This document shows, one piece after another, positions 1 through 64,000 of a DNA stretch of 64,000 bases. Numbering within the stretch: position 1 is the stretch's first letter; each line of letters begins with the position of its first letter. A program made the position numbers and the translations under genes. The notes below the pieces were generated by a model. It was given only the letters and a program-made list of their open reading frames with translations, was not told the DNA's origin and ran no database searches. Origin of the DNA: Giardia muris (taxonomy: Eukaryota > Fornicata > Diplomonadida > Hexamitidae); the NCBI GenBank assembly GCA_006247105.1, contig CM016928.1, positions 1,225,659 to 1,289,658 on the forward strand, written 5' to 3'.

Positions 1-2
1 AC

Positions 3-3000
3 TCGGGCCAGATAGTTCAAGATGCTATCCAACGAGCTATTACCCTCAACACGGAGTACGAGCTGATGGCCGTCTTCTACTTTGCAAGCCACCAGGCGGC
101 GGGCGTCCGGCAGAGCGTTCTTTCCAGACTTCCTCCGGCATTTCTGGACCGGATGGCGGCGCGGACAAGTCGAGGGACGATGGACCCGGCGCTCCTCGTC
201 TCTCAACAGATGCTCCACCCGGACCAGCTCCATCTTCTTTTGGCGATGGGGCCTGCTCTATCGGCAGACCCATTGCTTGCCAGACACTTTTTTGCACAGG
301 CACCAACGTTCTGGAAGAGCGCGCGCCTTGGACAGTTATTATTCTCCATCTTCACGCAAGGGCAACGTGTTGGAGGGATGACGGCTGCACAGATCGCCCA
401 CCACCTCCATTTTCCTCCCGAGAAAGTACAACAGTACGAACGGCTCTCTGGAGCGTACCCGGTGCTCACCTGGAACGCGACGAACCTATTCGTCGGGATC
501 AATCACGCAAATATAGAGATCTTTTGGCCGGATCTGGTGGCAGGGCTCTACAATGCCAATGTGCAGCTGACACCCTTCGATCTCGTCGGAACGTTGCTTG
601 ACGCCTATGCTGGGTACGTTCTCGCATCGAATCCGACCCTATGCCTTTGTGCTGAATGCCACGCAGAATTCCGGGCGACTAATCGATCGGATCTTTTCGA
701 GATTATCGTCTCAGATACGGAAATGACCCATCCTCGGCTTCGGGTTTCATTGATCACCGGGCTCGTCCTCTATCTTCAACGGACGGCCCAGACGTTTGCT
801 GACAAGGTACTAACAACGCTCCGTGATTTGAATGGACGGAGCTGGTCTGCGATGACGCCTCCAGAGGCTATTCCTCAACAGCTCAATGCGGCCTTTTATG
901 CCTGCCGTCGAGCCTTCTTCTTCCTAAGTCCCTTCAACGGGCCATGCGTCGAGGGCGTTGATGGGACGAATCTGGACCGTTGTCCTTTTCTTCAGGCCCT
1001 TGACGGACTTACAGGGTTCTTCACTCGGGGAGGCTTTCCATGCAAGTGTGCACGGACCCCACTACGGGAGAATATGACGGAGGCTCTTAGCGAGCTCGAC
1101 GCCATCTTCGCTCCTACTAGTCTGACCGCCGCCGCAAACCCCGATGCGCTCATCTGGAGGTCTAGAAGCATTGTTCGGAAGATTTTTCTCCTTTATCCTT
1201 GGACTGATCTCTCGTCCCGCGCCATCCTGGATATGTTGCTTGGGCTTACAAGAGCGACGAGTCGGGAACAGCCTGCGATGCATATCTTTCGGGGCGTATA
1301 CCGCGATCCTGTCACCCGCTGCCAGGAGCAGCTTCTCCTTACCCTCGCATATACCGACCTTACCATACTCCCAGTCCTCTTACCTGATAGCAAGCGTCCC
1401 AAGGTCATCCATCGGAACATGATCGCACGCTGTCGTCAGATCGTCACTCCACAGGATATCATCGCAAAGGCATGCCTCCGTGCATATGCAGCGACGCTAC
1501 TTCAACGGTTTGTCCCGAAACACCCGAAGCAAGCCATTCCTCAGGCGTTACTTGCGCGCCTGGCAGCAGTCAACTCGGAGCTGCTCCTGTGTACATGTTC
1601 CCTTGTCTGTCGTCTAGCACCAAACTTTAGTGGGAAGGTCGTCGACTTTTGTAACGACTTTCAGCTGACGCAAGAGTTCATCACGTCCTGGGCGAACTTT
1701 GAGTGTGCCTGTGAGGGGGCGATAATCTCGAGTGGCCGTGGGCATTGTAATCTAAGCTTATGGCTCACCTCGATGGTCAACAAGCATGGACGGGTCTTCA
1801 TGGAATGTCTTCTTAGCTTCCTCATTAAGAAGCTCCTTCGCCTCATTAAGGATACGCACCCGCCTCCAGGAACTAGCGGTTCCGATGACATAGGGAACCT
1901 TCTTTTGCCCCAGCAATGGGAGCTCTGTGATGATTTCGTTCGGCCGTATTCGGAGACTCTCAAACGCCGGGAGCAGGCCAATCCGCCACCCATTACCCCT
2001 GGAGTCTTTTATCTCCACTTGGAGACATACATGTCGGCGCAGTACCCCTTCGGTTACAGTGAAATCCTGATGCGCGCGATCCCTGATACGCTGCCAGCCA
2101 TCTATAACGCGTGCACGGCCTCGGAATATCCCTGTGGAACCTCTGACGCCATGCCGAGTGAGGCGATGCTTGTTACCTTCTTCAAGATGTTACGAGCATA
2201 CTGGCCGTATTTTGCGGCCGCATATCCGGATGACCAGTACCTTCAGGAACTCATCGGGACAGTTCTACGTCTCTTACGAGCAGCAGTCCCTCAATGCCTA
2301 GCTGTTGACGAGAACGAACTTGGACTTTATACTTCAGAGCCTGGGGCCGAGGCCGGGCTAGAACCGGCTCGTGCCGCCGCTCAGGGCCTCTTCCAAGGCA
2401 CAATTAGTCCGGCGGGCTATTACGAAATGGTGGAGGCACGCACTTGCGATCCAGATCCTGGGACTCAGCATACCAACTGCTGTATGGTATACTTCCTCAT
2501 TCAGGCCCTTCGTGTCGATACAGGACTCTACGAGCGCCTTCAGCTCGAGGCCCCAAGCATGGAGCAACGTGCCAGTATGGCCCAGGTCTCGGCCGCAACG
2601 CTCGGAGCTTTGGTGGCTTCGGGGCAAGTCCGAGATGTCTTCCTTCCGATGACGTACACTGCGATTCTCGAGCTCTTGAACTCCTCCGAATCATGGAAGC
2701 ACGATGCTTTCTGGTGCTTTGCGCGGTACATCTCGCATGATGATGCGGCTGCCAGTCCGCCCTGTCGGAACTGTTTGTCAGAACGCCCTTCTTTCTGTGC
2801 ACATGTCCTCATGACCCCATACTTCCGAGGCCTCTCCGCGGATGATATTGCAGCCCTTCCACCCGAGCGAGCGGAGATCTATGCTGGACTTAAGCACGAG
2901 AACCTAATGCTTGTCGACGAGGTTCCGATGCGAGTTCGACTAAGAGAAGCACAATTGGTGGACCGAACGCTCTGCTACGACTTAGGGAAACTAGCCAATC

Positions 3001-6000
3001 AATATAGACGGACGGAGGTTGCTACCGATGGTTTGTCTCCGGTCATCCCAACGGGTTTGCCGACTGGCTACTCGCCGCAACCACGTAGTCCTTTAACCAC
3101 CACTCATCTTACTCGGCAAGGAATGCTCGATGTCCCAGCCCAAATCCTTGCCAGGATGCCCTCGGACTTCCAACAGGCTTATAAGGACCTTCATACTGCC
3201 GAGGCGAGCTTTGACGAGCGCGCCCTTGGATTTTTCGAACAGCTCTTGGCAAGTAGATCCTTCTCGCCTCAGCGTCCCGATGCCCTCATCGAGCAAATCA
3301 AGACCCATCTTCCTCAGAAGCTCCAAGCTCTCGTCATTGCCATGGTGTCGACCATCCTCTTCGCCGGAAACCTCCCTTCGAGCGATGCCGCCGCTATCGC
3401 CACGATCCATGATCGTGTCTACGCCTCTCTTCAGGACCATGGCGTTCAGGAGCGTTACGATCGCATGCTCCTCATCTATTCGCTCACCGCACTCCTGACG
3501 CTTCTGAACCCGGTCAGCGAGGTCGTCCGCACGGGCCCTCCGGCGCGGGTCGTCGAGTGTTGCAAGGCAGTGGGGCACTGGCTTGGGATCTGCGTCTTCC
3601 AGGGTGGACGTCTCATTACGCACGAGAACCTTAATTTTATCACCCTGATAGATTTCGCTGCCGAGCAAGGCTCCATTCTTGGGCTCACATACTTCCTCTG
3701 CGCGTTTATGTCGCACAGCTATACGACTCTATCCGTGATCCCTCCAACATCCGGTTACGTCCTCGTCCCGATTAGCTACCTTCACCGCGTCCTTGAGGAA
3801 ATTCAACGGGGTGAGATCGCGTGCCAATGCCCCATGGAGCATGTCAGTGAGTGCTTTACAGTCCTCACAAGCTTCCAGAGCGAGGCTTATACCTTTTCCG
3901 ACGATCCGGGGAAAATAGGGACTGCCGCCTGCGTGGCGCGAGTTCCAGCTCTTCAAGGCCTCTTCTCTCCAGTTGAGACGATGGACCCCATCGTGCTAGA
4001 GTCGGGTAGGGTCATTGACCAGGCACTACGGCCCCCACCATTCGATTTCATTGATCCTCGTGCTACTGCTCGCCAGCGTGCTCTTGATGAAGGAAAGGAT
4101 CCCCTGCCTCTTTCCCTCTCTGGCGCCGTCGATCTGGCCGACCTTGGACGACGGACAACCTATCGAATCCCTGATGAGCTTCTCTCATCCGAGTTCTGCC
4201 GGGGCATCCTAATGACAGTCCATGGGAATCGTGCGTGCCACAAGACCCCCATTCCCTTCCTCTTGGCGTTTCTCGCGGCGAATCCATCTGTTGTTGATGC
4301 CCTCCGTCGTGCTGCTTATATAGCTCATGGCCTTCCTGAGATCGAGGAAGCGCGGCAACGTGCGACGACACACGCTCAGGCGACCGTGAAGGCCTTGGTC
4401 CAGAACTCCATCTGCAAGGATGGTGACGGCTCTGTCTCGAGTAAGGACGTTCAGGATCTCATCAGCATTGCGGTCCGCTCCGTCTCGTATTCCTTGATCC
4501 GCGCCTCCGTCCATGACGCCGTTTGCGTACGGGTTAGAGCGATCATTGACTCGCGATACGAGTGGGAAGGTGAGACGGATGTGCTCGTTGATGATGTCGT
4601 CATTGGAGCGCTAGTTCAGCTTACTGCCGAGGTTGTTATAGAACGGATCCGGCTCGAGCTCAAGACGCGAATCCACTTGCTTGTCATGCACATGAAGCAG
4701 ACTCAACAGCTCAAGTTCACTCCCGGGGCCAATTCCTTTGGCGATGAGCAGTCCTGTGGGGAGAGCTTCATCAGCGAACTCTCTGGGAGCACGAGTGTGC
4801 CATTATTGGCACCTGCGGATGGCCAAGGGGAAAGTCCGGCTCTCGAGGTCGCGTCAGCATGTTGGAAGATTTTTTCTGAGGCTCCTTTCCCTTACGAGCC
4901 TGGAGCGTGTACGCTGGCGAGTGCAGAGTGTACGGCCCAGCACGCCATTGGGCATTTGTATCCGTTTGTCAATATTCGGGACACGATCTTTTCGGCCCCC
5001 TATGGAATACCGGCACTTCCAACCGACCAGCCTACAGCTTCTCAACGAGATGGGATGTTTTTTAAGGCTGAGGCCGATACCGTCTTCAAGCGCCTCTTTG
5101 GCGTGAAACTTGCCTTTACGGCAGGACAAGGACGTCGATCGCATGCCTCTCGTAGTGGTTTCGTCAATTTGTTAACAGCGGCGCACCTGTATGCGTTGTA
5201 TCTCGCGAGTACTCTCCCAGCTTTACCGCACGCAGATCCACAGCCTGTACGGGACGCTCTCGTCTCTCTTTATACCCAGGTCGCCTCGGTCTTCATTGCA
5301 GTCAATAGTCAGGTCAGTCTTCTTGAGAGTCTTGACGGAGGAGCTCCAATGCCCCGTGATAGGCTTAACAGTACCATTGAGAACATCTTCTCAACGCTGC
5401 GCATGGGGATCCAGAGGCTAGCGGCCTCGGAGCATGGGGCGTTGGTCGATATCCACAGCCTTCAGGTTAATCATTACGTCCTCGGCTCGATCCATGCAAT
5501 CCGTGCGGCCATGGGAGCCTTCGGATTGACAGCTCCGGTGGCGGAACGTAACACCTTGCCGGATACTGTTCTTACTCTTGGAGACTGGCTTTTGGAGCAT
5601 GTAACCATTGACGGGGCGGTTAGTCTTCTCCCGGGCGTGGAACCTCTTCAGGCCATGAAGGATAGGATTCTGGACATCCCAACCCTCGGGATTGAGGCGG
5701 TGGAGCCGTGCTGCGCCGTTCTTGACCAACTCCTGGCGAAGTTCATGGAGACGTGCTCTGTCGTCGTGCAGAAGCATAACGAGACCGGTATTAGTGTTTC
5801 CATTAGCGCGGACAAGCCTTCTGACCTCACCCTTATCCGAGGGAAGCTTATGGCTAATATTTCCGAGAAGCAGACCGGGCTGGCAGGGCAGATGAAGATT
5901 GGAGATGCGGCGAAGCTCGAACTTGTTCGACCCCTCGTCCAATATGATGAGCATACCTCTCTCGCGTGTTTCGGAATGTCTCGGTCCATTCCCTTCGCCA

Positions 6001-8825
6001 TTTATAGCGTCCTTCTTCGCCTGGCACATGACCTTGGGAACACGATCCTTGAGGCCCGTTTGCGCCTATTAGCGCAGTACCGATTTATCCTCGTGTTGAC
6101 TCACGCCATTCTATGGGAGCTGGCCTGTTCCAACGTATCTGTTGGTGGGTTTTGGCTCTCGGATCTCGTGGCGGAGGCTGGGATTGAGCTTGTGCGATGC
6201 AGGATTCTGACTCCACAAGGATTGGTCTCACTTATCCAAGGGACCATTGAGCATGTCAGTGGTGCCTTGAACGCATGGATTTTGAGTTCGATCGAGCGAA
6301 ATGGTGTCCTTACGGGATCGGAACAGAACACGCTAAGTGGAAAGCTTTCTTCTGAAGGCGGGGTCTTCTTAGTGACTCGGTGTCAAGGAGTGATGGACGC
6401 CTTTGCAAAGATTCTTCTCACCCTATGTTATCAGAATCGGTTCACGTACGCACCTCCACCCTGCACGCTCGAGGAGCTTGGAGAACTCTACGGGATTGTC
6501 GCCGAAGGATACGTGAATATACTCGAGACGGTAGCCTTCTTCAAGACGGCTCTGCCTCCGATAACGATTCTAACACAGACGGAAGTTCCGGGCTATGTCG
6601 AACGGCTCATCAACGTTTCGGGGACGTACACGGCAAGGACGCAAAGCCTCATGAGTGAGTATCGTACCTATTATCGACATCTATTTATGGGACCGTTCAA
6701 CATTCTTTGTGCTTATGGGTTCCATCCGGATCACTCAGGCTTCATCGCCTCCTTCCTCTCTCCAAGCAAGGATGGCTGTGGAATGGATAAGCATACGAAC
6801 CAGCTCTTAGCGGCAATAGAGGCGTGGTATGGACGACTTTCCGAGACGGTCAACCTTGCATTAACGGATCGTCCATTGCCAACGTCATACTTGGCTGGCA
6901 AGCTTGGGACCGCATTCATTCTTGAGGTGCTTCCAACGTTCTCGGACTTGATGCCATTCCAGGACCGTGCAGGGGTCGTCAGCGCATTCCTGTTCGACCT
7001 CAACGCGATTGGCTTCTTCTTCGGCGGGAAGCTTGCAAATCTCATCTTTGATGCGATCATGTTTAAGTTTCTTTACCGATCGGCCTCGACTTCTCTGACC
7101 CAGCTCGGCAATGGGCTGGGGAGCTTAGCCTACTACATGGTTCTCGGAGCATCGGAGTTACACTTTACGATCTCCTTCACCAAGTCCGGGCTTCTAGGAC
7201 GTTTCATGTCGCGTTTGCTCCGCTTCGCCACCTTCCTTGTCAGCTTGAAGTATGGGACTCGTGACAAGATGCATGTCTTCCGGACGAGTCGGAACGTTGA
7301 TCTTCTTGAGGCGGAACTGAGGCGGGAGTTTGGGCCGTTGGATCAGATCGAGTTCCTATGTGACTCGGCGAATATAATCCTATTTCGCTCATTGGTCGTC
7401 CTTTTCGATGGGCTCTTCGACCCTTCATCGCCTTTGGTTGTCTTCCGACAAGACTTCGTCCAAGTCGCGGCTCACTATCTCCATTACATCTCCCCTGAAG
7501 TCTCTCCGGTGTTTGCCACTCTTTTCCATGCGTTGGTGACGAACTCGTCGTTCTTACGGGCTGCACTCGATGATGCCCCAATTAGCAGCCTTTGCTTTGC
7601 TCGCCATACGCTTGATACTGCTCTGGCATACCATGGGACGAATATTCGGCAATTTATCGTCTCGGCTGAAGGGCTAGTAAGCTCAGAACGGGAACAAGGG
7701 ATCATGGACTGTCTTGCGGATGTTCAGCGAAGGCTTGGGATCTTGACGTCTGGAAGGGCGATGCACGTCATCAATGACAACACCCTTTCCTCGATGATAT
7801 TGAGGTCGCCGTTGATGTGCTTCCATGGAACTGGGAAGGACCCACTCCAATACAACATTGTAGCGCGTCCTTTGGAGGGTTTACTATTGCATCCCTCATG
7901 GAGCCGTTATGCCGAACTGGTGCATGTTCTTCTGAGGTTCGATTGGGTTGCTCAAGAGGGTTCGCGGCAGGCGAATGGGGTTCCAGCCGTTTACGGGCAA
8001 TTCCATAAGTGCTTCCTACGTTTTGTTGAGCTCTTGGGGTATGATTACCCACTATTCCTTGCCGCGTATCGATTACAGTTCTTGGCGGCGATGGATCGGC
8101 ATGGGTATCCGCGTAGTCGATGTATTATTATGTCTGCCGCCCCGCCAAGTGCACGTCCCGCTCCGAGCACGACCGACATCACGATTATTAAGCATCTTCC
8201 CGAGATTTCGTATGTCCCTTATGTTGCTGGCTTCCATAAGGGGTTGGATACCCTGGAGGAGGAAGATGTAACGGTCTTCGATACCCTACAGATTCCAAAC
8301 GCGATGATCGACGCACTGTGTGGGACTGGTGCTCTCATGCTCATTAACCAGCTTCGTAATCTAAGCCATCAAGGCGGGCATAATATTGAGACCGAGGCCG
8401 TATGCGTTTTGATGGAGAAGCTTATTGCTTGTTACCAGACACATGCTCAAAAGAGTGGGGTACCAAACACGTCCTTCATCTATGGGTATGCTCATTATCT
8501 TTGTACTGAGCTCATAGGAAGCATCTTACATCAGCATCATGCCTTCCAGAAGCCCGAGAGGATCATTGGGTATCAACTCTTGCGACGAATCCTTGGGAAG
8601 TTGAGTAGTAATGACCAATACGTCCTTCTAAACGCCCTTCTGGCACATGCCGGACAACCGAGCCGTGATGCGTATCTCTTCGCGACCACCCTCGATTACT
8701 TGGCCCAGGACTTGGCCATCAGAAAGGTTATTCGGAACATCTTCGACGAGTTAAGCCCACCACTCCTTCCTTGGACCATACGAGCGATTCGTGACTCTCC
8801 TAGCTTCACTCAACGCACGGATTGA
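3..8825 (+). CDS. NOT1: NOT1 (CCR4-NOT complex scaffold), 5'-partial
   Basis: The very long alpha-helical frame is open from the window edge through the first ATG at 66 to TGA at 8823-8825, so the true start may lie upstream. Family known: NOT1 is the cytoplasmic scaffold that holds the CAF1/CCR4 deadenylases and the NOT2/NOT3 module for mRNA poly(A) shortening. Seen: the last ~400 residues (about 7590-8820) resemble the NOT1 C-terminal homology domain. There is a helical segment with FHKCFLRFVELLGYDYPLFL, an 'IDALCGTGALMLINQLRNL' helix, a 'SSNDQYVLLNALLAH' helix, and a final stretch with LPWTIRAIRDSPSF, where the family has a proline-tryptophan followed by a hydrophobic helix and a 'NPxF'-like end. 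At 2919+ residues it exceeds animal CNOT1, but the HEAT-like composition fits. I could not delimit the MIF4G or CAF40-binding regions. It ends 48 bp from the convergent next gene. Confidence 0.75.
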   Translation, partial: SGQIVQDAIQRAITLNTEYELMAVFYFASHQAAGVRQSVLSRLPPAFLDRMAARTSRGTMDPALLVSQQMLHPDQLHLLLAMGPALSADPLLARHFFAQAPTFWKSARLGQLLFSIFTQGQRVGGMTAAQIAHHLHFPPEKVQQYERLSGAYPVLTWNATNLFVGINHANIEIFWPDLVAGLYNANVQLTPFDLVGTLLDAYAGYVLASNPTLCLCAECHAEFRATNRSDLFEIIVSDTEMTHPRLRVSLITGLVLYLQRTAQTFADKVLTTLRDLNGRSWSAMTPPEAIPQQLNAAFYACRRAFFFLSPFNGPCVEGVDGTNLDRCPFLQALDGLTGFFTRGGFPCKCARTPLRENMTEALSELDAIFAPTSLTAAANPDALIWRSRSIVRKIFLLYPWTDLSSRAILDMLLGLTRATSREQPAMHIFRGVYRDPVTRCQEQLLLTLAYTDLTILPVLLPDSKRPKVIHRNMIARCRQIVTPQDIIAKACLRAYAATLLQRFVPKHPKQAIPQALLARLAAVNSELLLCTCSLVCRLAPNFSGKVVDFCNDFQLTQEFITSWANFECACEGAIISSGRGHCNLSLWLTSMVNKHGRVFMECLLSFLIKKLLRLIKDTHPPPGTSGSDDIGNLLLPQQWELCDDFVRPYSETLKRREQANPPPITPGVFYLHLETYMSAQYPFGYSEILMRAIPDTLPAIYNACTASEYPCGTSDAMPSEAMLVTFFKMLRAYWPYFAAAYPDDQYLQELIGTVLRLLRAAVPQCLAVDENELGLYTSEPGAEAGLEPARAAAQGLFQGTISPAGYYEMVEARTCDPDPGTQHTNCCMVYFLIQALRVDTGLYERLQLEAPSMEQRASMAQVSAATLGALVASGQVRDVFLPMTYTAILELLNSSESWKHDAFWCFARYISHDDAAASPPCRNCLSERPSFCAHVLMTPYFRGLSADDIAALPPERAEIYAGLKHENLMLVDEVPMRVRLREAQLVDRTLCYDLGKLANQYRRTEVATDGLSPVIPTGLPTGYSPQPRSPLTTTHLTRQGMLDVPAQILARMPSDFQQAYKDLHTAEASFDERALGFFEQLLASRSFSPQRPDALIEQIKTHLPQKLQALVIAMVSTILFAGNLPSSDAAAIATIHDRVYASLQDHGVQERYDRMLLIYSLTALLTLLNPVSEVVRTGPPARVVECCKAVGHWLGICVFQGGRLITHENLNFITLIDFAAEQGSILGLTYFLCAFMSHSYTTLSVIPPTSGYVLVPISYLHRVLEEIQRGEIACQCPMEHVSECFTVLTSFQSEAYTFSDDPGKIGTAACVARVPALQGLFSPVETMDPIVLESGRVIDQALRPPPFDFIDPRATARQRALDEGKDPLPLSLSGAVDLADLGRRTTYRIPDELLSSEFCRGILMTVHGNRACHKTPIPFLLAFLAANPSVVDALRRAAYIAHGLPEIEEARQRATTHAQATVKALVQNSICKDGDGSVSSKDVQDLISIAVRSVSYSLIRASVHDAVCVRVRAIIDSRYEWEGETDVLVDDVVIGALVQLTAEVVIERIRLELKTRIHLLVMHMKQTQQLKFTPGANSFGDEQSCGESFISELSGSTSVPLLAPADGQGESPALEVASACWKIFSEAPFPYEPGACTLASAECTAQHAIGHLYPFVNIRDTIFSAPYGIPALPTDQPTASQRDGMFFKAEADTVFKRLFGVKLAFTAGQGRRSHASRSGFVNLLTAAHLYALYLASTLPALPHADPQPVRDALVSLYTQVASVFIAVNSQVSLLESLDGGAPMPRDRLNSTIENIFSTLRMGIQRLAASEHGALVDIHSLQVNHYVLGSIHAIRAAMGAFGLTAPVAERNTLPDTVLTLGDWLLEHVTIDGAVSLLPGVEPLQAMKDRILDIPTLGIEAVEPCCAVLDQLLAKFMETCSVVVQKHNETGISVSISADKPSDLTLIRGKLMANISEKQTGLAGQMKIGDAAKLELVRPLVQYDEHTSLACFGMSRSIPFAIYSVLLRLAHDLGNTILEARLRLLAQYRFILVLTHAILWELACSNVSVGGFWLSDLVAEAGIELVRCRILTPQGLVSLIQGTIEHVSGALNAWILSSIERNGVLTGSEQNTLSGKLSSEGGVFLVTRCQGVMDAFAKILLTLCYQNRFTYAPPPCTLEELGELYGIVAEGYVNILETVAFFKTALPPITILTQTEVPGYVERLINVSGTYTARTQSLMSEYRTYYRHLFMGPFNILCAYGFHPDHSGFIASFLSPSKDGCGMDKHTNQLLAAIEAWYGRLSETVNLALTDRPLPTSYLAGKLGTAFILEVLPTFSDLMPFQDRAGVVSAFLFDLNAIGFFFGGKLANLIFDAIMFKFLYRSASTSLTQLGNGLGSLAYYMVLGASELHFTISFTKSGLLGRFMSRLLRFATFLVSLKYGTRDKMHVFRTSRNVDLLEAELRREFGPLDQIEFLCDSANIILFRSLVVLFDGLFDPSSPLVVFRQDFVQVAAHYLHYISPEVSPVFATLFHALVTNSSFLRAALDDAPISSLCFARHTLDTALAYHGTNIRQFIVSAEGLVSSEREQGIMDCLADVQRRLGILTSGRAMHVINDNTLSSMILRSPLMCFHGTGKDPLQYNIVARPLEGLLLHPSWSRYAELVHVLLRFDWVAQEGSRQANGVPAVYGQFHKCFLRFVELLGYDYPLFLAAYRLQFLAAMDRHGYPRSRCIIMSAAPPSARPAPSTTDITIIKHLPEISYVPYVAGFHKGLDTLEEEDVTVFDTLQIPNAMIDALCGTGALMLINQLRNLSHQGGHNIETEAVCVLMEKLIACYQTHAQKSGVPNTSFIYGYAHYLCTELIGSILHQHHAFQKPERIIGYQLLRRILGKLSSNDQYVLLNALLAHAGQPSRDAYLFATTLDYLAQDLAIRKVIRNIFDELSPPLLPWTIRAIRDSPSFTQRTD

Positions 8826-8873
8826 AGGAGAGGACCGGAGATATGGCCCTCTCCGATCCCTTTGAACTCGGTT

Positions 8874-9206
8874 TTACTTCCTTTCGTCCGAGGGGGAGGG
8901 CATCGTATGTCGGGAACGATGTATTCTCTTGACACAGCTACGGCACTCATATTGGTCGCCAACCTTCTCCAGAACAAGGTTTGGAGGCTGAAGGCTTGGT
9001 CGGACGGCTAACATGAGCTCACGACTTTGAGGAACCTGATTTGGCGCTGATGTGTCTATTCTCGATTGATCTGTTAGGACAATACGCATGGTAGCGTCTG
9101 GATATTCCAGGATTCGGACGTTCCGCAAGACCCCTTGACCACCCTCGGCGGCAAGCGTCCGTGCTTCATCCGGTGACAATTCGAGTAAAAACGGTTCGGT
9201 GCACAT
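8874..9206 (-). CDS. Small conserved-looking protein of unknown function (110 aa)
   Basis: I do not recognise this gene. The chosen start is the ATG at 9206, one base after the TAA of the upstream gene and preceded by the A-rich run AATAAA, typical of Giardia starts. An ATG at 9221 would add five residues and overlap the upstream gene. Any longer reading uses a non-ATG codon. The protein begins MCTEPFLLELSPDEARTLAAEGG and carries a CRSC pair near residues 86-89 followed by a basic KRIHRSRH stretch, which could be half of a metal site or a nucleic-acid-binding tail. No signal peptide or membrane helix is visible. It is co-oriented with, and nearly fused to, the preceding gene, so a joint transcript is plausible. 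Confidence 0.6.
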   Translation of the reverse strand: MCTEPFLLELSPDEARTLAAEGGQGVLRNVRILEYPDATMRIVLTDQSRIDTSAPNQVPQSRELMLAVRPSLQPPNLVLEKVGDQYECRSCVKRIHRSRHTMPSPSDERK

Positions 9207-9207
9207 T

Positions 9208-9642
9208 TTATTCCCTTTCATTATCGTCGTCGATGTAGACGTCCGGGACGAACTTGAAGTCGTGGACGGTGGCAAGTAGCTTCTCGATCTGCTCGAGGTC
9301 AAGCTGGAGCTTCAACTTGGCCTGTTTCCACGCACGCGCGTTTGAGGTCCTATTCTCATGCGTTATCACCCTCAAGGACCCCTCCTTGCCGGAGATGGAG
9401 GTGAGGCTGTTCTGCATCTCCTCGACGAAGCCGTGGCGCACCAGGATGATCCCGGTGGCGTCATCCGTGAACTTAAGAGACTTACAAGCGCGAGTCACAA
9501 AATCAATTGTCTGGCCGACGGTGTCTGAATCGACGAGGGGGACAACGACCATGACGTTCTTGGCACCGGGCCTGCCGGAGAGGTTGCGGACGCGCTCGTG
9601 GTTCCTCTCGATGATTCTGGCACGTAACTCCTCGCCGGGCAT
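9208..9642 (-). CDS. Small alpha/beta protein of unknown function (144 aa)
   Basis: I do not recognise this gene. The ATG at 9642 is preceded by a clear A/T-rich initiator (TAATAAAAAG), which supports this start. The sequence alternates hydrophobic strands (NVMVVVPLVDS, TGIILVRHGF) with charged helices and ends in an acidic tail (DDDNERE). A helical segment around residues 100-130 (AWKQAKLKLQLDLEQIEKLLATV) could be coiled coil. There is no signal peptide, membrane segment or cysteine cluster. It sits 99 bp downstream of the TUL1-like gene and one base upstream of the next small gene, all on the minus strand. The coding call rests on frame length, the initiator and tight packing. Confidence 0.65.
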   Translation of the reverse strand: MPGEELRARIIERNHERVRNLSGRPGAKNVMVVVPLVDSDTVGQTIDFVTRACKSLKFTDDATGIILVRHGFVEEMQNSLTSISGKEGSLRVITHENRTSNARAWKQAKLKLQLDLEQIEKLLATVHDFKFVPDVYIDDDNERE

Positions 9643-9711
9643 CTTTTTATTACTCGACCAAAAGAGAAGAGGGAGGAAGAGGAATCAAACTCCTATCGAG
9701 ATGGATGCGCC

Positions 9712-9743
9712 AAGGCGTCAAGGTGTCAAAGCGTCAAGGGGTC
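9712..9743 (+). repeat. Four tandem degenerate octamers (AAGGCGTC-like)
   Basis: Four consecutive 8-bp units read AAGGCGTC, AAGGTGTC, AAAGCGTC and AAGGGGTC. The last overlaps the stop codon (9742-9744) of the minus-strand TUL1-like gene, so on the transcript this is the start of its 3' untranslated region. No function can be assigned. Confidence 0.6.
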
Positions 9744-11916
9744 AGTAGTTCGGCAACGGGATCTGCTCCCGATCAATCGGGCACTGAAGGCTTTGTTCCA
9801 ACCAGTTCCTAAGGCAGCCGGCGTGGAAGACGTGTCCGCAGGGAGTTATCCATGGGATCTTTTGGTTCTCATGTAGGATATTCACCCCTCCCTTCTCCTC
9901 CTCTTCTTCCTCGCCTTGTTGATATTGAAGTGCTTCTGGATGTGCTTCGAGATAATGAACATCAATATCTCGAGCCTTGGAGTCTTGATACAAAGAGACT
10001 GAGTGTGGGGAAAGAGAGATATAGTCCAGACAAATCGCGCAGACCAACATATCACGCACGTCTTGGAGTGGGAGCATATAGAAGCAATTAGTCATGGTCC
10101 CCTCAGGGTCTGAAAGGTTTAGGACCGTATTGGGCTGAACGGAAAGCCGCTTCCTTAAGGCGGGATAATAATCGAACAGGGTGGTCTTCGAATCGTATAG
10201 ATAAGAGTGTCTATGTAGCGGATTCATGCAATAGTCACCACAGAAGGCCTCCCGCGAATTCTCCGTCGTCGCGGGGGTAACCACGTACTTGAAAACGAGT
10301 GGGAAGGTACGGGGACTGTGTTGTAAAGATTCCTTCGGGGATGAGCCCATAGGAAGCTCGGCGAATAGCTTTTTGACGGGTAAACTCTCAGTGCCGTCTG
10401 TAATGATCGTGTGCGGAAGGATTTGACGGTCATAATGGTAGACGGTGTTCGGGAAGCGTTTCAGATGCATTTGATAGCGTCGTTTGCTGCTTAGGAGCAA
10501 GTAAAGCAGCCAAAAGAGCTGGATAGCATTCCAAACGAGCAGGAAGTATTGATAATATTGATTGGTGCGGAAATGAAGGTAATTGTCATCATAGCAATAG
10601 AAGTACCAGATCGGGACCATTCGAATCAGTGTGGCAACGATCACGTAATGAGGACGATAACTCAAGAGGGGGGTGACGTTTCGGTGCAAATGAATGCATT
10701 GGGGTACCCAGTACGAGGAGGCGGCTAGAAAGACGAAGAACATGAAGTTGAACGGTATGAACTCCAGAAGGATGATCCCCAAAGCCATGGCGATGAAAAA
10801 GTAGAAGTACATCCGAACCAACCCGCCATTGGGGTTGGCCATGTTCCTACGATGATGAAGCATGATGAGATGCAGGTCGACGACGACGCAATAGACGAGT
10901 AGAAGGACCGAGGGGAGGACGGTGGCGTTTGAGGAGGCTGAGAACGAGAGAGCAAGTCGGATTCCTAACGTACCTAACAAGGCATCCAAGGTGGTCTGAA
11001 GGATCAAGGAGATGATTGACAATTGATTGAGGCGGACGATGGAGGTCAGGGTGGTGACCGTATGTATTCCAATCGGAAGGGCTATTAACATCAACAGGGT
11101 ATAGCATGAGCTATAAATCAAGGAGTCGGTGAATTCTGTTGCATAGTTCTTTATGGGTAGTAACCCAGTGATATTGATTGAGCAATTCTTGCTCAATAGA
11201 TAAAACGTGACCTGTGGGACGTTTTCTTTCCCCTCGACCTCATCACTAGGAACCCCTTCTGGAAGCATCTGTGAGGCATAGTCCGGTGGATACCGCGAAG
11301 TCTTAATGTCGCGGGGATAACTACCGACGTTGAAATAAAGCATATAATCGCATAGCTCTAAACTTGTATTCGATACCGTCTCAGCATCGGGAAAGGCATC
11401 CAGCGGAGGCCACGGGTCTGTTGTACTTGTCAATACCTGCTGATAATCACTCAAATTTAGGCTGAGTGTTGGATATGAATACCTTGTCCGATGCTTCAAA
11501 CCTACCACGCCCCGTGTAGTGTTTGGATAGTAATACCCGACCCCAAGGAAGGAATACCCACCATCCGTATTGTACTGCCCGTCAATGATCGTGAGATAAA
11601 GCTCAACGGTCCGAGAAAGGGTTTCGAGCCCGCTATGATTCTTCTTATAGTCCTCGTATATGCTAACCGTCCAGTTAAGGTCGAAGACCGCGATCTCGGC
11701 CACCCCTGGCTGTGTATTCGTCGTATTATCAAACGTGACGTATTTGAACTGGAGTGGACCAACCATCCCATTGGTAACATTCCAGTTCCCCAGGAACTCG
11801 CCCGTGGCAGGCCCCACTACCATGTCGACGTGCCCCACCGGGTTCCTCGCTGCCGCAGGAGCCCCCGGGTCGACGAAGCTTGTCAGTATGCATGCAATAT
11901 AGACTGATAGCTGCAT
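9742..11916 (-). CDS. TUL1/DSC1-type transmembrane RING E3 ubiquitin ligase
   Basis: The ATG at 11916 follows an AAAATAA initiator. Seen (724 aa): an N-terminal signal sequence (MQLSVYIACILTSFVDPG), a lumenal ectodomain with many N-x-S/T sites to about residue 265, then about seven hydrophobic helices (roughly 266-500). One carries SSYWVPQ, a motif I associate with the Tul1/Dsc1/FLY family. A cytosolic C-terminal RING follows: C626-x2-C629, a long acidic insert (GEEEEEEK), then C693, H695, H698, C701, C712 and D715. Known: Tul1/Dsc1 ligases ubiquitinate membrane proteins in Golgi and endosomes. Odd: the last zinc ligand is Asp rather than Cys, as in RBX1, and the RING is split by about 60 residues. 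The start overlaps the 3' end of the NFACT gene by 34 bp. Substrate specificity is unknown. Confidence 0.8.
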   Translation of the reverse strand: MQLSVYIACILTSFVDPGAPAAARNPVGHVDMVVGPATGEFLGNWNVTNGMVGPLQFKYVTFDNTTNTQPGVAEIAVFDLNWTVSIYEDYKKNHSGLETLSRTVELYLTIIDGQYNTDGGYSFLGVGYYYPNTTRGVVGLKHRTRYSYPTLSLNLSDYQQVLTSTTDPWPPLDAFPDAETVSNTSLELCDYMLYFNVGSYPRDIKTSRYPPDYASQMLPEGVPSDEVEGKENVPQVTFYLLSKNCSINITGLLPIKNYATEFTDSLIYSSCYTLLMLIALPIGIHTVTTLTSIVRLNQLSIISLILQTTLDALLGTLGIRLALSFSASSNATVLPSVLLLVYCVVVDLHLIMLHHRRNMANPNGGLVRMYFYFFIAMALGIILLEFIPFNFMFFVFLAASSYWVPQCIHLHRNVTPLLSYRPHYVIVATLIRMVPIWYFYCYDDNYLHFRTNQYYQYFLLVWNAIQLFWLLYLLLSSKRRYQMHLKRFPNTVYHYDRQILPHTIITDGTESLPVKKLFAELPMGSSPKESLQHSPRTFPLVFKYVVTPATTENSREAFCGDYCMNPLHRHSYLYDSKTTLFDYYPALRKRLSVQPNTVLNLSDPEGTMTNCFYMLPLQDVRDMLVCAICLDYISLSPHSVSLYQDSKARDIDVHYLEAHPEALQYQQGEEEEEEKGGVNILHENQKIPWITPCGHVFHAGCLRNWLEQSLQCPIDREQIPLPNY

Positions 11917-14900
11917 TTATTTTGCCTGGCAGTTACGCTGTGTACAGCCTTCCCGACGCCGTAGCCTTGCATCTGGAAGGGGCCCGGTACCCCCAGGATG
12001 ACGGCGTGCTCCGGAATCTGCTTGATGACAAGCTGCTCATACTTACTTGGAGATAACATCTTGCTCCCCAGTAGGACTTGTTGTAGAAGTCTATGAGCCT
12101 TCCCACGCGTCATCTGCCCCGGGACGATCTTGACGGCGTATGGAACGTCCTTAACGACTGAATATGGCGCAATCATCACCAAAAGGCCTGGACCTTGCTC
12201 ATCTGTCGGTCGTTCCGTTGTTATCGTAAAGAGGGCTGAGTACTCGGACGAGTCCGTGGTTCCACTGAGCTCCTTTTCTTGCGCTCCTGACGTGCTCACT
12301 ATAGTATCTTTGAGCATATCATCCTGCATATCTCCACATACCTCGTCCTCAGGTACGCCCTGATCAAACATCGGTAGGTCTATACCATCCCACATTTGGG
12401 CCAGTACGGGGGAAATATGTGCTGAACGAAGAGTTCGGAACCGTGCAAGGTCATGGGTTGTACAACTCTCCCAAGTATGTCCAATAGTACCACAGAGGTC
12501 ACAAAACTGCACCTGCTCCACCTCCGCCTCTTCAGGATCCTTCTCCCCATCCAGTCGCCTCTGGCACGCAGCCGCCTCTTCTTCTCGGCCTTCACTTATC
12601 AGCCGACGGATCTTTGCCTGTAGCTTCTGCTGCTTTATCTTCTCCTGGCGTTCCTTCTGCTTCTGCTTCCGTTCGTCCTTGTACTTGTCCCTTTCGGCCT
12701 GTTCCGCCGTCCTCACAATATTCTTCTGCCTCTGAGTATTGGCGACGATGATGCTATCTGATTGCTGGCGCGAGGTCGCTCGGATTGGGGCTTCGATGGT
12801 GTATTCGTCTTCCTTCAATGGAGAGGAGTAGCGGGTATACCAGAGAGACGCACGAGGCTCATCATAGCGCCACAATAGGCAGATGCCTAGCTCCATTGAT
12901 TGAGCAGGGAGGTAATTACGCTTTCCGCGGATAACGAACGAGCCCGTCCCTACAAACGTTCCCGTCGGAGCCGTCTTGGTCACCTGATCGGCATATACCC
13001 AGTACGCTTGCAAGGGGACGTTCTGAGTCCATGCCTTGCTATTCGCAACGGTAAATGCTCCGGCCTCCAAGACAGTCTGCTGAGGAGGTAGCCAGCGCAA
13101 CACTCTGTCGTCCTTGGCGCTGCGCAGATCCATTGGGATAGGAGGGCACTTGATGACCGTGCAGGCCGCCCCATGCGCTTCCGAATGGACGAAAATGTCG
13201 ACGGGCCCCATAAACTTCTTGACCAGCAGCTCGTTTGATTGCGCGTCACGTCCTGCGAGGACAAGACACCCGTCGGTCGAGATAAACCAATTAAAGCGCT
13301 CAAACCACAAGGGTGCGCGCTGGCGCTGCAGGGCGACGAGGCGCGCATCCGTGTCACTGATAGCCTTCGCCGCCTCCGCAAGAGATTTCTTCTCTATCTT
13401 CTTCAGGTAGATATTCGATTGCCCAACGGTTCGAAGTCCCTTCTCCTCTGCTTCCTTGGCTCGTCCGTATAGTTGGCTAGCAGCCTCTTGAGCTCCTCGC
13501 CATGAAGGAAGATGGATATCGAACTTAACAAGAGCAATACGTATATCATTTCCTATCTCTTCATCAGGAGTCGAGTTCATGGGTAGTTCCTCATCAGAAC
13601 TGACATCGTCAATATCTTCGAGGTTGACAAGTTTGACAACGTCGTCCAGCGTATATAGCACCTTCAAGCCTTCGAGGCCCATACTCTCCACATCCTCCTG
13701 ATCAAAGGGAACCTCAATGGTGATTATCTTCTTGGCTGGGTCAACTGACGCGATGAGGTCGAGGGATTGGCCAGGATTGGAGCTAAGCCACTCCCCAATG
13801 CTCTTCCAGGTCAGCTTCCCCTTGTCGAAGAGCATCTTTATCCCTCGGACCGAATTATCGATGTATGCAGCCTTCCAAATCATGCACTCGGCCTGCAGAC
13901 GGTTCTTGGCGCTTGTTGCCATGAGAGCTTGCACACGCTCGTCCGTGGTAGTCTGAGCATGTGTAAGAATGGATTTCGCCTTTAGGAGGAGTTGGGCGCG
14001 TGCTTGGTAGCCACGCGCTGTCTCTAGGAGAGAGGTGTATTCATCCACGGTTTGATTGAAAGAGGGGTACATACGAATGGTGGTGTCATCGTACAGAGTG
14101 CATTCCTGATGAATCTTGCGGATATCGAAGGGATGATATTCCGCGACACAAACGGCATCAAGAAGCGTTCCAACGAGCTCGGTCTCGTCCTCATTAGAGT
14201 CAACGACTTCAATCTCGTCGCGCTTATAGAAGTACAAGTACCCTGGGGCCAGAAGAGATGAGACAGAGGTGTCTAGGGCGTCGAATAGTGCATATAGAAC
14301 ACCTTCACAGACCGCCCAGAGGCGTTTGAGAAGGGCCTCGTCCTGTTGAACAGTACGTGCCTTGATGCTCGTTTTCAATCCCAACGCACGCATGATAACG
14401 GCCGATGCAGAACCGCCAAGATAAAAGCCTTGGGCGATTGCCGCTCGGATGCATGCCGCCTGACCCTTCTGCTTGGTGGCCTTATCGACGACTTGTGTGA
14501 AGTACTCGAAGGAGCATCGCGCACGAACCTGTTCATACGTCGTCAAATCCTTTCGAGTTGACAAGTAATTTGCACCAGGAACCACCTTACCCAGTTGCGC
14601 CTGGGACGTGATGATTGTGTAATTCTCATCGCAAACAAAGACGTTACCACGACCATAGAGCTCGACCACGAGCCGTCTTGTCACATCGCCACCATACCTG
14701 CCAAACGCCAAGACGATAACCCGGTCGAAGTAGAACTGTGTGACCCCAAGACAGATCAGATTCGAGAGCTCCGAACGAAGTTGTAGGGTAAAGGCCGTCG
14801 GCTTCCCAATCTTGCACCGATCGAAGACGGTGGTGTGGGCGTGGAACCCTGGCTCGATAAGGAGGGCCGGTCGGGTATAGGCCTCAAGAAGGTCCGGACG

Positions 14901-15074
14901 CCTTGTGGGGCAGCGCTCGAGAGCCGTATTTGAGGCATGGAAGCGGAGGAGATAGGTGGTCTTCGAGACGTTGACCACCGCGTTGAGGCGTGTGTTAACT
15001 AGGATCGCCCCGAGCTCCTTCGTGAGGAGGGCAATATCGAAGGATGAGGGAGTTAGCTTCCGCGAGATGGTCAT
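11883..15074 (-). CDS. NFACT protein (NEMF/Rqc2/Tae2), ribosome quality control
   Basis: The start is the ATG at 15074, preceded by GAAAGAAAAG. A longer reading to 15104 would need TTG. Known: NEMF/Rqc2 binds stalled 60S subunits with peptidyl-tRNA, recruits the Listerin ligase and in many eukaryotes adds C-terminal Ala/Thr tails. Seen (1063 aa): NFACT-N with an early Asp (D13, in SSFDIALL) and the DR pair at 117-118 (FYFDRVIVL), the positions needed for tailing in yeast Rqc2. There is a central charged coiled-coil region; an NFACT-R domain beginning RFNWFISTDGCLVLAGRD and reaching a GKRNYLP segment; a lysine-rich helix; a CX2CX4HX4C zinc knuckle (CDLCGTIGHTWESC); and an NFACT-C end (IAPYSVVKDVPYAVKIVPG). 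Its 3' end overlaps the TUL1-like start by 34 bp. Confidence 0.9.
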   Translation of the reverse strand: MTISRKLTPSSFDIALLTKELGAILVNTRLNAVVNVSKTTYLLRFHASNTALERCPTRRPDLLEAYTRPALLIEPGFHAHTTVFDRCKIGKPTAFTLQLRSELSNLICLGVTQFYFDRVIVLAFGRYGGDVTRRLVVELYGRGNVFVCDENYTIITSQAQLGKVVPGANYLSTRKDLTTYEQVRARCSFEYFTQVVDKATKQKGQAACIRAAIAQGFYLGGSASAVIMRALGLKTSIKARTVQQDEALLKRLWAVCEGVLYALFDALDTSVSSLLAPGYLYFYKRDEIEVVDSNEDETELVGTLLDAVCVAEYHPFDIRKIHQECTLYDDTTIRMYPSFNQTVDEYTSLLETARGYQARAQLLLKAKSILTHAQTTTDERVQALMATSAKNRLQAECMIWKAAYIDNSVRGIKMLFDKGKLTWKSIGEWLSSNPGQSLDLIASVDPAKKIITIEVPFDQEDVESMGLEGLKVLYTLDDVVKLVNLEDIDDVSSDEELPMNSTPDEEIGNDIRIALVKFDIHLPSWRGAQEAASQLYGRAKEAEEKGLRTVGQSNIYLKKIEKKSLAEAAKAISDTDARLVALQRQRAPLWFERFNWFISTDGCLVLAGRDAQSNELLVKKFMGPVDIFVHSEAHGAACTVIKCPPIPMDLRSAKDDRVLRWLPPQQTVLEAGAFTVANSKAWTQNVPLQAYWVYADQVTKTAPTGTFVGTGSFVIRGKRNYLPAQSMELGICLLWRYDEPRASLWYTRYSSPLKEDEYTIEAPIRATSRQQSDSIIVANTQRQKNIVRTAEQAERDKYKDERKQKQKERQEKIKQQKLQAKIRRLISEGREEEAAACQRRLDGEKDPEEAEVEQVQFCDLCGTIGHTWESCTTHDLARFRTLRSAHISPVLAQMWDGIDLPMFDQGVPEDEVCGDMQDDMLKDTIVSTSGAQEKELSGTTDSSEYSALFTITTERPTDEQGPGLLVMIAPYSVVKDVPYAVKIVPGQMTRGKAHRLLQQVLLGSKMLSPSKYEQLVIKQIPEHAVILGVPGPFQMQGYGVGKAVHSVTARQNKCSYQSILHAY

Positions 15075-15367
15075 CTTTTCTTTCGAGATGATCAAAGTGT
15101 TCAAAGCACATCATCATTACCTCTACTCAGGGCTAATAAATGAAGAATGCTGTCACCCCTTGTTAGAGAAGCCCATATAGGCCTCAAGTCATGCAGATGA
15201 GGAACGTGGATTACAGTTCAGGCTGGGAATATAATATATGGCCTCATCTACAAAATGTCATTCTTGAGTCCATCAGGGCCCGTCGCAAAGCTTTGTCACT
15301 GACCTGAAACACCATGGGATTACAAAGATGGTGCTTCTTATATACTCCATTCTAAGGACTGAATGCA

Positions 15368-15778
15368 TCAGATATTGAAGTTGCTCGCATCTGGGAGGTA
15401 GCCCGAAGCGCAGGCGTCGTACGTTCCGGTTCCGAGGAGATATCCGGCCTTGCAAGTCTGGCAGGTGTTGGCGTTCGTGCAGGTCGCACAATTGGTTGGA
15501 CAGGCCGTGCACGTATTGCTATCGAGGTAGAAGCCTTCATTGCAGGCGGTGCAAGCATCGGCGGCTGTGCACGCCTTACAACCAGCCGAGCAGGCCTGAC
15601 ATGCTTTGTTGGAATCAGCGTAATAGCCGTCGTTGCAGGTCTCGCACTTGTCGGCTTCATCAGCGACACACGTTGTGCAATGATCGACGGTGCAATCCGT
15701 CCTCATCCTTATGCACTCCCCCGTCCCGGCTCCTTCCGTACACGAGAGGGCTCTCGCGTTCTTCCCTCCCCTCACCAT
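15368..15778 (-). pseudogene. VSP cassette fragment, truncated (unit m8)
   Basis: This is the outermost minus-strand VSP unit. The junction ATG at 15778 is in frame with MVRGGKNARALSCTEG, and the first ~110 residues match the plus-strand cassettes at 32536, 37688 and 39540 (AGTGECIRMRTDC, then CxxC repeats). After CQTCKAG the sequence diverges and stops at NFNI, 136 residues in all, so the ectodomain is cut short and the membrane helix and CRGK tail are missing. It has no signal peptide. It lies 4 bp after the stop of the next unit and marks the boundary between the array and the NFACT gene, with about 290 bp of gene-free sequence between them. Confidence 0.85.
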
Positions 15779-15782
15779 TCAC

Positions 15783-17675
15783 TCACTTCCCCCTGCACCC
15801 GAACCACCAACCGAGGAAGCCCCCGAGGCCTCCCAGGACCAGAAGGACGGCGATGACGATCCCCGCAATGGCACCCCCAGAGAGCCCCGAAGAGCTGGAG
15901 GAGGGGACGGCACTGCACTTCCCGTCGGTCGGAGCACTCCCGTCCCAGCACGTGATGCAGGCCGAGGCGGAGCACGTCGTGCAGCCACTGGGGCAGGCCT
16001 TGCAGTCAGAGGAGGAGGCGACGGAGGTCGTGTTGTAGTACCCGAGACCGCAGGACGTGCAGGTGGTGGCAGAGGAGCATGCCCCACACCCGGCCGGACA
16101 GAGGGTGAAGACGCCATTGGAGAGGGGGAAGGGGGAGCCATTGGCAGCAGTAGTGCACTTCCCATTGGAGGCCGATGAGCACAGCTTGCTCCCGACCGAA
16201 GTCCCAGGATTGGTGGCCGCAGGATAGCAGCCCCCCTCGAAGAGGAAGTAGGTCGTCGAACAGTTCTCGCACCTCGTGGCGGTCCCGTCGACAGGAGTCC
16301 CGTCGGCCTTCTTGCAGACGTCGTTGGTGGTCGTCCTCGAGATGGTCGAGCTGACCTCGAGGCACGTCCCGTCGATCGGAACACTTCCCTTCTTGCACTC
16401 CTTGCACACCAGGGCCTCCCCGACGAGAAGCTGGTTGCTCCTGGCACAGAGGCCCGTCTTGTCCGCATCGAAGGAGGAGAGGCAGGAGGAGTTGGAGAGC
16501 ATGCATCCGTTGAGGCAGGACGTGCAGGAGAAGGACCCGGAGTAGGTGCAGGTGTTGCAGTTCGCCTTCCCGTTCGTCGCGTCCCCGCAGAGGTAGAGCT
16601 TGGTGTCCTTGAGGAAGGCGATGGAGGTCGGGGTCGAGCAGGTCCCGTCTGCCGTCCGAGTCGTCATTGCCTTGCACAGCTTGCTCCCGGGCTCCTTTGA
16701 CTGGGCATAGCACCCCCCGTTGAAGAGGAAGTGGGTGCTCGAGGACCCACAGGAGTTGCAGACCCCGACCTGGGTGTCCTCTTGGCTCGTCGTGCATGAG
16801 CTGGTCGGATCGGCCGTCCCCCCTTCCACCTTCAGACACCTCCCGTCGACGGGGGCGAGCCCCTTCCCGCACTTACCGCAGAGGACCTCGGACCAGCCCG
16901 GGACGGAGAAGGACTCGAGGCAGATCCCGAGGCTCTTGAGGCTCTCGGGGCTGAAGCAGCCGTCGTGGAAGAAGAGGCTCCCCTCCTTGCAGTCCGTGCA
17001 CTTTCCGGAGTTGGCGTCCGGGGTGCAGGAGGAGGCACTGTCCTTGAGGACGCACTTCCCGTTGACGGGGACGTGAGTGGCAGCATTGCACTCGAGACAC
17101 ACGAAGCTGGTCCCGATCTGCATGCAGCTCTTGCAGTTCTCGTCCGATGAGCAGCTGACGCAGGAGGTGATCGTTGGTGCATCGAGGCTCTCCACGACAG
17201 GCCCGAATCCGGAGGCGCACTCCGTGCAGGTCGGCTTGTCGGCGGCGGGGGAGGTGCAGGTCTTGCAGTTGGGAACCCCGTTCGTCTTATCATCACAGGT
17301 GTAGAGGCCTGAGGGGTTGGACTCGCTCCCCTTCACGAAGATGCCTGTCGCAGTATCAGCCCTCTCTGAGCACTGCCCTTTGGTGGCCGTCTGGCAGAGA
17401 GCAGCGCCCTCGCCTCCACTGGCCTGGTTGTAGCAGCCCCCGTAGAAGAGGAAGTAGGTCCCTGTACATGCCGTGCAGACACCAGTGGTTGTGTCCTTCG
17501 TACAATCGTTGGCTGTTGGGGCCTTGCACGTCCCGTCGATCGAGGCCTGGTTCGTGTCACTGCACTCCTTGCAGACCTTCCCCAGCGTCCCGAGGTCGAG
17601 GCAGCTCCCCGTCTTGCAGTCGCCTGATGTCTCTCCTTCCGTACACGAGAGGACTCTCGCGTTCTTCCCTCCCCT
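15783..17675 (-). pseudogene. Silent VSP cassette (unit m7), no in-frame ATG
   Basis: An open frame of 630 residues runs from an in-frame TAA just upstream to TGA at 15783. It covers a complete Cys-rich ectodomain, an SGGAIAGIVIAVLLVLGG membrane helix and the GCRGK tail. The junction ATG at 17682 is out of frame: it reads ATGGTAAAGGGGAGGG, one base longer than in-frame cassettes (ATGGTGAGGGGAGGG). The first in-frame start-like codon is a GTG 113 codons in, so that is not a credible start. There is no signal peptide. From GSESNPSGLYTC on, the protein equals unit m6; the N-terminal block (ETSGDCKTGSCLDLG) is shared with the cassettes at 24853, 34388 and 41392. Confidence 0.85.
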
Positions 17676-17686
17676 TTACCATTCAC

Positions 17687-19579
17687 TCACTTCCCCCTAC
17701 ATCCGAACCACCAACCGAGGAAGCCCCCGAGACCTCCCAACACCAGCAGGACGGCAATGACGATCCCCGCAATGGCACCCCCAGAGAGCCCCGAGGAGCT
17801 GGAGGAGGGGACGGCACTGCACTTCCCGTCGGTCGGAGCACTCCCGTCCCAGCACGTGATGCAGGCCGAGGCGGAGCACGTCGTGCAGCCACTGGGGCAG
17901 GCCTTGCAGTCAGAGGAGGAGGCGACGGAGGTCGTGTTGTAGTACCCGAGACCGCAGGACGTGCAGGTGGTGGCAGAGGAGCATGCCCCACACCCGGCCG
18001 GACAGAGGGTGAAGACGCCATTGGAGAGGGGGAAGGGGGAGCCATTGGCAGCAGTAGTGCACTTCCCATTGGAGGCCGATGAGCACAGCTTGCTCCCGAC
18101 CGAAGTCCCAGGATTGGTGGCCGCAGGATAGCAGCCCCCCTCGAAGAGGAAGTAGGTCGTCGAACAGTTCTCGCACCTCGTGGCGGTCCCGTCGACAGGA
18201 GTCCCGTCGGCCTTCTTGCAGACGTCGTTGGTGGTCGTCCTCGAGATGGTCGAGCTGACCTCGAGGCACGTCCCGTCGATCGGAACACTTCCCTTCTTGC
18301 ACTCCTTGCACACCAGGGCCTCCCCGACGAGAAGCTGGTTGCTCCTGGCACAGAGGCCCGTCTTGTCCGCATCGAAGGAGGAGAGGCAGGAGGAGTTGGA
18401 GAGCATGCATCCGTTGAGGCAGGACGTGCAGGAGAAGGACCCGGAGTAGGTGCAGGTGTTGCAGTTCGCCTTCCCGTTCGTCGCGTCCCCGCAGAGGTAG
18501 AGCTTGGTGTCCTTGAGGAAGGCGATGGAGGTCGGGGTCGAGCAGGTCCCGTCTGCCGTCCGAGTCGTCATTGCCTTGCACAGCTTGCTCCCGGGCTCCT
18601 TTGACTGGGCATAGCACCCCCCGTTGAAGAGGAAGTGGGTGCTCGAGGACCCACAGGAGTTGCAGACCCCGACCTGGGTGTCCTCTTGGCTCGTCGTGCA
18701 TGAGCTGGTCGGATCGGCCGTCCCCCCTTCCACCTTCAGACACCTCCCGTCGACGGGGGCGAGCCCCTTCCCGCACTTACCGCAGAGGACCTCGGACCAG
18801 CCCGGGACGGAGAAGGACTCGAGGCAGATCCCGAGGCTCTTGAGGCTCTCGGGGCTGAAGCAGCCGTCGTGGAAGAAGAGGCTCCCCTCCTTGCAGTCCG
18901 TGCACTTTCCGGAGTTGGCGTCCGGGGTGCAGGAGGAGGCACTGTCCTTGAGGACGCACTTCCCGTTGACGGGGACGTGAGTGGCAGCATTGCACTCGAG
19001 ACACACGAAGCTGGTCCCGATCTGCATGCAGCTCTTGCAGTTCTCGTCCGATGAGCAGCTGACGCAGGAGGTGATCGTTGGTGCATCGAGGCTCTCCACG
19101 ACAGGCCCGAATCCGGAGGCGCACTCCGTGCAGGTCGGCTTGTCGGCGGCGGGGGAGGTGCAGGTCTTGCAGTTGGGAACCCCGTTCGTCTTATCATCAC
19201 AGGTGTAGAGGCCTGAGGGGTTGGACTCGCTCCCCTTCACGAAGATGCCTGTCGCAGTATCAGCCCTCTCTGAGCACTGCCCTTTGGTGGCCGTCTGGCA
19301 GAGAGCAGCGCCCTCGCCTCCACTGGCCTGGTTGTAGCAGCCCCCGTAGAAGAGGAAGTAGGTCCCTGTACATGCCGTGCAGACACCAGTGGTTGTGTCC
19401 TTCGTACAATCGTTGGCTGTTGGGGCCTTGCACGTCCCGTCGATCGAGGCCTGGTTCGTGTCACTGCACTCCTTGCAGACCTTCCCCAGCGTCCCGAGGT
19501 CGAGGCAGCTCCCCGTCTTGCAGTCGCCTGATGTCTCTCCTTCCGTACACGAGAGGACTCTCGCGTTCTTCCCTCCCCT
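17687..19579 (-). pseudogene. Silent VSP cassette (unit m6), tandem twin of m7
   Basis: An open frame of 630 residues, with an in-frame TGA just before it, has the same coding content as m7; the C-terminal 517 residues are identical between the two. The junction ATG (19586) is out of frame by one base through the longer ATGGTGAAGGGGAGGG form. It has complete VSP architecture from the ectodomain to GCRGK but lacks a signal peptide and a usable start. Its repeat period with m7 is 1904 bp. A mosaic relative lies at 41392-43287 on the other strand. Confidence 0.85.
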
Positions 19580-19590
19580 TCACCATTCAC

Positions 19591-21093
19591 TCACTTCCCC
19601 CTGCATCCGAACCACCAACCGAGGAAGCCCCCGAGACCTCCCAACACCAGCAGGACGGCAATGACGATCCCCGCAATGGCACCCCCAGAGAGCCCCGAGG
19701 AGCTGGAGGAGGGGGGAGGGGGGCAGGTCCCATTGAAGGATGACCCGTCCCAGCAGGTCGTGCAGGCCGTCGTGTTGCATCCCGTGCAGCCCGAGTGGTA
19801 GATCGAGCACGCCTTGCAGTCGGGGGCGGCAGAAGCATTGGTGTTGGCGTTGTAGTACCCGAAGCCGCAGGACGTGCAGGTGACGGCACCGCTCGAGGAG
19901 GTGCAGGCCCCGCACCCCGGGACCTTCGAGGAGCAGGAGGCGAGGACGTTGTTGTCGAGGTAGAGGCCCGAGGTGGTATTGACAGTCTTGCAGACCCCAC
20001 CAGAGGCCGAGGTGCAGGCGCTCTTCCCGACCTCCGTGGAGGCGTTGTAGCAGCCCCCGTTGAGGAGGAAGAAGCTGGATCCACCTGCGTCCTGGCACTT
20101 CCCGCACCTCGTGGAGGACGCGTCGGGGGCGGTTCCGTCCTCCTTCTGGCAGATCTGGGTCGCCCTCGTCACGTTCGTCGAGGCGACCAGAAGGCATTCT
20201 CCGTTGATCGGGACGAAGCCCGGCTTGCACTCGGAGCAGACCGTCGTGTTCCCGACCAGGAACTGCTTCTCCTTCGCACAGACGCCCAGCTCGGCGGCCT
20301 TGAAGGTCGAGTAGCATCCCTCGAGGTAGGGGACGTATCCATTGAGGCAGGACGTGCAGGTGCCGGAGGAGTCGGTGCAGACCTTGTCGTTCTTATCCAC
20401 GCACGTCCCGTCGATCGGGACCTTGTTGTCCTTGCAGGAGACGCACACGCGCCCGAACCCGATGTCGGCGCACTCCTTGCATGTCTCGGGGCAGGCCTGG
20501 CAGGAGTCGATGCGGGGGAACGTGCTGAAGACGGGCTCGTAGCCGGATTCGCAGGCCGTGCAGATCTTCTCGTCCGTGTCGCAGAATATGCAGTGCTCGA
20601 GAGTGCACTTCTTGCAGGTCTTGGAGCCGCTTTCATCAACGAGGCCGAATCCTAAGAAGCAGCCCGTGCAGGTGAAGACTTCTCCAGTACGAGAGTCGGG
20701 AGTTGATGGAGTTGTTGTCGTGTAGGTGCACGTACCGCAGTTCTCTTTTCCTCCATTTGTCGCATCGCTACAGAGGTAGAGGTTGCTGTCCTTGATGAAG
20801 GTGATGGCATCGGTAGTTGGAGCCGTCTTGCAGGTTCCGTTCTTTGTATCCTGGAGGGCGGAGCACAGCTTACTCCCAACCCCCTGTGTCTGGTCATAAC
20901 AGCCTCCCTCGAACAGGAAGTAGTTCCCCGTTCCACATCCTGTGCAGACACCACTACCACAAGTAGCACCCGTGACAGTATTAGTCGGATCCGCTGCACA
21001 AGCCCCATTGATCGGGGCCTCACCCGTCTCACTGCACTTCTTGCATAACTCTCCCTCAACCCCCGGGATGGTGAAGGTCGAACCACCCCCGTC
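19591..21093 (-). pseudogene. Silent VSP cassette (unit m5), no in-frame ATG
   Basis: An open frame of 500 residues starts after an in-frame TGA. It opens DGGGSTFTIPGVEGELCKKC, and the block TFTIPGVEG recurs at the start of units m2 and p12. The junction ATG at 21113 is out of frame. The first start-like codon in frame is a GTG about 215 codons in (VCVSCKDN). The C-terminal block from CSSKVPGCGACTSSSG to the membrane helix and GCRGK is shared with m2, p2, p5 and p10. No signal peptide is present. The middle part (ESGYEPVFSTFPRIDSC) is private to this unit within the window. Confidence 0.8.
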
Positions 21094-21117
21094 TCATCCT
21101 TCCCCTTCACCATTCAC

Positions 21118-23115
21118 TCACTTCCCCCTGCACCCGAACCACCAACCGAGGAAGCCCCCGAGACCTCCCAACACCAGCAGGACGGCAATGACGATCCCCG
21201 CAATGGCGCCCCCCGAGAGCCCCGAGGAGGACGAAGAAGACCCCGAGACGCTGTCGGGAGCACAGACCGAGGGAGTGCCGGTCGGGGCCTGTCCGTTCGC
21301 ACAGAGGGTGCAGACGGTGGCTCCTGTGCACCCCACGCAGTTATCGATGACCGTCGAGCAATCCTTGCAGGAGTTGGAGTCGGAGTAGTGTCCGAAGACA
21401 CAGCCTCCGGTGCACGTCTTCCCGTCTGTTCCGCAGTCATTGCATCCGTTCGAGCAGGGGACGAGGCCCTTCGAGCCGTCCTTGTAGAAGCCGGAGTTCG
21501 AGGTGGGCGTCGTGCAGCCTCCATTGTTGTCGGCCGTGGTGCAGACCTTCTGACCGAGTGTGTCATCGGTCGAGTAGCACCCCCCGTTGAGGAGGAAGTA
21601 CTTCCCGTTGCTGTCATTGCACCCCGAGCAGGCCGTCCTCCCCCCGTTGGGGACGCAGTTCGACTCTCCCAACCGGGACGACGGGAGGGCCGTGCAGGTC
21701 CCGTTGATGGGGACGCTTCCAGTCGGACACTCGGAACAGACGAGGCTCTCCCCGATAAGGAAGGTCTTCCCGTCCGCACAGAGCCCGAAGGCGTCCGAGT
21801 TCCGAGGACTGTAGCAACCACCGCTGGCCGGCATGAAGCCCCCCTTGCAGCCCGAACAGACCCCACTCGAGGCTGTGCAGACCCCGGCGTATCCTGTCGC
21901 CTTCTCGCACCTCCCGTTGATCGGAACGTCGTTCGTTCCGCACTTCGTCGCCACGGCCCGGCCCCCGAGGAGCGCGCAGGTCACAACTCCTTGCAGGCCC
22001 CCGTCCTCGAGGCAGGACAGGAGGCTCGTCCCGTTCAGATAGAGGCCATCTCCGGGCTTGGTGCAGAGGCCCCCGGAGGCGGACGAGCACTGGTCGGAGT
22101 ATGTGGCGGTCGTGTAGCAGCCCCCCTTGAAGAGAAAGTGGGTGTCGGCACACTTCGTGCAGGCGCCCCCGCTCTTCTCGGTGCATGGGGCAGCGCTCTC
22201 TGTGCACGCCTCGTCGACGGGATACTTCCCCGTCTTGCACTGGGAGCAGACGACCTTCGTCCCGAAGGCGGCGTACTTCTCGCAGTCCTGAACCCCGTCG
22301 TGCTGGAGACATCCGATGATCTCCGTCCCCCTCTTGACCGTCAGGGCGTCGTTCCCGCAGGCCGTGCACTGAACCCCTCCGTCCTTGGTCGTGCATGTCT
22401 GACAGTTCCCGACGCCTCCTGGGGCCGTCGAGCAACTGAGGCAGGCTGATGAGGCGATGACGAAGCCATCGAGACAGACTGAACAGGAGGAGGCCGTGCA
22501 CGTCTTGCAGCCCGAGGAGCAGGCCTTGCATGATTTGTCGGTCGAGTCGAGGTAGTAGCCAGACTTGCACTCTGAGCAGGCGGAGGAGGAGCACGTCTTG
22601 CAATTGGTGTCGGTGCAAGCAGTGCATGTATTGCTATCGAAGTAGTAGCCCTCGTCACAAGAGTCGCAGTGAGTGGCCGAGGTCGAGCACGTCTTGCAGG
22701 TCGAGTCGCAGAGAGAGCAAGCATCAGTCGTCGCAGTCGCAGCAGCATTGGGGAAGAGCCCGTCTCCGCACGTCGTGCACTTGAAGGTGTCAGTGGCATC
22801 CGTTGCCGTGCAGACGGGGCTGCCGGCCTTAGCCTCGTAGCAGCCGCCCTGGAAGAGGACGAAGCCATTTCCGCAGTTCCCGCACTTCGTTGCACTGTCC
22901 TCAAGCTCAGTGCTGGCATCCTTCTTGCATGCTGCTTTAGTAGTGTCGTCCACTGCTGCGCAGTTTCCATTGATGGGGACGTTCCCCGCATCGCACTCCG
23001 TGCAGACCTGCGTGCTCCCGAACTTCAGGCACTTGTCCGTTCCGCAGTTCGCTATGGCAGGACTGCAGGCAGCTGGAGCGGGAGCGGTTCGAGCCTTCCC
23101 TCCCCCCTTCACCAT
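21118..23115 (-). CDS. VSP cassette without signal peptide (unit m4), ATG in frame
   Basis: At 665 residues this is the longest unit. The junction ATG at 23115 is in frame (MVKGGGKARTAPAP), but no hydrophobic signal peptide follows, so the product would not enter the secretory route as it stands. The early segment NCGTDKCLKFGSTQVC aligns with residues just after the signal peptide of the complete gene at 27999 (NCGTDKCLTFGRTTQVC). CxxC repeats run throughout, with GGCY motifs, then the Ser-rich stalk, an SGGAIAGIVIAVLLVLGG helix and GCRGK. Its C-terminal ectodomain (SVCAPDSVSG) differs from the other units. It is more likely an archive copy than an expressed gene. Confidence 0.7.
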   Translation of the reverse strand: MVKGGGKARTAPAPAACSPAIANCGTDKCLKFGSTQVCTECDAGNVPINGNCAAVDDTTKAACKKDASTELEDSATKCGNCGNGFVLFQGGCYEAKAGSPVCTATDATDTFKCTTCGDGLFPNAAATATTDACSLCDSTCKTCSTSATHCDSCDEGYYFDSNTCTACTDTNCKTCSSSACSECKSGYYLDSTDKSCKACSSGCKTCTASSCSVCLDGFVIASSACLSCSTAPGGVGNCQTCTTKDGGVQCTACGNDALTVKRGTEIIGCLQHDGVQDCEKYAAFGTKVVCSQCKTGKYPVDEACTESAAPCTEKSGGACTKCADTHFLFKGGCYTTATYSDQCSSASGGLCTKPGDGLYLNGTSLLSCLEDGGLQGVVTCALLGGRAVATKCGTNDVPINGRCEKATGYAGVCTASSGVCSGCKGGFMPASGGCYSPRNSDAFGLCADGKTFLIGESLVCSECPTGSVPINGTCTALPSSRLGESNCVPNGGRTACSGCNDSNGKYFLLNGGCYSTDDTLGQKVCTTADNNGGCTTPTSNSGFYKDGSKGLVPCSNGCNDCGTDGKTCTGGCVFGHYSDSNSCKDCSTVIDNCVGCTGATVCTLCANGQAPTGTPSVCAPDSVSGSSSSSSGLSGGAIAGIVIAVLLVLGGLGGFLGWWFGCRGK

Positions 23116-23119
23116 TCAC

Positions 23120-24853
23120 TCACTTCCCCCTGCATCCGAACCACCAACCGAGGAAGCCCCCGAGGCCTCCCAGGACCAGAAGGACGGCAATGACGATCCC
23201 CGCAATGGCACCCCCCGAGAGCCTGGAAGAACTGGAGCCGGAAGCCTCGAGGGCCTTGCACTTCGGGTCGGTGGCGGCGGGGGCGGACCCGTCGAGGCAG
23301 GTCGTGCAGGTGGCGGCATCGGAGCACGAGGCGCAGTTCTCGACGGAGCAGGGAGTGCAGGCGTTGCTGGAGGGCGTCTCCACATACCCGACCCCGCACT
23401 TCGAGCAGGTCGAGGCATCGCTGCACGCCACGCATCCTGACATCTTTGAGGAGCAGGAAGTAAGCTGGGTCCCCTCAAGGAGGAAGGGGCTGTCCTGGGC
23501 CGTCCGGGTGCAGGCCCCATTGGCGGCCGTTGAGCAGATCTTGTTCCCAAGGGAGCCCGCATTGCTTGTTCCTGCGGGGTAGCAGCCCCCGTTGAGGAGG
23601 AAGTAGTTTGTTCCTCCATTCGTCCCGCACTTGTCGCAGGACGTCGAGGAGGCGTCGACGGGGCTGTCGTCACTCTTCTTGCAGACATCTTCGATGTTCG
23701 CCCTCGAGAGAGCCGACCCGACCTCGACACACGCCCCATCGATCGGGACGGTCCCGGCCTTACACTTGGAGCAGGCCCGCTGGTCTCCGACGAGGAAGGA
23801 CGAGGCACAGATCCCGAGGGAGGCGGCTCTGGAGGAGGAGTAGCACCCGCCCTCGTAGAGCATGAAGCCGTTCTTGCAGGAGGCGCACTTGTTGCCATTG
23901 GAGGTGCAGACGTTGCTGGCGGGGGCAGTGGTACTCGACCGGCAGACGCCGTCCACGGGGACGAAGCTTGTTTGACACTCCTTGCAGATCGCAAAGGTCC
24001 CGTTCAGAGCGAGAGCCGAGGCGGTCGGGCAGTGGGGGTCCTTGACGTCCGCTCCTCCGACCGGGATGCACTTCGTATTGGTCCCCGTTCCTGTCTTCGC
24101 ATATCCATCGAGGCAGACGGTACATCCATCGGCTGTGCATGTCCTGCAGTTCTCGACAGAACACTTCGTGCAGGTGATAGGAGTGCCAGTGGAGTAGTAT
24201 CCTTCGAGGCACTCCGAGCAGCCGCTGGAGTCGCACACCTTACAGCCCGAGGAGCAGGGGACGCAGACCTTGTTGGAGACGTAGTACCCATCCTCGCAGG
24301 TGTGACAGGTGTCAGCATCGGTCACCAGGAGGCAGTGCTGGAGGGAGGACTGGATGCATTCTGACTTGTCCTGATCCGGGAGGAAGCCCGTCCTGCACGC
24401 ATTGCACTTGGGCTTGTTGGTGGCGGGGGAGGTGCAGGCCGCGCAGTTGGGAACCCCGTTCGTCTTATCATTACAGGTGTAGAGGCCTGAGGGGCTGGAC
24501 TCGCTCCCCTTCACGAAGATGCCTGTCGCAGTATCAGCCCTCTCTGAGCACTGCCCTTTGGTGGCCGTCTGGCAGAGAGCAGCGCCCTCGCCTCCACTGG
24601 CCTGGTTGTAGCAGCCCCCGTAGAAGAGGAAGTAGGTCCCTGTACATGCCGTGCAGACACCAGTGGTTGTGTCCTTCGTACAATCGTTGGCTGTTGGGGC
24701 CTTGCACGTCCCGTCGATCGAGGCCTGGTTCGTGTCACTGCACTCCTTGCAGACCTTCCCCAGCGTCCCGAGGTCGAGGCAGCTCCCCGTCTTGCAGTCG
24801 CCTGATGTCTCTCCTTCCGTACACGAGAGGACTCTCGCGTTCTTCCCTCCCCT
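23120..24853 (-). pseudogene. Silent VSP cassette (unit m3), no in-frame ATG
   Basis: An open frame of 577 residues lies between an in-frame TGA and the stop at 23120. The junction ATG (24860) is one base out of frame in the ATGGTGAAGGGGAGGG form. The rest is almost identical to the plus-strand cassettes at 29242 and 34388 (CRTGFLPDQDKSECIQSSLQHC, then SVENCASCSDAATC near the end), with isolated differences such as GSESSPSG against GSESNPSG. It has a full ectodomain, membrane helix and GCRGK but no signal peptide. Confidence 0.85.
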
Positions 24854-24864
24854 TCACCATTCAC

Positions 24865-26427
24865 TCACTTCCCCCTGCATCCGAACCACCAACCGAGGAA
24901 GCCCCCGAGACCTCCCAACACCAGCAGGACGGCAATGACGATCCCCGCAATGGCACCCCCAGAGAGCCCCGAGGAGCTGGAGGAGGGGGGAGGGGGGCAG
25001 GTCCCATTGAAGGATGACCCGTCCCAGCAGGTCGTGCAGGCCGTCGTGTTGCATCCCGTGCAGCCCGAGTGGTAGATCGAGCACGCCTTGCAGTCGGGGG
25101 CGGCAGAAGCATTGGTGTTGGCGTTGTAGTACCCGAAGCCGCAGGACGTGCAGGTGACGGCACCGTTCGAGGAGGTGCAGGCTCCGCACCCCGGGACCTT
25201 CGAGGAGCAGGAGGCGAGGACGTTGTTGTCGAGGTAGAGGCCCGAGGTGGTATTGACAGTCTTGCAGACCCCACCAGAGGCCGAGGTGCAGGCGCTCTTC
25301 CCGACCTCCGTGGAGGCGTTGTAGCAGCCCCCGTTGAGGAGGAAGAAGCTGGATCCACCTGCGTCCTGGCACTTCCCGCACCTCGTGGAGGACGCGTCGG
25401 GGGCGGTTCCGTCCTCCTTCTGGCAGATCTGGGTCGCCCTCGTCACGTTCGTCGAGGCGACCAGAAGGCATTCTCCGTTGATCGGGACGAAGCCCGGCTT
25501 GCACTCGGAGCAGACCGTCGTGTTCCCGACCAGGAACTGCTTCTCCTTCGCACAGACGCCCAGCTCGGCGGCCTTGAAGGTCGAGTAGCATCCCTCGAGG
25601 TAGGGGACGTATCCATTGAGGCAGGACGTGCAGGTGCCGGAGGAGTCGGTGCAGACCTTGTCGTTCTTATCCACGCACGTCCCGTCGATCGGGGCCTGAC
25701 CAGTCGGACACTCGGTGCAGACGAGCCCCGGACCGAGGTTGGTGCAGGAGGTGCAGTTCTTGGGACAGGAGTCGCAGGACGTGATGGCAAGGGAGGAGTT
25801 GTAGGTCGGGCCGAAGGAGGGGAGGCAGGCCGAACAGGTCTTCTCGTCCGTGTCGCACGTCTTGCAGTTCTGGATGGTGCAGGCCTTGCAGGTCGAGCCG
25901 GCAAGAAGGCCGAAGCCGGGGCTGCAGGCGGAGCAGGTGTCGGCAGCACTCACCTGGGCACAGTTGGAGCACTTGGAGGTGTCACTGCATGTCTCGCAGC
26001 TCCCGTCGGTCTTGGGGAGGTAGTCCTTGGCACAGGAGGTGCACTTGAAGGTCGAGTCGTATGTGCAGGTCTCGCAGTTCGCCTTCCCGTTCGTGCTGTC
26101 ACTGCAGAGGTAGAGGATGTCACTCTTGACGAAGGTGACCGCGTCCTTGTCCGGGACGGCCGTGCACTTCCCGTTGGTGGCCGTCTTGCAGAGCTTGTTC
26201 CCGGGAGAGGTGTCCGTCTTGTAACAACCCCCGTTGAACAGGAAGTACGGATCTGGGCAGGCCGTGCAGGCACCACTACCACAAGTAGCACCATTCCCAA
26301 TCGTGGTGGCCGCAGCAGTGTCACAGAGCCCGTTGACAGGGGCGGAGTTAGTGTTAGTCGAGACATCGCACTTCTTGCAGAACGTCCCCTCAACCCCTGG
26401 GATGGTGAAGGTCGAACCACCCCCGTC
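24865..26427 (-). pseudogene. Silent VSP cassette (unit m2), no in-frame ATG
   Basis: This unit lies immediately downstream of the complete VSP. The frame is open for 520 residues after an in-frame TGA at 26428-26430 and begins DGGGSTFTIPGVEGTFCKKC. The junction ATG at 26447 is out of frame. The only early start-like codon in frame is a GTG at 25953, well inside the ectodomain. The middle (LPSFGPTYNSSLAITSC) and the whole C-terminal block are shared with p2, p5 and p10. The membrane helix and GCRGK are intact; there is no signal peptide. Confidence 0.85.
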
Positions 26428-26451
26428 TCATCCTTCCCCTTCACCATTCAC

Positions 26452-27999
26452 TCACTTCCCCCTGCATCCGAACCACCAACCGAGGAAGCCCCCGAGACCT
26501 CCCAACACCAGCAGGACGGCAATGACGATCCCCGCAATGGCGCCCCCCGAGAGCCCCGAAGAACTGGAGGAGGGGGGATCGGGACACTTCCCACTGGTGT
26601 CGGGGCCGCTTCCATTCCAGCAGGTCGTGCAGGCGTCCTTCGTGCAGACCGTGCATCCTGAAGGGCAGGCCGTGCAGTTGAAGGTGCCCCCAGAGGCCGA
26701 GTTGTAGTATCCGATGGAGCAGTTAGTGCAGGTGAGGGCATTGTTGTTCGAGGTGCACGTCCCGCACCCGGCCGGGCAGAGGGTGAAGGTCCCTGAGGTC
26801 GTGTCGAGAGGGAAGGGGGAGCCAGCAGCAGCCTGAGAGCACTTCCCATCAGCGGCCGTCTGACAGAGGCTCGCCCCGATGGAGTCCTGGGTTGTTGGGT
26901 AGCAGCCTCCATTGAAGAGGAAGTAGTTCGTTGAGCAGTTCCCGCACTTTGTAGCAGTTGTCGAGACGGGGTCGGTCCCGGCCTCATTGAGGCAGACGTC
27001 GTTGGCGCCCACCGCCCTCGTTCCCTTGTTAATGTCCCCGATCGGGGTGCAGGTCCCATCAATCGGGACGAACCCGACCTTGCACTCCTTGCAGACGAGG
27101 GCCTCCCCGACGAGGAACTGGTTACTGTTGGCGCAGAGGCCCATCGCGTTCGCCTTGTAGGAGGAGATGCAGCCTTTCTGATAGAGCATGTACCCGTTCT
27201 TGCAGGATGTGCATGTGCCGTCGGAGGCCGTTGGCTCGGTGCAAACCTTTGTATTCGAGTCAACGCACTCTCCATCGATCGGGACCTTCCCGTTGTTGCA
27301 GGCGGTGCAGACGACCCCGAGGCCAAAATCGGCACAGCTCTTGCAGTCCGCAGAGCACTGCGTGCAGGTCTTCTTGGAATTGACGTAATAACCATCGTTG
27401 CAGGTCTCACATTCGTTCGTCTTGTCAGTGACGCACGCCTTGCAGTTCTCAACACTGCACGTAGAAGCCGGGGTTGAGGGACATGCGCCATTTTCAGGTG
27501 AGCCGGTATAGCAGGCTGTACATATATTAGAATCCCCATTATTACAGGCCTTGCATGACGCGTCGCAGAGGTTGCAGGATCCAGCGGTGTTCAAAGCCAG
27601 TCCGTCCTTGCACGTGCCACATTTCCCGTTTTCTGTAGAAGCGGTGGCACAGATGAGGGAGGTCGCGGGGTCTTTAGGATAGCAGCCCCCCTGGAAGAGG
27701 ACGAAGGCGTCCCCGCACTTCTCGCATACACCGGCGTCTGGCGTAGCGTCGTCCGACTTTGCGCACCCCGCTGTTGTCACTGCAGCATCGGCCACTGCTA
27801 CGCAGGTCCCATTGATCGGAGCGTGGGTGTTGGCACATGCTGTGCAGACCTGTGTCGTTCTCCCGAATGTCAGACATTTGTCCGTTCCGCAGTTCGTGAC
27901 GGAAGACTCGCAGGCTCCAGGAGTAGGAGTTGCTCGAGATTTGGCCTCGACGTGAACTGCAACAGCGACGCTAATTAAAAGCCCTACAGTAACTAACAT
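26452..27999 (-). CDS. Complete variant-specific surface protein with signal peptide (unit m1)
   Basis: This is the only VSP in the window with all parts. The ATG at 27999 is preceded by TTCAAAAAACTAGTG and more AT-rich DNA (about 28000-28075), unlike any other unit. A GTG at 28002 is one codon upstream, but ATG is preferred. Seen (515 aa): a signal peptide MLVTVGLLISVAVAVHVEA with likely cleavage after A19, a Cys-rich ectodomain of CxxC repeats with GGCY motifs, a Ser-rich stalk, one membrane helix (GGAIAGIVIAVLLVLGG) and the tail GCRGK. Known: VSPs coat Giardia trophozoites, with one type usually shown per cell. Inference: it could be the expression-competent recipient for the surrounding cassettes. 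Its block GSPFPLDTTSGTFTLC recurs, slightly changed, in unit p8. Confidence 0.9.
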   Translation of the reverse strand: MLVTVGLLISVAVAVHVEAKSRATPTPGACESSVTNCGTDKCLTFGRTTQVCTACANTHAPINGTCVAVADAAVTTAGCAKSDDATPDAGVCEKCGDAFVLFQGGCYPKDPATSLICATASTENGKCGTCKDGLALNTAGSCNLCDASCKACNNGDSNICTACYTGSPENGACPSTPASTCSVENCKACVTDKTNECETCNDGYYVNSKKTCTQCSADCKSCADFGLGVVCTACNNGKVPIDGECVDSNTKVCTEPTASDGTCTSCKNGYMLYQKGCISSYKANAMGLCANSNQFLVGEALVCKECKVGFVPIDGTCTPIGDINKGTRAVGANDVCLNEAGTDPVSTTATKCGNCSTNYFLFNGGCYPTTQDSIGASLCQTAADGKCSQAAAGSPFPLDTTSGTFTLCPAGCGTCTSNNNALTCTNCSIGYYNSASGGTFNCTACPSGCTVCTKDACTTCWNGSGPDTSGKCPDPPSSSSSGLSGGAIAGIVIAVLLVLGGLGGFLGWWFGCRGK

Positions 28000-28075
28000 C
28001 ACTAGTTTTTTGAAGCTGATCGCCCCTTCAAAAATATTTCGCGAAAAAGTTGGTGCCTTCTTATTAAAAGATGGA
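28000..28075 (-). promoter_or_regulatory. AT-rich upstream region of the complete VSP gene
   Basis: This stretch stands out from the GC-rich array. On the gene strand it holds TTTTAATAAGAAGG, then a TTTTTCGCGAAATATTTTTG palindrome-like segment (TTCGCGAA core), then AAAAAACTAGTG next to the ATG. Giardia promoters are short and A/T-rich around the start, so this fits an initiator. None of the other VSP units has a comparable segment. Activity is inferred. Confidence 0.55.
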
Positions 28076-28936
28076 TGGTGGGGAGCCAGAAGGTGCTGGG
28101 CCTTCCATTCCTGAAGTTATTCGAGAAGTCACGAAACCTAAGATGGAGGACTCTTGGAGGGGAGGAACATCCCGCATCTGGCGGTCTCGGGGTTGTCGAC
28201 AGACGTGTTCACTCAGAGGCTTCGGACAGAGGAGACCACCCCTGCCAGCCGCCTCGACTGCACGAGTCTTGAGACTCCCTCGTCCCTGAAGGGAGCTGCC
28301 GTATGAGCCCAATCTCTTGTTGATGAAAGACATCTTCGATGGTGGGTCTTGGCCGAGGAGTCCCACTGAGCAGAGGCTATGGTACCGCCATGCCGAAGCA
28401 ATTCCATGGACTTCATCAATCACCAATACATCTGGACCCCTCTCTTCGTTTTACAGCCTCCGGAGCAACATATCACTGTCCCGGACCTTCCCAGACTCCT
28501 GCAAGCCCGAAAACGATTTTTCCTTTTGCTGTCTTGATACCTCAGGAGCTCAGCTCCGAAGGCCCCCGGGGACATCATCAACGAGGACCTGGAGATTTCT
28601 GCTGGTCTGCAAGCTGGGACTTACACTTGAGGTGGTCCTAATACTGAGAGTTCGATGACACATCCTCCTCGGGTCCCAGTGGTCCTGAGGCCGCTGCTTG
28701 GTCTCCCCCCATCTGCGAGGGTAGCTCGAAAAACAAGTGTTACTTCACTGAAAGGATCGAGAGTTGCTGGTCCGCGGGGTATCGGGAGACGCGAGTTCCA
28801 CCAGTTCGAGGATGGGGAGGAAGGACCACTGACTCACTAGAACAGGGGGAGACACATGTGAGCACCCCTGCATGCCCAACTGCGAGGCTGCTGCGTCAGG
28901 ACCGGCATGAGGATCGGAGTTCGTGTCTTCAACACG
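28076..28936. other. Gene-free centre of the head-to-head VSP arrays
   Basis: I see no intact gene in this ~860-bp stretch. On the minus strand near 28390-28430 a short frame reads VLVIDEVHG, which resembles an NTPase Walker B segment, but it is interrupted upstream by stops and has no partner motifs. It may be decayed coding DNA. It separates the complete VSP from the kinase fragment. Confidence 0.4.
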
Positions 28937-29228
28937 TCAGTCCGCCTGCTTGTTCCGTTCTGCCTCCTCAAGGACCTCTCGTGCTGTCGGACGGTCTTTG
29001 GGGTCCTTCAAGAGCATCCGAGAGATGAGGGGAGCAAGCTCACTCCTTCCCTCGATGACTGGGGGCTCTTCCTCGGTGATGGCAGTTACCCTGAGGAAGG
29101 GAAGCCTCCCAGTGCACAACTCATATCCCATCACCCCCAGAGCCCAGACGTCCCCACTACATCTACCCCAGTGCAGTACTCGGGACGATCGACCGCTCCT
29201 CCGGAAGAGCAGTACCGGAGATCGACGT
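28937..29228 (-). pseudogene. NEK-like protein kinase C-lobe fragment
   Basis: On the minus strand the frame reads CSGDVWALGVMGYELCTGRLPF (kinase subdomain IX), then EEPPVIEG, then LISRMLLKDPKDRPTAREVL (subdomain XI with the conserved Arg), and ends NKQAD-stop. This is typical of the NEK kinases expanded in Giardia. The N-lobe, the catalytic HRD/DFG region and any start codon are missing: upstream the frame runs straight into antisense VSP cassette sequence at about 29240. It is a truncated remnant, broken where the plus-strand VSP array begins. Confidence 0.8.
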
Positions 29229-29241
29229 CCTCGAGGGCTCG

Positions 29242-30975
29242 ATGGGGGTGAAGAACGCGAGAGTCCTCTCGTGTACGGAAGGAGATGCATCAGGCAACTG
29301 CAAGACGGGGAGCTGCCTCGACCTCGGGACACTGGGGAAGGTCTGCAAGGAGTGCGCGACCACGACCGAGGCCTCGATCGACGGGACGTGCAAGGCCCCA
29401 ACAGCCAACGATTGTACGAAGGACACAACCACTGGTGTCTGCACGGCATGTACAGGGACCTACTTCCTCTTCTACGGGGGCTGCTACAACCAGGCCAGTG
29501 GAGGCGAGGGCGCTGCTCTCTGCCAGACGGCCACCAAAGGGCAGTGCTCAGAGAGGGCTGATACTGCGACGGGCATCTTCGTGAAGGGGAGCGAGTCCAA
29601 CCCCTCAGGCCTCTACACCTGTAATGATAAGACGAACGGGGTTCCCAACTGCGCGGCCTGCACCTCCCCCGCCACCAACAAGCCCAAGTGCAATGCGTGC
29701 AGGACGGGCTTCCTCCCGGATCAGGACAAGTCAGAATGCATCCAGTCCTCCCTCCAGCACTGCCTCCTGGTGACCGATGCTGACACCTGTCACACCTGCG
29801 AGGATGGGTACTACGTCTCCAACAAGGTCTGCGTCCCCTGCTCCTCGGGCTGTAAGGTGTGCGACTCCAGCGGCTGCTCGGAGTGCCTCGAAGGATACTA
29901 CTCCACTGGCACTCCTATCACCTGCACGAAGTGTTCTGTCGAGAACTGCAGGACATGCACAGCCGATGGATGTACCGTCTGCCTCGATGGATATGCGAAG
30001 ACAGGAACGGGGACCAATACGAAGTGCATCCCGGTCGGAGGAGCGGACGTCAAGGACCCCCACTGCCCGACCGCCTCGGCTCTCGCTCTGAACGGGACCT
30101 TTGCGATCTGCAAGGAGTGTCAAACAAGCTTCGTCCCCGTGGACGGCGTCTGCCGGTCGAGTACCACTGCCCCCGCCAGCAACGTCTGCACCTCCAATGG
30201 CAACAAGTGCGCCTCCTGCAAGAACGGCTTCATGCTCTACGAGGGCGGGTGCTACTCCTCCTCCAGAGCTGCCTCCCTCGGGATCTGTGCCTCGTCCTTC
30301 CTCGTCGGAGACCAGCGGGCCTGCTCCAAGTGTAAGGCCGGGACCGTCCCGATCGATGGGGCGTGTGTCGAGGTCGGGTCGGCTCTCTCGAGGGCGAACA
30401 TCGAAGATGTCTGCAAGAAGAGTGACGACAGCCCCGTCGACGCCTCCTCGACGTCCTGCGACAAGTGCGGGACGAATGGAGGAACAAACTACTTCCTCCT
30501 CAACGGGGGCTGCTACCCCGCAGGAACAAGCAATGCGGGCTCCCTTGGGAACAAGATCTGCTCAACGGCCGCCAATGGGGCCTGCACCCGGACGGCCCAG
30601 GACAGCCCCTTCCTCCTTGAGGGGACCCAGCTTACTTCCTGCTCCTCAAAGATGTCAGGATGCGTGGCGTGCAGCGATGCCTCGACCTGCTCGAAGTGCG
30701 GGGTCGGGTATGTGGAGACGCCCTCCAGCAACGCCTGCACTCCCTGCTCCGTCGAGAACTGCGCCTCGTGCTCCGATGCCGCCACCTGCACGACCTGCCT
30801 CGACGGGTCCGCCCCCGCCGCCACCGACCCGAAGTGCAAGGCCCTCGAGGCTTCCGGCTCCAGTTCTTCCAGGCTCTCGGGGGGTGCCATTGCGGGGATC
30901 GTCATTGCCGTCCTTCTGGTCCTGGGAGGCCTCGGGGGCTTCCTCGGTTGGTGGTTCGGATGCAGGGGGAAGTGA
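29242..30975 (+). CDS. VSP cassette without signal peptide (unit p1)
   Basis: This is the first plus-strand unit, 577 aa, with ATG at 29242 (MGVKNARVLSCTEGDASGNC). It lacks the usual junction motif because it abuts the kinase fragment, which probably removed the upstream part. The KECATTTEASIDG segment is private to it. From GTCKAPTANDC onward it is nearly identical to p4 (34388) and to m3 on the other strand. It has CxxC repeats, GGCY motifs, the membrane helix and GCRGK. There is no signal peptide, so it is probably silent. Confidence 0.7.
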   Translation: MGVKNARVLSCTEGDASGNCKTGSCLDLGTLGKVCKECATTTEASIDGTCKAPTANDCTKDTTTGVCTACTGTYFLFYGGCYNQASGGEGAALCQTATKGQCSERADTATGIFVKGSESNPSGLYTCNDKTNGVPNCAACTSPATNKPKCNACRTGFLPDQDKSECIQSSLQHCLLVTDADTCHTCEDGYYVSNKVCVPCSSGCKVCDSSGCSECLEGYYSTGTPITCTKCSVENCRTCTADGCTVCLDGYAKTGTGTNTKCIPVGGADVKDPHCPTASALALNGTFAICKECQTSFVPVDGVCRSSTTAPASNVCTSNGNKCASCKNGFMLYEGGCYSSSRAASLGICASSFLVGDQRACSKCKAGTVPIDGACVEVGSALSRANIEDVCKKSDDSPVDASSTSCDKCGTNGGTNYFLLNGGCYPAGTSNAGSLGNKICSTAANGACTRTAQDSPFLLEGTQLTSCSSKMSGCVACSDASTCSKCGVGYVETPSSNACTPCSVENCASCSDAATCTTCLDGSAPAATDPKCKALEASGSSSSRLSGGAIAGIVIAVLLVLGGLGGFLGWWFGCRGK

Positions 30976-30986
30976 GTGAATGGTGA

Positions 30987-32531
30987 AGGGGGGAGGTGAA
31001 GGCTCGAGCCACGGGAGAGTGCGAGGCAAACTCAAAGTTCACCATCCCGGGGGTTGATGGAGAGTTCTGCAAGAAGTGCAGTGACACGAACCAGGCCCCG
31101 ATCAATGGGGCTTGTGCAGAGAATCCGACTAATACTGTCTCGGATGCTGAATGTGCCAATGGTGTCTGTACAAAGTGTGGAACAGGTGACTACTTCCTCT
31201 TCTATGGTGGGTGATACAGCAAGACGGGTGACGTCGGGAAGAAGCTCTGCTCAACCGTCGCCAGTGGTGCTTGTACTGCGGCGGCCACGGATGCCATCAC
31301 CTTCGTCAAGGACAGTAAGCTCTACCTCTGCAGTGACAACTCGACAGATGCAGGAGGAAAAGAGAACTGCGGTACATGCACCTATGCGGCCCCAACTACA
31401 GGAGGGGGCTCAGGTGGAAACGGAGGTTCGACCACCTCCCGTGCCGGAGAGGTCTTCACCTGCAAGTCCTGCCTTCCCGGCTTCGGCCTTCTTGCCGACA
31501 AGACCTGCAAGGCCTGCACCATCCAGAACTGCAAGACGTGCGACACGGACGAGAAGACCTGTTCGGCCTGCCTCCCCTCCTTCGGCCCGACCTACAACTC
31601 CTCCCTTGCCATCACGTCCTGCGACTCCTGTCCCAAGAACTGCACCTCCTGCACCAACCTCGGTCCGGGGCTCGTCTGCACCGAGTGTCCGACTGGTCAG
31701 GCCCCGATCGACGGGACGTGCGTGGATAAGAACGACAAGGTCTGCACCGACGTCTCCGGCACCTGCACGTCCTGCCTCAATGGATACGTCCCCTACCTCG
31801 ATGGATGCTACTCGACCTTCAAGGCCGCCGAGCTGGGCGTCTGTGCGAAGGAGAAGCAGTTCCTGGTCGGGAACACGACGGTCTGCTCCGAGTGCAAGCC
31901 GGGCTTCGTCCCGATCAACGGAGAATGCCTTCTGGTCGCCTCGACGAACGTGACGAGGGCGACCCAGATCTGCCAGAAGGAGGACGGAACCGCCCCCGAC
32001 GCGTCCTCCACGAGGTGCGGGAAGTGCCAGGACGCAGGTGGATCCAGCTTCTTCCTCCTCAACGGGGGCTGCTACAACGCCTCCACGGAGGTCGGGAAGA
32101 GCGCCTGCACCTCGGCCTCTGGTGGGGTCTGCAAGACTGTCAATACCACCTCGGGCCTCTACCTCGACAACAACGTCCTCGCCTCCTGCTCCTCGAAGGT
32201 CCCGGGGTGCGGAGCCTGCACCTCCTCGAACGGTGCCGTCACCTGCACGTCCTGCGGCTTCGGGTACTACAACGCCAACACCAATGCTTCTGCCACCCCC
32301 GACTGCAAGGCGTGCTCGATCTACCACTCGGGCTGCACGGGATGCAACACGACGGCCTGCACGACCTGCTGGGACGGGTCGTCCTTCAATGGGACCTGCC
32401 CCCCTCCCCCCTCCTCCAGCTCCTCGGGGCTCTCTGGGGGTGCCATTGCGGGGATCGTCATCGCCGTCCTTCTGGTGTTGGGAGGCCTCGGGGGCTTCCT
32501 CGGTTGGTGGTTCGGGTGCAGGGGGAAGTGA
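30987..32531 (+). pseudogene. VSP cassette with internal stop (unit p2)
   Basis: The frame follows an in-frame TGA (30984-30986) and reads KARATGECEANSKFTIPG. The junction ATG at 30980 is out of frame because of an inserted T (GGAGGTGAAGG instead of GGAGGGAAGG). At 31212-31214 the Cys codon of the first GGCY motif is TGA (TGC to TGA). Past that stop the VSP frame continues to the membrane helix and GCRGK. It has a private Gly/Ser-rich insert (TTGGGSGGNGGSTTS). It therefore has three independent defects: no signal peptide, a shifted start and a nonsense codon. p5 carries the same three. Confidence 0.9.
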
Positions 32532-32535
32532 GTGA

Positions 32536-34383
32536 ATGGTGAGGGGAGGGAAGAACGCGAGAGCCCTCTCGTGTACGGAAGGAGCCGGGACGGGGGAGTG
32601 CATAAGGATGAGGACGGATTGCACCGTCGATCATTGCACAACGTGTGTCGCTGATGAAGCCGACAAGTGCGAGACCTGCAACGACGGCTATTACGCTGAT
32701 TCCAACAAAGCATGTCAGGCCTGCTCGGCTGGTTGTAAGGCGTGCACAGCCGCCGATGCTTGCACCGCCTGCAATGAAGGCTTCTACCTCGATAGCAATA
32801 CGTGCACGGCCTGTCCAACCAATTGTGCGACCTGCACGAACGCCAACACCTGCCAGACTTGCAAGGCCGGCTTCACCCTCTCAGGGACCAGCTGCGTCCA
32901 AGGATCGGCTCCTTCTGCGTGCACCATCCAGAACTGTCAGACGTGCAACGACGACAACACGAAGTGCTTGACGTGCAACGAGAACTTCCTTCCGAAAGCT
33001 GACGGGACCTGCGTCTCCTGCACTGACACCACCAAGTGTTCTAACTGTGTCCAGGTGAGTGATGTTGACACCTGCTCCAAGTGCGCGGACGAGTACTTCC
33101 TCGACACCACATGTAAGAAGTGCAGCGCGGGTTGTAAGACGTGCACGGATGCCACTGCCACCACATGCTCCGCCTGCATGCCCGGCTACAAGCACGACAG
33201 CGGCGCCAAGACTTGCACGGCCTGTACTGACACTAATTGCAAGACGTGTGACACCGACGTCAGCACATGCACCGCCTGCAAGGAGGGCTTCGGCCTCGTC
33301 GGATCCGACACCAAGACCTGCACGGCCTGCAGCATCAAGAACTGCGGGACCTGTGACGACAACAAGGACGTCTGCACCTCCTGTCTGGACGGGTTCGGGC
33401 CCGTCTACGACTCATCCCTCGTCATCACGAACTGCACCTCCTGCCCCGCGGACTGCACCGACTGCGCCGACCAGGGCTTCTCGACCATCTGCGAGAAGTG
33501 CGGAACGGGGAAGGTCCCCATCGACGGGAACTGCTCCACGAACTCGAACGTCTGCACGGCCCCAACGACCCCAGACGGGACCTGCTCGTCCTGCAAGAAC
33601 GGGTTCCTCTTCTACCAGGGCGGGTGTCTCTCCCCCCAGAAGGCGGCGGACCTCAAGGTCTGTGCCCTGGGAAGCCAGCTCCTCGTCGGGAACACGACCG
33701 TCTGTACCGAGTGCAAGGGGGGCTTCGTCCCGATCGACGGGGAGTGTCTTCCGATCAAGCAGATCAACAATGGGACGACGAGGGCAGGTCAGGACATCTG
33801 CCTCGACGAGAAGGGGAACAAGGTCTCGGACACCGCCACGAAGTGCGGGGCCTGCATCAATACGACAGTCAACACCAACAACTACTTCCTCTTCAACGGG
33901 GGCTGCTACCCCATCCCGGCCTCGACTTCGACCACCGGGACCTCGGTCGGGAGTAAGCTGTGCTCAGCGGCCTCCAACGGGAAGTGCACCGCCGCCCCGA
34001 CCAGCGGGGGCCCCTTCCTCGTGGACGCGAACGGGACCTTCACCCCCTGTCCGGCCGGCTGTGGGGCCTGCTCCTCCTCGAACGGAACCACCACCTGCAC
34101 GTCCTGCGGCTTCGGGTACTACAACGCCAACACCAATGCTTCTGCCACCCCCGACTGCAAGGCGTGCTCGATCTACCACTCGGGCTGCACGGGATGCAAC
34201 ACGACGGCCTGCACGACCTGCTGGGACGGGTCGTCCTTCAATGGGACCTGCCCCCCTCCCCCCTCCTCCAGCTCCTCGGGGCTCTCTGGGGGTGCCATTG
34301 CGGGGATCGTCATCGCCGTCCTTCTGGTGTTGGGAGGCCTCGGGGGCTTCCTCGGTTGGTGGTTCGGGTGCAGGGGGAAGTGA
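32536..34383 (+). CDS. VSP cassette without signal peptide (unit p3)
   Basis: This unit has 615 aa with the junction ATG in frame (MVRGGKNARALSCTEGAGTGEC), 4 bp after the previous stop. It is the same cassette type as p6 and p7. Local differences are KQINNGTTRAGQDIC (p6/p7 have KQINTGTTRAGQNIC) and GCGACSSSNGTTTC near the C-terminus, where p6 has GACTSSNGAVTC and p7 GVCTSSNGATTC. CxxC repeats, GGCY, the membrane helix and GCRGK are intact. There is no signal peptide. Confidence 0.75.
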   Translation: MVRGGKNARALSCTEGAGTGECIRMRTDCTVDHCTTCVADEADKCETCNDGYYADSNKACQACSAGCKACTAADACTACNEGFYLDSNTCTACPTNCATCTNANTCQTCKAGFTLSGTSCVQGSAPSACTIQNCQTCNDDNTKCLTCNENFLPKADGTCVSCTDTTKCSNCVQVSDVDTCSKCADEYFLDTTCKKCSAGCKTCTDATATTCSACMPGYKHDSGAKTCTACTDTNCKTCDTDVSTCTACKEGFGLVGSDTKTCTACSIKNCGTCDDNKDVCTSCLDGFGPVYDSSLVITNCTSCPADCTDCADQGFSTICEKCGTGKVPIDGNCSTNSNVCTAPTTPDGTCSSCKNGFLFYQGGCLSPQKAADLKVCALGSQLLVGNTTVCTECKGGFVPIDGECLPIKQINNGTTRAGQDICLDEKGNKVSDTATKCGACINTTVNTNNYFLFNGGCYPIPASTSTTGTSVGSKLCSAASNGKCTAAPTSGGPFLVDANGTFTPCPAGCGACSSSNGTTTCTSCGFGYYNANTNASATPDCKACSIYHSGCTGCNTTACTTCWDGSSFNGTCPPPPSSSSSGLSGGAIAGIVIAVLLVLGGLGGFLGWWFGCRGK

Positions 34384-34387
34384 GTGA

Positions 34388-36127
34388 ATGGTGAGGGGAG
34401 GGAAGAACGCGAGAGTCCTCTCGTGTACGGAAGGAGAGACATCAGGCGACTGCAAGACGGGGAGCTGCCTCGACCTCGGGACGCTGGGGAAGGTCTGCAA
34501 GGAGTGCAGTGACACGAACCAGGCCTCGATCGACGGGACGTGCAAGGCCCCAACAGCCAACGATTGTACGAAGGACACAACCACTGGTGTCTGCACGGCA
34601 TGTACAGGGACCTACTTCCTCTTCTACGGGGGCTGCTACAACCAGGCCAGTGGAGGCGAGGGCGCTGCTCTCTGCCAGACGGCCACCAAAGGGCAGTGCT
34701 CAGAGAGGGCTGATACTGCGACGGGCATCTTCGTGAAGGGGAGCGAGTCCAACCCCTCAGGCCTCTACACCTGTAATGATAAGACGAACGGGGTTCCCAA
34801 CTGCGCGGCCTGCACCTCCCCCGCCACCAACAAGCCCAAGTGCAATGCGTGCAGGACGGGCTTCCTCCCGGATCAGGACAAGTCAGAATGCATCCAGTCC
34901 TCCCTCCAGCACTGCCTCCTGGTGACCGATGCTGACACCTGTCACACCTGCGAGGATGGGTACTACGTCTCCAACAAGGTCTGCGTCCCCTGCTCCTCGG
35001 GCTGTAAGGTGTGCGACTCCAGCGGCTGCTCGGAGTGCCTCGAAGGATACTACTCCACTGGCACTCCTATCACCTGCACGAAGTGTTCTGTCGAGAACTG
35101 CAGGACATGCACAGCCGATGGATGTACCGTCTGCCTCGATGGATATGCGAAGACAGGAACGGGGACCAATACGAAGTGCATCCCGGTCGGAGGAGCGGAC
35201 GTCAAGGACCCCCACTGCCCGACCGCCTCGGCTCTCGCTCTGAACGGGACCTTTGCGATCTGCAAGGAGTGTCAAACAAGCTTCGTCCCCGTGGACGGCG
35301 TCTGCCGGTCGAGTACCACTGCCCCCGCCAGCAACGTCTGCACCTCCAATGGCAACAAGTGCGCCTCCTGCAAGAACGGCTTCATGCTCTACGAGGGCGG
35401 GTGCTACTCCTCCTCCAGAGCTGCCTCCCTCGGGATCTGTGCCTCGTCCTTCCTCGTCGGAGACCAGCGGGCCTGCTCCAAGTGTAAGGCCGGGACCGTC
35501 CCGATCGATGGGGCGTGTGTCGAGGTCGGGTCGGCTCTCTCGAGGGCGAACATCGAAGATGTCTGCAAGAAGAGTGACGACAGCCCCGTCGACGCCTCCT
35601 CGACGTCCTGCGACAAGTGCGGGACGAATGGAGGAACAAACTACTTCCTCCTCAACGGGGGCTGCTACCCCGCAGGAACAAGCAATGCGGGCTCCCTTGG
35701 GAACAAGATCTGCTCAACGGCCGCCAATGGGGCCTGCACCCGGACGGCCCAGGACAGCCCCTTCCTCCTTGAGGGGACCCAGCTTACTTCCTGCTCCTCA
35801 AAGATGTCAGGATGCGTGGCGTGCAGCGATGCCTCGACCTGCTCGAAGTGCGGGGTCGGGTATGTGGAGACGCCCTCCAGCAACGCCTGCACTCCCTGCT
35901 CCGTCGAGAACTGCGCCTCGTGCTCCGATGCCGCCACCTGCACGACCTGCCTCGACGGGTCCGCCCCCGCCGCCACCGACCCGAAGTGCAAGGCCCTCGA
36001 GGCTTCCGGCTCCAGTTCTTCCAGGCTCTCGGGGGGTGCCATTGCGGGGATCGTCATTGCCGTCCTTCTGGTCCTGGGAGGCCTCGGGGGCTTCCTCGGT
36101 TGGTGGTTCGGATGCAGGGGGAAGTGA
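34388..36127 (+). CDS. VSP cassette without signal peptide (unit p4)
   Basis: This unit has 579 aa with ATG in frame in the ATGGTGAGGGGAGGG form. The N-terminal block ETSGDCKTGSCLDLG is shared with m3, m6, m7 and p8; the remainder equals p1 and m3. It has a full ectodomain, membrane helix and GCRGK but no signal peptide. It is the duplicate of p1 within the 5.15-kb repeat and keeps the intact junction that p1 lost. Confidence 0.75.
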   Translation: MVRGGKNARVLSCTEGETSGDCKTGSCLDLGTLGKVCKECSDTNQASIDGTCKAPTANDCTKDTTTGVCTACTGTYFLFYGGCYNQASGGEGAALCQTATKGQCSERADTATGIFVKGSESNPSGLYTCNDKTNGVPNCAACTSPATNKPKCNACRTGFLPDQDKSECIQSSLQHCLLVTDADTCHTCEDGYYVSNKVCVPCSSGCKVCDSSGCSECLEGYYSTGTPITCTKCSVENCRTCTADGCTVCLDGYAKTGTGTNTKCIPVGGADVKDPHCPTASALALNGTFAICKECQTSFVPVDGVCRSSTTAPASNVCTSNGNKCASCKNGFMLYEGGCYSSSRAASLGICASSFLVGDQRACSKCKAGTVPIDGACVEVGSALSRANIEDVCKKSDDSPVDASSTSCDKCGTNGGTNYFLLNGGCYPAGTSNAGSLGNKICSTAANGACTRTAQDSPFLLEGTQLTSCSSKMSGCVACSDASTCSKCGVGYVETPSSNACTPCSVENCASCSDAATCTTCLDGSAPAATDPKCKALEASGSSSSRLSGGAIAGIVIAVLLVLGGLGGFLGWWFGCRGK

Positions 36128-36138
36128 GTGAATGGTGA

Positions 36139-37683
36139 AGGGGGGAGGTGAAGGCTCGAGCCACGGGAGAGTGCGAGGCAAACTCAAAGTTCACCATCCC
36201 GGGGGTTGATGGAGAGTTCTGCAAGAAGTGCAGTGACACGAACCAGGCCCCGATCAATGGGGCTTGTGCAGAGAATCCGACTAATACTGTCTCGGATGCT
36301 GAATGTGCCAATGGTGTCTGTACAAAGTGTGGAACAGGTGACTACTTCCTCTTCTATGGTGGGTGATACAGCAAGACGGGTGACGTCGGGAAGAAGCTCT
36401 GCTCAACCGTCGCCAGTGGTGCTTGTACTGCGGCGGCCACGGATGCCATCACCTTCGTCAAGGACAGTAAGCTCTACCTCTGCAGTGACAACTCGACAGA
36501 TGCAGGAGGAAAAGAGAACTGCGGTACATGCACCTATGCGGCCCCAACTACAGGAGGGGGCTCAGGTGGAAACGGAGGTTCGACCACCTCCCGTGCCGGA
36601 GAGGTCTTCACCTGCAAGTCCTGCCTTCCCGGCTTCGGCCTTCTTGCCGACAAGACCTGCAAGGCCTGCACCATCCAGAACTGCAAGACGTGCGACACGG
36701 ACGAGAAGACCTGTTCGGCCTGCCTCCCCTCCTTCGGCCCGACCTACAACTCCTCCCTTGCCATCACGTCCTGCGACTCCTGTCCCAAGAACTGCACCTC
36801 CTGCACCAACCTCGGTCCGGGGCTCGTCTGCACCGAGTGTCCGACTGGTCAGGCCCCGATCGACGGGACGTGCGTGGATAAGAACGACAAGGTCTGCACC
36901 GACGTCTCCGGCACCTGCACGTCCTGCCTCAATGGATACGTCCCCTACCTCGATGGATGCTACTCGACCTTCAAGGCCGCCGAGCTGGGCGTCTGTGCGA
37001 AGGAGAAGCAGTTCCTGGTCGGGAACACGACGGTCTGCTCCGAGTGCAAGCCGGGCTTCGTCCCGATCAACGGAGAATGCCTTCTGGTCGCCTCGACGAA
37101 CGTGACGAGGGCGACCCAGATCTGCCAGAAGGAGGACGGAACCGCCCCCGACGCGTCCTCCACGAGGTGCGGGAAGTGCCAGGACGCAGGTGGATCCAGC
37201 TTCTTCCTCCTCAACGGGGGCTGCTACAACGCCTCCACGGAGGTCGGGAAGAGCGCCTGCACCTCGGCCTCTGGTGGGGTCTGCAAGACTGTCAATACCA
37301 CCTCGGGCCTCTACCTCGACAACAACGTCCTCGCCTCCTGCTCCTCGAAGGTCCCGGGGTGCGGAGCCTGCACCTCCTCGAACGGTGCCGTCACCTGCAC
37401 GTCCTGCGGCTTCGGGTACTACAACGCCAACACCAATGCTTCTGCCACCCCCGACTGCAAGGCGTGCTCGATCTACCACTCGGGCTGCACGGGATGCAAC
37501 ACGACGGCCTGCACGACCTGCTGGGACGGGTCGTCCTTCAATGGGACCTGCCCCCCTCCCCCCTCCTCCAGCTCCTCGGGGCTCTCTGGGGGTGCCATTG
37601 CGGGGATCGTCATTGCCGTCCTTCTGGTGTTGGGAGGCCTCGGGGGCTTCCTCGGTTGGTGGTTCGGGTGCAGGGGGAAGTGA
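36139..37683 (+). pseudogene. VSP cassette with internal stop (unit p5), copy of p2
   Basis: It repeats p2 at a distance of 5152 bp with the same out-of-frame junction ATG, the same inserted T and the same TGA at the GGCY cysteine (36364-36366). A silent difference is visible near the membrane helix (GTCATTGCC here, GTCATCGCC in p2). The shared nonsense codon shows that the mutation came before the duplication. Confidence 0.9.
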
Positions 37684-37687
37684 GTGA

Positions 37688-39535
37688 ATGGTGAGGGGAG
37701 GGAAGAACGCGAGAGCCCTCTCGTGTACGGAAGGAGCCGGGACGGGGGAGTGCATAAGGATGAGGACGGATTGCACCGTCGATCATTGCACAACGTGTGT
37801 CGCTGATGAAGCCGACAAGTGCGAGACCTGCAACGACGGCTATTACGCTGATTCCAACAAAGCATGTCAGGCCTGCTCGGCTGGTTGTAAGGCGTGCACA
37901 GCCGCCGATGCTTGCACCGCCTGCAATGAAGGCTTCTACCTCGATAGCAATACGTGCACGGCCTGTCCAACCAATTGTGCGACCTGCACGAACGCCAACA
38001 CCTGCCAGACTTGCAAGGCCGGCTTCACCCTCTCAGGGACCAGCTGCGTCCAAGGATCGGCTCCTTCTGCGTGCACCATCCAGAACTGTCAGACGTGCAA
38101 CGACGACAACACGAAGTGCTTGACGTGCAACGAGAACTTCCTTCCGAAAGCTGACGGGACCTGCGTCTCCTGCACTGACACCACCAAGTGTTCTAACTGT
38201 GTCCAGGTGAGTGATGTTGACACCTGCTCCAAGTGCGCGGACGAGTACTTCCTCGACACCACATGTAAGAAGTGCAGCGCGGGTTGTAAGACGTGCACGG
38301 ATGCCACTGCCACCACATGCTCCGCCTGCATGCCCGGCTACAAGCACGACAGCGGCGCCAAGACTTGCACGGCCTGTACTGACACTAATTGCAAGACGTG
38401 TGACACCGACGTCAGCACATGCACCGCCTGCAAGGAGGGCTTCGGCCTCGTCGGATCCGACACCAAGACCTGCACGGCCTGCAGCATCAAGAACTGCGGG
38501 ACCTGTGACGACAACAAGGACGTCTGCACCTCCTGTCTGGACGGGTTCGGGCCCGTCTACGACTCATCCCTCGTCATCACGAACTGCACCTCCTGCCCCG
38601 CGGACTGCACCGACTGCGCCGACCAGGGCTTCTCGACCATCTGCGAGAAGTGCGGAACGGGGAAGGTCCCCATCGACGGGAACTGCTCCACGAACTCGAA
38701 CGTCTGCACGGCCCCAACGACCCCAGACGGGACCTGCTCGTCCTGCAAGAACGGGTTCCTCTTCTACCAGGGCGGGTGTCTCTCCCCCCAGAAGGCGGCG
38801 GACCTCAAGGTCTGTGCCCTGGGAAGCCAGCTCCTCGTCGGGAACACGACCGTCTGTACCGAGTGCAAGGGGGGCTTCGTCCCGATCGACGGGGAGTGTC
38901 TTCCGATCAAGCAGATCAACACGGGGACGACGAGGGCAGGTCAGAACATCTGCCTCGACGAGAAGGGGAACAAGGTCTCGGACACCGCCACGAAGTGCGG
39001 GGCCTGCATCAATACGACAGTCAACACCAACAACTACTTCCTCTTCAACGGGGGCTGCTACCCCATCCCGGCCTCGACTTCGACCACCGGGACCTCGGTC
39101 GGGAGTAAGCTGTGCTCAGCGGCCTCCAACGGGAAGTGCACCGCCGCCCCGACCAGCGGGGGCCCCTTCCTCGTGGACGCGAACGGGACCTTCACCCCCT
39201 GTCCGGCCGGCTGTGGGGCCTGCACCTCCTCGAACGGTGCCGTCACCTGCACGTCCTGCGGCTTCGGGTACTACAACGCCAACACCAATGCTTCTGCCAC
39301 CCCCGACTGCAAGGCGTGCTCGATCTACCACTCGGGCTGCACGGGATGCAACACGACGGCCTGCACGACCTGCTGGGACGGGTCGTCCTTCAATGGGACC
39401 TGCCCCCCTCCCCCCTCCTCCAGCTCCTCGGGGCTCTCTGGGGGTGCCATTGCGGGGATCGTCATTGCCGTCCTTCTGGTGTTGGGAGGCCTCGGGGGCT
39501 TCCTCGGTTGGTGGTTCGGGTGCAGGGGGAAGTGA
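37688..39535 (+). CDS. VSP cassette without signal peptide (unit p6)
   Basis: This unit has 615 aa, ATG in frame, and is the same cassette as p3 and p7. It carries KQINTGTTRAGQNIC like p7, but its C-terminal GACTSSNGAVTC block matches m2, p2 and p5 rather than p3 or p7, which is a mosaic signature. There is no signal peptide; the membrane helix and GCRGK are intact. Confidence 0.75.
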   Translation: MVRGGKNARALSCTEGAGTGECIRMRTDCTVDHCTTCVADEADKCETCNDGYYADSNKACQACSAGCKACTAADACTACNEGFYLDSNTCTACPTNCATCTNANTCQTCKAGFTLSGTSCVQGSAPSACTIQNCQTCNDDNTKCLTCNENFLPKADGTCVSCTDTTKCSNCVQVSDVDTCSKCADEYFLDTTCKKCSAGCKTCTDATATTCSACMPGYKHDSGAKTCTACTDTNCKTCDTDVSTCTACKEGFGLVGSDTKTCTACSIKNCGTCDDNKDVCTSCLDGFGPVYDSSLVITNCTSCPADCTDCADQGFSTICEKCGTGKVPIDGNCSTNSNVCTAPTTPDGTCSSCKNGFLFYQGGCLSPQKAADLKVCALGSQLLVGNTTVCTECKGGFVPIDGECLPIKQINTGTTRAGQNICLDEKGNKVSDTATKCGACINTTVNTNNYFLFNGGCYPIPASTSTTGTSVGSKLCSAASNGKCTAAPTSGGPFLVDANGTFTPCPAGCGACTSSNGAVTCTSCGFGYYNANTNASATPDCKACSIYHSGCTGCNTTACTTCWDGSSFNGTCPPPPSSSSSGLSGGAIAGIVIAVLLVLGGLGGFLGWWFGCRGK

Positions 39536-39539
39536 GTGA

Positions 39540-41387
39540 ATGGTGAGGGGAGGGAAGAACGCGAGAGCCCTCTCGTGTACGGAAGGAGCCGGGACGGGGG
39601 AGTGCATAAGGATGAGGACGGATTGCACCGTCGATCATTGCACAACGTGTGTCGCTGATGAAGCCGACAAGTGCGAGACCTGCAACGACGGCTATTACGC
39701 TGATTCCAACAAAGCATGTCAGGCCTGCTCGGCTGGTTGTAAGGCGTGCACAGCCGCCGATGCTTGCACCGCCTGCAATGAAGGCTTCTACCTCGATAGC
39801 AATACGTGCACGGCCTGTCCAACCAATTGTGCGACCTGCACGAACGCCAACACCTGCCAGACTTGCAAGGCCGGCTTCACCCTCTCAGGGACCAGCTGCG
39901 TCCAAGGATCGGCTCCTTCTGCGTGCACCATCCAGAACTGTCAGACGTGCAACGACGACAACACGAAGTGCTTGACGTGCAACGAGAACTTCCTTCCGAA
40001 AGCTGACGGGACCTGCGTCTCCTGCACTGACACCACCAAGTGTTCTAACTGTGTCCAGGTGAGTGATGTTGACACCTGCTCCAAGTGCGCGGACGAGTAC
40101 TTCCTCGACACCACATGTAAGAAGTGCAGCGCGGGTTGTAAGACGTGCACGGATGCCACTGCCACCACATGCTCCGCCTGCATGCCCGGCTACAAGCACG
40201 ACAGCGGCGCCAAGACTTGCACGGCCTGTACTGACACTAATTGCAAGACGTGTGACACCGACGTCAGCACATGCACCGCCTGCAAGGAGGGCTTCGGCCT
40301 CGTCGGATCCGACACCAAGACCTGCACGGCCTGCAGCATCAAGAACTGCGGGACCTGTGACGACAACAAGGACGTCTGCACCTCCTGTCTGGACGGGTTC
40401 GGGCCCGTCTACGACTCATCCCTCGTCATCACGAACTGCACCTCCTGCCCCGCGGACTGCACCGACTGCGCCGACCAGGGCTTCTCGACCATCTGCGAGA
40501 AGTGCGGAACGGGGAAGGTCCCCATCGACGGGAACTGCTCCACGAACTCGAACGTCTGCACGGCCCCAACGACCCCAGACGGGACCTGCTCGTCCTGCAA
40601 GAACGGGTTCCTCTTCTACCAGGGCGGGTGTCTCTCCCCCCAGAAGGCGGCGGACCTCAAGGTCTGTGCCCTGGGAAGCCAGCTCCTCGTCGGGAACACG
40701 ACCGTCTGTACCGAGTGCAAGGGGGGCTTCGTCCCGATCGACGGGGAGTGTCTTCCGATCAAGCAGATCAACACGGGGACGACGAGGGCAGGTCAGAACA
40801 TCTGCCTCGACGAGAAGGGGAACAAGGTCTCGGACACCGCCACGAAGTGCGGGGCCTGCATCAATACGACAGTCAACACCAACAACTACTTCCTCTTCAA
40901 CGGGGGCTGCTACCCCATCCCGGCCTCGACTTCGACCACCGGGACCTCGGTCGGGAGTAAGCTGTGCTCAGCGGCCTCCAACGGGAAGTGCACCGCCGCC
41001 CCGACCAGCGGGGGCCCCTTCCTCGTGGACGCGAACGGGACCTTCACCCCCTGTCCGGCCGGCTGTGGGGTCTGCACCTCCTCGAACGGAGCCACCACCT
41101 GCACGTCCTGCGGCTTCGGGTACTACAACGCCAACACCAATGCTTCTGCCACCCCCGACTGCAAGGCGTGCTCGATCTACCACTCGGGCTGCACGGGATG
41201 CAACACGACGGCCTGCACGACCTGCTGGGACGGGTCGTCCTTCAATGGGACCTGCCCCCCTCCCCCCTCCTCCAGCTCCTCGGGGCTCTCTGGGGGTGCC
41301 ATTGCGGGGATCGTCATCGCCGTCCTTCTGGTGTTGGGAGGCCTCGGGGGCTTCCTCGGTTGGTGGTTCGGGTGCAGGGGGAAGTGA
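39540..41387 (+). CDS. VSP cassette without signal peptide (unit p7)
   Basis: This unit has 615 aa, ATG in frame, repeated 1852 bp after p6. It differs mainly in the block GVCTSSNGATTC, which is shared with p9. The rest of the ectodomain, stalk, helix and GCRGK tail match p6. There is no signal peptide. Confidence 0.75.
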   Translation: MVRGGKNARALSCTEGAGTGECIRMRTDCTVDHCTTCVADEADKCETCNDGYYADSNKACQACSAGCKACTAADACTACNEGFYLDSNTCTACPTNCATCTNANTCQTCKAGFTLSGTSCVQGSAPSACTIQNCQTCNDDNTKCLTCNENFLPKADGTCVSCTDTTKCSNCVQVSDVDTCSKCADEYFLDTTCKKCSAGCKTCTDATATTCSACMPGYKHDSGAKTCTACTDTNCKTCDTDVSTCTACKEGFGLVGSDTKTCTACSIKNCGTCDDNKDVCTSCLDGFGPVYDSSLVITNCTSCPADCTDCADQGFSTICEKCGTGKVPIDGNCSTNSNVCTAPTTPDGTCSSCKNGFLFYQGGCLSPQKAADLKVCALGSQLLVGNTTVCTECKGGFVPIDGECLPIKQINTGTTRAGQNICLDEKGNKVSDTATKCGACINTTVNTNNYFLFNGGCYPIPASTSTTGTSVGSKLCSAASNGKCTAAPTSGGPFLVDANGTFTPCPAGCGVCTSSNGATTCTSCGFGYYNANTNASATPDCKACSIYHSGCTGCNTTACTTCWDGSSFNGTCPPPPSSSSSGLSGGAIAGIVIAVLLVLGGLGGFLGWWFGCRGK

Positions 41388-41391
41388 GTGA

Positions 41392-43287
41392 ATGGTGAGG
41401 GGAGGGAAGAACGCGAGAGCCCTCTCGTGTACGGAAGGAGAGACATCAGGCGACTGCAAGACGGGGAGCTGCCTCGACCTCGGGACGCTGGGGAAGGTCT
41501 GCAAGGAGTGCAGTGACACGAACCAGGCCTCGATCGACGGGACGTGCAAGGCCCCAACAGCCAACGATTGTACGAAGGACACAACCACTGGTGTCTGCAC
41601 GGCATGTACAGGGACCTACTTCCTCTTCTACGGGGGCTGCTACAACCAGGCCAGTGGAGGCGAGGGCGCTGCTCTCTGCCAGACGGCCACCAAAGGGCAG
41701 TGCTCAGAGAGGGCTGATACTGCGACAGGCATCTTCGTGAAGGGGAGCGAGTCCAGCCCCTCAGGCCTCTACACCTGTGATGATAAGACGAACGGGGTTC
41801 CCAACTGCGTGGCCTGTGACTCCCCCGCCACCAACAAGCCGACCTGCACGGAGTGCGCCTCCGGATTCGGGCCTGTCGTGGAGAGCCTCGATGCACCAAC
41901 GATCACCTCCTGCGTCAGCTGCTCATCGGACGAGAACTGCAAGAGCTGCATGCAGATCGGGACCAGCTTCGTGTGTCTCGAGTGCAATGATGCCACTCAC
42001 GTCCCCGTCAACGGGAAGTGCGTCCTCAAGGACAGTGCCTCCTCCTGCACCCCGGACGCCAACTCCGGAAAGTGCACGGACTGCAAGGAGGGGAGCCTCT
42101 TCTTCCACGACGGCTGCTTCAGCCCCGAGAGCCTCAAGAGCCTCGGGATCTGCCTCGAGTCCTTCTCCGTCCCGGGCTGGTCCGAGGTCCTCTGCGGTAA
42201 GTGCGGGAAGGGGCTCGCCCCCGTCGACGGGAGGTGTCTGAAGGTGGAAGGGGGGAAGGCCGATCCGACCAGCTCATGCACGACGAGCCAAAAGGACACT
42301 CAGGTCGGGGTCTGCAACTCCTGTGGGTCCTCGAGCACCCACTTCCTCTTCAACGGGGGGTGCTATGCCCAGTCAAAGGAGCCCGGGAGCAAGCTGTGCA
42401 AGGCAATGACGACTCGGACGGCAGACGGGACCTGCTCGACCCCGACCTCCATCGCCTTCCTCAAGGACACCAAGCTCTACCTCTGCGGGGACGCGACGAA
42501 CGGGAAGGCGAACTGCAACACCTGCACCTACTCCGGGTCCTTCTCCTGCACGTCCTGCCTCAACGGATGCATGCTCTCCAACTCCTCCTGCCTCTCCTCC
42601 TTCGATGCGGACAAGACGGGCCTCTGTGCCAGGAGCAACCAGCTTCTCGTCGGGGAGGCCCTGGTGTGCAAGGAGTGCAAGAAGGGAAGTGTTCCGATCG
42701 ACGGGACGTGCCTCGAGGTCAGTTCGACCATCTCGAGGACGACCACCAACGACGTCTGCAAGAAGGCCGACGGGACTCCTGTCGACGGGACCGCCACGAG
42801 GTGCGAGAACTGCTCGACGGCCTACTTCCTCTTCGAGGGGGGCTGCTATCCCACGACCACGGGCTCCGTCGGGAGCAAGCTGTGCTCATCGGCCTCCAAT
42901 GGTCAGTGCTCTCAGGCTGCCAGTGGCTCCCCCTTCCCTCTCAATACGACCTCAGGCGTCTTCACCCTCTGTCCGGCCGGTTGTGGGGCATGCTCCTCTG
43001 CCACCACCTGCACGTCCTGCGGTCTCGGGTACTACAACACGACCTCCGTCGCCTCCTCCTCTGACTGCACGGCCTGCCCCAGTGGCTGCACGACGTGCTC
43101 CGCCTCGGCCTGCATCACGTGCTGGGACGGGAGTGCTCCGACCGACGGGAAGTGCAGTGCCGTCCCCTCCTCCAGCTCTTCGGGGCTCTCTGGGGGTGCC
43201 ATTGCGGGGATCGTCATTGCCGTCCTGCTGGTCCTGGGAGGTCTCGGGGGCTTCCTCGGTTGGTGGTTCGGATGTAGGGGGAAGTAA
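41392..43287 (+). CDS. Mosaic VSP cassette without signal peptide (unit p8)
   Basis: This unit has 631 aa with ATG in frame. The N-terminal and central parts follow m6/m7 with changes (NCVACDSPATNKPTC, CTTSQKDTQVGVC). A late segment (SNGQCSQAASGSPFPLNTTSGVFTLC) resembles the complete gene m1 instead, and the unit then returns to the m6/m7 C-terminus. This looks like a patch of gene conversion. The stop is TAA and the following junction is GTAAATGGTGAATGGTG, a variant shared with p9. It has the membrane helix and GCRGK but no signal peptide. Confidence 0.75.
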   Translation: MVRGGKNARALSCTEGETSGDCKTGSCLDLGTLGKVCKECSDTNQASIDGTCKAPTANDCTKDTTTGVCTACTGTYFLFYGGCYNQASGGEGAALCQTATKGQCSERADTATGIFVKGSESSPSGLYTCDDKTNGVPNCVACDSPATNKPTCTECASGFGPVVESLDAPTITSCVSCSSDENCKSCMQIGTSFVCLECNDATHVPVNGKCVLKDSASSCTPDANSGKCTDCKEGSLFFHDGCFSPESLKSLGICLESFSVPGWSEVLCGKCGKGLAPVDGRCLKVEGGKADPTSSCTTSQKDTQVGVCNSCGSSSTHFLFNGGCYAQSKEPGSKLCKAMTTRTADGTCSTPTSIAFLKDTKLYLCGDATNGKANCNTCTYSGSFSCTSCLNGCMLSNSSCLSSFDADKTGLCARSNQLLVGEALVCKECKKGSVPIDGTCLEVSSTISRTTTNDVCKKADGTPVDGTATRCENCSTAYFLFEGGCYPTTTGSVGSKLCSSASNGQCSQAASGSPFPLNTTSGVFTLCPAGCGACSSATTCTSCGLGYYNTTSVASSSDCTACPSGCTTCSASACITCWDGSAPTDGKCSAVPSSSSSGLSGGAIAGIVIAVLLVLGGLGGFLGWWFGCRGK

Positions 43288-43301
43288 ATGGTGAATGGTG
43301 A

Positions 43302-44864
43302 AGGGGGGAGGTGAAGGCTCGAGCCACGGGAGAGTGCGAGGCAAACTCAAAGTTCACCATCCCGGGGGTTGATGGAGAGTTCTGCAAGAAGTGCAGTGAC
43401 ACGAGTCAGGCCCCGATCGACGGGACGTGTAAGGCCCCAACAGCAGGCACGGACCACTGCACGTCGGATAACAATGGGGCCTGCACGGACTGCAACAAGG
43501 CGGCCAGTAGTAGCAGGGACGATTCTGCCAACACCTACTTCCTGTTCGAGGGAGGCTGTTATGACCAGACCAAGGAGCCTGGGAACAAGCTGTGCGGAGC
43601 GACTCCAACTGACGGTGCTTGTACGACGGCTCCAACTAAGGATTCCCCTACCTTCGTCAAGGACAGCACCCTCTACCTCTGTAGCGATGCGACGAACGGG
43701 GCATCGGGCTGCAGCACCTGCACCTACGACTCGACCAACTCAGCCCTCACCTGCAACTCGTGCCTCGAGGGCTTCTACCCCAACACCACCACCAGTCCCG
43801 TCAACTGCACGGCCTGCACCGTCCAGAACTGCAAGACGTGCTCCTCCTCCGCCTGCTCCGAGTGCGCTTCCGGGTTCGGGCCCGTCTACGACTCATCCCT
43901 CGTCATCACGAACTGCACCTCCTGCCCCACGGACTGCACCGACTGCGCCGACCAGGGCTTCTCGACCATCTGCGAGAAGTGCGGAACGGGGAAGGTCCCC
44001 ATCGACGGGAACTGCTCCACGAACTCGAACGTCTGCACGGCCCCAACGACCCCAGACGGGACCTGCTCGTCCTGCAAGAACGGGTTCCTCTTCTACCAGG
44101 GCGGGTGTCTCTCCCCCCAGAAGGCGGCGGACCTCAAGGTCTGTGCCCTGGGAAGCCAGCTCCTCGTCGGGAACACGACCGTCTGTACCGAGTGCAAGGG
44201 GGGCTTCGTCCCGATCGACGGGGAGTGTCTTCCGATCAAGCAGATCAACACGGGGACAACGAGGGCAGGTCAGAACATCTGCCTCGACGAGAAGGGGAAC
44301 AAGGTCTCGGACACCGCCACGAAGTGCGGGGCCTGCATCAATACGACAGTCAACACCAACAACTACTTCCTCTTCAACGGGGGCTGCTACCCCATCCCGG
44401 CCTCGACTTCGACCACCGGGACCTCGGTCGGGAGTAAGCTGTGCTCAGCGGCCTCCAACGGGAAGTGCACCGCCGCCCCGACCAGCGGGGGCCCCTTCCT
44501 CGTGGACGCGAACGGGACCTTCACCCCCTGTCCGGCCGGCTGTGGGGTCTGCACCTCCTCGAACGGAGCCACCACCTGCACGTCCTGCGGCTTCGGGTAC
44601 TACAACGCCAACACCAATGCTTCTGCCGCCCCCGACTGCAAGGCGTGCTCGATCTACCACTCGGGCTGCACGGGATGCAACACGACGGCCTGCACGACCT
44701 GCTGGGACGGGTCATCCTTCAATGGGACCTGCCCCTCTCCCCCCTCCTCCAGCTCCTCGGGGCTCTCGGGGGGTGCCATTGCGGGGATCGTCATTGCCGT
44801 CCTGCTGGTCCTGGGGGGTCTCGGGGGCTTCCTCGGTTGGTGGTTCGGATGTAGGGGGAAGTAA
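43302..44864 (+). pseudogene. Silent VSP cassette (unit p9), no in-frame ATG
   Basis: The frame follows an in-frame TGA (43299-43301); the junction ATGs at 43288 and 43295 are out of frame because of the same inserted T as in p2. The only nearby start-like codon is GTG at 43311. The first part (SDTSQAPIDG, CTSDNNGACTDCNKAASSS) is private, and GFGPVYDSSLVITNC to the end matches p7 closely. It is a mosaic of two cassette types. The membrane helix and GCRGK are intact, with no signal peptide. The stop is TAA. Confidence 0.8.
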
Positions 44865-44871
44865 ATGGTGA

Positions 44872-46377
44872 ATGGTGAAGGGGGGAGGGAAGGCTCGAGC
44901 CACGGGAGAGTGCGAGGCAAACTCAAAGTTCACCATCCCGGGGGTTGATGGAGAGTTCTGCAAGAAGTGTTCGACCGAGTCGGAGGCCCCGATCGATGGG
45001 GTGTGTGGGGCGACTAATACTGTCTCGGGTGCTACTTGTGCCAATGGTGCCTGTACAAAGTGTGGAGACTCAAGTACGGACTACTTCCTCTTCTATGGTG
45101 GGTGCTACAAGACGGACACCTCTCCCGGGAACAAGCTCTGCAAGACCGTGGTTGCTGGGAAGTGCACCGATCTCCAGGATAACTCTCCCGCCTTCATCAA
45201 GAGTGAGGTTCTCTACCTCTGCAGTGACAACTCGACAGATGCGGGAGGAAAAGAGAACTGCGGTACATGCACCTACGCCTCGGATACAAGCACCTTCACC
45301 TGTCAGACCTGCCTTCCCGGCTTTGGCCTTGTTGGAGAGACTGACAAGACCTGCAAGGCCTGCACCATCCAGAACTGCAAGACGTGCGACAAGGACGAGA
45401 AGATCTGCAAGGCCTGCCTCCCCTCCTTCGGCCCGACCTACAACTCCTCCCTTGCCATCACGTCCTGCGACTCCTGTCCCAAGAACTGCACCTCCTGCAC
45501 CAACCTCGGTCCGGGGCTCGTCTGCACCGAGTGTCCGACTGGTCAGGCCCCGATCGACGGGACGTGCGTGGATAAGAACGACAAGGTCTGCACCGACTCC
45601 TCCGGCTCCTGCACGTCCTGCCTCAATGGATACGTCCCCTACCTCGAGGGATGCTACTCGACCTTCAAGGCCGCCGAGCTGGGCGTCTGTGCGAAGGAGA
45701 AGCAGTTCCTGGTCGGGAACACGACTGTCTGCTCCGAGTGCAAGCCGGGCTTCGTCCCGATCAACGGAGAATGCCTTCTGGTCGCCTCGACGAACGTGAC
45801 GAGGGCGACCCAGATCTGCCAGAAGGAGGACGGAACCGCCCCCGACGCGTCCTCCACGAGGTGCGGGAAGTGCCAGGACGCAGGTGGATCCAGCTTCTTC
45901 CTCCTCAACGGGGGCTGCTACAACGCCTCCACGGAGGTCGGGAAGAGCGCCTGCACCTCGGCCTCTAATGGAGTCTGCACAGCTGTCAATACCACCTCGG
46001 GCCTCTACCTCAATGGGACCGTCCTCGCCTCCTGCTCCTCGAAGGTCCCGGGGTGCGGGGCCTGCACCTCCTCGAGCGGTGCCGTCACCTGCACGTCCTG
46101 CGGCTTCGGGTACTACAACGCCAACACCAATGCTTCTGCCGCCCCCGACTGCAAGGCGTGCTCGATCTACCACTCGGGCTGCACGGGATGCAACACGACG
46201 GCCTGCACGACCTGCTGGGACGGGTCATCCTTCAATGGGACCTGCCCCTCTCCCCCCTCCTCCAGCTCCTCGGGGCTCTCGGGGGGTGCCATTGCGGGGA
46301 TCGTCATCGCCGTCCTTCTGGTGTTGGGAGGCCTCGGGGGCTTCCTCGGTTGGTGGTTCGGGTGCAGGGGGAAGTGA
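44872..46377 (+). CDS. VSP cassette without signal peptide (unit p10)
   Basis: This unit has 501 aa with ATG in frame (MVKGGGKARATGEC). It is the intact-frame version of the cassette type seen broken in p2 and p5: here the GGAGGGAAGG junction lacks the extra T and the first GGCY keeps its cysteine. The middle (LPSFGPTYNSSLAITSC) and C-terminus are shared with m2. It has no hydrophobic signal peptide, although KARAT aligns with the mature N-terminus KSRAT of the complete gene. Confidence 0.75.
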   Translation: MVKGGGKARATGECEANSKFTIPGVDGEFCKKCSTESEAPIDGVCGATNTVSGATCANGACTKCGDSSTDYFLFYGGCYKTDTSPGNKLCKTVVAGKCTDLQDNSPAFIKSEVLYLCSDNSTDAGGKENCGTCTYASDTSTFTCQTCLPGFGLVGETDKTCKACTIQNCKTCDKDEKICKACLPSFGPTYNSSLAITSCDSCPKNCTSCTNLGPGLVCTECPTGQAPIDGTCVDKNDKVCTDSSGSCTSCLNGYVPYLEGCYSTFKAAELGVCAKEKQFLVGNTTVCSECKPGFVPINGECLLVASTNVTRATQICQKEDGTAPDASSTRCGKCQDAGGSSFFLLNGGCYNASTEVGKSACTSASNGVCTAVNTTSGLYLNGTVLASCSSKVPGCGACTSSSGAVTCTSCGFGYYNANTNASAAPDCKACSIYHSGCTGCNTTACTTCWDGSSFNGTCPSPPSSSSSGLSGGAIAGIVIAVLLVLGGLGGFLGWWFGCRGK

Positions 46378-46381
46378 GTGA

Positions 46382-47824
46382 ATGGTGAGGGGAGGGAAGA
46401 ACGCGAGAGTCCTCTCGTGCACGGAAGGAGCCGGGACGGGGGAGTATACAAGAGCGAGGACGACGTGCACCGTCCCTAATTGTAAGACGTGCAACTCTGC
46501 TGACAGCACGAAGTGCGACACCTGCGAGGACGGCTTCTATCCTTCAACTGACAAGACCTCCTGCATCACCTGCCCCACTGGTTGCACGAAGTGCTCTGAT
46601 GCCAGCACCTGCTCCGCCTGCATGCCCGGCTACAAGCACGACAGCGGCGCCAAGACCTGCACTGCCTGTACCGTCACTGGCTGCAAGACCTGCGACACCG
46701 ATGTCGCCACATGCACAGAGTGCCTCGACGGCTACCACTCTACCACAGCCGCCGACTCTTCTTCCGTCACCTGCACGGCCTGCGACCTCCAGAACTGCGG
46801 AGCCTGCAACACTGACAAGAGCCAGTGCGAGGCGTGCAAGAGCGGCTTCGGCCCGACCTACAGCTCTTCCCTCTCCATCACGGCCTGCAGCAAGTGCCCC
46901 GACAACTGCGAGAGCTGCATCGACTTCGGCCTCGGCTCGGGGCTCGTCTGTGTCGGGTGTCCAACTGGGAAGAACCCGATCAACGGAGAGTGCGTCGATG
47001 CGAACACGAAGGTCTGCACGGGGTCCTCCGGGTCCTGCACTTCCTGCCTCAACGGCTTCCTGGCCTATCAGGGCGGATGCTTCTCTCCCCAGAAGGCGGC
47101 GGACCTCAAGATCTGCTCTCTGAAGAACCAGCTTCTTGTTGGGAGCACGACCGTCTGCAAGGAGTGCCCTTCTGGCTTCGTTCCATTTGACGGGACCTGC
47201 ACGCCCCTGGCCACCGTCAACAAGAAGACGACGAGGGCGGCAGGCGCCAACGACATCTGCCTCAACGAGGCCGGGAGCGACCCCGTCTCGTCCAGTGCCA
47301 CGAGGTGCGGGAGCTGCAAGAATCCGACTGTGACCAATTCTCCCAACTACTTCCTCTTCGAGGGCGGGTGCTATCCTGTATCTTCGACCACCGGGACTTC
47401 GGTCGGGAGCAAGCTGTGCTCAGCGGCCTCCAACGGGAAGTGCACTACTGCCGCCCCCAACGCCCCCTTCATCCTCGATGCATCCTCAGGCGCCTTCACG
47501 GCCTGTCCGAAGGAGTGCGGGGCCTGCACGAACGCGACCGCCTGCAGCTCCTGCGCCCTTGGGTACTACAACACGACCACTACTGTGACCGGCCCCTCCG
47601 ACTGCACGGCCTGCCCCAGTGGGTGCACCTCCTGTCCAAATGGGAAGTGCACCCTCTGCTGGGACGGCTCCACTCCCACCAACAATGCCTGCCCCCCTCC
47701 CCCCTCCTCCAGCTCCTCGGGGCTCTCTGGGGGTGCCATTGCGGGGATCGTCATTGCCGTCCTGCTGGTGCTGGGAGGTCTCGGGGGCTTCCTCGGTTGG
47801 TGGTTCGGATGCAGGGGGAAGTGA
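46382..47824 (+). CDS. VSP cassette without signal peptide (unit p11)
   Basis: This unit has 480 aa with ATG in frame (MVRGGKNARVLSCTEGAGTGEY). The segment MPGYKHDSGAKTCTAC is shared with p3, p6 and p7, while the C-terminal ectodomain (KECGACTNATACSSC, SCPNGKCTLCWDG) is private. The membrane helix and GCRGK are intact. There is no signal peptide. Confidence 0.75.
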   Translation: MVRGGKNARVLSCTEGAGTGEYTRARTTCTVPNCKTCNSADSTKCDTCEDGFYPSTDKTSCITCPTGCTKCSDASTCSACMPGYKHDSGAKTCTACTVTGCKTCDTDVATCTECLDGYHSTTAADSSSVTCTACDLQNCGACNTDKSQCEACKSGFGPTYSSSLSITACSKCPDNCESCIDFGLGSGLVCVGCPTGKNPINGECVDANTKVCTGSSGSCTSCLNGFLAYQGGCFSPQKAADLKICSLKNQLLVGSTTVCKECPSGFVPFDGTCTPLATVNKKTTRAAGANDICLNEAGSDPVSSSATRCGSCKNPTVTNSPNYFLFEGGCYPVSSTTGTSVGSKLCSAASNGKCTTAAPNAPFILDASSGAFTACPKECGACTNATACSSCALGYYNTTTTVTGPSDCTACPSGCTSCPNGKCTLCWDGSTPTNNACPPPPSSSSSGLSGGAIAGIVIAVLLVLGGLGGFLGWWFGCRGK

Positions 47825-47848
47825 GTGAATGGTGAAGGGGAAGGATGA

Positions 47849-48378
47849 GACGGGGGTGGTTCGACCTTCACCATCCCGGGGGTTGAGGGAGAGTTCTGCA
47901 AGAAGTGCGATGTCTCGACTAACACTGACTCCGCCCCTGTCAACGGGCTCTGTGACACTGCTGCGGCCACCACGATTGGAACTGGTGCTACTTGTGCCAG
48001 TGGTGCCTGCACAGGATGTGGAACGGGGAACTACTTCCTGTTCGAGGGAGGTTGTTATGACCAGACCAAGGCGCCTGGGAACAAGCTGTGCGGAGCGACT
48101 CCAACTGACGGTGCTTGTACGACGGCTCCAACTAAGGATTCCCCTACCTTCGTCAAGGACAGCACCCTCTACCTCTGTAGCGATGCAACAAATGGAGGAA
48201 AAGAGAACTGCGGTACATGCACCTACGCCTCGAACGCCTTCACGTGCTCGAAGTGCCTCGAGGGCCACCACTCTTCCTCCTCTTCTCCCGTCGTCTGCAC
48301 GAAGTGCACCTTCCCCAACTGTGGATCCCGTCCAGACAGCAAGGACGTCTGCACGACCTGCCTCAACGGCTTCCAGGA
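47849..48378 (+). pseudogene. Truncated VSP cassette (unit p12) at array edge
   Basis: This is the last plus-strand unit. The frame opens after an in-frame TGA with TFTIPGVEGEFCKKC, as in m2 and m5, and the junction ATG at 47829 is out of frame. After CTTCLNGFQE (about 48378) the VSP pattern stops and unrelated sequence follows; the frame happens to stay open to 48652, inside the ankyrin gene. The C-terminal half, membrane helix and tail are missing. It is the mirror of the truncated unit at the other end of the array. Confidence 0.85.
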
Positions 48379-48563
48379 GTTATGGATGCGATCGGGCCGG
48401 CTTATGGGGGCGATGAGGCCTCAACGAGCACCCCGAGGAGAGCCGTGGGCCTCCCGTCCTCGGGGCAGGTCGTTGGTAGTGGTTAGATGCCCAGAGTGTC
48501 AGATGGGCGGGGAGGGGGAGCATCAGTGGAAGGCTTGTGAAAGGGGATGTTTGATGTTCAAAA

Positions 48564-50084
48564 ATGTCCGTTACGGCTTTGATGGAGGCGGCCTGGAACG
48601 GGGACCTCGAGGACGTGAAAAGGAATCTCAGTCAGGCTGGGAAACAGGATGAATATGGTGGGACGGCCCTGATGTGGGCAGCAAGATGGGGCCATGCCAA
48701 TTGCATCCCCCTACTTGAGAAGGAGATCGGGATGCAGGACAACTGGGGAGGGACCGCACTGATGTGGGCAGCCTCCGACGGTTATACAGACTGCGTCCGG
48801 CTCCTCCTCTCAGAGGCCGGGAAGCAGACAACGAAGGAATGGTATGACTTTTCCCCCGGAACGACCGCTCTCATGATGGCAGCCTACTACAACCGCCCCG
48901 AAGTCGTCCAGCTCCTCCTCCCCTACGAACAGGGAATGAAGGACTCCAAAGGTCATACAGCTCAGTGGCATGCAAATAACAGCTCATGGAGAGGAGACTA
49001 CACCCAGGTCCGGGAGCTCCTGGAGAACGAAGGAGCAGAGCGAATCCCTCCCCCGAAAGAGCAACCACCGCTTATGGTATCTGCAATCACTGGAGACATC
49101 GAGGGAGTCAGGAAGCACTTGGATCGTATTGGATATCAGGATCCGACCGGGACGACAGCCCTGATGATGGCAGCAAGCTATGGTCACTCTGATTGCATCC
49201 CCTTCCTAGAAAAGGAAATTGGGATGCAGGACGAAGATGGATTGACCGCATTGATGTGGGCCGCCCTTAATGGCAAGACGGACTGCGCCCGACTCCTCCT
49301 CTCCGAGGCGGGAAAGCAGTCAACGGAGGAACGAAAGTTCAACTTTAATGGAATTGCCTTCCCTTCCGGAGCAACCGCTCTCATGATCGCAGCCCACTAC
49401 AACTACCCCAAGATCGTCAAACTCCTTCTCCCCTACGAACAGGGACTGAAGGACTCCAAAGGTCATAATGCTCAATGGCATGCAAATAACAGCTCATGGA
49501 GAGGAGACTTCACCCGAGTCCATCAGCTCCTCGAAAATGAGGGGACAGAGCGAATCCCCCCGCCACATAATCCTGGTGAAGTGCTTGGGCTCCGGAATCG
49601 TATCAACGAACTCACCACTGAGATTGAGTCTCTCAAGAAAGACCTTTCCTCTTCCAAGAATACCCTAGAGGAGACAAAGAAGGAGCTATCCCAACTGAAT
49701 CAGGAAGTCTCCTCCCTCAAACAACAGCTCGACAATGCAATTGAGGAGTCCAAGAGGCATGCGGAGGTGAACGAGGACCTTCGGAAGGCCTCCGATCAGA
49801 ACCGAGCCCTCATCAACGCCCTCACCACAGAGAAGGCGGCTCTTCAGGAGCAGCTCATCAAGACCACTGAGGACCTCAAGAGAGCACTTGCAGACCAGAA
49901 GGCCCAGAACCTCGTCCTCGAGAAGGAGGTTGCCCAATTGAGGACCGAGAGCCATGACATGAAAGACCTTCAGAGACGCCTCGAGGAGGTGGAGGAGGAG
50001 AAGAGGATCCTCCTCCAGAACCTCGCTGCTGTCGGGGGCAGGCTCACCAACCACCCCCAGGGCCTTGGAACGCCCACTGGATGA
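48564..50084 (+). CDS. Protein 21.1: ankyrin repeats plus C-terminal coiled coil
   Basis: ATG at 48564 is preceded by TTCAAAA. Seen (506 aa): ankyrin repeats with TALMWAA/TALMMAA helices and LLLSEAGKQ-type second helices through about residue 335, then a long heptad-like coiled coil (about 341-490, rich in E, K, L and Q). The ankyrin half is itself a duplication: residues 1-164 and about 168-334 both run through TALM repeats, a YEQGxKDSKGHxAQWHANNSSWRGD block and LLENEGxERIPPP. Known: 'Protein 21.1' is the Giardia name for a large ankyrin family, often near or fused to NEK kinases; individual functions are mostly unknown. No kinase domain or signal peptide is present. It lies next to the truncated VSP unit p12. 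Confidence 0.9.
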   Translation: MSVTALMEAAWNGDLEDVKRNLSQAGKQDEYGGTALMWAARWGHANCIPLLEKEIGMQDNWGGTALMWAASDGYTDCVRLLLSEAGKQTTKEWYDFSPGTTALMMAAYYNRPEVVQLLLPYEQGMKDSKGHTAQWHANNSSWRGDYTQVRELLENEGAERIPPPKEQPPLMVSAITGDIEGVRKHLDRIGYQDPTGTTALMMAASYGHSDCIPFLEKEIGMQDEDGLTALMWAALNGKTDCARLLLSEAGKQSTEERKFNFNGIAFPSGATALMIAAHYNYPKIVKLLLPYEQGLKDSKGHNAQWHANNSSWRGDFTRVHQLLENEGTERIPPPHNPGEVLGLRNRINELTTEIESLKKDLSSSKNTLEETKKELSQLNQEVSSLKQQLDNAIEESKRHAEVNEDLRKASDQNRALINALTTEKAALQEQLIKTTEDLKRALADQKAQNLVLEKEVAQLRTESHDMKDLQRRLEEVEEEKRILLQNLAAVGGRLTNHPQGLGTPTG

Positions 50085-51935
50085 CCTGCGTCCGGCAGGG
50101 GCAGGAGGTCGGAAGGCCCGGCCAGATGAAGGAGTCCCCGTCGGTCCTCCTATGGGCCTCCGGGATCAACGGTCATCGTCCAGTGCCCCGGTCTTCGTCC
50201 TTCGATCAAGTGGAGTGAACGGGATCACGGGAGGGACGAGAGGACGACCATGAGCCCCGGTTGATCCCAACCCGTCTCCATGAAGGAGGGCCGGCCTCCT
50301 CGGATCTGCCTGAGGGCATGGATGGAGAGCGGGGAAGGGCACCAGGTCGTGCATGGCTGTGTGAGCCAATGCCGGCTGCTCACTGCCCCGGACTCGTGAC
50401 GGAAGTGGCTGTCCGGAGTTCACGCCCTCCAGCTTGTGGGGCCGTGCCACGAACTGGAGCCTGTTCGAGGAGCGTGAGGTGCACGGGTCGACGCCACCAT
50501 GGACAGTATCCTCCTTGGTCGTCCCACGATGCACTGAGGATCCTCGGGGATGACAGCATCCACGACGACGGGTCCTCATGCACAGGGAAGACCGTCCGAG
50601 TCGAACGGAGTGGGTGTCAGTCGGTTCGTGGAAGGACACGTTCTACCTCCTTCCCGACTGTGGTGGCATCGGGAGGTCCACCATCAGCTGGGGACGTCGG
50701 GGGGACCTGGAACCTCTGAGTTCGATCATCGGATGGAACACGAGTCCTGTCCGACCTTATGGATCCCCTCGCTCTCGAACCCTGAGTCTGATACACCAGC
50801 CACTGGTTCGTCCCCTCCTCGCCCCAACTCGGCCTCCGACTCTGATCGTCCCCTTGTCGTCGGATCCCTGCCTCCTTCTGGAACCCTTCTTGAAGGCACG
50901 AGGACCTCCTTGTCCACCCTTGCACGGATATCGTTCGAGTGGGGCTGTCATCACACGCCCAAGGAGGAGGAGAACACGAACGCCCCGAGACCTTTGCCAT
51001 TGGGGAGCTCCTCCTGCAGGGACGTGCTCCCGGTCGTCCGTCTGACCCCTTCCCAACACGGACGCCAAGGAGGTCTCCGTTATCTCCACCTCGGACGACT
51101 CTTCATCCGAGGTCATCCTGTCAGCAACATGCAGGGAATCGGAGGCAGGTCAAGTGGTGGGAGGGCCGGAGCAAGACGGACGTCTTCAGACTGGTAGGTA
51201 TGCGTATAGAGTGGCATCCTACCCCTCCCACCTCCTAGACGCCTGCACGTGCAGGACCGACCGGACCGTCCCACGAGGGGGTTCGGGGAGGCGTCTCCCA
51301 ACCAGGCCTCTGACGTGCCGTGACGACCGGACGTCATCGAGGACCTCCTTGAGATACGACCAGGAGGCCCGGGGACATGGGGAGGACCGAAACACGTGCC
51401 TGGAGGTCGCACACAGGGAACGGGCTCACCTCCCTTCCGATCTTCCCGTCTCGACCCAGAACAGCAGCCCCATCACGAGTGCTTCCGGGGTCTCATACTA
51501 CGACCTCGAGACGTCCGGTCCAACCTGAGGCCTGATGGCACCCACAATGGGCTGGTCTATCCTGTCCAGGCACCCCGACGTATGAACCCAGCTGCTACGG
51601 TCCCCTCAAGCACATTCACGGACTGCATCTGGCATCACTTAGATCCGAGTCTCCTCACTTCCGGACGATGAGGGCTTCCAGGAGAGAAAGGATCCTAAGG
51701 ACACAGGGGATGGGGAAGGGAGACGGAGAGGAACGAAGTGCCGTGCAGGACCACAACCCCCACCTAGAGACCTTCAATAAGTGCTCCAAAGATGAAGGCC
51801 GATTTTCCGCTACTATAGGGAAGGCACGACGAGGCCGGACCGGGACGAGAAGACCCACCCGACGACGAGTGTGGATCGTACGACGAGAGGACGGAAGGGC
51901 CGGCCCACAACGGACGGATCGACCGATCGACAGAC
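50085..51935. other. Spacer upstream of 18S rRNA (external spacer / presumed Pol I promoter region)
   Basis: This 1.85-kb stretch has no convincing gene. Open frames are short, overlap on both strands and show no motif or initiator. It should contain the rRNA promoter and 5' external transcribed spacer, but I cannot place either from sequence alone. Confidence 0.5.
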
Positions 51936-53365
51936 CATCCGGTTGATCCTGCCGGAGTACTACGCTACCCCCAAGGACAAAAGCCATGCAAGCGGACACG
52001 AGGTATGAAGTGGCGGACGGCTCGGTACAACGGTACGAGTCTGACCGGGGGTGAAGGCTAGACGGATACCGCTGGCAACCCAGCGCCAAGACGAGTGCTC
52101 AAGAGCGGGGAAGGAAAGCACGCGATGGAGCGAATGCCCGGATGAGGTTCCGAGGTATTACCTAGTCGGTAGAGTAGTGGTCTACGGAGGGGATGATGCC
52201 TGGCGGAGGATCAGGGTTTGACTCCGGAGAACGGGCCTGAGAGACGGCCCGTACATCCAAGGACGGCAGCAGGCGCGGAACTTGCCCAATGCGTGAAGGC
52301 GTGAGGCAGCAACGGGGGATCCCATGAAATGGGAAGACTGGGGGGTAGATGACCCCAGCACAAGTCGAGGGAAAGGTCTGGTGCCAGCAGCCGCGGTAAT
52401 TCCAGCTCGGCAGGCGTCGTACGGCGCTGTTGCAGTTAAAACGTCCGGAGTCGAGACGTCCAGCCGGGAGGAAAGAGGAGCGCTTAAGGCGGGAGTGAGT
52501 ACGAGAAAGCCCGGGACGGACATGAAGGTGAATGGGTAAGGGCATGTGTATTGGTGGGGGACGGGTGAAATAGGATGATCCGACCAAGACAGACAAAGGC
52601 GTAGGCACTTGCCAAGACCATATCAGTCGAACCAGGACGAAGCCCGGGGGCGAGAAGGCGATTAGACACCACCGTATTCCCGGGCGTAAACGATGCCACC
52701 GAGAGACTGGCCAGGTCGTCAGGATCGAAGGGAAACCGATCAGGGTACGGGCTCTGGGGGGAGTATGGCCGCAAGGCTGGAACTTGAAGGCATTGACGGA
52801 GGGGTACCACCAGACGTGGAGTCTGCGGCTCAATTTGACTCAACGCGAACACCTTACCAGGCCCAGACGTACGGAGGATCGACGGTTGAGAGGACCTTCG
52901 TGATCGTACGAGTGGTGGTGCATGGCCGTTCACAGCCCGTGGCTTGAGCCGTCTGCTTGACTGCGACAACGAGCGAGACCCTAACCTGGATGGGACCGCC
53001 AATGGTGAATTGGAGGAAGGTGGGGCGATAACAGGTCTGTGATGCCCTTAGACGCCCTGGGCTGCACGCGTACTACACTGTGGGGATGAAACCACGTCGA
53101 GTTGTGAAGCTTGATGAGATCAAACCCCCACGTGGTTGGGATCGTGGACTGGAACGTCCTCGTGAACCTGGAATGTCTAGTAGGCGTAGGTCATCAATCT
53201 ACGCCGGATACGTCCCTGCCCCTTGTACACACCGCCCGTCGCTCCTACCGACTGGGTCTTCTGGCGAGCTCCTGGGAGGGATGAACCGAACAGGGACGAA
53301 CCGCGAGGCTTGGAGGAAGGAGAAGTCGTAACAAGGTATCCGTAGGTGAACCTGCGGATGGATCC
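51936..53365 (+). rRNA. 18S (small subunit) ribosomal RNA
   Basis: The 5' end matches the Giardia-type start CATCCGGTTGATCCTGCC at 51936. Universal landmarks follow: GTGCCAGCAGCCGCGGTAA near 52380, CTTGTACACACCGCCCGTC near 53221, and the 3' end GTAACAAGGTATCCGTAGG with CCTGCGGATGGATCC near 53365. At ~1430 nt it is short, like the Giardia SSU rRNA, but less GC-rich than I would expect for G. duodenalis. The ends are estimated to within a few bases. Confidence 0.95.
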
Positions 53366-53395
53366 ATCGAGAGGGAAGGTACGAGGATGAAGGCA

Positions 53396-53525
53396 ATGAG
53401 ATGACGCGACCCGGTGGATGCCTTGGCTCGGGGGACGATGAAGGACGTGGCTGACGACGATACTCGATGTGGTCCAAGCACGTGACATCGATCTTCGAAT
53501 GGATCATCGGGGTGGTGGGGTGATC
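53396..53525 (+). rRNA. 5.8S ribosomal RNA (approximate ends)
   Basis: GGTGGATGCCTTGGCTCG at about 53412 and CGATGAAGGACGTGG at about 53437 correspond to the conserved 5.8S start region and 'CGATGAAGAACG' core. ITS1 and ITS2 on either side are only tens of bases, as in Giardia. The exact ends are uncertain. Confidence 0.8.
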
Positions 53526-53559
53526 TACGAACTGGGTTGTTCGAGGGGTTGAACGATGG

Positions 53560-55303
53560 GGAATGAGATGAGGATCCCCCCCCACTCCGATGAAGATGAC
53601 GGGTGGAACTTAAGCATATCAGTACGCCCAGGAGAAGACACCAACCGGGATTCCTTGATTAGCGGCGAGCGATCCAGGAGTAGTCCGACCTCGAAGCGAT
53701 GAGCGTTGTGAGGACTGGGGGGATGTCCTAAACCCGAAGATGGGTTGAAACCCACACCAAGGAGGGTGCCAGTCCCGTAGGGATGGACACAACCCCAACG
53801 ACGAGTACCTCTGCTTGAGAGTGTAGAGGGAAGAGGAGGTGGTACCCTTCTAAGGCTAAATACCGCCCCGAGACCGATAGAGGACCAAGTAGTGCGAACG
53901 AAAGGTGAGAAGGATGCCGACCCAGGCACGTCAAAAGACCCTGAACCCGGGAGGCGACTCCCGACCTGTCGATGATCGATTGGTCGGGCCCGTCTCGAAA
54001 CACGGACCGAGGAGTTAGGACCGATCGCGAGTCATGTGGCAAAGGGAAGTCAAGACTTCAAGGGGCCCCTTACAAGGGCAGAGCGATCGGTCCTAGACCC
54101 GAAAGGTGGTGATCTACACTTGACCAGGGTGAAGCCAGACGAAAGCCTGGTGGAGGCCCATCCCGGTGCTGACGTGCAAATCGCTCGGTCGAGTTGAGTG
54201 TAGGGGCGAAAGACTCATCGAACCACCTGGTAGCTGGTTACCTCCGAAATGTCTCCCAGGATAGCCGACATCATGAACAGCTGCCCTAGGTAAGGCCACG
54301 ATCGGTGGGAGTAGGGAGGTCACTCCTTATCCACCCCTCGAACCATGAACAAGGGTGGAGCGGGGCCAACTTGTGTGGGCCCCCTCAACAGTGTTGATGT
54401 CGAGTGGGCCTCTCCTGGTAAGCAGGACGGGCAAGACGGGATGAACCGACAGTCGGGGGAAGGTGTGGAAGTGTATGCTCGATCAAACGGTGTCCGTCGA
54501 TCGTGACAGCTGGAAGGTGGCCTTAACAGTAGGAAGCCTCTAAGGAGTGTGTAACAACCCACCAGCCGAATCGAGGGGCCCGGAAAATGGAACACGCCGA
54601 AGCATACGATCGGAACCCGACCGAGATGTGTCTCGGGTAGGAGGTCGTCATGATCGAGTCGAAGCCATGGGGTGACACGTGGTGGATCGAGTCATGATTG
54701 CTGATCTCGGTAGTAGTAGCCATTACTCCATCTGGAGGCCTGACGTGGAGATGGGTTCCGTATCCCTGTCGATCAGATACGGGTGACACGATCCTAAGTC
54801 CGATGGTGTACGCCGTACCATGGGGTCATCCTCACAGGACGATAGGGCTGACCGGTTAACATCCCGGTGGTATGATGGGGTCTTGGTGACATCCTTTCAC
54901 AACGGTACATGAACGAAGCACATGGTGGGAGTCATCCCGTCCTACCCCAGTCCCCCCATGGCCAGTAGTACTTCAGGTCGTGCATGGCCATGATGGATCA
55001 CATGTCCCTTCGGTCATCCATGAAACCCGTTGTGTCCCCCCCATCCTGATCGTACCACAACCGCAACAGGACTCCAAGGTGATCAGCCTCTAGGCGGGAG
55101 AGACCATGACTCAGGGAAGTCGGCAAACTAGCTCCGTAACCTCGGGAGAAGGAGTGGCTCTGATCGATCAGAACCGGCACGGACCGAGGGATCCCGACTG
55201 TCTACTAACAACATAGCGTCGTGCCAGTCGTCATGGATGCGTACACGACGTGATTTCTGCCCAGTGCCATGACCGTCACCATGAAGAGGTTCATCCAAGC
55301 CCT

Positions 55304-55355
<52 letters not shown>

Positions 55356-55800
55356 GGGTAATTTCCGACGTGCATGAATGGATCAACGAGGATCCCACTG
55401 TCCCAAGTCATGCCTCCGTGAACCTACAGACCCGGGAACGGGCGGGTGTTGGTCGGCGGGGCAAGAAGACCCTTTTGAGCTTGACTCCAATCCGATCCTG
55501 GGGGATGGGATCATCGGTGCAGCATACAGGGGAGGCCGCTTCCATGAGATACCCTGACGTTGTTCACCATCCCACTCACCGACTTACATCGGCACACGGT
55601 CGGATGGGGAGTTTGGCTGGGGCGGCGCGCCTGCTAGATCACACCGCAGGCGTCCTATGGTAAGCTCAGTGAGGTCGGAAACCTCACGTGGAGCATAAGG
55701 GCATAAGCTTACTTGACTAGTACCCCCTGTCCCGGTACTTGCCGTGAAAGCGTGGCCTAACGATCCTTCAACCGCTCCGGTAATCCGAGCGTGGAGGTGA

Positions 55801-55844
<44 letters not shown>

Positions 55845-55846
55845 CC

Positions 55847-55890
<44 letters not shown>

Positions 55891-55940
55891 CCGTCCGCAT
55901 GCATCGGTGCGGAAGCGTCGGATTGTTCACCCGTCTAAGG

Positions 55941-55984
<44 letters not shown>

Positions 55985-56190
55985 TCCTACCGACCATCTC
56001 CATGCGTCCAGTACGTCGGGTCAGTACGAGAGGAACACCCGTCGCGAGCCTCCGATCTCCCGGTTGTTTGACTTGACAGTGCCGGTCTGTCGCGCTCGGG
56101 GGACTAGCACTGAACGCCTCTAAGTGTCCATCCCACCTACTCGCATGGGTTGAGGGGCTTCCCCTCGATTCGCCCGGGTTGACGACCCTT
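53560..56190 (+). rRNA. 28S (large subunit) ribosomal RNA (approximate ends)
   Basis: Landmarks in order: GGAACTTAAGCATATCAGTA at ~53605, TTAGCGGCGAGCGA, TAACTATGACTCTCTTAAGG near 55320 (the site recognised by the I-PpoI homing endonuclease, uninterrupted here), ACCACAGGGATAACTGGCTT near 55811, and the sarcin-ricin loop AGTACGAGAGGAAC at 56023-56036. About 2.6 kb, as in Giardia. No intron or insertion is visible. The 3' end is estimated after ACTGAACGCCTCTAAGTG. Confidence 0.95.
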
Positions 56191-57830
56191 TTCTCCGACC
56201 TACTGTACGGCGTGGAGCTTCTTGCGACCGCCTGAGGTTTGGTTCGGGTTGGCATTCCCCCCGAGCCCCCGAGGGTCGAAGACCTGAGGGGGTGAGGGAA
56301 GGGCCGGAACAACCCCCCCGAGGGTCGTGAGACCCGAAGGGGGGGGGCCGGAAGCGAGGCCCCCCGAGCCCCCCGAGGAAGACCCGGGGGGATGAAGGAC
56401 CTCCGGGGGCATACCAGGGGGGTGGGAAGGGCTCCCCTCCGGTCGTGGGACCAGGGGGGGTGAGGGCCCCCGGTCGTAAGGGGGCATCCCCGAGGGGTGA
56501 GACTTGAGGCGCCGAGGGTCATACCAGGGGGGGTGAGGGCCCCAAGGGGGGGCGTCCCCCGCCCGGATCGACCTGAAGCGAGATCAGACCCCCGTGGGTC
56601 GAAGGCCCGGGTACGGGGGCCTACAGAAGGATACCAGATTTGGAACGGTTACAGTGGATTTTGGATCCGGACTCGAGATCAAAAGACCGGAGGGGCGAGG
56701 GCGGGTCCGCGGGTCCCTCGAACGGGGGGTCGTACAGGGGTCCCCCGTGGGCCCACGGCCGTCCCCCTGGGCACGGAACGGATCGGGGGTCCATGCCCTG
56801 GCCCGGGAGTCCACATGGGTCCTCACGGGGGCCTTCCCTCCAGGGGTCATTCGAGGTGTCCCCGGGGGTCCCCTGGGTCCATGGGGCCCTTGAAGTCCTT
56901 CAAGATGAACGGGGACGGGGGGCCCGGTCCCTCACGGGGTGGGCCCTCACACGGGGGGGACTCATGGCTCCATCGGGGACTGGGGTCCGACCCCCCCGCC
57001 CTCCTTCGAGGGGGCCGGGTCATCGGACCATGTGGTCATATGGATGGGCCTTCCGGGGGGTCACGGTCCCCTCGGGGGTGGGTCATCGAATGGGATGGGG
57101 GACTATCTTCCCCCCTTCCATAGCCCGTGGGGTCCCCCTCGAGTCCTCCATGAACGGGGTCACATGGGGCCTTCAGAGGGTCTCCTGGGCCCGGGCCGAA
57201 CAGGGGATTCCCGTGGGGTCCGACTCCCCCTTGAATCTCTGGGGGTCTCGAGCGGGGACCCAGATCCACGCCCCACAGGTCCATGGACCTTCATGGGTGG
57301 GGGGGTGGTCCATCATACGGATGGGGGTTCCTTCGGTCGGGGGTCCGTCCGGTCCTCACGGGACAGGATCCAGGGGGCCTTCACGTCCCCTCATACGGGC
57401 CACATGGACCGGGTCATCAGGGGGATCCGGGTCATCATATGGGGCCCGGGCCTCATATCCATGGACGGGGACTCCCCCACGGGGCGGGCCCCCTTCATCG
57501 ATCGGGTCCCTCACGGATCCTTCAGAGGGTGAAGATCGGACACGGGCTATCATGGGACTTTCAGGCCCCCACGGGTCATCGGACGGACGATCGAACGGGC
57601 CCCCGAGGGCACGAGTAGAGGTAGTGGGTCCATGGGGCCCGGGACGACGCTCATCATTCCAGACGGGAGGGAACCCTTCCCGCTTTCTCCTTCATTCAAG
57701 TTTAGGACCGGAGGGGCGCCGAAGCGACGGGCCCCCTCAGAGGGGGACCGAAGGGGCGGCCCGAAGGGCGAGGCCACTGTGGGCACCGGCCACTGACTGG
57801 GCGTGTCTGCGTCCCCGGGCGGCCCGCGTC
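56191..57830. repeat. G-rich rDNA spacer with degenerate short repeats
   Basis: Downstream of 28S the plus strand becomes very G-rich, with many runs of four to nine G (for example 56336-56345) and repeated phrases such as CCCCCGAGG and GGGGTC. Long open frames here result from this composition and have no protein features. The many G-runs could form quadruplexes. Confidence 0.6.
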
Positions 57831-58080
57831 TCCGTGTCCCTCGCATCTCTCGCATCTCCCGCGTCTCTCATCACCTCTCATCACTTATTATCGTCCCTTA
57901 TCGTGTCTCGTGTCCCTTATCGTCTCTTATCATCTCTTATCGTCCCCCGTCATCTCTCATCGCTCTCATCGCGTCCCCAGCCCCCCCACTCCTCTCGTGG
58001 ATCCCCCTGGCCCCTCTCATGCCCCCCCATGGATCCTCATGCCCTCTCATGCCATCTCATGGCCCCCCATGCCCCCCTGA
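57831..58080 (+). repeat. Degenerate microsatellite (CATCTC / TTATCGTC-like, then CCTCATG)
   Basis: The run alternates CATCTCTCG, CATCACTTAT, TCGTCCCTTAT and TCGTCTCTTAT phrases and then becomes CTCATGCCC-type repeats. It looks like decayed 6-12-bp tandem repeats inside the rDNA spacer. Confidence 0.6.
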
Positions 58081-58554
58081 CTCCTCTTGAATCACCTCGT
58101 GGCCCCCCCTCTCAGGCCTCCCCCCTTCCTCCCTCAGCCCTCCCCACGCCTGCACACACTCCCCCCCATCCCTCTACCACGTCGGGGAGCCCTCTCCCAC
58201 ATCCGTCTGACTCGTCCCCCCAACCCCCAGGTCTCCAGATCCTCCTGGATTAATATTTACTAATGAAAATCCAGGGGAATCCCGGACAATAGAGGGTTCG
58301 ATCCATCATCTCGTCCCATGGGACTCCCGTCCCCCCTGCACCCTTACGACGGTGTTACGTGACTGTGCACGCAGTGGGAGGGCCGTGGGGGTCGTGGGGA
58401 TGGCAGGGGAGTTGGATGGGGTCATCCTTGGGGACGGGTCGAGAGGGATGGAGGGGCCACCTAAGGGCCTTGTGGGGGCCTATGAGCGATCTTTGGGGGG
58501 TCGGGGATCTTTGTACAGAGATGCCGTCACATCACCTCCAAGCCTCCCTGGGGT

Positions 58555-59820
58555 TACTTGTGCTCGACCCACACGTAGCTCCCGTCCATGCACGTGGATG
58601 ACCACTCCTCATGCCCCGCCCTTGACAGGCCCCAATGGTTCATCTCCCCAAAGATGAAGGAGGAAGAGGCGGGGATCCAGCCACAACCAATCTCCCTGAC
58701 GAATGTCGATGTGGGCTCCCGCACTACTATGGACAGGTGCCAGTCGAGGAGAACCCGTCCAAAAAAGAGCAAGGCCTCGACACGACCGGTTAAGCACCCC
58801 GAACCCGCCCCCTGTCCTCAAAGGGCCGCTTTCCCCTTGACAAGCCCCCCGACGCTTGAGGGACGCAAAAGATCGGCATCCTCATCAACCATGATGATTC
58901 CACCACCAGGCCACCCCCTGCCTGCCAATCACCCTATATGCGTTCACATCAAAGTGGATGCCGTTGGGTTCGACGACAATTCCATCCGGCCTGCGACGAC
59001 GAGGCTTGATGATGACGATGCGATCGTCCATCCAGTGACGCACGATCGGATCGTTGATGAGCGCTTTGCTCACGGAGACCTTCGAGTACAGTCCTCTTCG
59101 AGGTCATACACCACGTCCAGCATCTGGTCGTTGGTCGACGTGGATCGTACCCATAGGATGCCCTACGGATACTGGGCACTCCCGCACCAGCCGTTCACAG
59201 GGCACGTGTAGGCCATGGGCTCTCTTGGCTGCCTCCCAGAAGGGGATGAGATTGCCCGGTCAAAGATCATCCGGACCTCGGGGGGCCCTCGGATACGAGT
59301 GTCCTCATTTGTGCAGCAGGGGTGGTTGTGCTTTGCCGTCCCCCGTGGCCTCCCAGTGAACGTGCTCATCGATGCTCATTTTCATCCAGGCCGGGCCCTT
59401 CCGACCCTGCATGTACGAAGAACTGGAGATGGAGGTACGATCCCCGACCACGTACCTCTCCTTGCCCGGATGGACGAGCTCAAGGAGCCAGTGCTCAGCA
59501 TCCCAGCCCTCATCGTCGAGCTGCCTCGTGCCGATCCAGTTCCTCCCCCAAAGACCCCAACAACAGAACTGAGCCTGCAGCCGGGTAACACCATACATGG
59601 CCAGGCCTGCATCCCAGGAAGGAGGTGGGGTGACACATGTGAAGCCAGGCCTCCAGTCCAAGACCCCGAGCCCATGCTTAGGCTTCAACATGCAGGTCCA
59701 GATCAAGATGACCCGAAGGACCCCAAGTGGTCCGAAGAGGACATCAGAAGGGTCTGCATGGTATCGGAAGACCATTGGGAGCCCCCGATGATACTTCGAG
59801 GGGTCATCACATCCTCCCAT
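58555..59820 (-). pseudogene. Degenerate segment resembling a CRESS-DNA virus Rep gene (endogenous, broken)
   Basis: Minus-strand frames here are interrupted but protein-like. Around 59460-59345 one frame reads YVVGD, then SSYMQG (59415-59404), where rolling-circle Reps have the HUH motif II, then a hydrophobic-basic stretch ending VHWEA. In a second frame, just past a frame change, 59333-59285 reads RGTAKHNHPCCTNEDTR followed by IRGP. This resembles Rep motif III and its flank, except that the catalytic Tyr position has Cys. The spacing of about 33 residues between the two fits Reps. More broken frames continue to ~58555 (one with WMDDRIVIIKP) with no clear helicase Walker motifs. Known: CRESS viruses and Rep-like insertions have been linked to Giardia and Entamoeba. 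Stops, frame changes and the lost Tyr make it non-functional. Assignment is by eye. Confidence 0.45.
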
Positions 59821-60559
59821 CGGCCTTCACTCACGACTTCATCCCCACTTGACCATCAGCTGTCCCAGCACACGCATCCGGCCTCCTCGGGGCCATAGGG
59901 GTTGAAGACCTCGAACACCCCCCAAGACCCCAGAAGGACCCCAGGACAGGAGATCCGACGACCATCAATCCAAAAAACTGCCATCCATCCAGCCCTCTCC
60001 ATTCACGTTCGTACCGACTCCTGACACCTGTGCCCGTCCCCGTACATGGACCATCGTCATTGACATCAGGACGGATATAGGATCGTCCCCCCCATGACCC
60101 CAAGAGATCCTCGAGAACCCAATGGAGGCCCCAAGGGTCCAGAAGAGGCATGAAGGCATGGACCAAGAGGTCATCACCTCCTTATCAGCATCACTCACGG
60201 CTTCATCCCCATTCCACCCCAGGACCAGAGGACTCGATGATGTCCAGCAATCAAGACGATCCAAAAAACCACCATTCGTCCTCCATGCCAACCGAGCCCC
60301 CAGCCCCCATTCGCCCGGTCCTCGGCCCTATCCGCCCTTATATTGGCCCCTAACACCTGTATCCATCCATGCACAGGGGCCATCGGGGGGGTATTACGAC
60401 ATGACCATCCATCCCCGACCCCGAGGACAGGAGGACTCCACTCAAGCCTTCTACCGGCAGCAAGGCCAACCACCACCCCCGACCTCATGGACAGAGGACC
60501 GGAGACCCCCGAAGCCAGGGCCCGCAAGGCCGACAACCCCACCATGCCAAGATGATCCA

Positions 60560-62990
60560 TCCTTCACTCAACACCCCCTGCATCCGACCCCATCAAGCCA
60601 TCAAGGGCACGTATCCCGTCCAAGGCCCCAACCCCAGTCTCCAAGTCCCCAAAGCCTAAGAGCCCAGCCCAAAGCTCACAAGAGGCCCCAGAGACCCCCA
60701 GCACAGGAAGAGACCCAAGGTCACAAGCACCTAATCCCCTGAAGCCCAAGCCCCCGAAGACAACAAAGGCCCCCGGCCCCAGGCCCAAAGCCCTCAAGAG
60801 ACCCCGAAGAGCTCAGCCCAAAGACCCAAACCTCCAAGACCTCAAGAAGCCCCAAAGACCCCCAAGGTCCGATGCAGGAGGTCCCAAGGCCAAGAGGACC
60901 GAGGACCCAGCCTTCAAGGCCCAAGAGCTCAAGATGACTCCGGCTCCCGCCCAAAGAGTCCCGAAGGTCCACAACTCCCAAGATCCCCAATGCCCCAATG
61001 TAGAAGGACCCAAGGCCCAAAGCTCCCAAAGACCCACTGCAGGAGGATCCAAGGACCAAGAAGCCCAAACATCCAAGCCCGAAGACCCCGGCCTCCAAGT
61101 CCAAGAGCTCAAGGTCCAAACCTCCAAACCCCCCCAGGAGATTCCCAAAACCCTCAAGTCTCCGAAGACAACAAAGAGGCCCCAAGAAGCCCCCAGCACA
61201 AGATCCCAAGAGGTCGAAGAGCTCAAGGCCCAAAGACCCCCGAGGCCAAGATGACTCCAGCTCCCAGACCCAAAGAGTCCCAAGGCCCCCCAAGGCCCAC
61301 TGCAGGAGGACCCAAGGCCACAAGCCCTCAGGACCCCGGATTCCGAAGACCCCCCTCAAGCCCCAGTCTCCAAGTCTAAGACCCCCAAACCCCCAAGGTC
61401 CAAGAAGACCTACCCCAAGACCTCGAAGAGCCCAAGAAGCCAAGGCCTCAACCCCGAAGCCTCAAGACCCCCAAGGTCAAAGACCCCCAACCTTCAATAC
61501 CCCAAGGCCGCAAGCCCCCCCAAGGTCCCGACCTTCAATACCCCAAGTCCCCCAAGCCCGAGGCCTCATTCCAAACCCTCCAAGTCCCCCTAAGACCCCA
61601 GACCCCAAGCTCCGAGCATCTCAAGCCTCAACCCCGAAGACCCCAAGGTCCAAGCCCCCAGGTCTCCAACCCCGAGGGCCCAAACCCCCAAAGAGGACCC
61701 AAAGACCTACTGCAGGAGGACCCAAGCCTGAGAAGCCCCCAACACAAGACCCCAAGTCCCAAGGCCTCCCGAGACCCCAGCCTTCAATGCCCCAAGGCCC
61801 AAGCCCAAGGAGCCCGAAGGCCCACAACCCCAAGAGGTCCTAAGACCCCCAACACAAGAGCTCAAGACCCCCTAGGGCCCGCAACCCCCAATGCCCCAGG
61901 ACCTCGAAGAGACCCCAAGGACCCCATGCAGAAGGACTCAAGGCCCAAGACCCCAAGGGGACCAAGGACCCAAGAGGCCCAACACAAGAGCCCCCAAACC
62001 TCCAAGGCTCGAGACCCCTAAGAGCTCAAGAGACCTCCAAGACCCTCAAGAGGATCCCGCAACCCCAAGACCCCAGTGCAGGAGGACCCAGACCTCCAAG
62101 CCCCCCCCAAAGACCCCAAATCCCCAAGAGCCAAGCCCAAGAGACCCCCAACTCCAAGGAGCCCAAGGCCCCAGCATTCAATGCCCCAAGCCCGAAGCCC
62201 CAAGAAGCCAAGCTCAAGTCCAAGACCCCCAAACCCCAACGCAAGAGCCCAAGGCCCTAAGGCCCCGAGACCCCAAACCTCCAAGGGGACCGAGGGCCCA
62301 AAGACCCCTAAGAAGACCCCCAAGGCCCTCAAGAAGCCCAAGAGCTCAAAGACCCATGGCCCCAAGACCTTGAAGAGGACCCAAGGCCCAAGTCCAAGGA
62401 GCCCAGCCTTCAATGCCCCAAGGACCCCAAAGCCCAAGACCCCAAGAGCCCCAAGCCCCCATGCCTGAAGGTCCAAGGTCCCGAAGACCCCAAGGCCCTA
62501 ACACAAGAGCCCCCCAAGGTCCAAGACCCCTAAGAGACCCCAGACCCAAGGGCCAGCCCAAAGGTCCAAGGGCCCAAAGCCCCCCAAGCCCAAGAGCTTC
62601 AAGCCCCCAGACCCCGAAGACCCCCCTAAGTCCAAGCCCCCAAGCTCACAAGTCCGAAGGCCTCAAGAGACCCCCAACACAAGAGGCTCCAAGGCCCCAA
62701 GCCCGAAGGCCAAAGCCCAAGGCCTCAATGCAGGAAGACCCAAGTCCAAGAGTCCCCGAAGAGTCCAAGAGCCCAAAGCCCCCCAAGGTCCAAGGCTCCA
62801 GCCTTCAATGCCCCAAGACCCCCTAAGACCCCTAATCCCCAAGAGCTCAAGGGCCGGCCCCAAGCCCTCGAAGAGTCCAAGAGACCCCGAAGAGGTCAGC
62901 CCAAAGCCCCCCCAGAGACCCCAAGTCCCAAGCCGAGGGCCCAAGCCTTCAAGGTCCAAGACCCAAGGCCCAAAAAGGGGTCAAATTTGA
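60560..62990. repeat. Low-complexity CCCAAG/AGACCCC array
   Basis: For ~2.4 kb the plus strand is made of variants of CCCAAG, AGACCCC, AAGCCC and TGCAGGAGGACCCAAGG with almost no other content, and it has a strong strand bias (A and C on plus, G and T on minus). The unit is too degenerate for a fixed period, but TGCAGGAGGACC and TTCAATGCCCCAAG recur several times. Apparent proteins in it are compositional. It ends abruptly near 62985 before the zinc-finger gene. Confidence 0.8.
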
Positions 62991-63072
62991 GGGGGAAAAG
63001 GGAACTAGCGGAGGCACGGCGAAAGGAAGGGGGAAGTGCCCTCCGCACGGTCCGGGGCCCCGGGGACGGCCT

Positions 63073-63188
63073 AGAGAGGCTGGGACGAGGCTCGTGAGCT
63101 ACTCGTAAGGGCGGAGCGCCTCTCGAAGCTCCAAGGCGACAGCGGGGTATGGGTGTGGACATGCGCGATACCCAGGCTCCTGGCCCCG
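63073..63188. repeat. 116-bp direct repeat, copy 1
   Basis: It begins AGAGAGGCTGGGACGAGGCT and ends CCAGGCTCCTGGCCCCG. It is nearly identical to 63713-63828 (two C/T differences seen). On the minus strand the block starts just after a TAA stop in each copy. It contains self-complementary stretches such as CCAGG-CTCCTGG and could be a duplicated 3' UTR, an intergenic element or a small RNA. Confidence 0.85.
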
Positions 63189-63680
63189 TTTACTTGCTAA
63201 AGAGGAAGTCGAGGAGCTTGTCCTCCTCCTGATAGCGGGCGACCACGTCCATGGGTGGGTGAGGCCGCCGAACTTCATACCCTTGCCTGCGACCCAGACG
63301 AGGGAGTCCTCAGCCCTACAGAGGGGACAGGGCCCCTTCCTCTTTGAGAGGGAATAGCCAACTTTGAGGCAATCGCGCCGGTTGCAAGTGACCATGCCCT
63401 TACAGGCATAGCACTTGTACCCGCCTTCCTCGTTCCAGCGGGCGAAAGGTCGGAGGCATATGGGACACGTTCCATGCTGCTGAATTGCCTCCTCCTCGTA
63501 GAAGACGAGGGGCACGCAGGGGGCCTCTAAATGGTCCGCTTGGACCCCCCGCGACATACGGACGAGTACGAGGGGCTCGTCCACGGCAGGCCCCTGTTTG
63601 AGGACAGGCTCGTCCTCCTCATCCTCCGAGAAGGAGGAGGAGGCCGTCGTGCCGCTGATCGAGATCTCCGACTCGCTCAT
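63099..63680 (-). CDS. RING-like zinc-finger protein, probably frameshifted at its 3' end
   Basis: ATG at 63680 is preceded by AAAACGAAAAAG. Seen: an acidic, Ser-rich N-terminus, then a cysteine cluster C72-x2-C75, C90-x2-C93, C99, C104, C118-x2-C121 that could bind two or more zincs in a RING/PHD-like fold. The exact family is not recognised. As read, the frame ends RPYE inside the 116-bp repeat. Past about 63255 the neighbouring frame gives a more natural ending (MDVVARYQEEDKLLDFLFSK, TAA at 63190-63192). This sits beside a CACCCACCCATGG run where a single base difference would join the frames. The neighbouring gene also stops exactly at the repeat edge, which favours that ending. It could be a real frameshift or a sequence error. 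Confidence 0.65.
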   Translation of the reverse strand: MSESEISISGTTASSSFSEDEEDEPVLKQGPAVDEPLVLVRMSRGVQADHLEAPCVPLVFYEEEAIQQHGTCPICLRPFARWNEEGGYKCYACKGMVTCNRRDCLKVGYSLSKRKGPCPLCRAEDSLVWVAGKGMKFGGLTHPWTWSPAIRRRTSSSTSSLASKRGQEPGYRACPHPYPAVALELREALRPYE

Positions 63681-63712
63681 CTTTTTCGTTTTGCGCCCAC
63701 CCGGTCGGGCGG

Positions 63713-63828
63713 AGAGAGGCTGGGACGAGGCTCGTGAGCTACTCGTAAGGGCGGAGCGCCTCTTGAAGCTCCAAGGCGACAGCGGGGTATGGGTGTGGAC
63801 ATGCGTGATACCCAGGCTCCTGGCCCCG
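63713..63828. repeat. 116-bp direct repeat, copy 2
   Basis: This is the second copy, 640 bp from the first, lying between the stop of the partial gene at the window end (63831) and the start of the zinc-finger gene (63680). It differs from copy 1 at two positions (CTCTTGAAG against CTCTCGAAG, and GCGTGATA against GCGCGATA). Confidence 0.85.
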
Positions 63829-63830
63829 AT

Positions 63831-63998
63831 TTACGCTTTGCGAGGTCGACGCTTGAGGGTCCTGCGCTTTCTGATCTCCCTCTCGACCTCGTCCCTCTGG
63901 AACCTCTCCTGGATCCTCTGGATGATGGGGTTGACCCCGGTGTGGTTGGCAGCGTGGACGCTCATGTCACCGCCTGCGTGCCAGTATACAGAGCCCGG
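63831..63998 (-). CDS. 3' end of an unrecognised basic protein (partial or 44 aa)
   Basis: On the minus strand the frame is open from the window edge to TAA at 63831-63833. An ATG at 63965 would give a 44-residue basic peptide (MSVHAANHTGVNP, a charged helix, then RRTLKRRPRKA), but the frame continues upstream (GSVYWHAGGD) without a stop, so this may be the C-terminus of a larger protein. The highly basic tail suggests nucleic-acid binding or a nuclear signal. It is followed at its stop by the 116-bp repeat, like its neighbour. Confidence 0.5.
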   Translation of the reverse strand, partial: PGSVYWHAGGDMSVHAANHTGVNPIIQRIQERFQRDEVEREIRKRRTLKRRPRKA

Positions 63999-64000
63999 GG

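Follow-up and report, generated by a model that had tools for sequence, protein, structure and literature searches.

How is a complete surface-protein gene related to the many incomplete copies that surround it? This question is raised by the final 64 kb of a 1.29 Mb contig of Giardia muris (64,000 nucleotides whose end is the contig end, hereafter the window), in which one complete VSP gene sits among VSP units lacking a signal peptide (SP). Such SP-less units, called psiVSPs, have been described in G. muris in head-to-tail arrays at chromosome ends, with their tails toward the chromosome end, and in two of these arrays the orientation reverses at an intact VSP (Xu et al., 2020; PMC7641422). 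According to the same account, most complete VSP genes are chromosome-central and essentially all psiVSPs are untranscribed across three stages; a trypanosome analogy is drawn, recombination is inferred from relaxed clustering in the phylogeny, and relaxed pressure and drift are invoked. Adam et al. (2010; PMC2996952) put forward a recombination-cassette hypothesis for the linear vsp arrays of G. lamblia, a species in which, by their account, variation proceeds without DNA alteration; they also considered that the arrays might be 'remains of discarded vsp genes'. The cassette layer that the first-pass annotation of the window took as a notable new thing was therefore already in print. A literature search for studies testing recombination in G. 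muris VSPs found none beyond Xu et al. (2020). Where does a cassette begin and end? Do the cassettes feed the complete gene beside them? Are they decaying?

The window holds 20 VSP units in two divergent head-to-tail arrays, just as the first-pass annotation had described. Eight of them make up the minus-strand array (15368-27999), and the plus-strand array (29242 to about 48378) has the other 12. The complete gene, m1, sits at the direction switch, the plus-array tails point toward the contig end, and rDNA lies distal to the VSP array. The features are as follows:

15368..15778, minus strand: m8, truncated cassette, without transmembrane helix (TM) or tail
15783..17675, minus strand: m7, SP-less cassette, open, 630 aa, near-duplicate of m6
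17687..19579, minus strand: m6, SP-less cassette, open, 630 aa
19591..21093, minus strand: m5, SP-less cassette, open, 500 aa
21118..23115, minus strand: m4, SP-less cassette, open, 665 aa, header KARTAPAPAAC
23120..24853, minus strand: m3, SP-less cassette, open, 577 aa
24865..26427, minus strand: m2, SP-less cassette, open, 520 aa
26452..27999, minus strand: m1, sole complete VSP in the window, 515 aa, leader A; hydrophobic start, cysteine-rich body, TM, GCRGK
28937..29449, minus strand: protein-kinase remnant between both arrays (31.3 bits, just below the Pfam cut-off of 31.7)
29242..30975, plus strand: p1, SP-less cassette, open, first in the plus array; frame open from 29095
30987..32531, plus strand: p2, SP-less cassette, in-frame stop within the GGCY motif
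32536..34383, plus strand: p3, SP-less cassette, open, 615 aa
34388..36127, plus strand: p4, SP-less cassette, open, 579 aa
36139..37683, plus strand: p5, copy of p2 with the identical in-frame stop in the GGCY motif
37688..39535, plus strand: p6, SP-less cassette, open, 615 aa
39540..41387, plus strand: p7, SP-less cassette, open, 615 aa
41392..43287, plus strand: p8, SP-less cassette, open, 631 aa; outside the window it has 27 relatives at 91-96%
43302..44864, plus strand: p9, SP-less cassette, open, 520 aa
44872..46377, plus strand: p10, SP-less cassette, open, 501 aa
46382..47824, plus strand: p11, SP-less cassette, open, 480 aa
47849..48378, plus strand: p12, truncated cassette, without TM or tail

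The VSP assignment is not a product of chance, because all three units submitted (m1, p3 and m4) matched Pfam VSP (PF03302) and because blocks hundreds of bases long, 97-100% identical, are common to units in direct and inverted orientation; the duplications include repeats at 5152-bp spacing and inverted copies. CXXC motifs number 16-33 across 17 window frames, and a comparison of m1 with solved structures gave no match at E 0.001. A membrane helix followed by GCRGK and a stop closes 18 of the 20 units, m8 and p12 being the truncated ones. Seventeen of the 19 SP-less units indeed span header to tail, as had been claimed, but only 15 of the 19 have open frames, because p2 and p5 share an in-frame stop in the GGCY motif. 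The spacer from a stop to the next open frame measures 4-24 bp rather than the 4-40 bp first given. The array lies at a chromosome end, with its tails endward, more than three psiVSPs and an intact VSP at the switch, all of which belong to the published description, and we infer that it is one of the two direction-switching 'scrambled' arrays of Xu et al. (2020).

Signal peptides were called by hydrophobicity (Kyte-Doolittle) rather than by a dedicated predictor. Among the window units, only m1 has an ATG that leads into a strongly hydrophobic stretch (best mean over 10 residues 2.71); the other units show no such start and are thus psiVSPs by the definition of Xu et al. (2020). An AT-rich stretch (GC 0.40) lies immediately upstream of the m1 ATG (28000..28060, minus strand), and 60-mers with a GC content of at most 0.40 occur within the array only around 27800-28200, at the m1 start, besides the left edge (15300-15399). 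The signal peptide and the AT-rich start region are therefore peculiar to m1, as had been stated, but the ATG is not: 8 of the 17 full-length cassettes (p3, p4, p6, p7, p8, p10, p11 and m4) open with an in-frame ATG 4-7 bp past the preceding stop, without a signal peptide. The PyAatgTT initiator of G. lamblia is absent from m1 and from every window cassette; its single match in the window, where 4.8 are expected by chance, is at position 7854, outside the array. When the whole genome was searched with the DNA of the m1 5′ region, 37 matches were obtained, nine of which (m1 included) run through the leader, while the other 28 start at query positions 170-198, the leader ending near 179. At the opposite end, the polyadenylation-like signal AGTRAAY lies within a few bases of the stop in all 18 tail-bearing window units and near the stop in 60 of the 62 VSP frames examined, one miss being a frame cut by the locus end. 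These boundaries show a cassette that reads as a VSP minus promoter, start and signal peptide, with the polyadenylation-like signal retained. Four solitary units also have window-type bodies: in the three with a GCRGK-ending frame no signal peptide was found in the first 170 residues, and the fourth has no such frame.

At least one complete gene elsewhere combines the two kinds of sequence. As far as nt 324, all 87 informative sites of the SP-bearing gene at C3:597773-599947 agree with m1; past that point, 219 of 239 informative sites agree with the SP-less cassette C3_1281945 and 20 with m1. The descent statistic was reached by none of 20000 shuffles, for triples chosen after the best matches were known. 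Over nt 290-593 the gene is at least 97% identical to this cassette, the best other SP gene reaching 82%. The alignments show an m1-type 5′ part joined to telomeric-cassette sequence, on another chromosome than m1. Over 411 nt, the four cassettes compared have one and the same sequence, from which the C3 gene departs at 5 sites; this does not fix donor and recipient. Cassette-specific tracts were found in two of eight distinct SP genes tested (the C3 gene and C2:601389) and in none of the other six, m1 among them. An automatic search under stricter rules, which looked for one clean breakpoint, returned 4 of 2016 triples, all with C1_1967315, and missed the C3 chimera; it is of little use for multi-part mosaics. 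Breakpoints lie closer to GGCY motifs than random ones (on average 125 nt away, against 348 nt; random sets come as close in 2.9% of cases), a weak tendency because there are only five, all hand-picked. Across the 14 complete genes compared, of 26 published, these comparisons show segmental mosaics, and they show cassettes shuffled and duplicated with one another as well as with other chromosome ends.

Coding constraint was estimated from open frames of at least 1300 nt (36 of 48 SP-less frames; of the 12 dropped, seven were cut by locus ends and five short or broken), an input that biases the test against stops. dN/dS is 0.42-0.53 among the 36 cassette frames in four identity bands, and 0.26-0.54 among eight SP genes. 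The closest cassette comparisons contain 112 synonymous and 160 nonsynonymous differences, against 68 and 200 in a spectrum-matched null, with no stops where 4.5 were expected, and 42 of 61 cassette indels are multiples of three. The differences among open cassettes thus look coding-constrained, although a low dN/dS can also arise without selection on the cassettes themselves, since conversion can import older, selected differences. In an internal array on C5 the frames are broken, as decay would give.

The arrangement had been read as a design of silent donors feeding m1, that is, with m1 as a local expression site into which the surrounding cassettes are converted during switching, in the style of Borrelia vls or trypanosome VSG. 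That only m1 has a signal peptide and AT-rich DNA upstream agrees with this, as do a second direction-switching array (C1:2.76 Mb), at whose switch point stands an SP-bearing gene with another leader, and the leader-plus-cassette chimera at C3; the last 118-145 nt of m1, 94-99% identical to several neighbours, could anchor exchange. The body of m1 argues otherwise. With its last 180 nt set aside, m1 nowhere exceeds 83% identity over 120 nt to any of the 17 full-length window cassettes, and its near-identical tracts (97-100%) are all with SP-bearing genes on other contigs: nt 11-368 with the C3 gene, 506-860 with C2:1193692 and 876-1256 with C1:1965656. In addition, the 1441 nt at 27598..29038 (minus strand), spanning upstream flank, AT-rich start region, leader and about the first 134 codons, are 98.5% identical to the C3:597k locus. 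Between the window cassettes and 14 SP-bearing genes, no 97% tract was found outside the last 300 nt of the cassette. At an expression site donors adjoin and recombine into one site, which is not what m1 and its array display, and the mostly central position of complete genes (Xu et al., 2020) also speaks against one here. As far as this genome copy shows, the local-donor hypothesis for m1 was rejected, no tract coming from its own array; a local expression site is quite unlikely, and m1 is, to judge from its tracts, a complete gene placed in the array and assembled from other complete genes, not a site filled by its neighbours.

Could the arrays instead have no role, having accumulated as side effects of tandem duplication and unequal exchange of VSP pieces where chromosome ends are prone to recombination? 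The duplicated blocks, the two truncated and two stop-bearing units, the broken frames on C5, the reported lack of psiVSP transcription (Xu et al., 2020) and the discarded-gene option of Adam et al. (2010) would all fit. However, 15 of the 17 full-length units are open, the synonymous excess and frame-keeping indels among open cassettes extend over all identity bands, and tracts are common to cassettes and complete genes, which makes this account unlikely. Expression of the cassettes as SP-less proteins, whether each starts at the ATG just past the stop before it or m1 heads an operon, is highly improbable: 8 of the 17 full-length cassettes do have such an ATG, but nine lack it, it overlaps the preceding polyadenylation-like signal, the DNA upstream of the eight has a GC content of 0.60-0.65, a surface protein would be made without a signal peptide, and transcription of psiVSPs is essentially absent in the data of Xu et al. 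(2020). Addition of the m1 leader at the RNA level by trans-splicing is scarcely credible. A few Giardia genes are trans-spliced, and the cassettes begin where the leader ends, but the published set is small and fixed, motif mining yielded none further and the cassettes are reported as untranscribed (Xu et al., 2020); this candidate was rejected because a Giardia 3′ splice/branch consensus has no match in 15300-48500 on either strand.

The reading that we favour, and consider likely, is that this is a locus of the published kind, a telomere-adjacent psiVSP array switching direction at one intact VSP, and a silent reservoir that exchanges segments with distant complete genes over evolutionary time, m1 not being filled by its neighbours. 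What holds of the silent-donor design is that each cassette corresponds to the part of a VSP that follows the signal peptide, that most are open and that a leader-plus-cassette chimera exists; feeding of m1 by the cassettes here does not hold. Exchange with distant genes is supported by the shared tracts and might proceed as follows. The arrays would constitute a silent sequence reservoir, and from time to time conserved blocks, such as the surroundings of the GGCY motif or the TM/tail block at the 3′ end, would undergo homologous recombination or gene conversion and thereby swap segments between cassettes and distant complete VSP genes, so that the expressed repertoire would be renewed over evolutionary time. 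The expressed complete gene would probably be chosen by other means, as in G. lamblia. More tentatively, and with somewhat less than even probability, the SP-less VSPs may form a maintained donor layer rather than decaying pseudogenes, in which a few leader blocks spread over chromosomes, each running from the promoter through start and signal peptide into the N-terminal part as far as GGCY, would receive cassette bodies by segmental recombination; variation would then rest both on the choice of a gene and on assembly at the DNA level, whereas switching in G. lamblia is described as DNA-neutral. Should complete VSP genes truly be renewed from the arrays, DNA recombination would be needed for antigenic variation in some Giardia species and not in others. 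The leader/cassette boundary and chimeras of the C3 type provide concrete junctions to seek in long reads.

Trypanosoma brucei has a silent subtelomeric VSG archive, mosaic expressed genes and an expression site. The silent archive and the mosaic genes have their likeness in G. muris, whereas m1 is not neighbour-filled, complete genes are mostly central and no dedicated telomeric expression site is shown. In the vlsE/vls system of Borrelia, one complete gene adjoins promoterless, leaderless silent cassettes, as in the window; the G. muris cassettes differ in bringing a 3′ end and a polyadenylation-like signal of their own, many complete genes lie elsewhere, and local conversion into m1 is unsupported. 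The G. lamblia arrays (Adam et al., 2010) are alike in their short spacers and in a first gene with an upstream region, and sometimes the initiator, followed by members without; they differ in being not telomeric as a rule and shorter (longest 10), and in the PyAatgTT initiator, which m1 and the cassettes of the G. muris window lack. The closest counterpart is the set of G. muris psiVSP arrays of Xu et al. (2020), with which the window shares the GCRGK tail, rDNA at the ends, head-to-tail SP-less VSPs and the switch at an intact VSP. The array itself is thus already known; to that account the present analysis adds the cassette boundaries, tract-level chimerism in the form of the C3 gene, and a constraint estimate that gives the open cassettes their coding-constrained look.

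In the window (bases 1225659-1289658 of contig C4, up to the last base of the contig, 1289658), two divergent head-to-tail arrays hold 20 VSP units, the same count and layout as in the first-pass annotation. A helix and GCRGK end 18 of the 20. That annotation had credited only m1, the sole complete VSP (26452-27999, minus strand), with AT-rich upstream DNA, an ATG and a signal peptide (SP). The AT-rich upstream DNA and the hydrophobic leader are indeed unique to m1 among the window units, but an ATG also stands at the start of 8 of the 17 full-length cassettes (units without an SP), where it overlaps the polyadenylation-like signal of the preceding unit. Likewise, 17 of the 19 SP-less units are full-length as claimed, but two plus-array units, p2 and p5, contain the same in-frame stop, so that 15 of 19 have an open frame from header to tail; m8 and p12 are truncated. 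The surroundings are as follows.

Features flanking the arrays
66-8825, NOT1-like gene, left of the array
9742-11916, RING/DUF2921 membrane protein, left of the array
11883-15074, NFACT-family protein, left of the array
48564-50084, ankyrin-repeat protein, between the array and the rRNA unit
51936-56257, eukaryotic rRNA gene unit (18S, 5.8S, 28S), on the distal side of the array, some 3.5 kb past the last cassette

The genes on the left (66-15074) are ordinary. Distal to the rRNA genes, 60000-63000 is strongly strand-asymmetric (AT skew 0.38-0.64, GC skew about -0.3) and contains imperfect CCCAAGA-like repeats.

When 341 bases around the m1 start were searched against the genome (9737486 bases, 52 contigs), 37 places matched. 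Nine, m1 included, run through the leader at 89-100%, and the remaining 28 match only from position 170-198, the leader ending near 179. AGTRAAY, which we take to be the motif of the Giardia polyadenylation-like signal, follows the stop in all 18 tail-bearing window units and in 60 of 62 VSP frames examined. The unit ending at C3:601839 is the only fully visible frame examined without it. Since matches start at the leader end and AGTRAAY follows the stop, a cassette is, judged from sequence, a VSP that lacks promoter, start and leader. The 14 SP genes compared have leaders of two types. In most G. muris genes the stop is reported to overlap with a putative polyadenylation signal (Xu et al., 2020; PMC7641422).

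It had been proposed that m1 is a local expressed copy fed by gene conversion from the surrounding cassettes. However, the best identity of m1 with any of the 17 full-length window cassettes is 83% (120-nt windows, last 180 nt excluded), and its tracts of at least 97% identity that are ahead of all cassettes by 5 points all have SP-bearing partners.

Tracts of m1 and their partners
nt 11-368, C3 gene (complete VSP at C3:597773-599947), SP-bearing
nt 506-860, C2:1193692, SP-bearing
nt 876-1256, C1:1965656, SP-bearing

The other seven distinct SP genes reach 82-88% with window cassettes, except C2:535673 (95%), and, outside the last 300 nt of the cassette, none of the 14 SP genes shares a 120-nt stretch of at least 97% identity with a window cassette. 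The window cassettes are instead common to other arrays: p8 matches 27 places outside the window at 91-96% along almost all of its length. Local feeding of m1 by its array neighbours is thus not supported by these comparisons.

Leader-plus-cassette recombination nevertheless appears to occur in this genome, the C3 gene being the case. Its locus (597-600 kb) and window 27598-29038 have 1441 nt in common at 98.5%, which take in the flank, the start region, the leader and the N-terminal part. Up to nt 324 the gene agrees with m1 at 87/87 informative sites, and past it with the SP-less telomeric cassette C3_1281945 at 219/239; the switch point lies within a locally conserved block at a GGCY motif. 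The observed descent for this partner change was reached in 0/20000 shuffles, as for four more hand-picked triples, two of them made of SP genes only, all tested triples having been selected from best matches. Of 2016 triples put through a strict automatic screen, 4 had a clean single breakpoint, and the C3 gene was not among them. Two of the eight distinct SP genes tested carry cassette-specific tracts. Exchange may have run either way, because over 411 nt the four cassettes compared do not differ from one another and the gene departs from them at 5 sites.

Coding constraint was assessed in 36 of 48 SP-less frames, each at least 1300 nt long; of the other 12, 7 are cut off by the end of a locus and 5 are short or broken. 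Across identity bands that span 75 to 99.9%, dN/dS, from pairs that are not independent, was 0.53, 0.52, 0.42 and 0.52 for these frames, 0.42-0.45 for the 17 window frames, and 0.44, 0.54, 0.47 and 0.26 for eight SP genes. Synonymous, nonsynonymous and stop changes numbered 112, 160 and 0 in nearest-relative comparisons at 97% or more, vs 68, 200 and 4.5 in a spectrum-matched null, and 42 of 61 indels were multiples of three, the choice of open frames being biased against stops and frameshifts. The N/S ratio relative to the null was 0.60 in the 93-97% band and 0.63 in the 85-93% band. Conversion can import older selected differences into cassettes.

Other arrays lie elsewhere in the genome. 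An internal one (C5:531344-553716) repeats a near-identical unit 12 times, about every 2017 bp. Its frames are apparently broken, unlike those of the window's array: 11 of the 12 units have an N-terminal frame of 395 aa, and a separate tail frame of 334 aa is seen in the two units examined for it. Another (C1:2759000-2778500) reverses direction at a VSP with an SP (C1:2762958-2764889), whose leader is of another type than that of m1, and the centre of this array has only short pieces in common with the window array centre. At C3:595000-603000 and C2:534107-539635, a complete leader-A gene has a single SP-less cassette immediately behind it in head-to-tail order, so that each locus is a miniature array with a complete gene at its head.

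In G. muris, 26 complete VSPs, 239 psiVSPs (SP-less units) and 17 arrays have been reported, with an array at nine of ten main contig ends, two arrays that reverse where an intact VSP lies, and almost no transcription of psiVSPs (Xu et al., 2020; PMC7641422). Recombination cassettes have been proposed for G. lamblia arrays (Adam et al., 2010; PMC2996952). Thus, the window array and its main interpretation are already known from these accounts. This analysis adds the chimera resolved at tract level, an exact boundary for the cassettes, the test of coding constraint and the negative finding on m1, parts of which may stand in the supplementary figures of Xu et al. The array is probably best read as a reservoir that works with complete genes at distant loci on an evolutionary time scale, any switching by conversion being hypothetical. 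The tail-bearing window units have GCRGK in common with the G. muris VSPs described by Xu et al. (2020; PMC7641422), who drew a parallel between the G. muris arrays and T. brucei and Pneumocystis.
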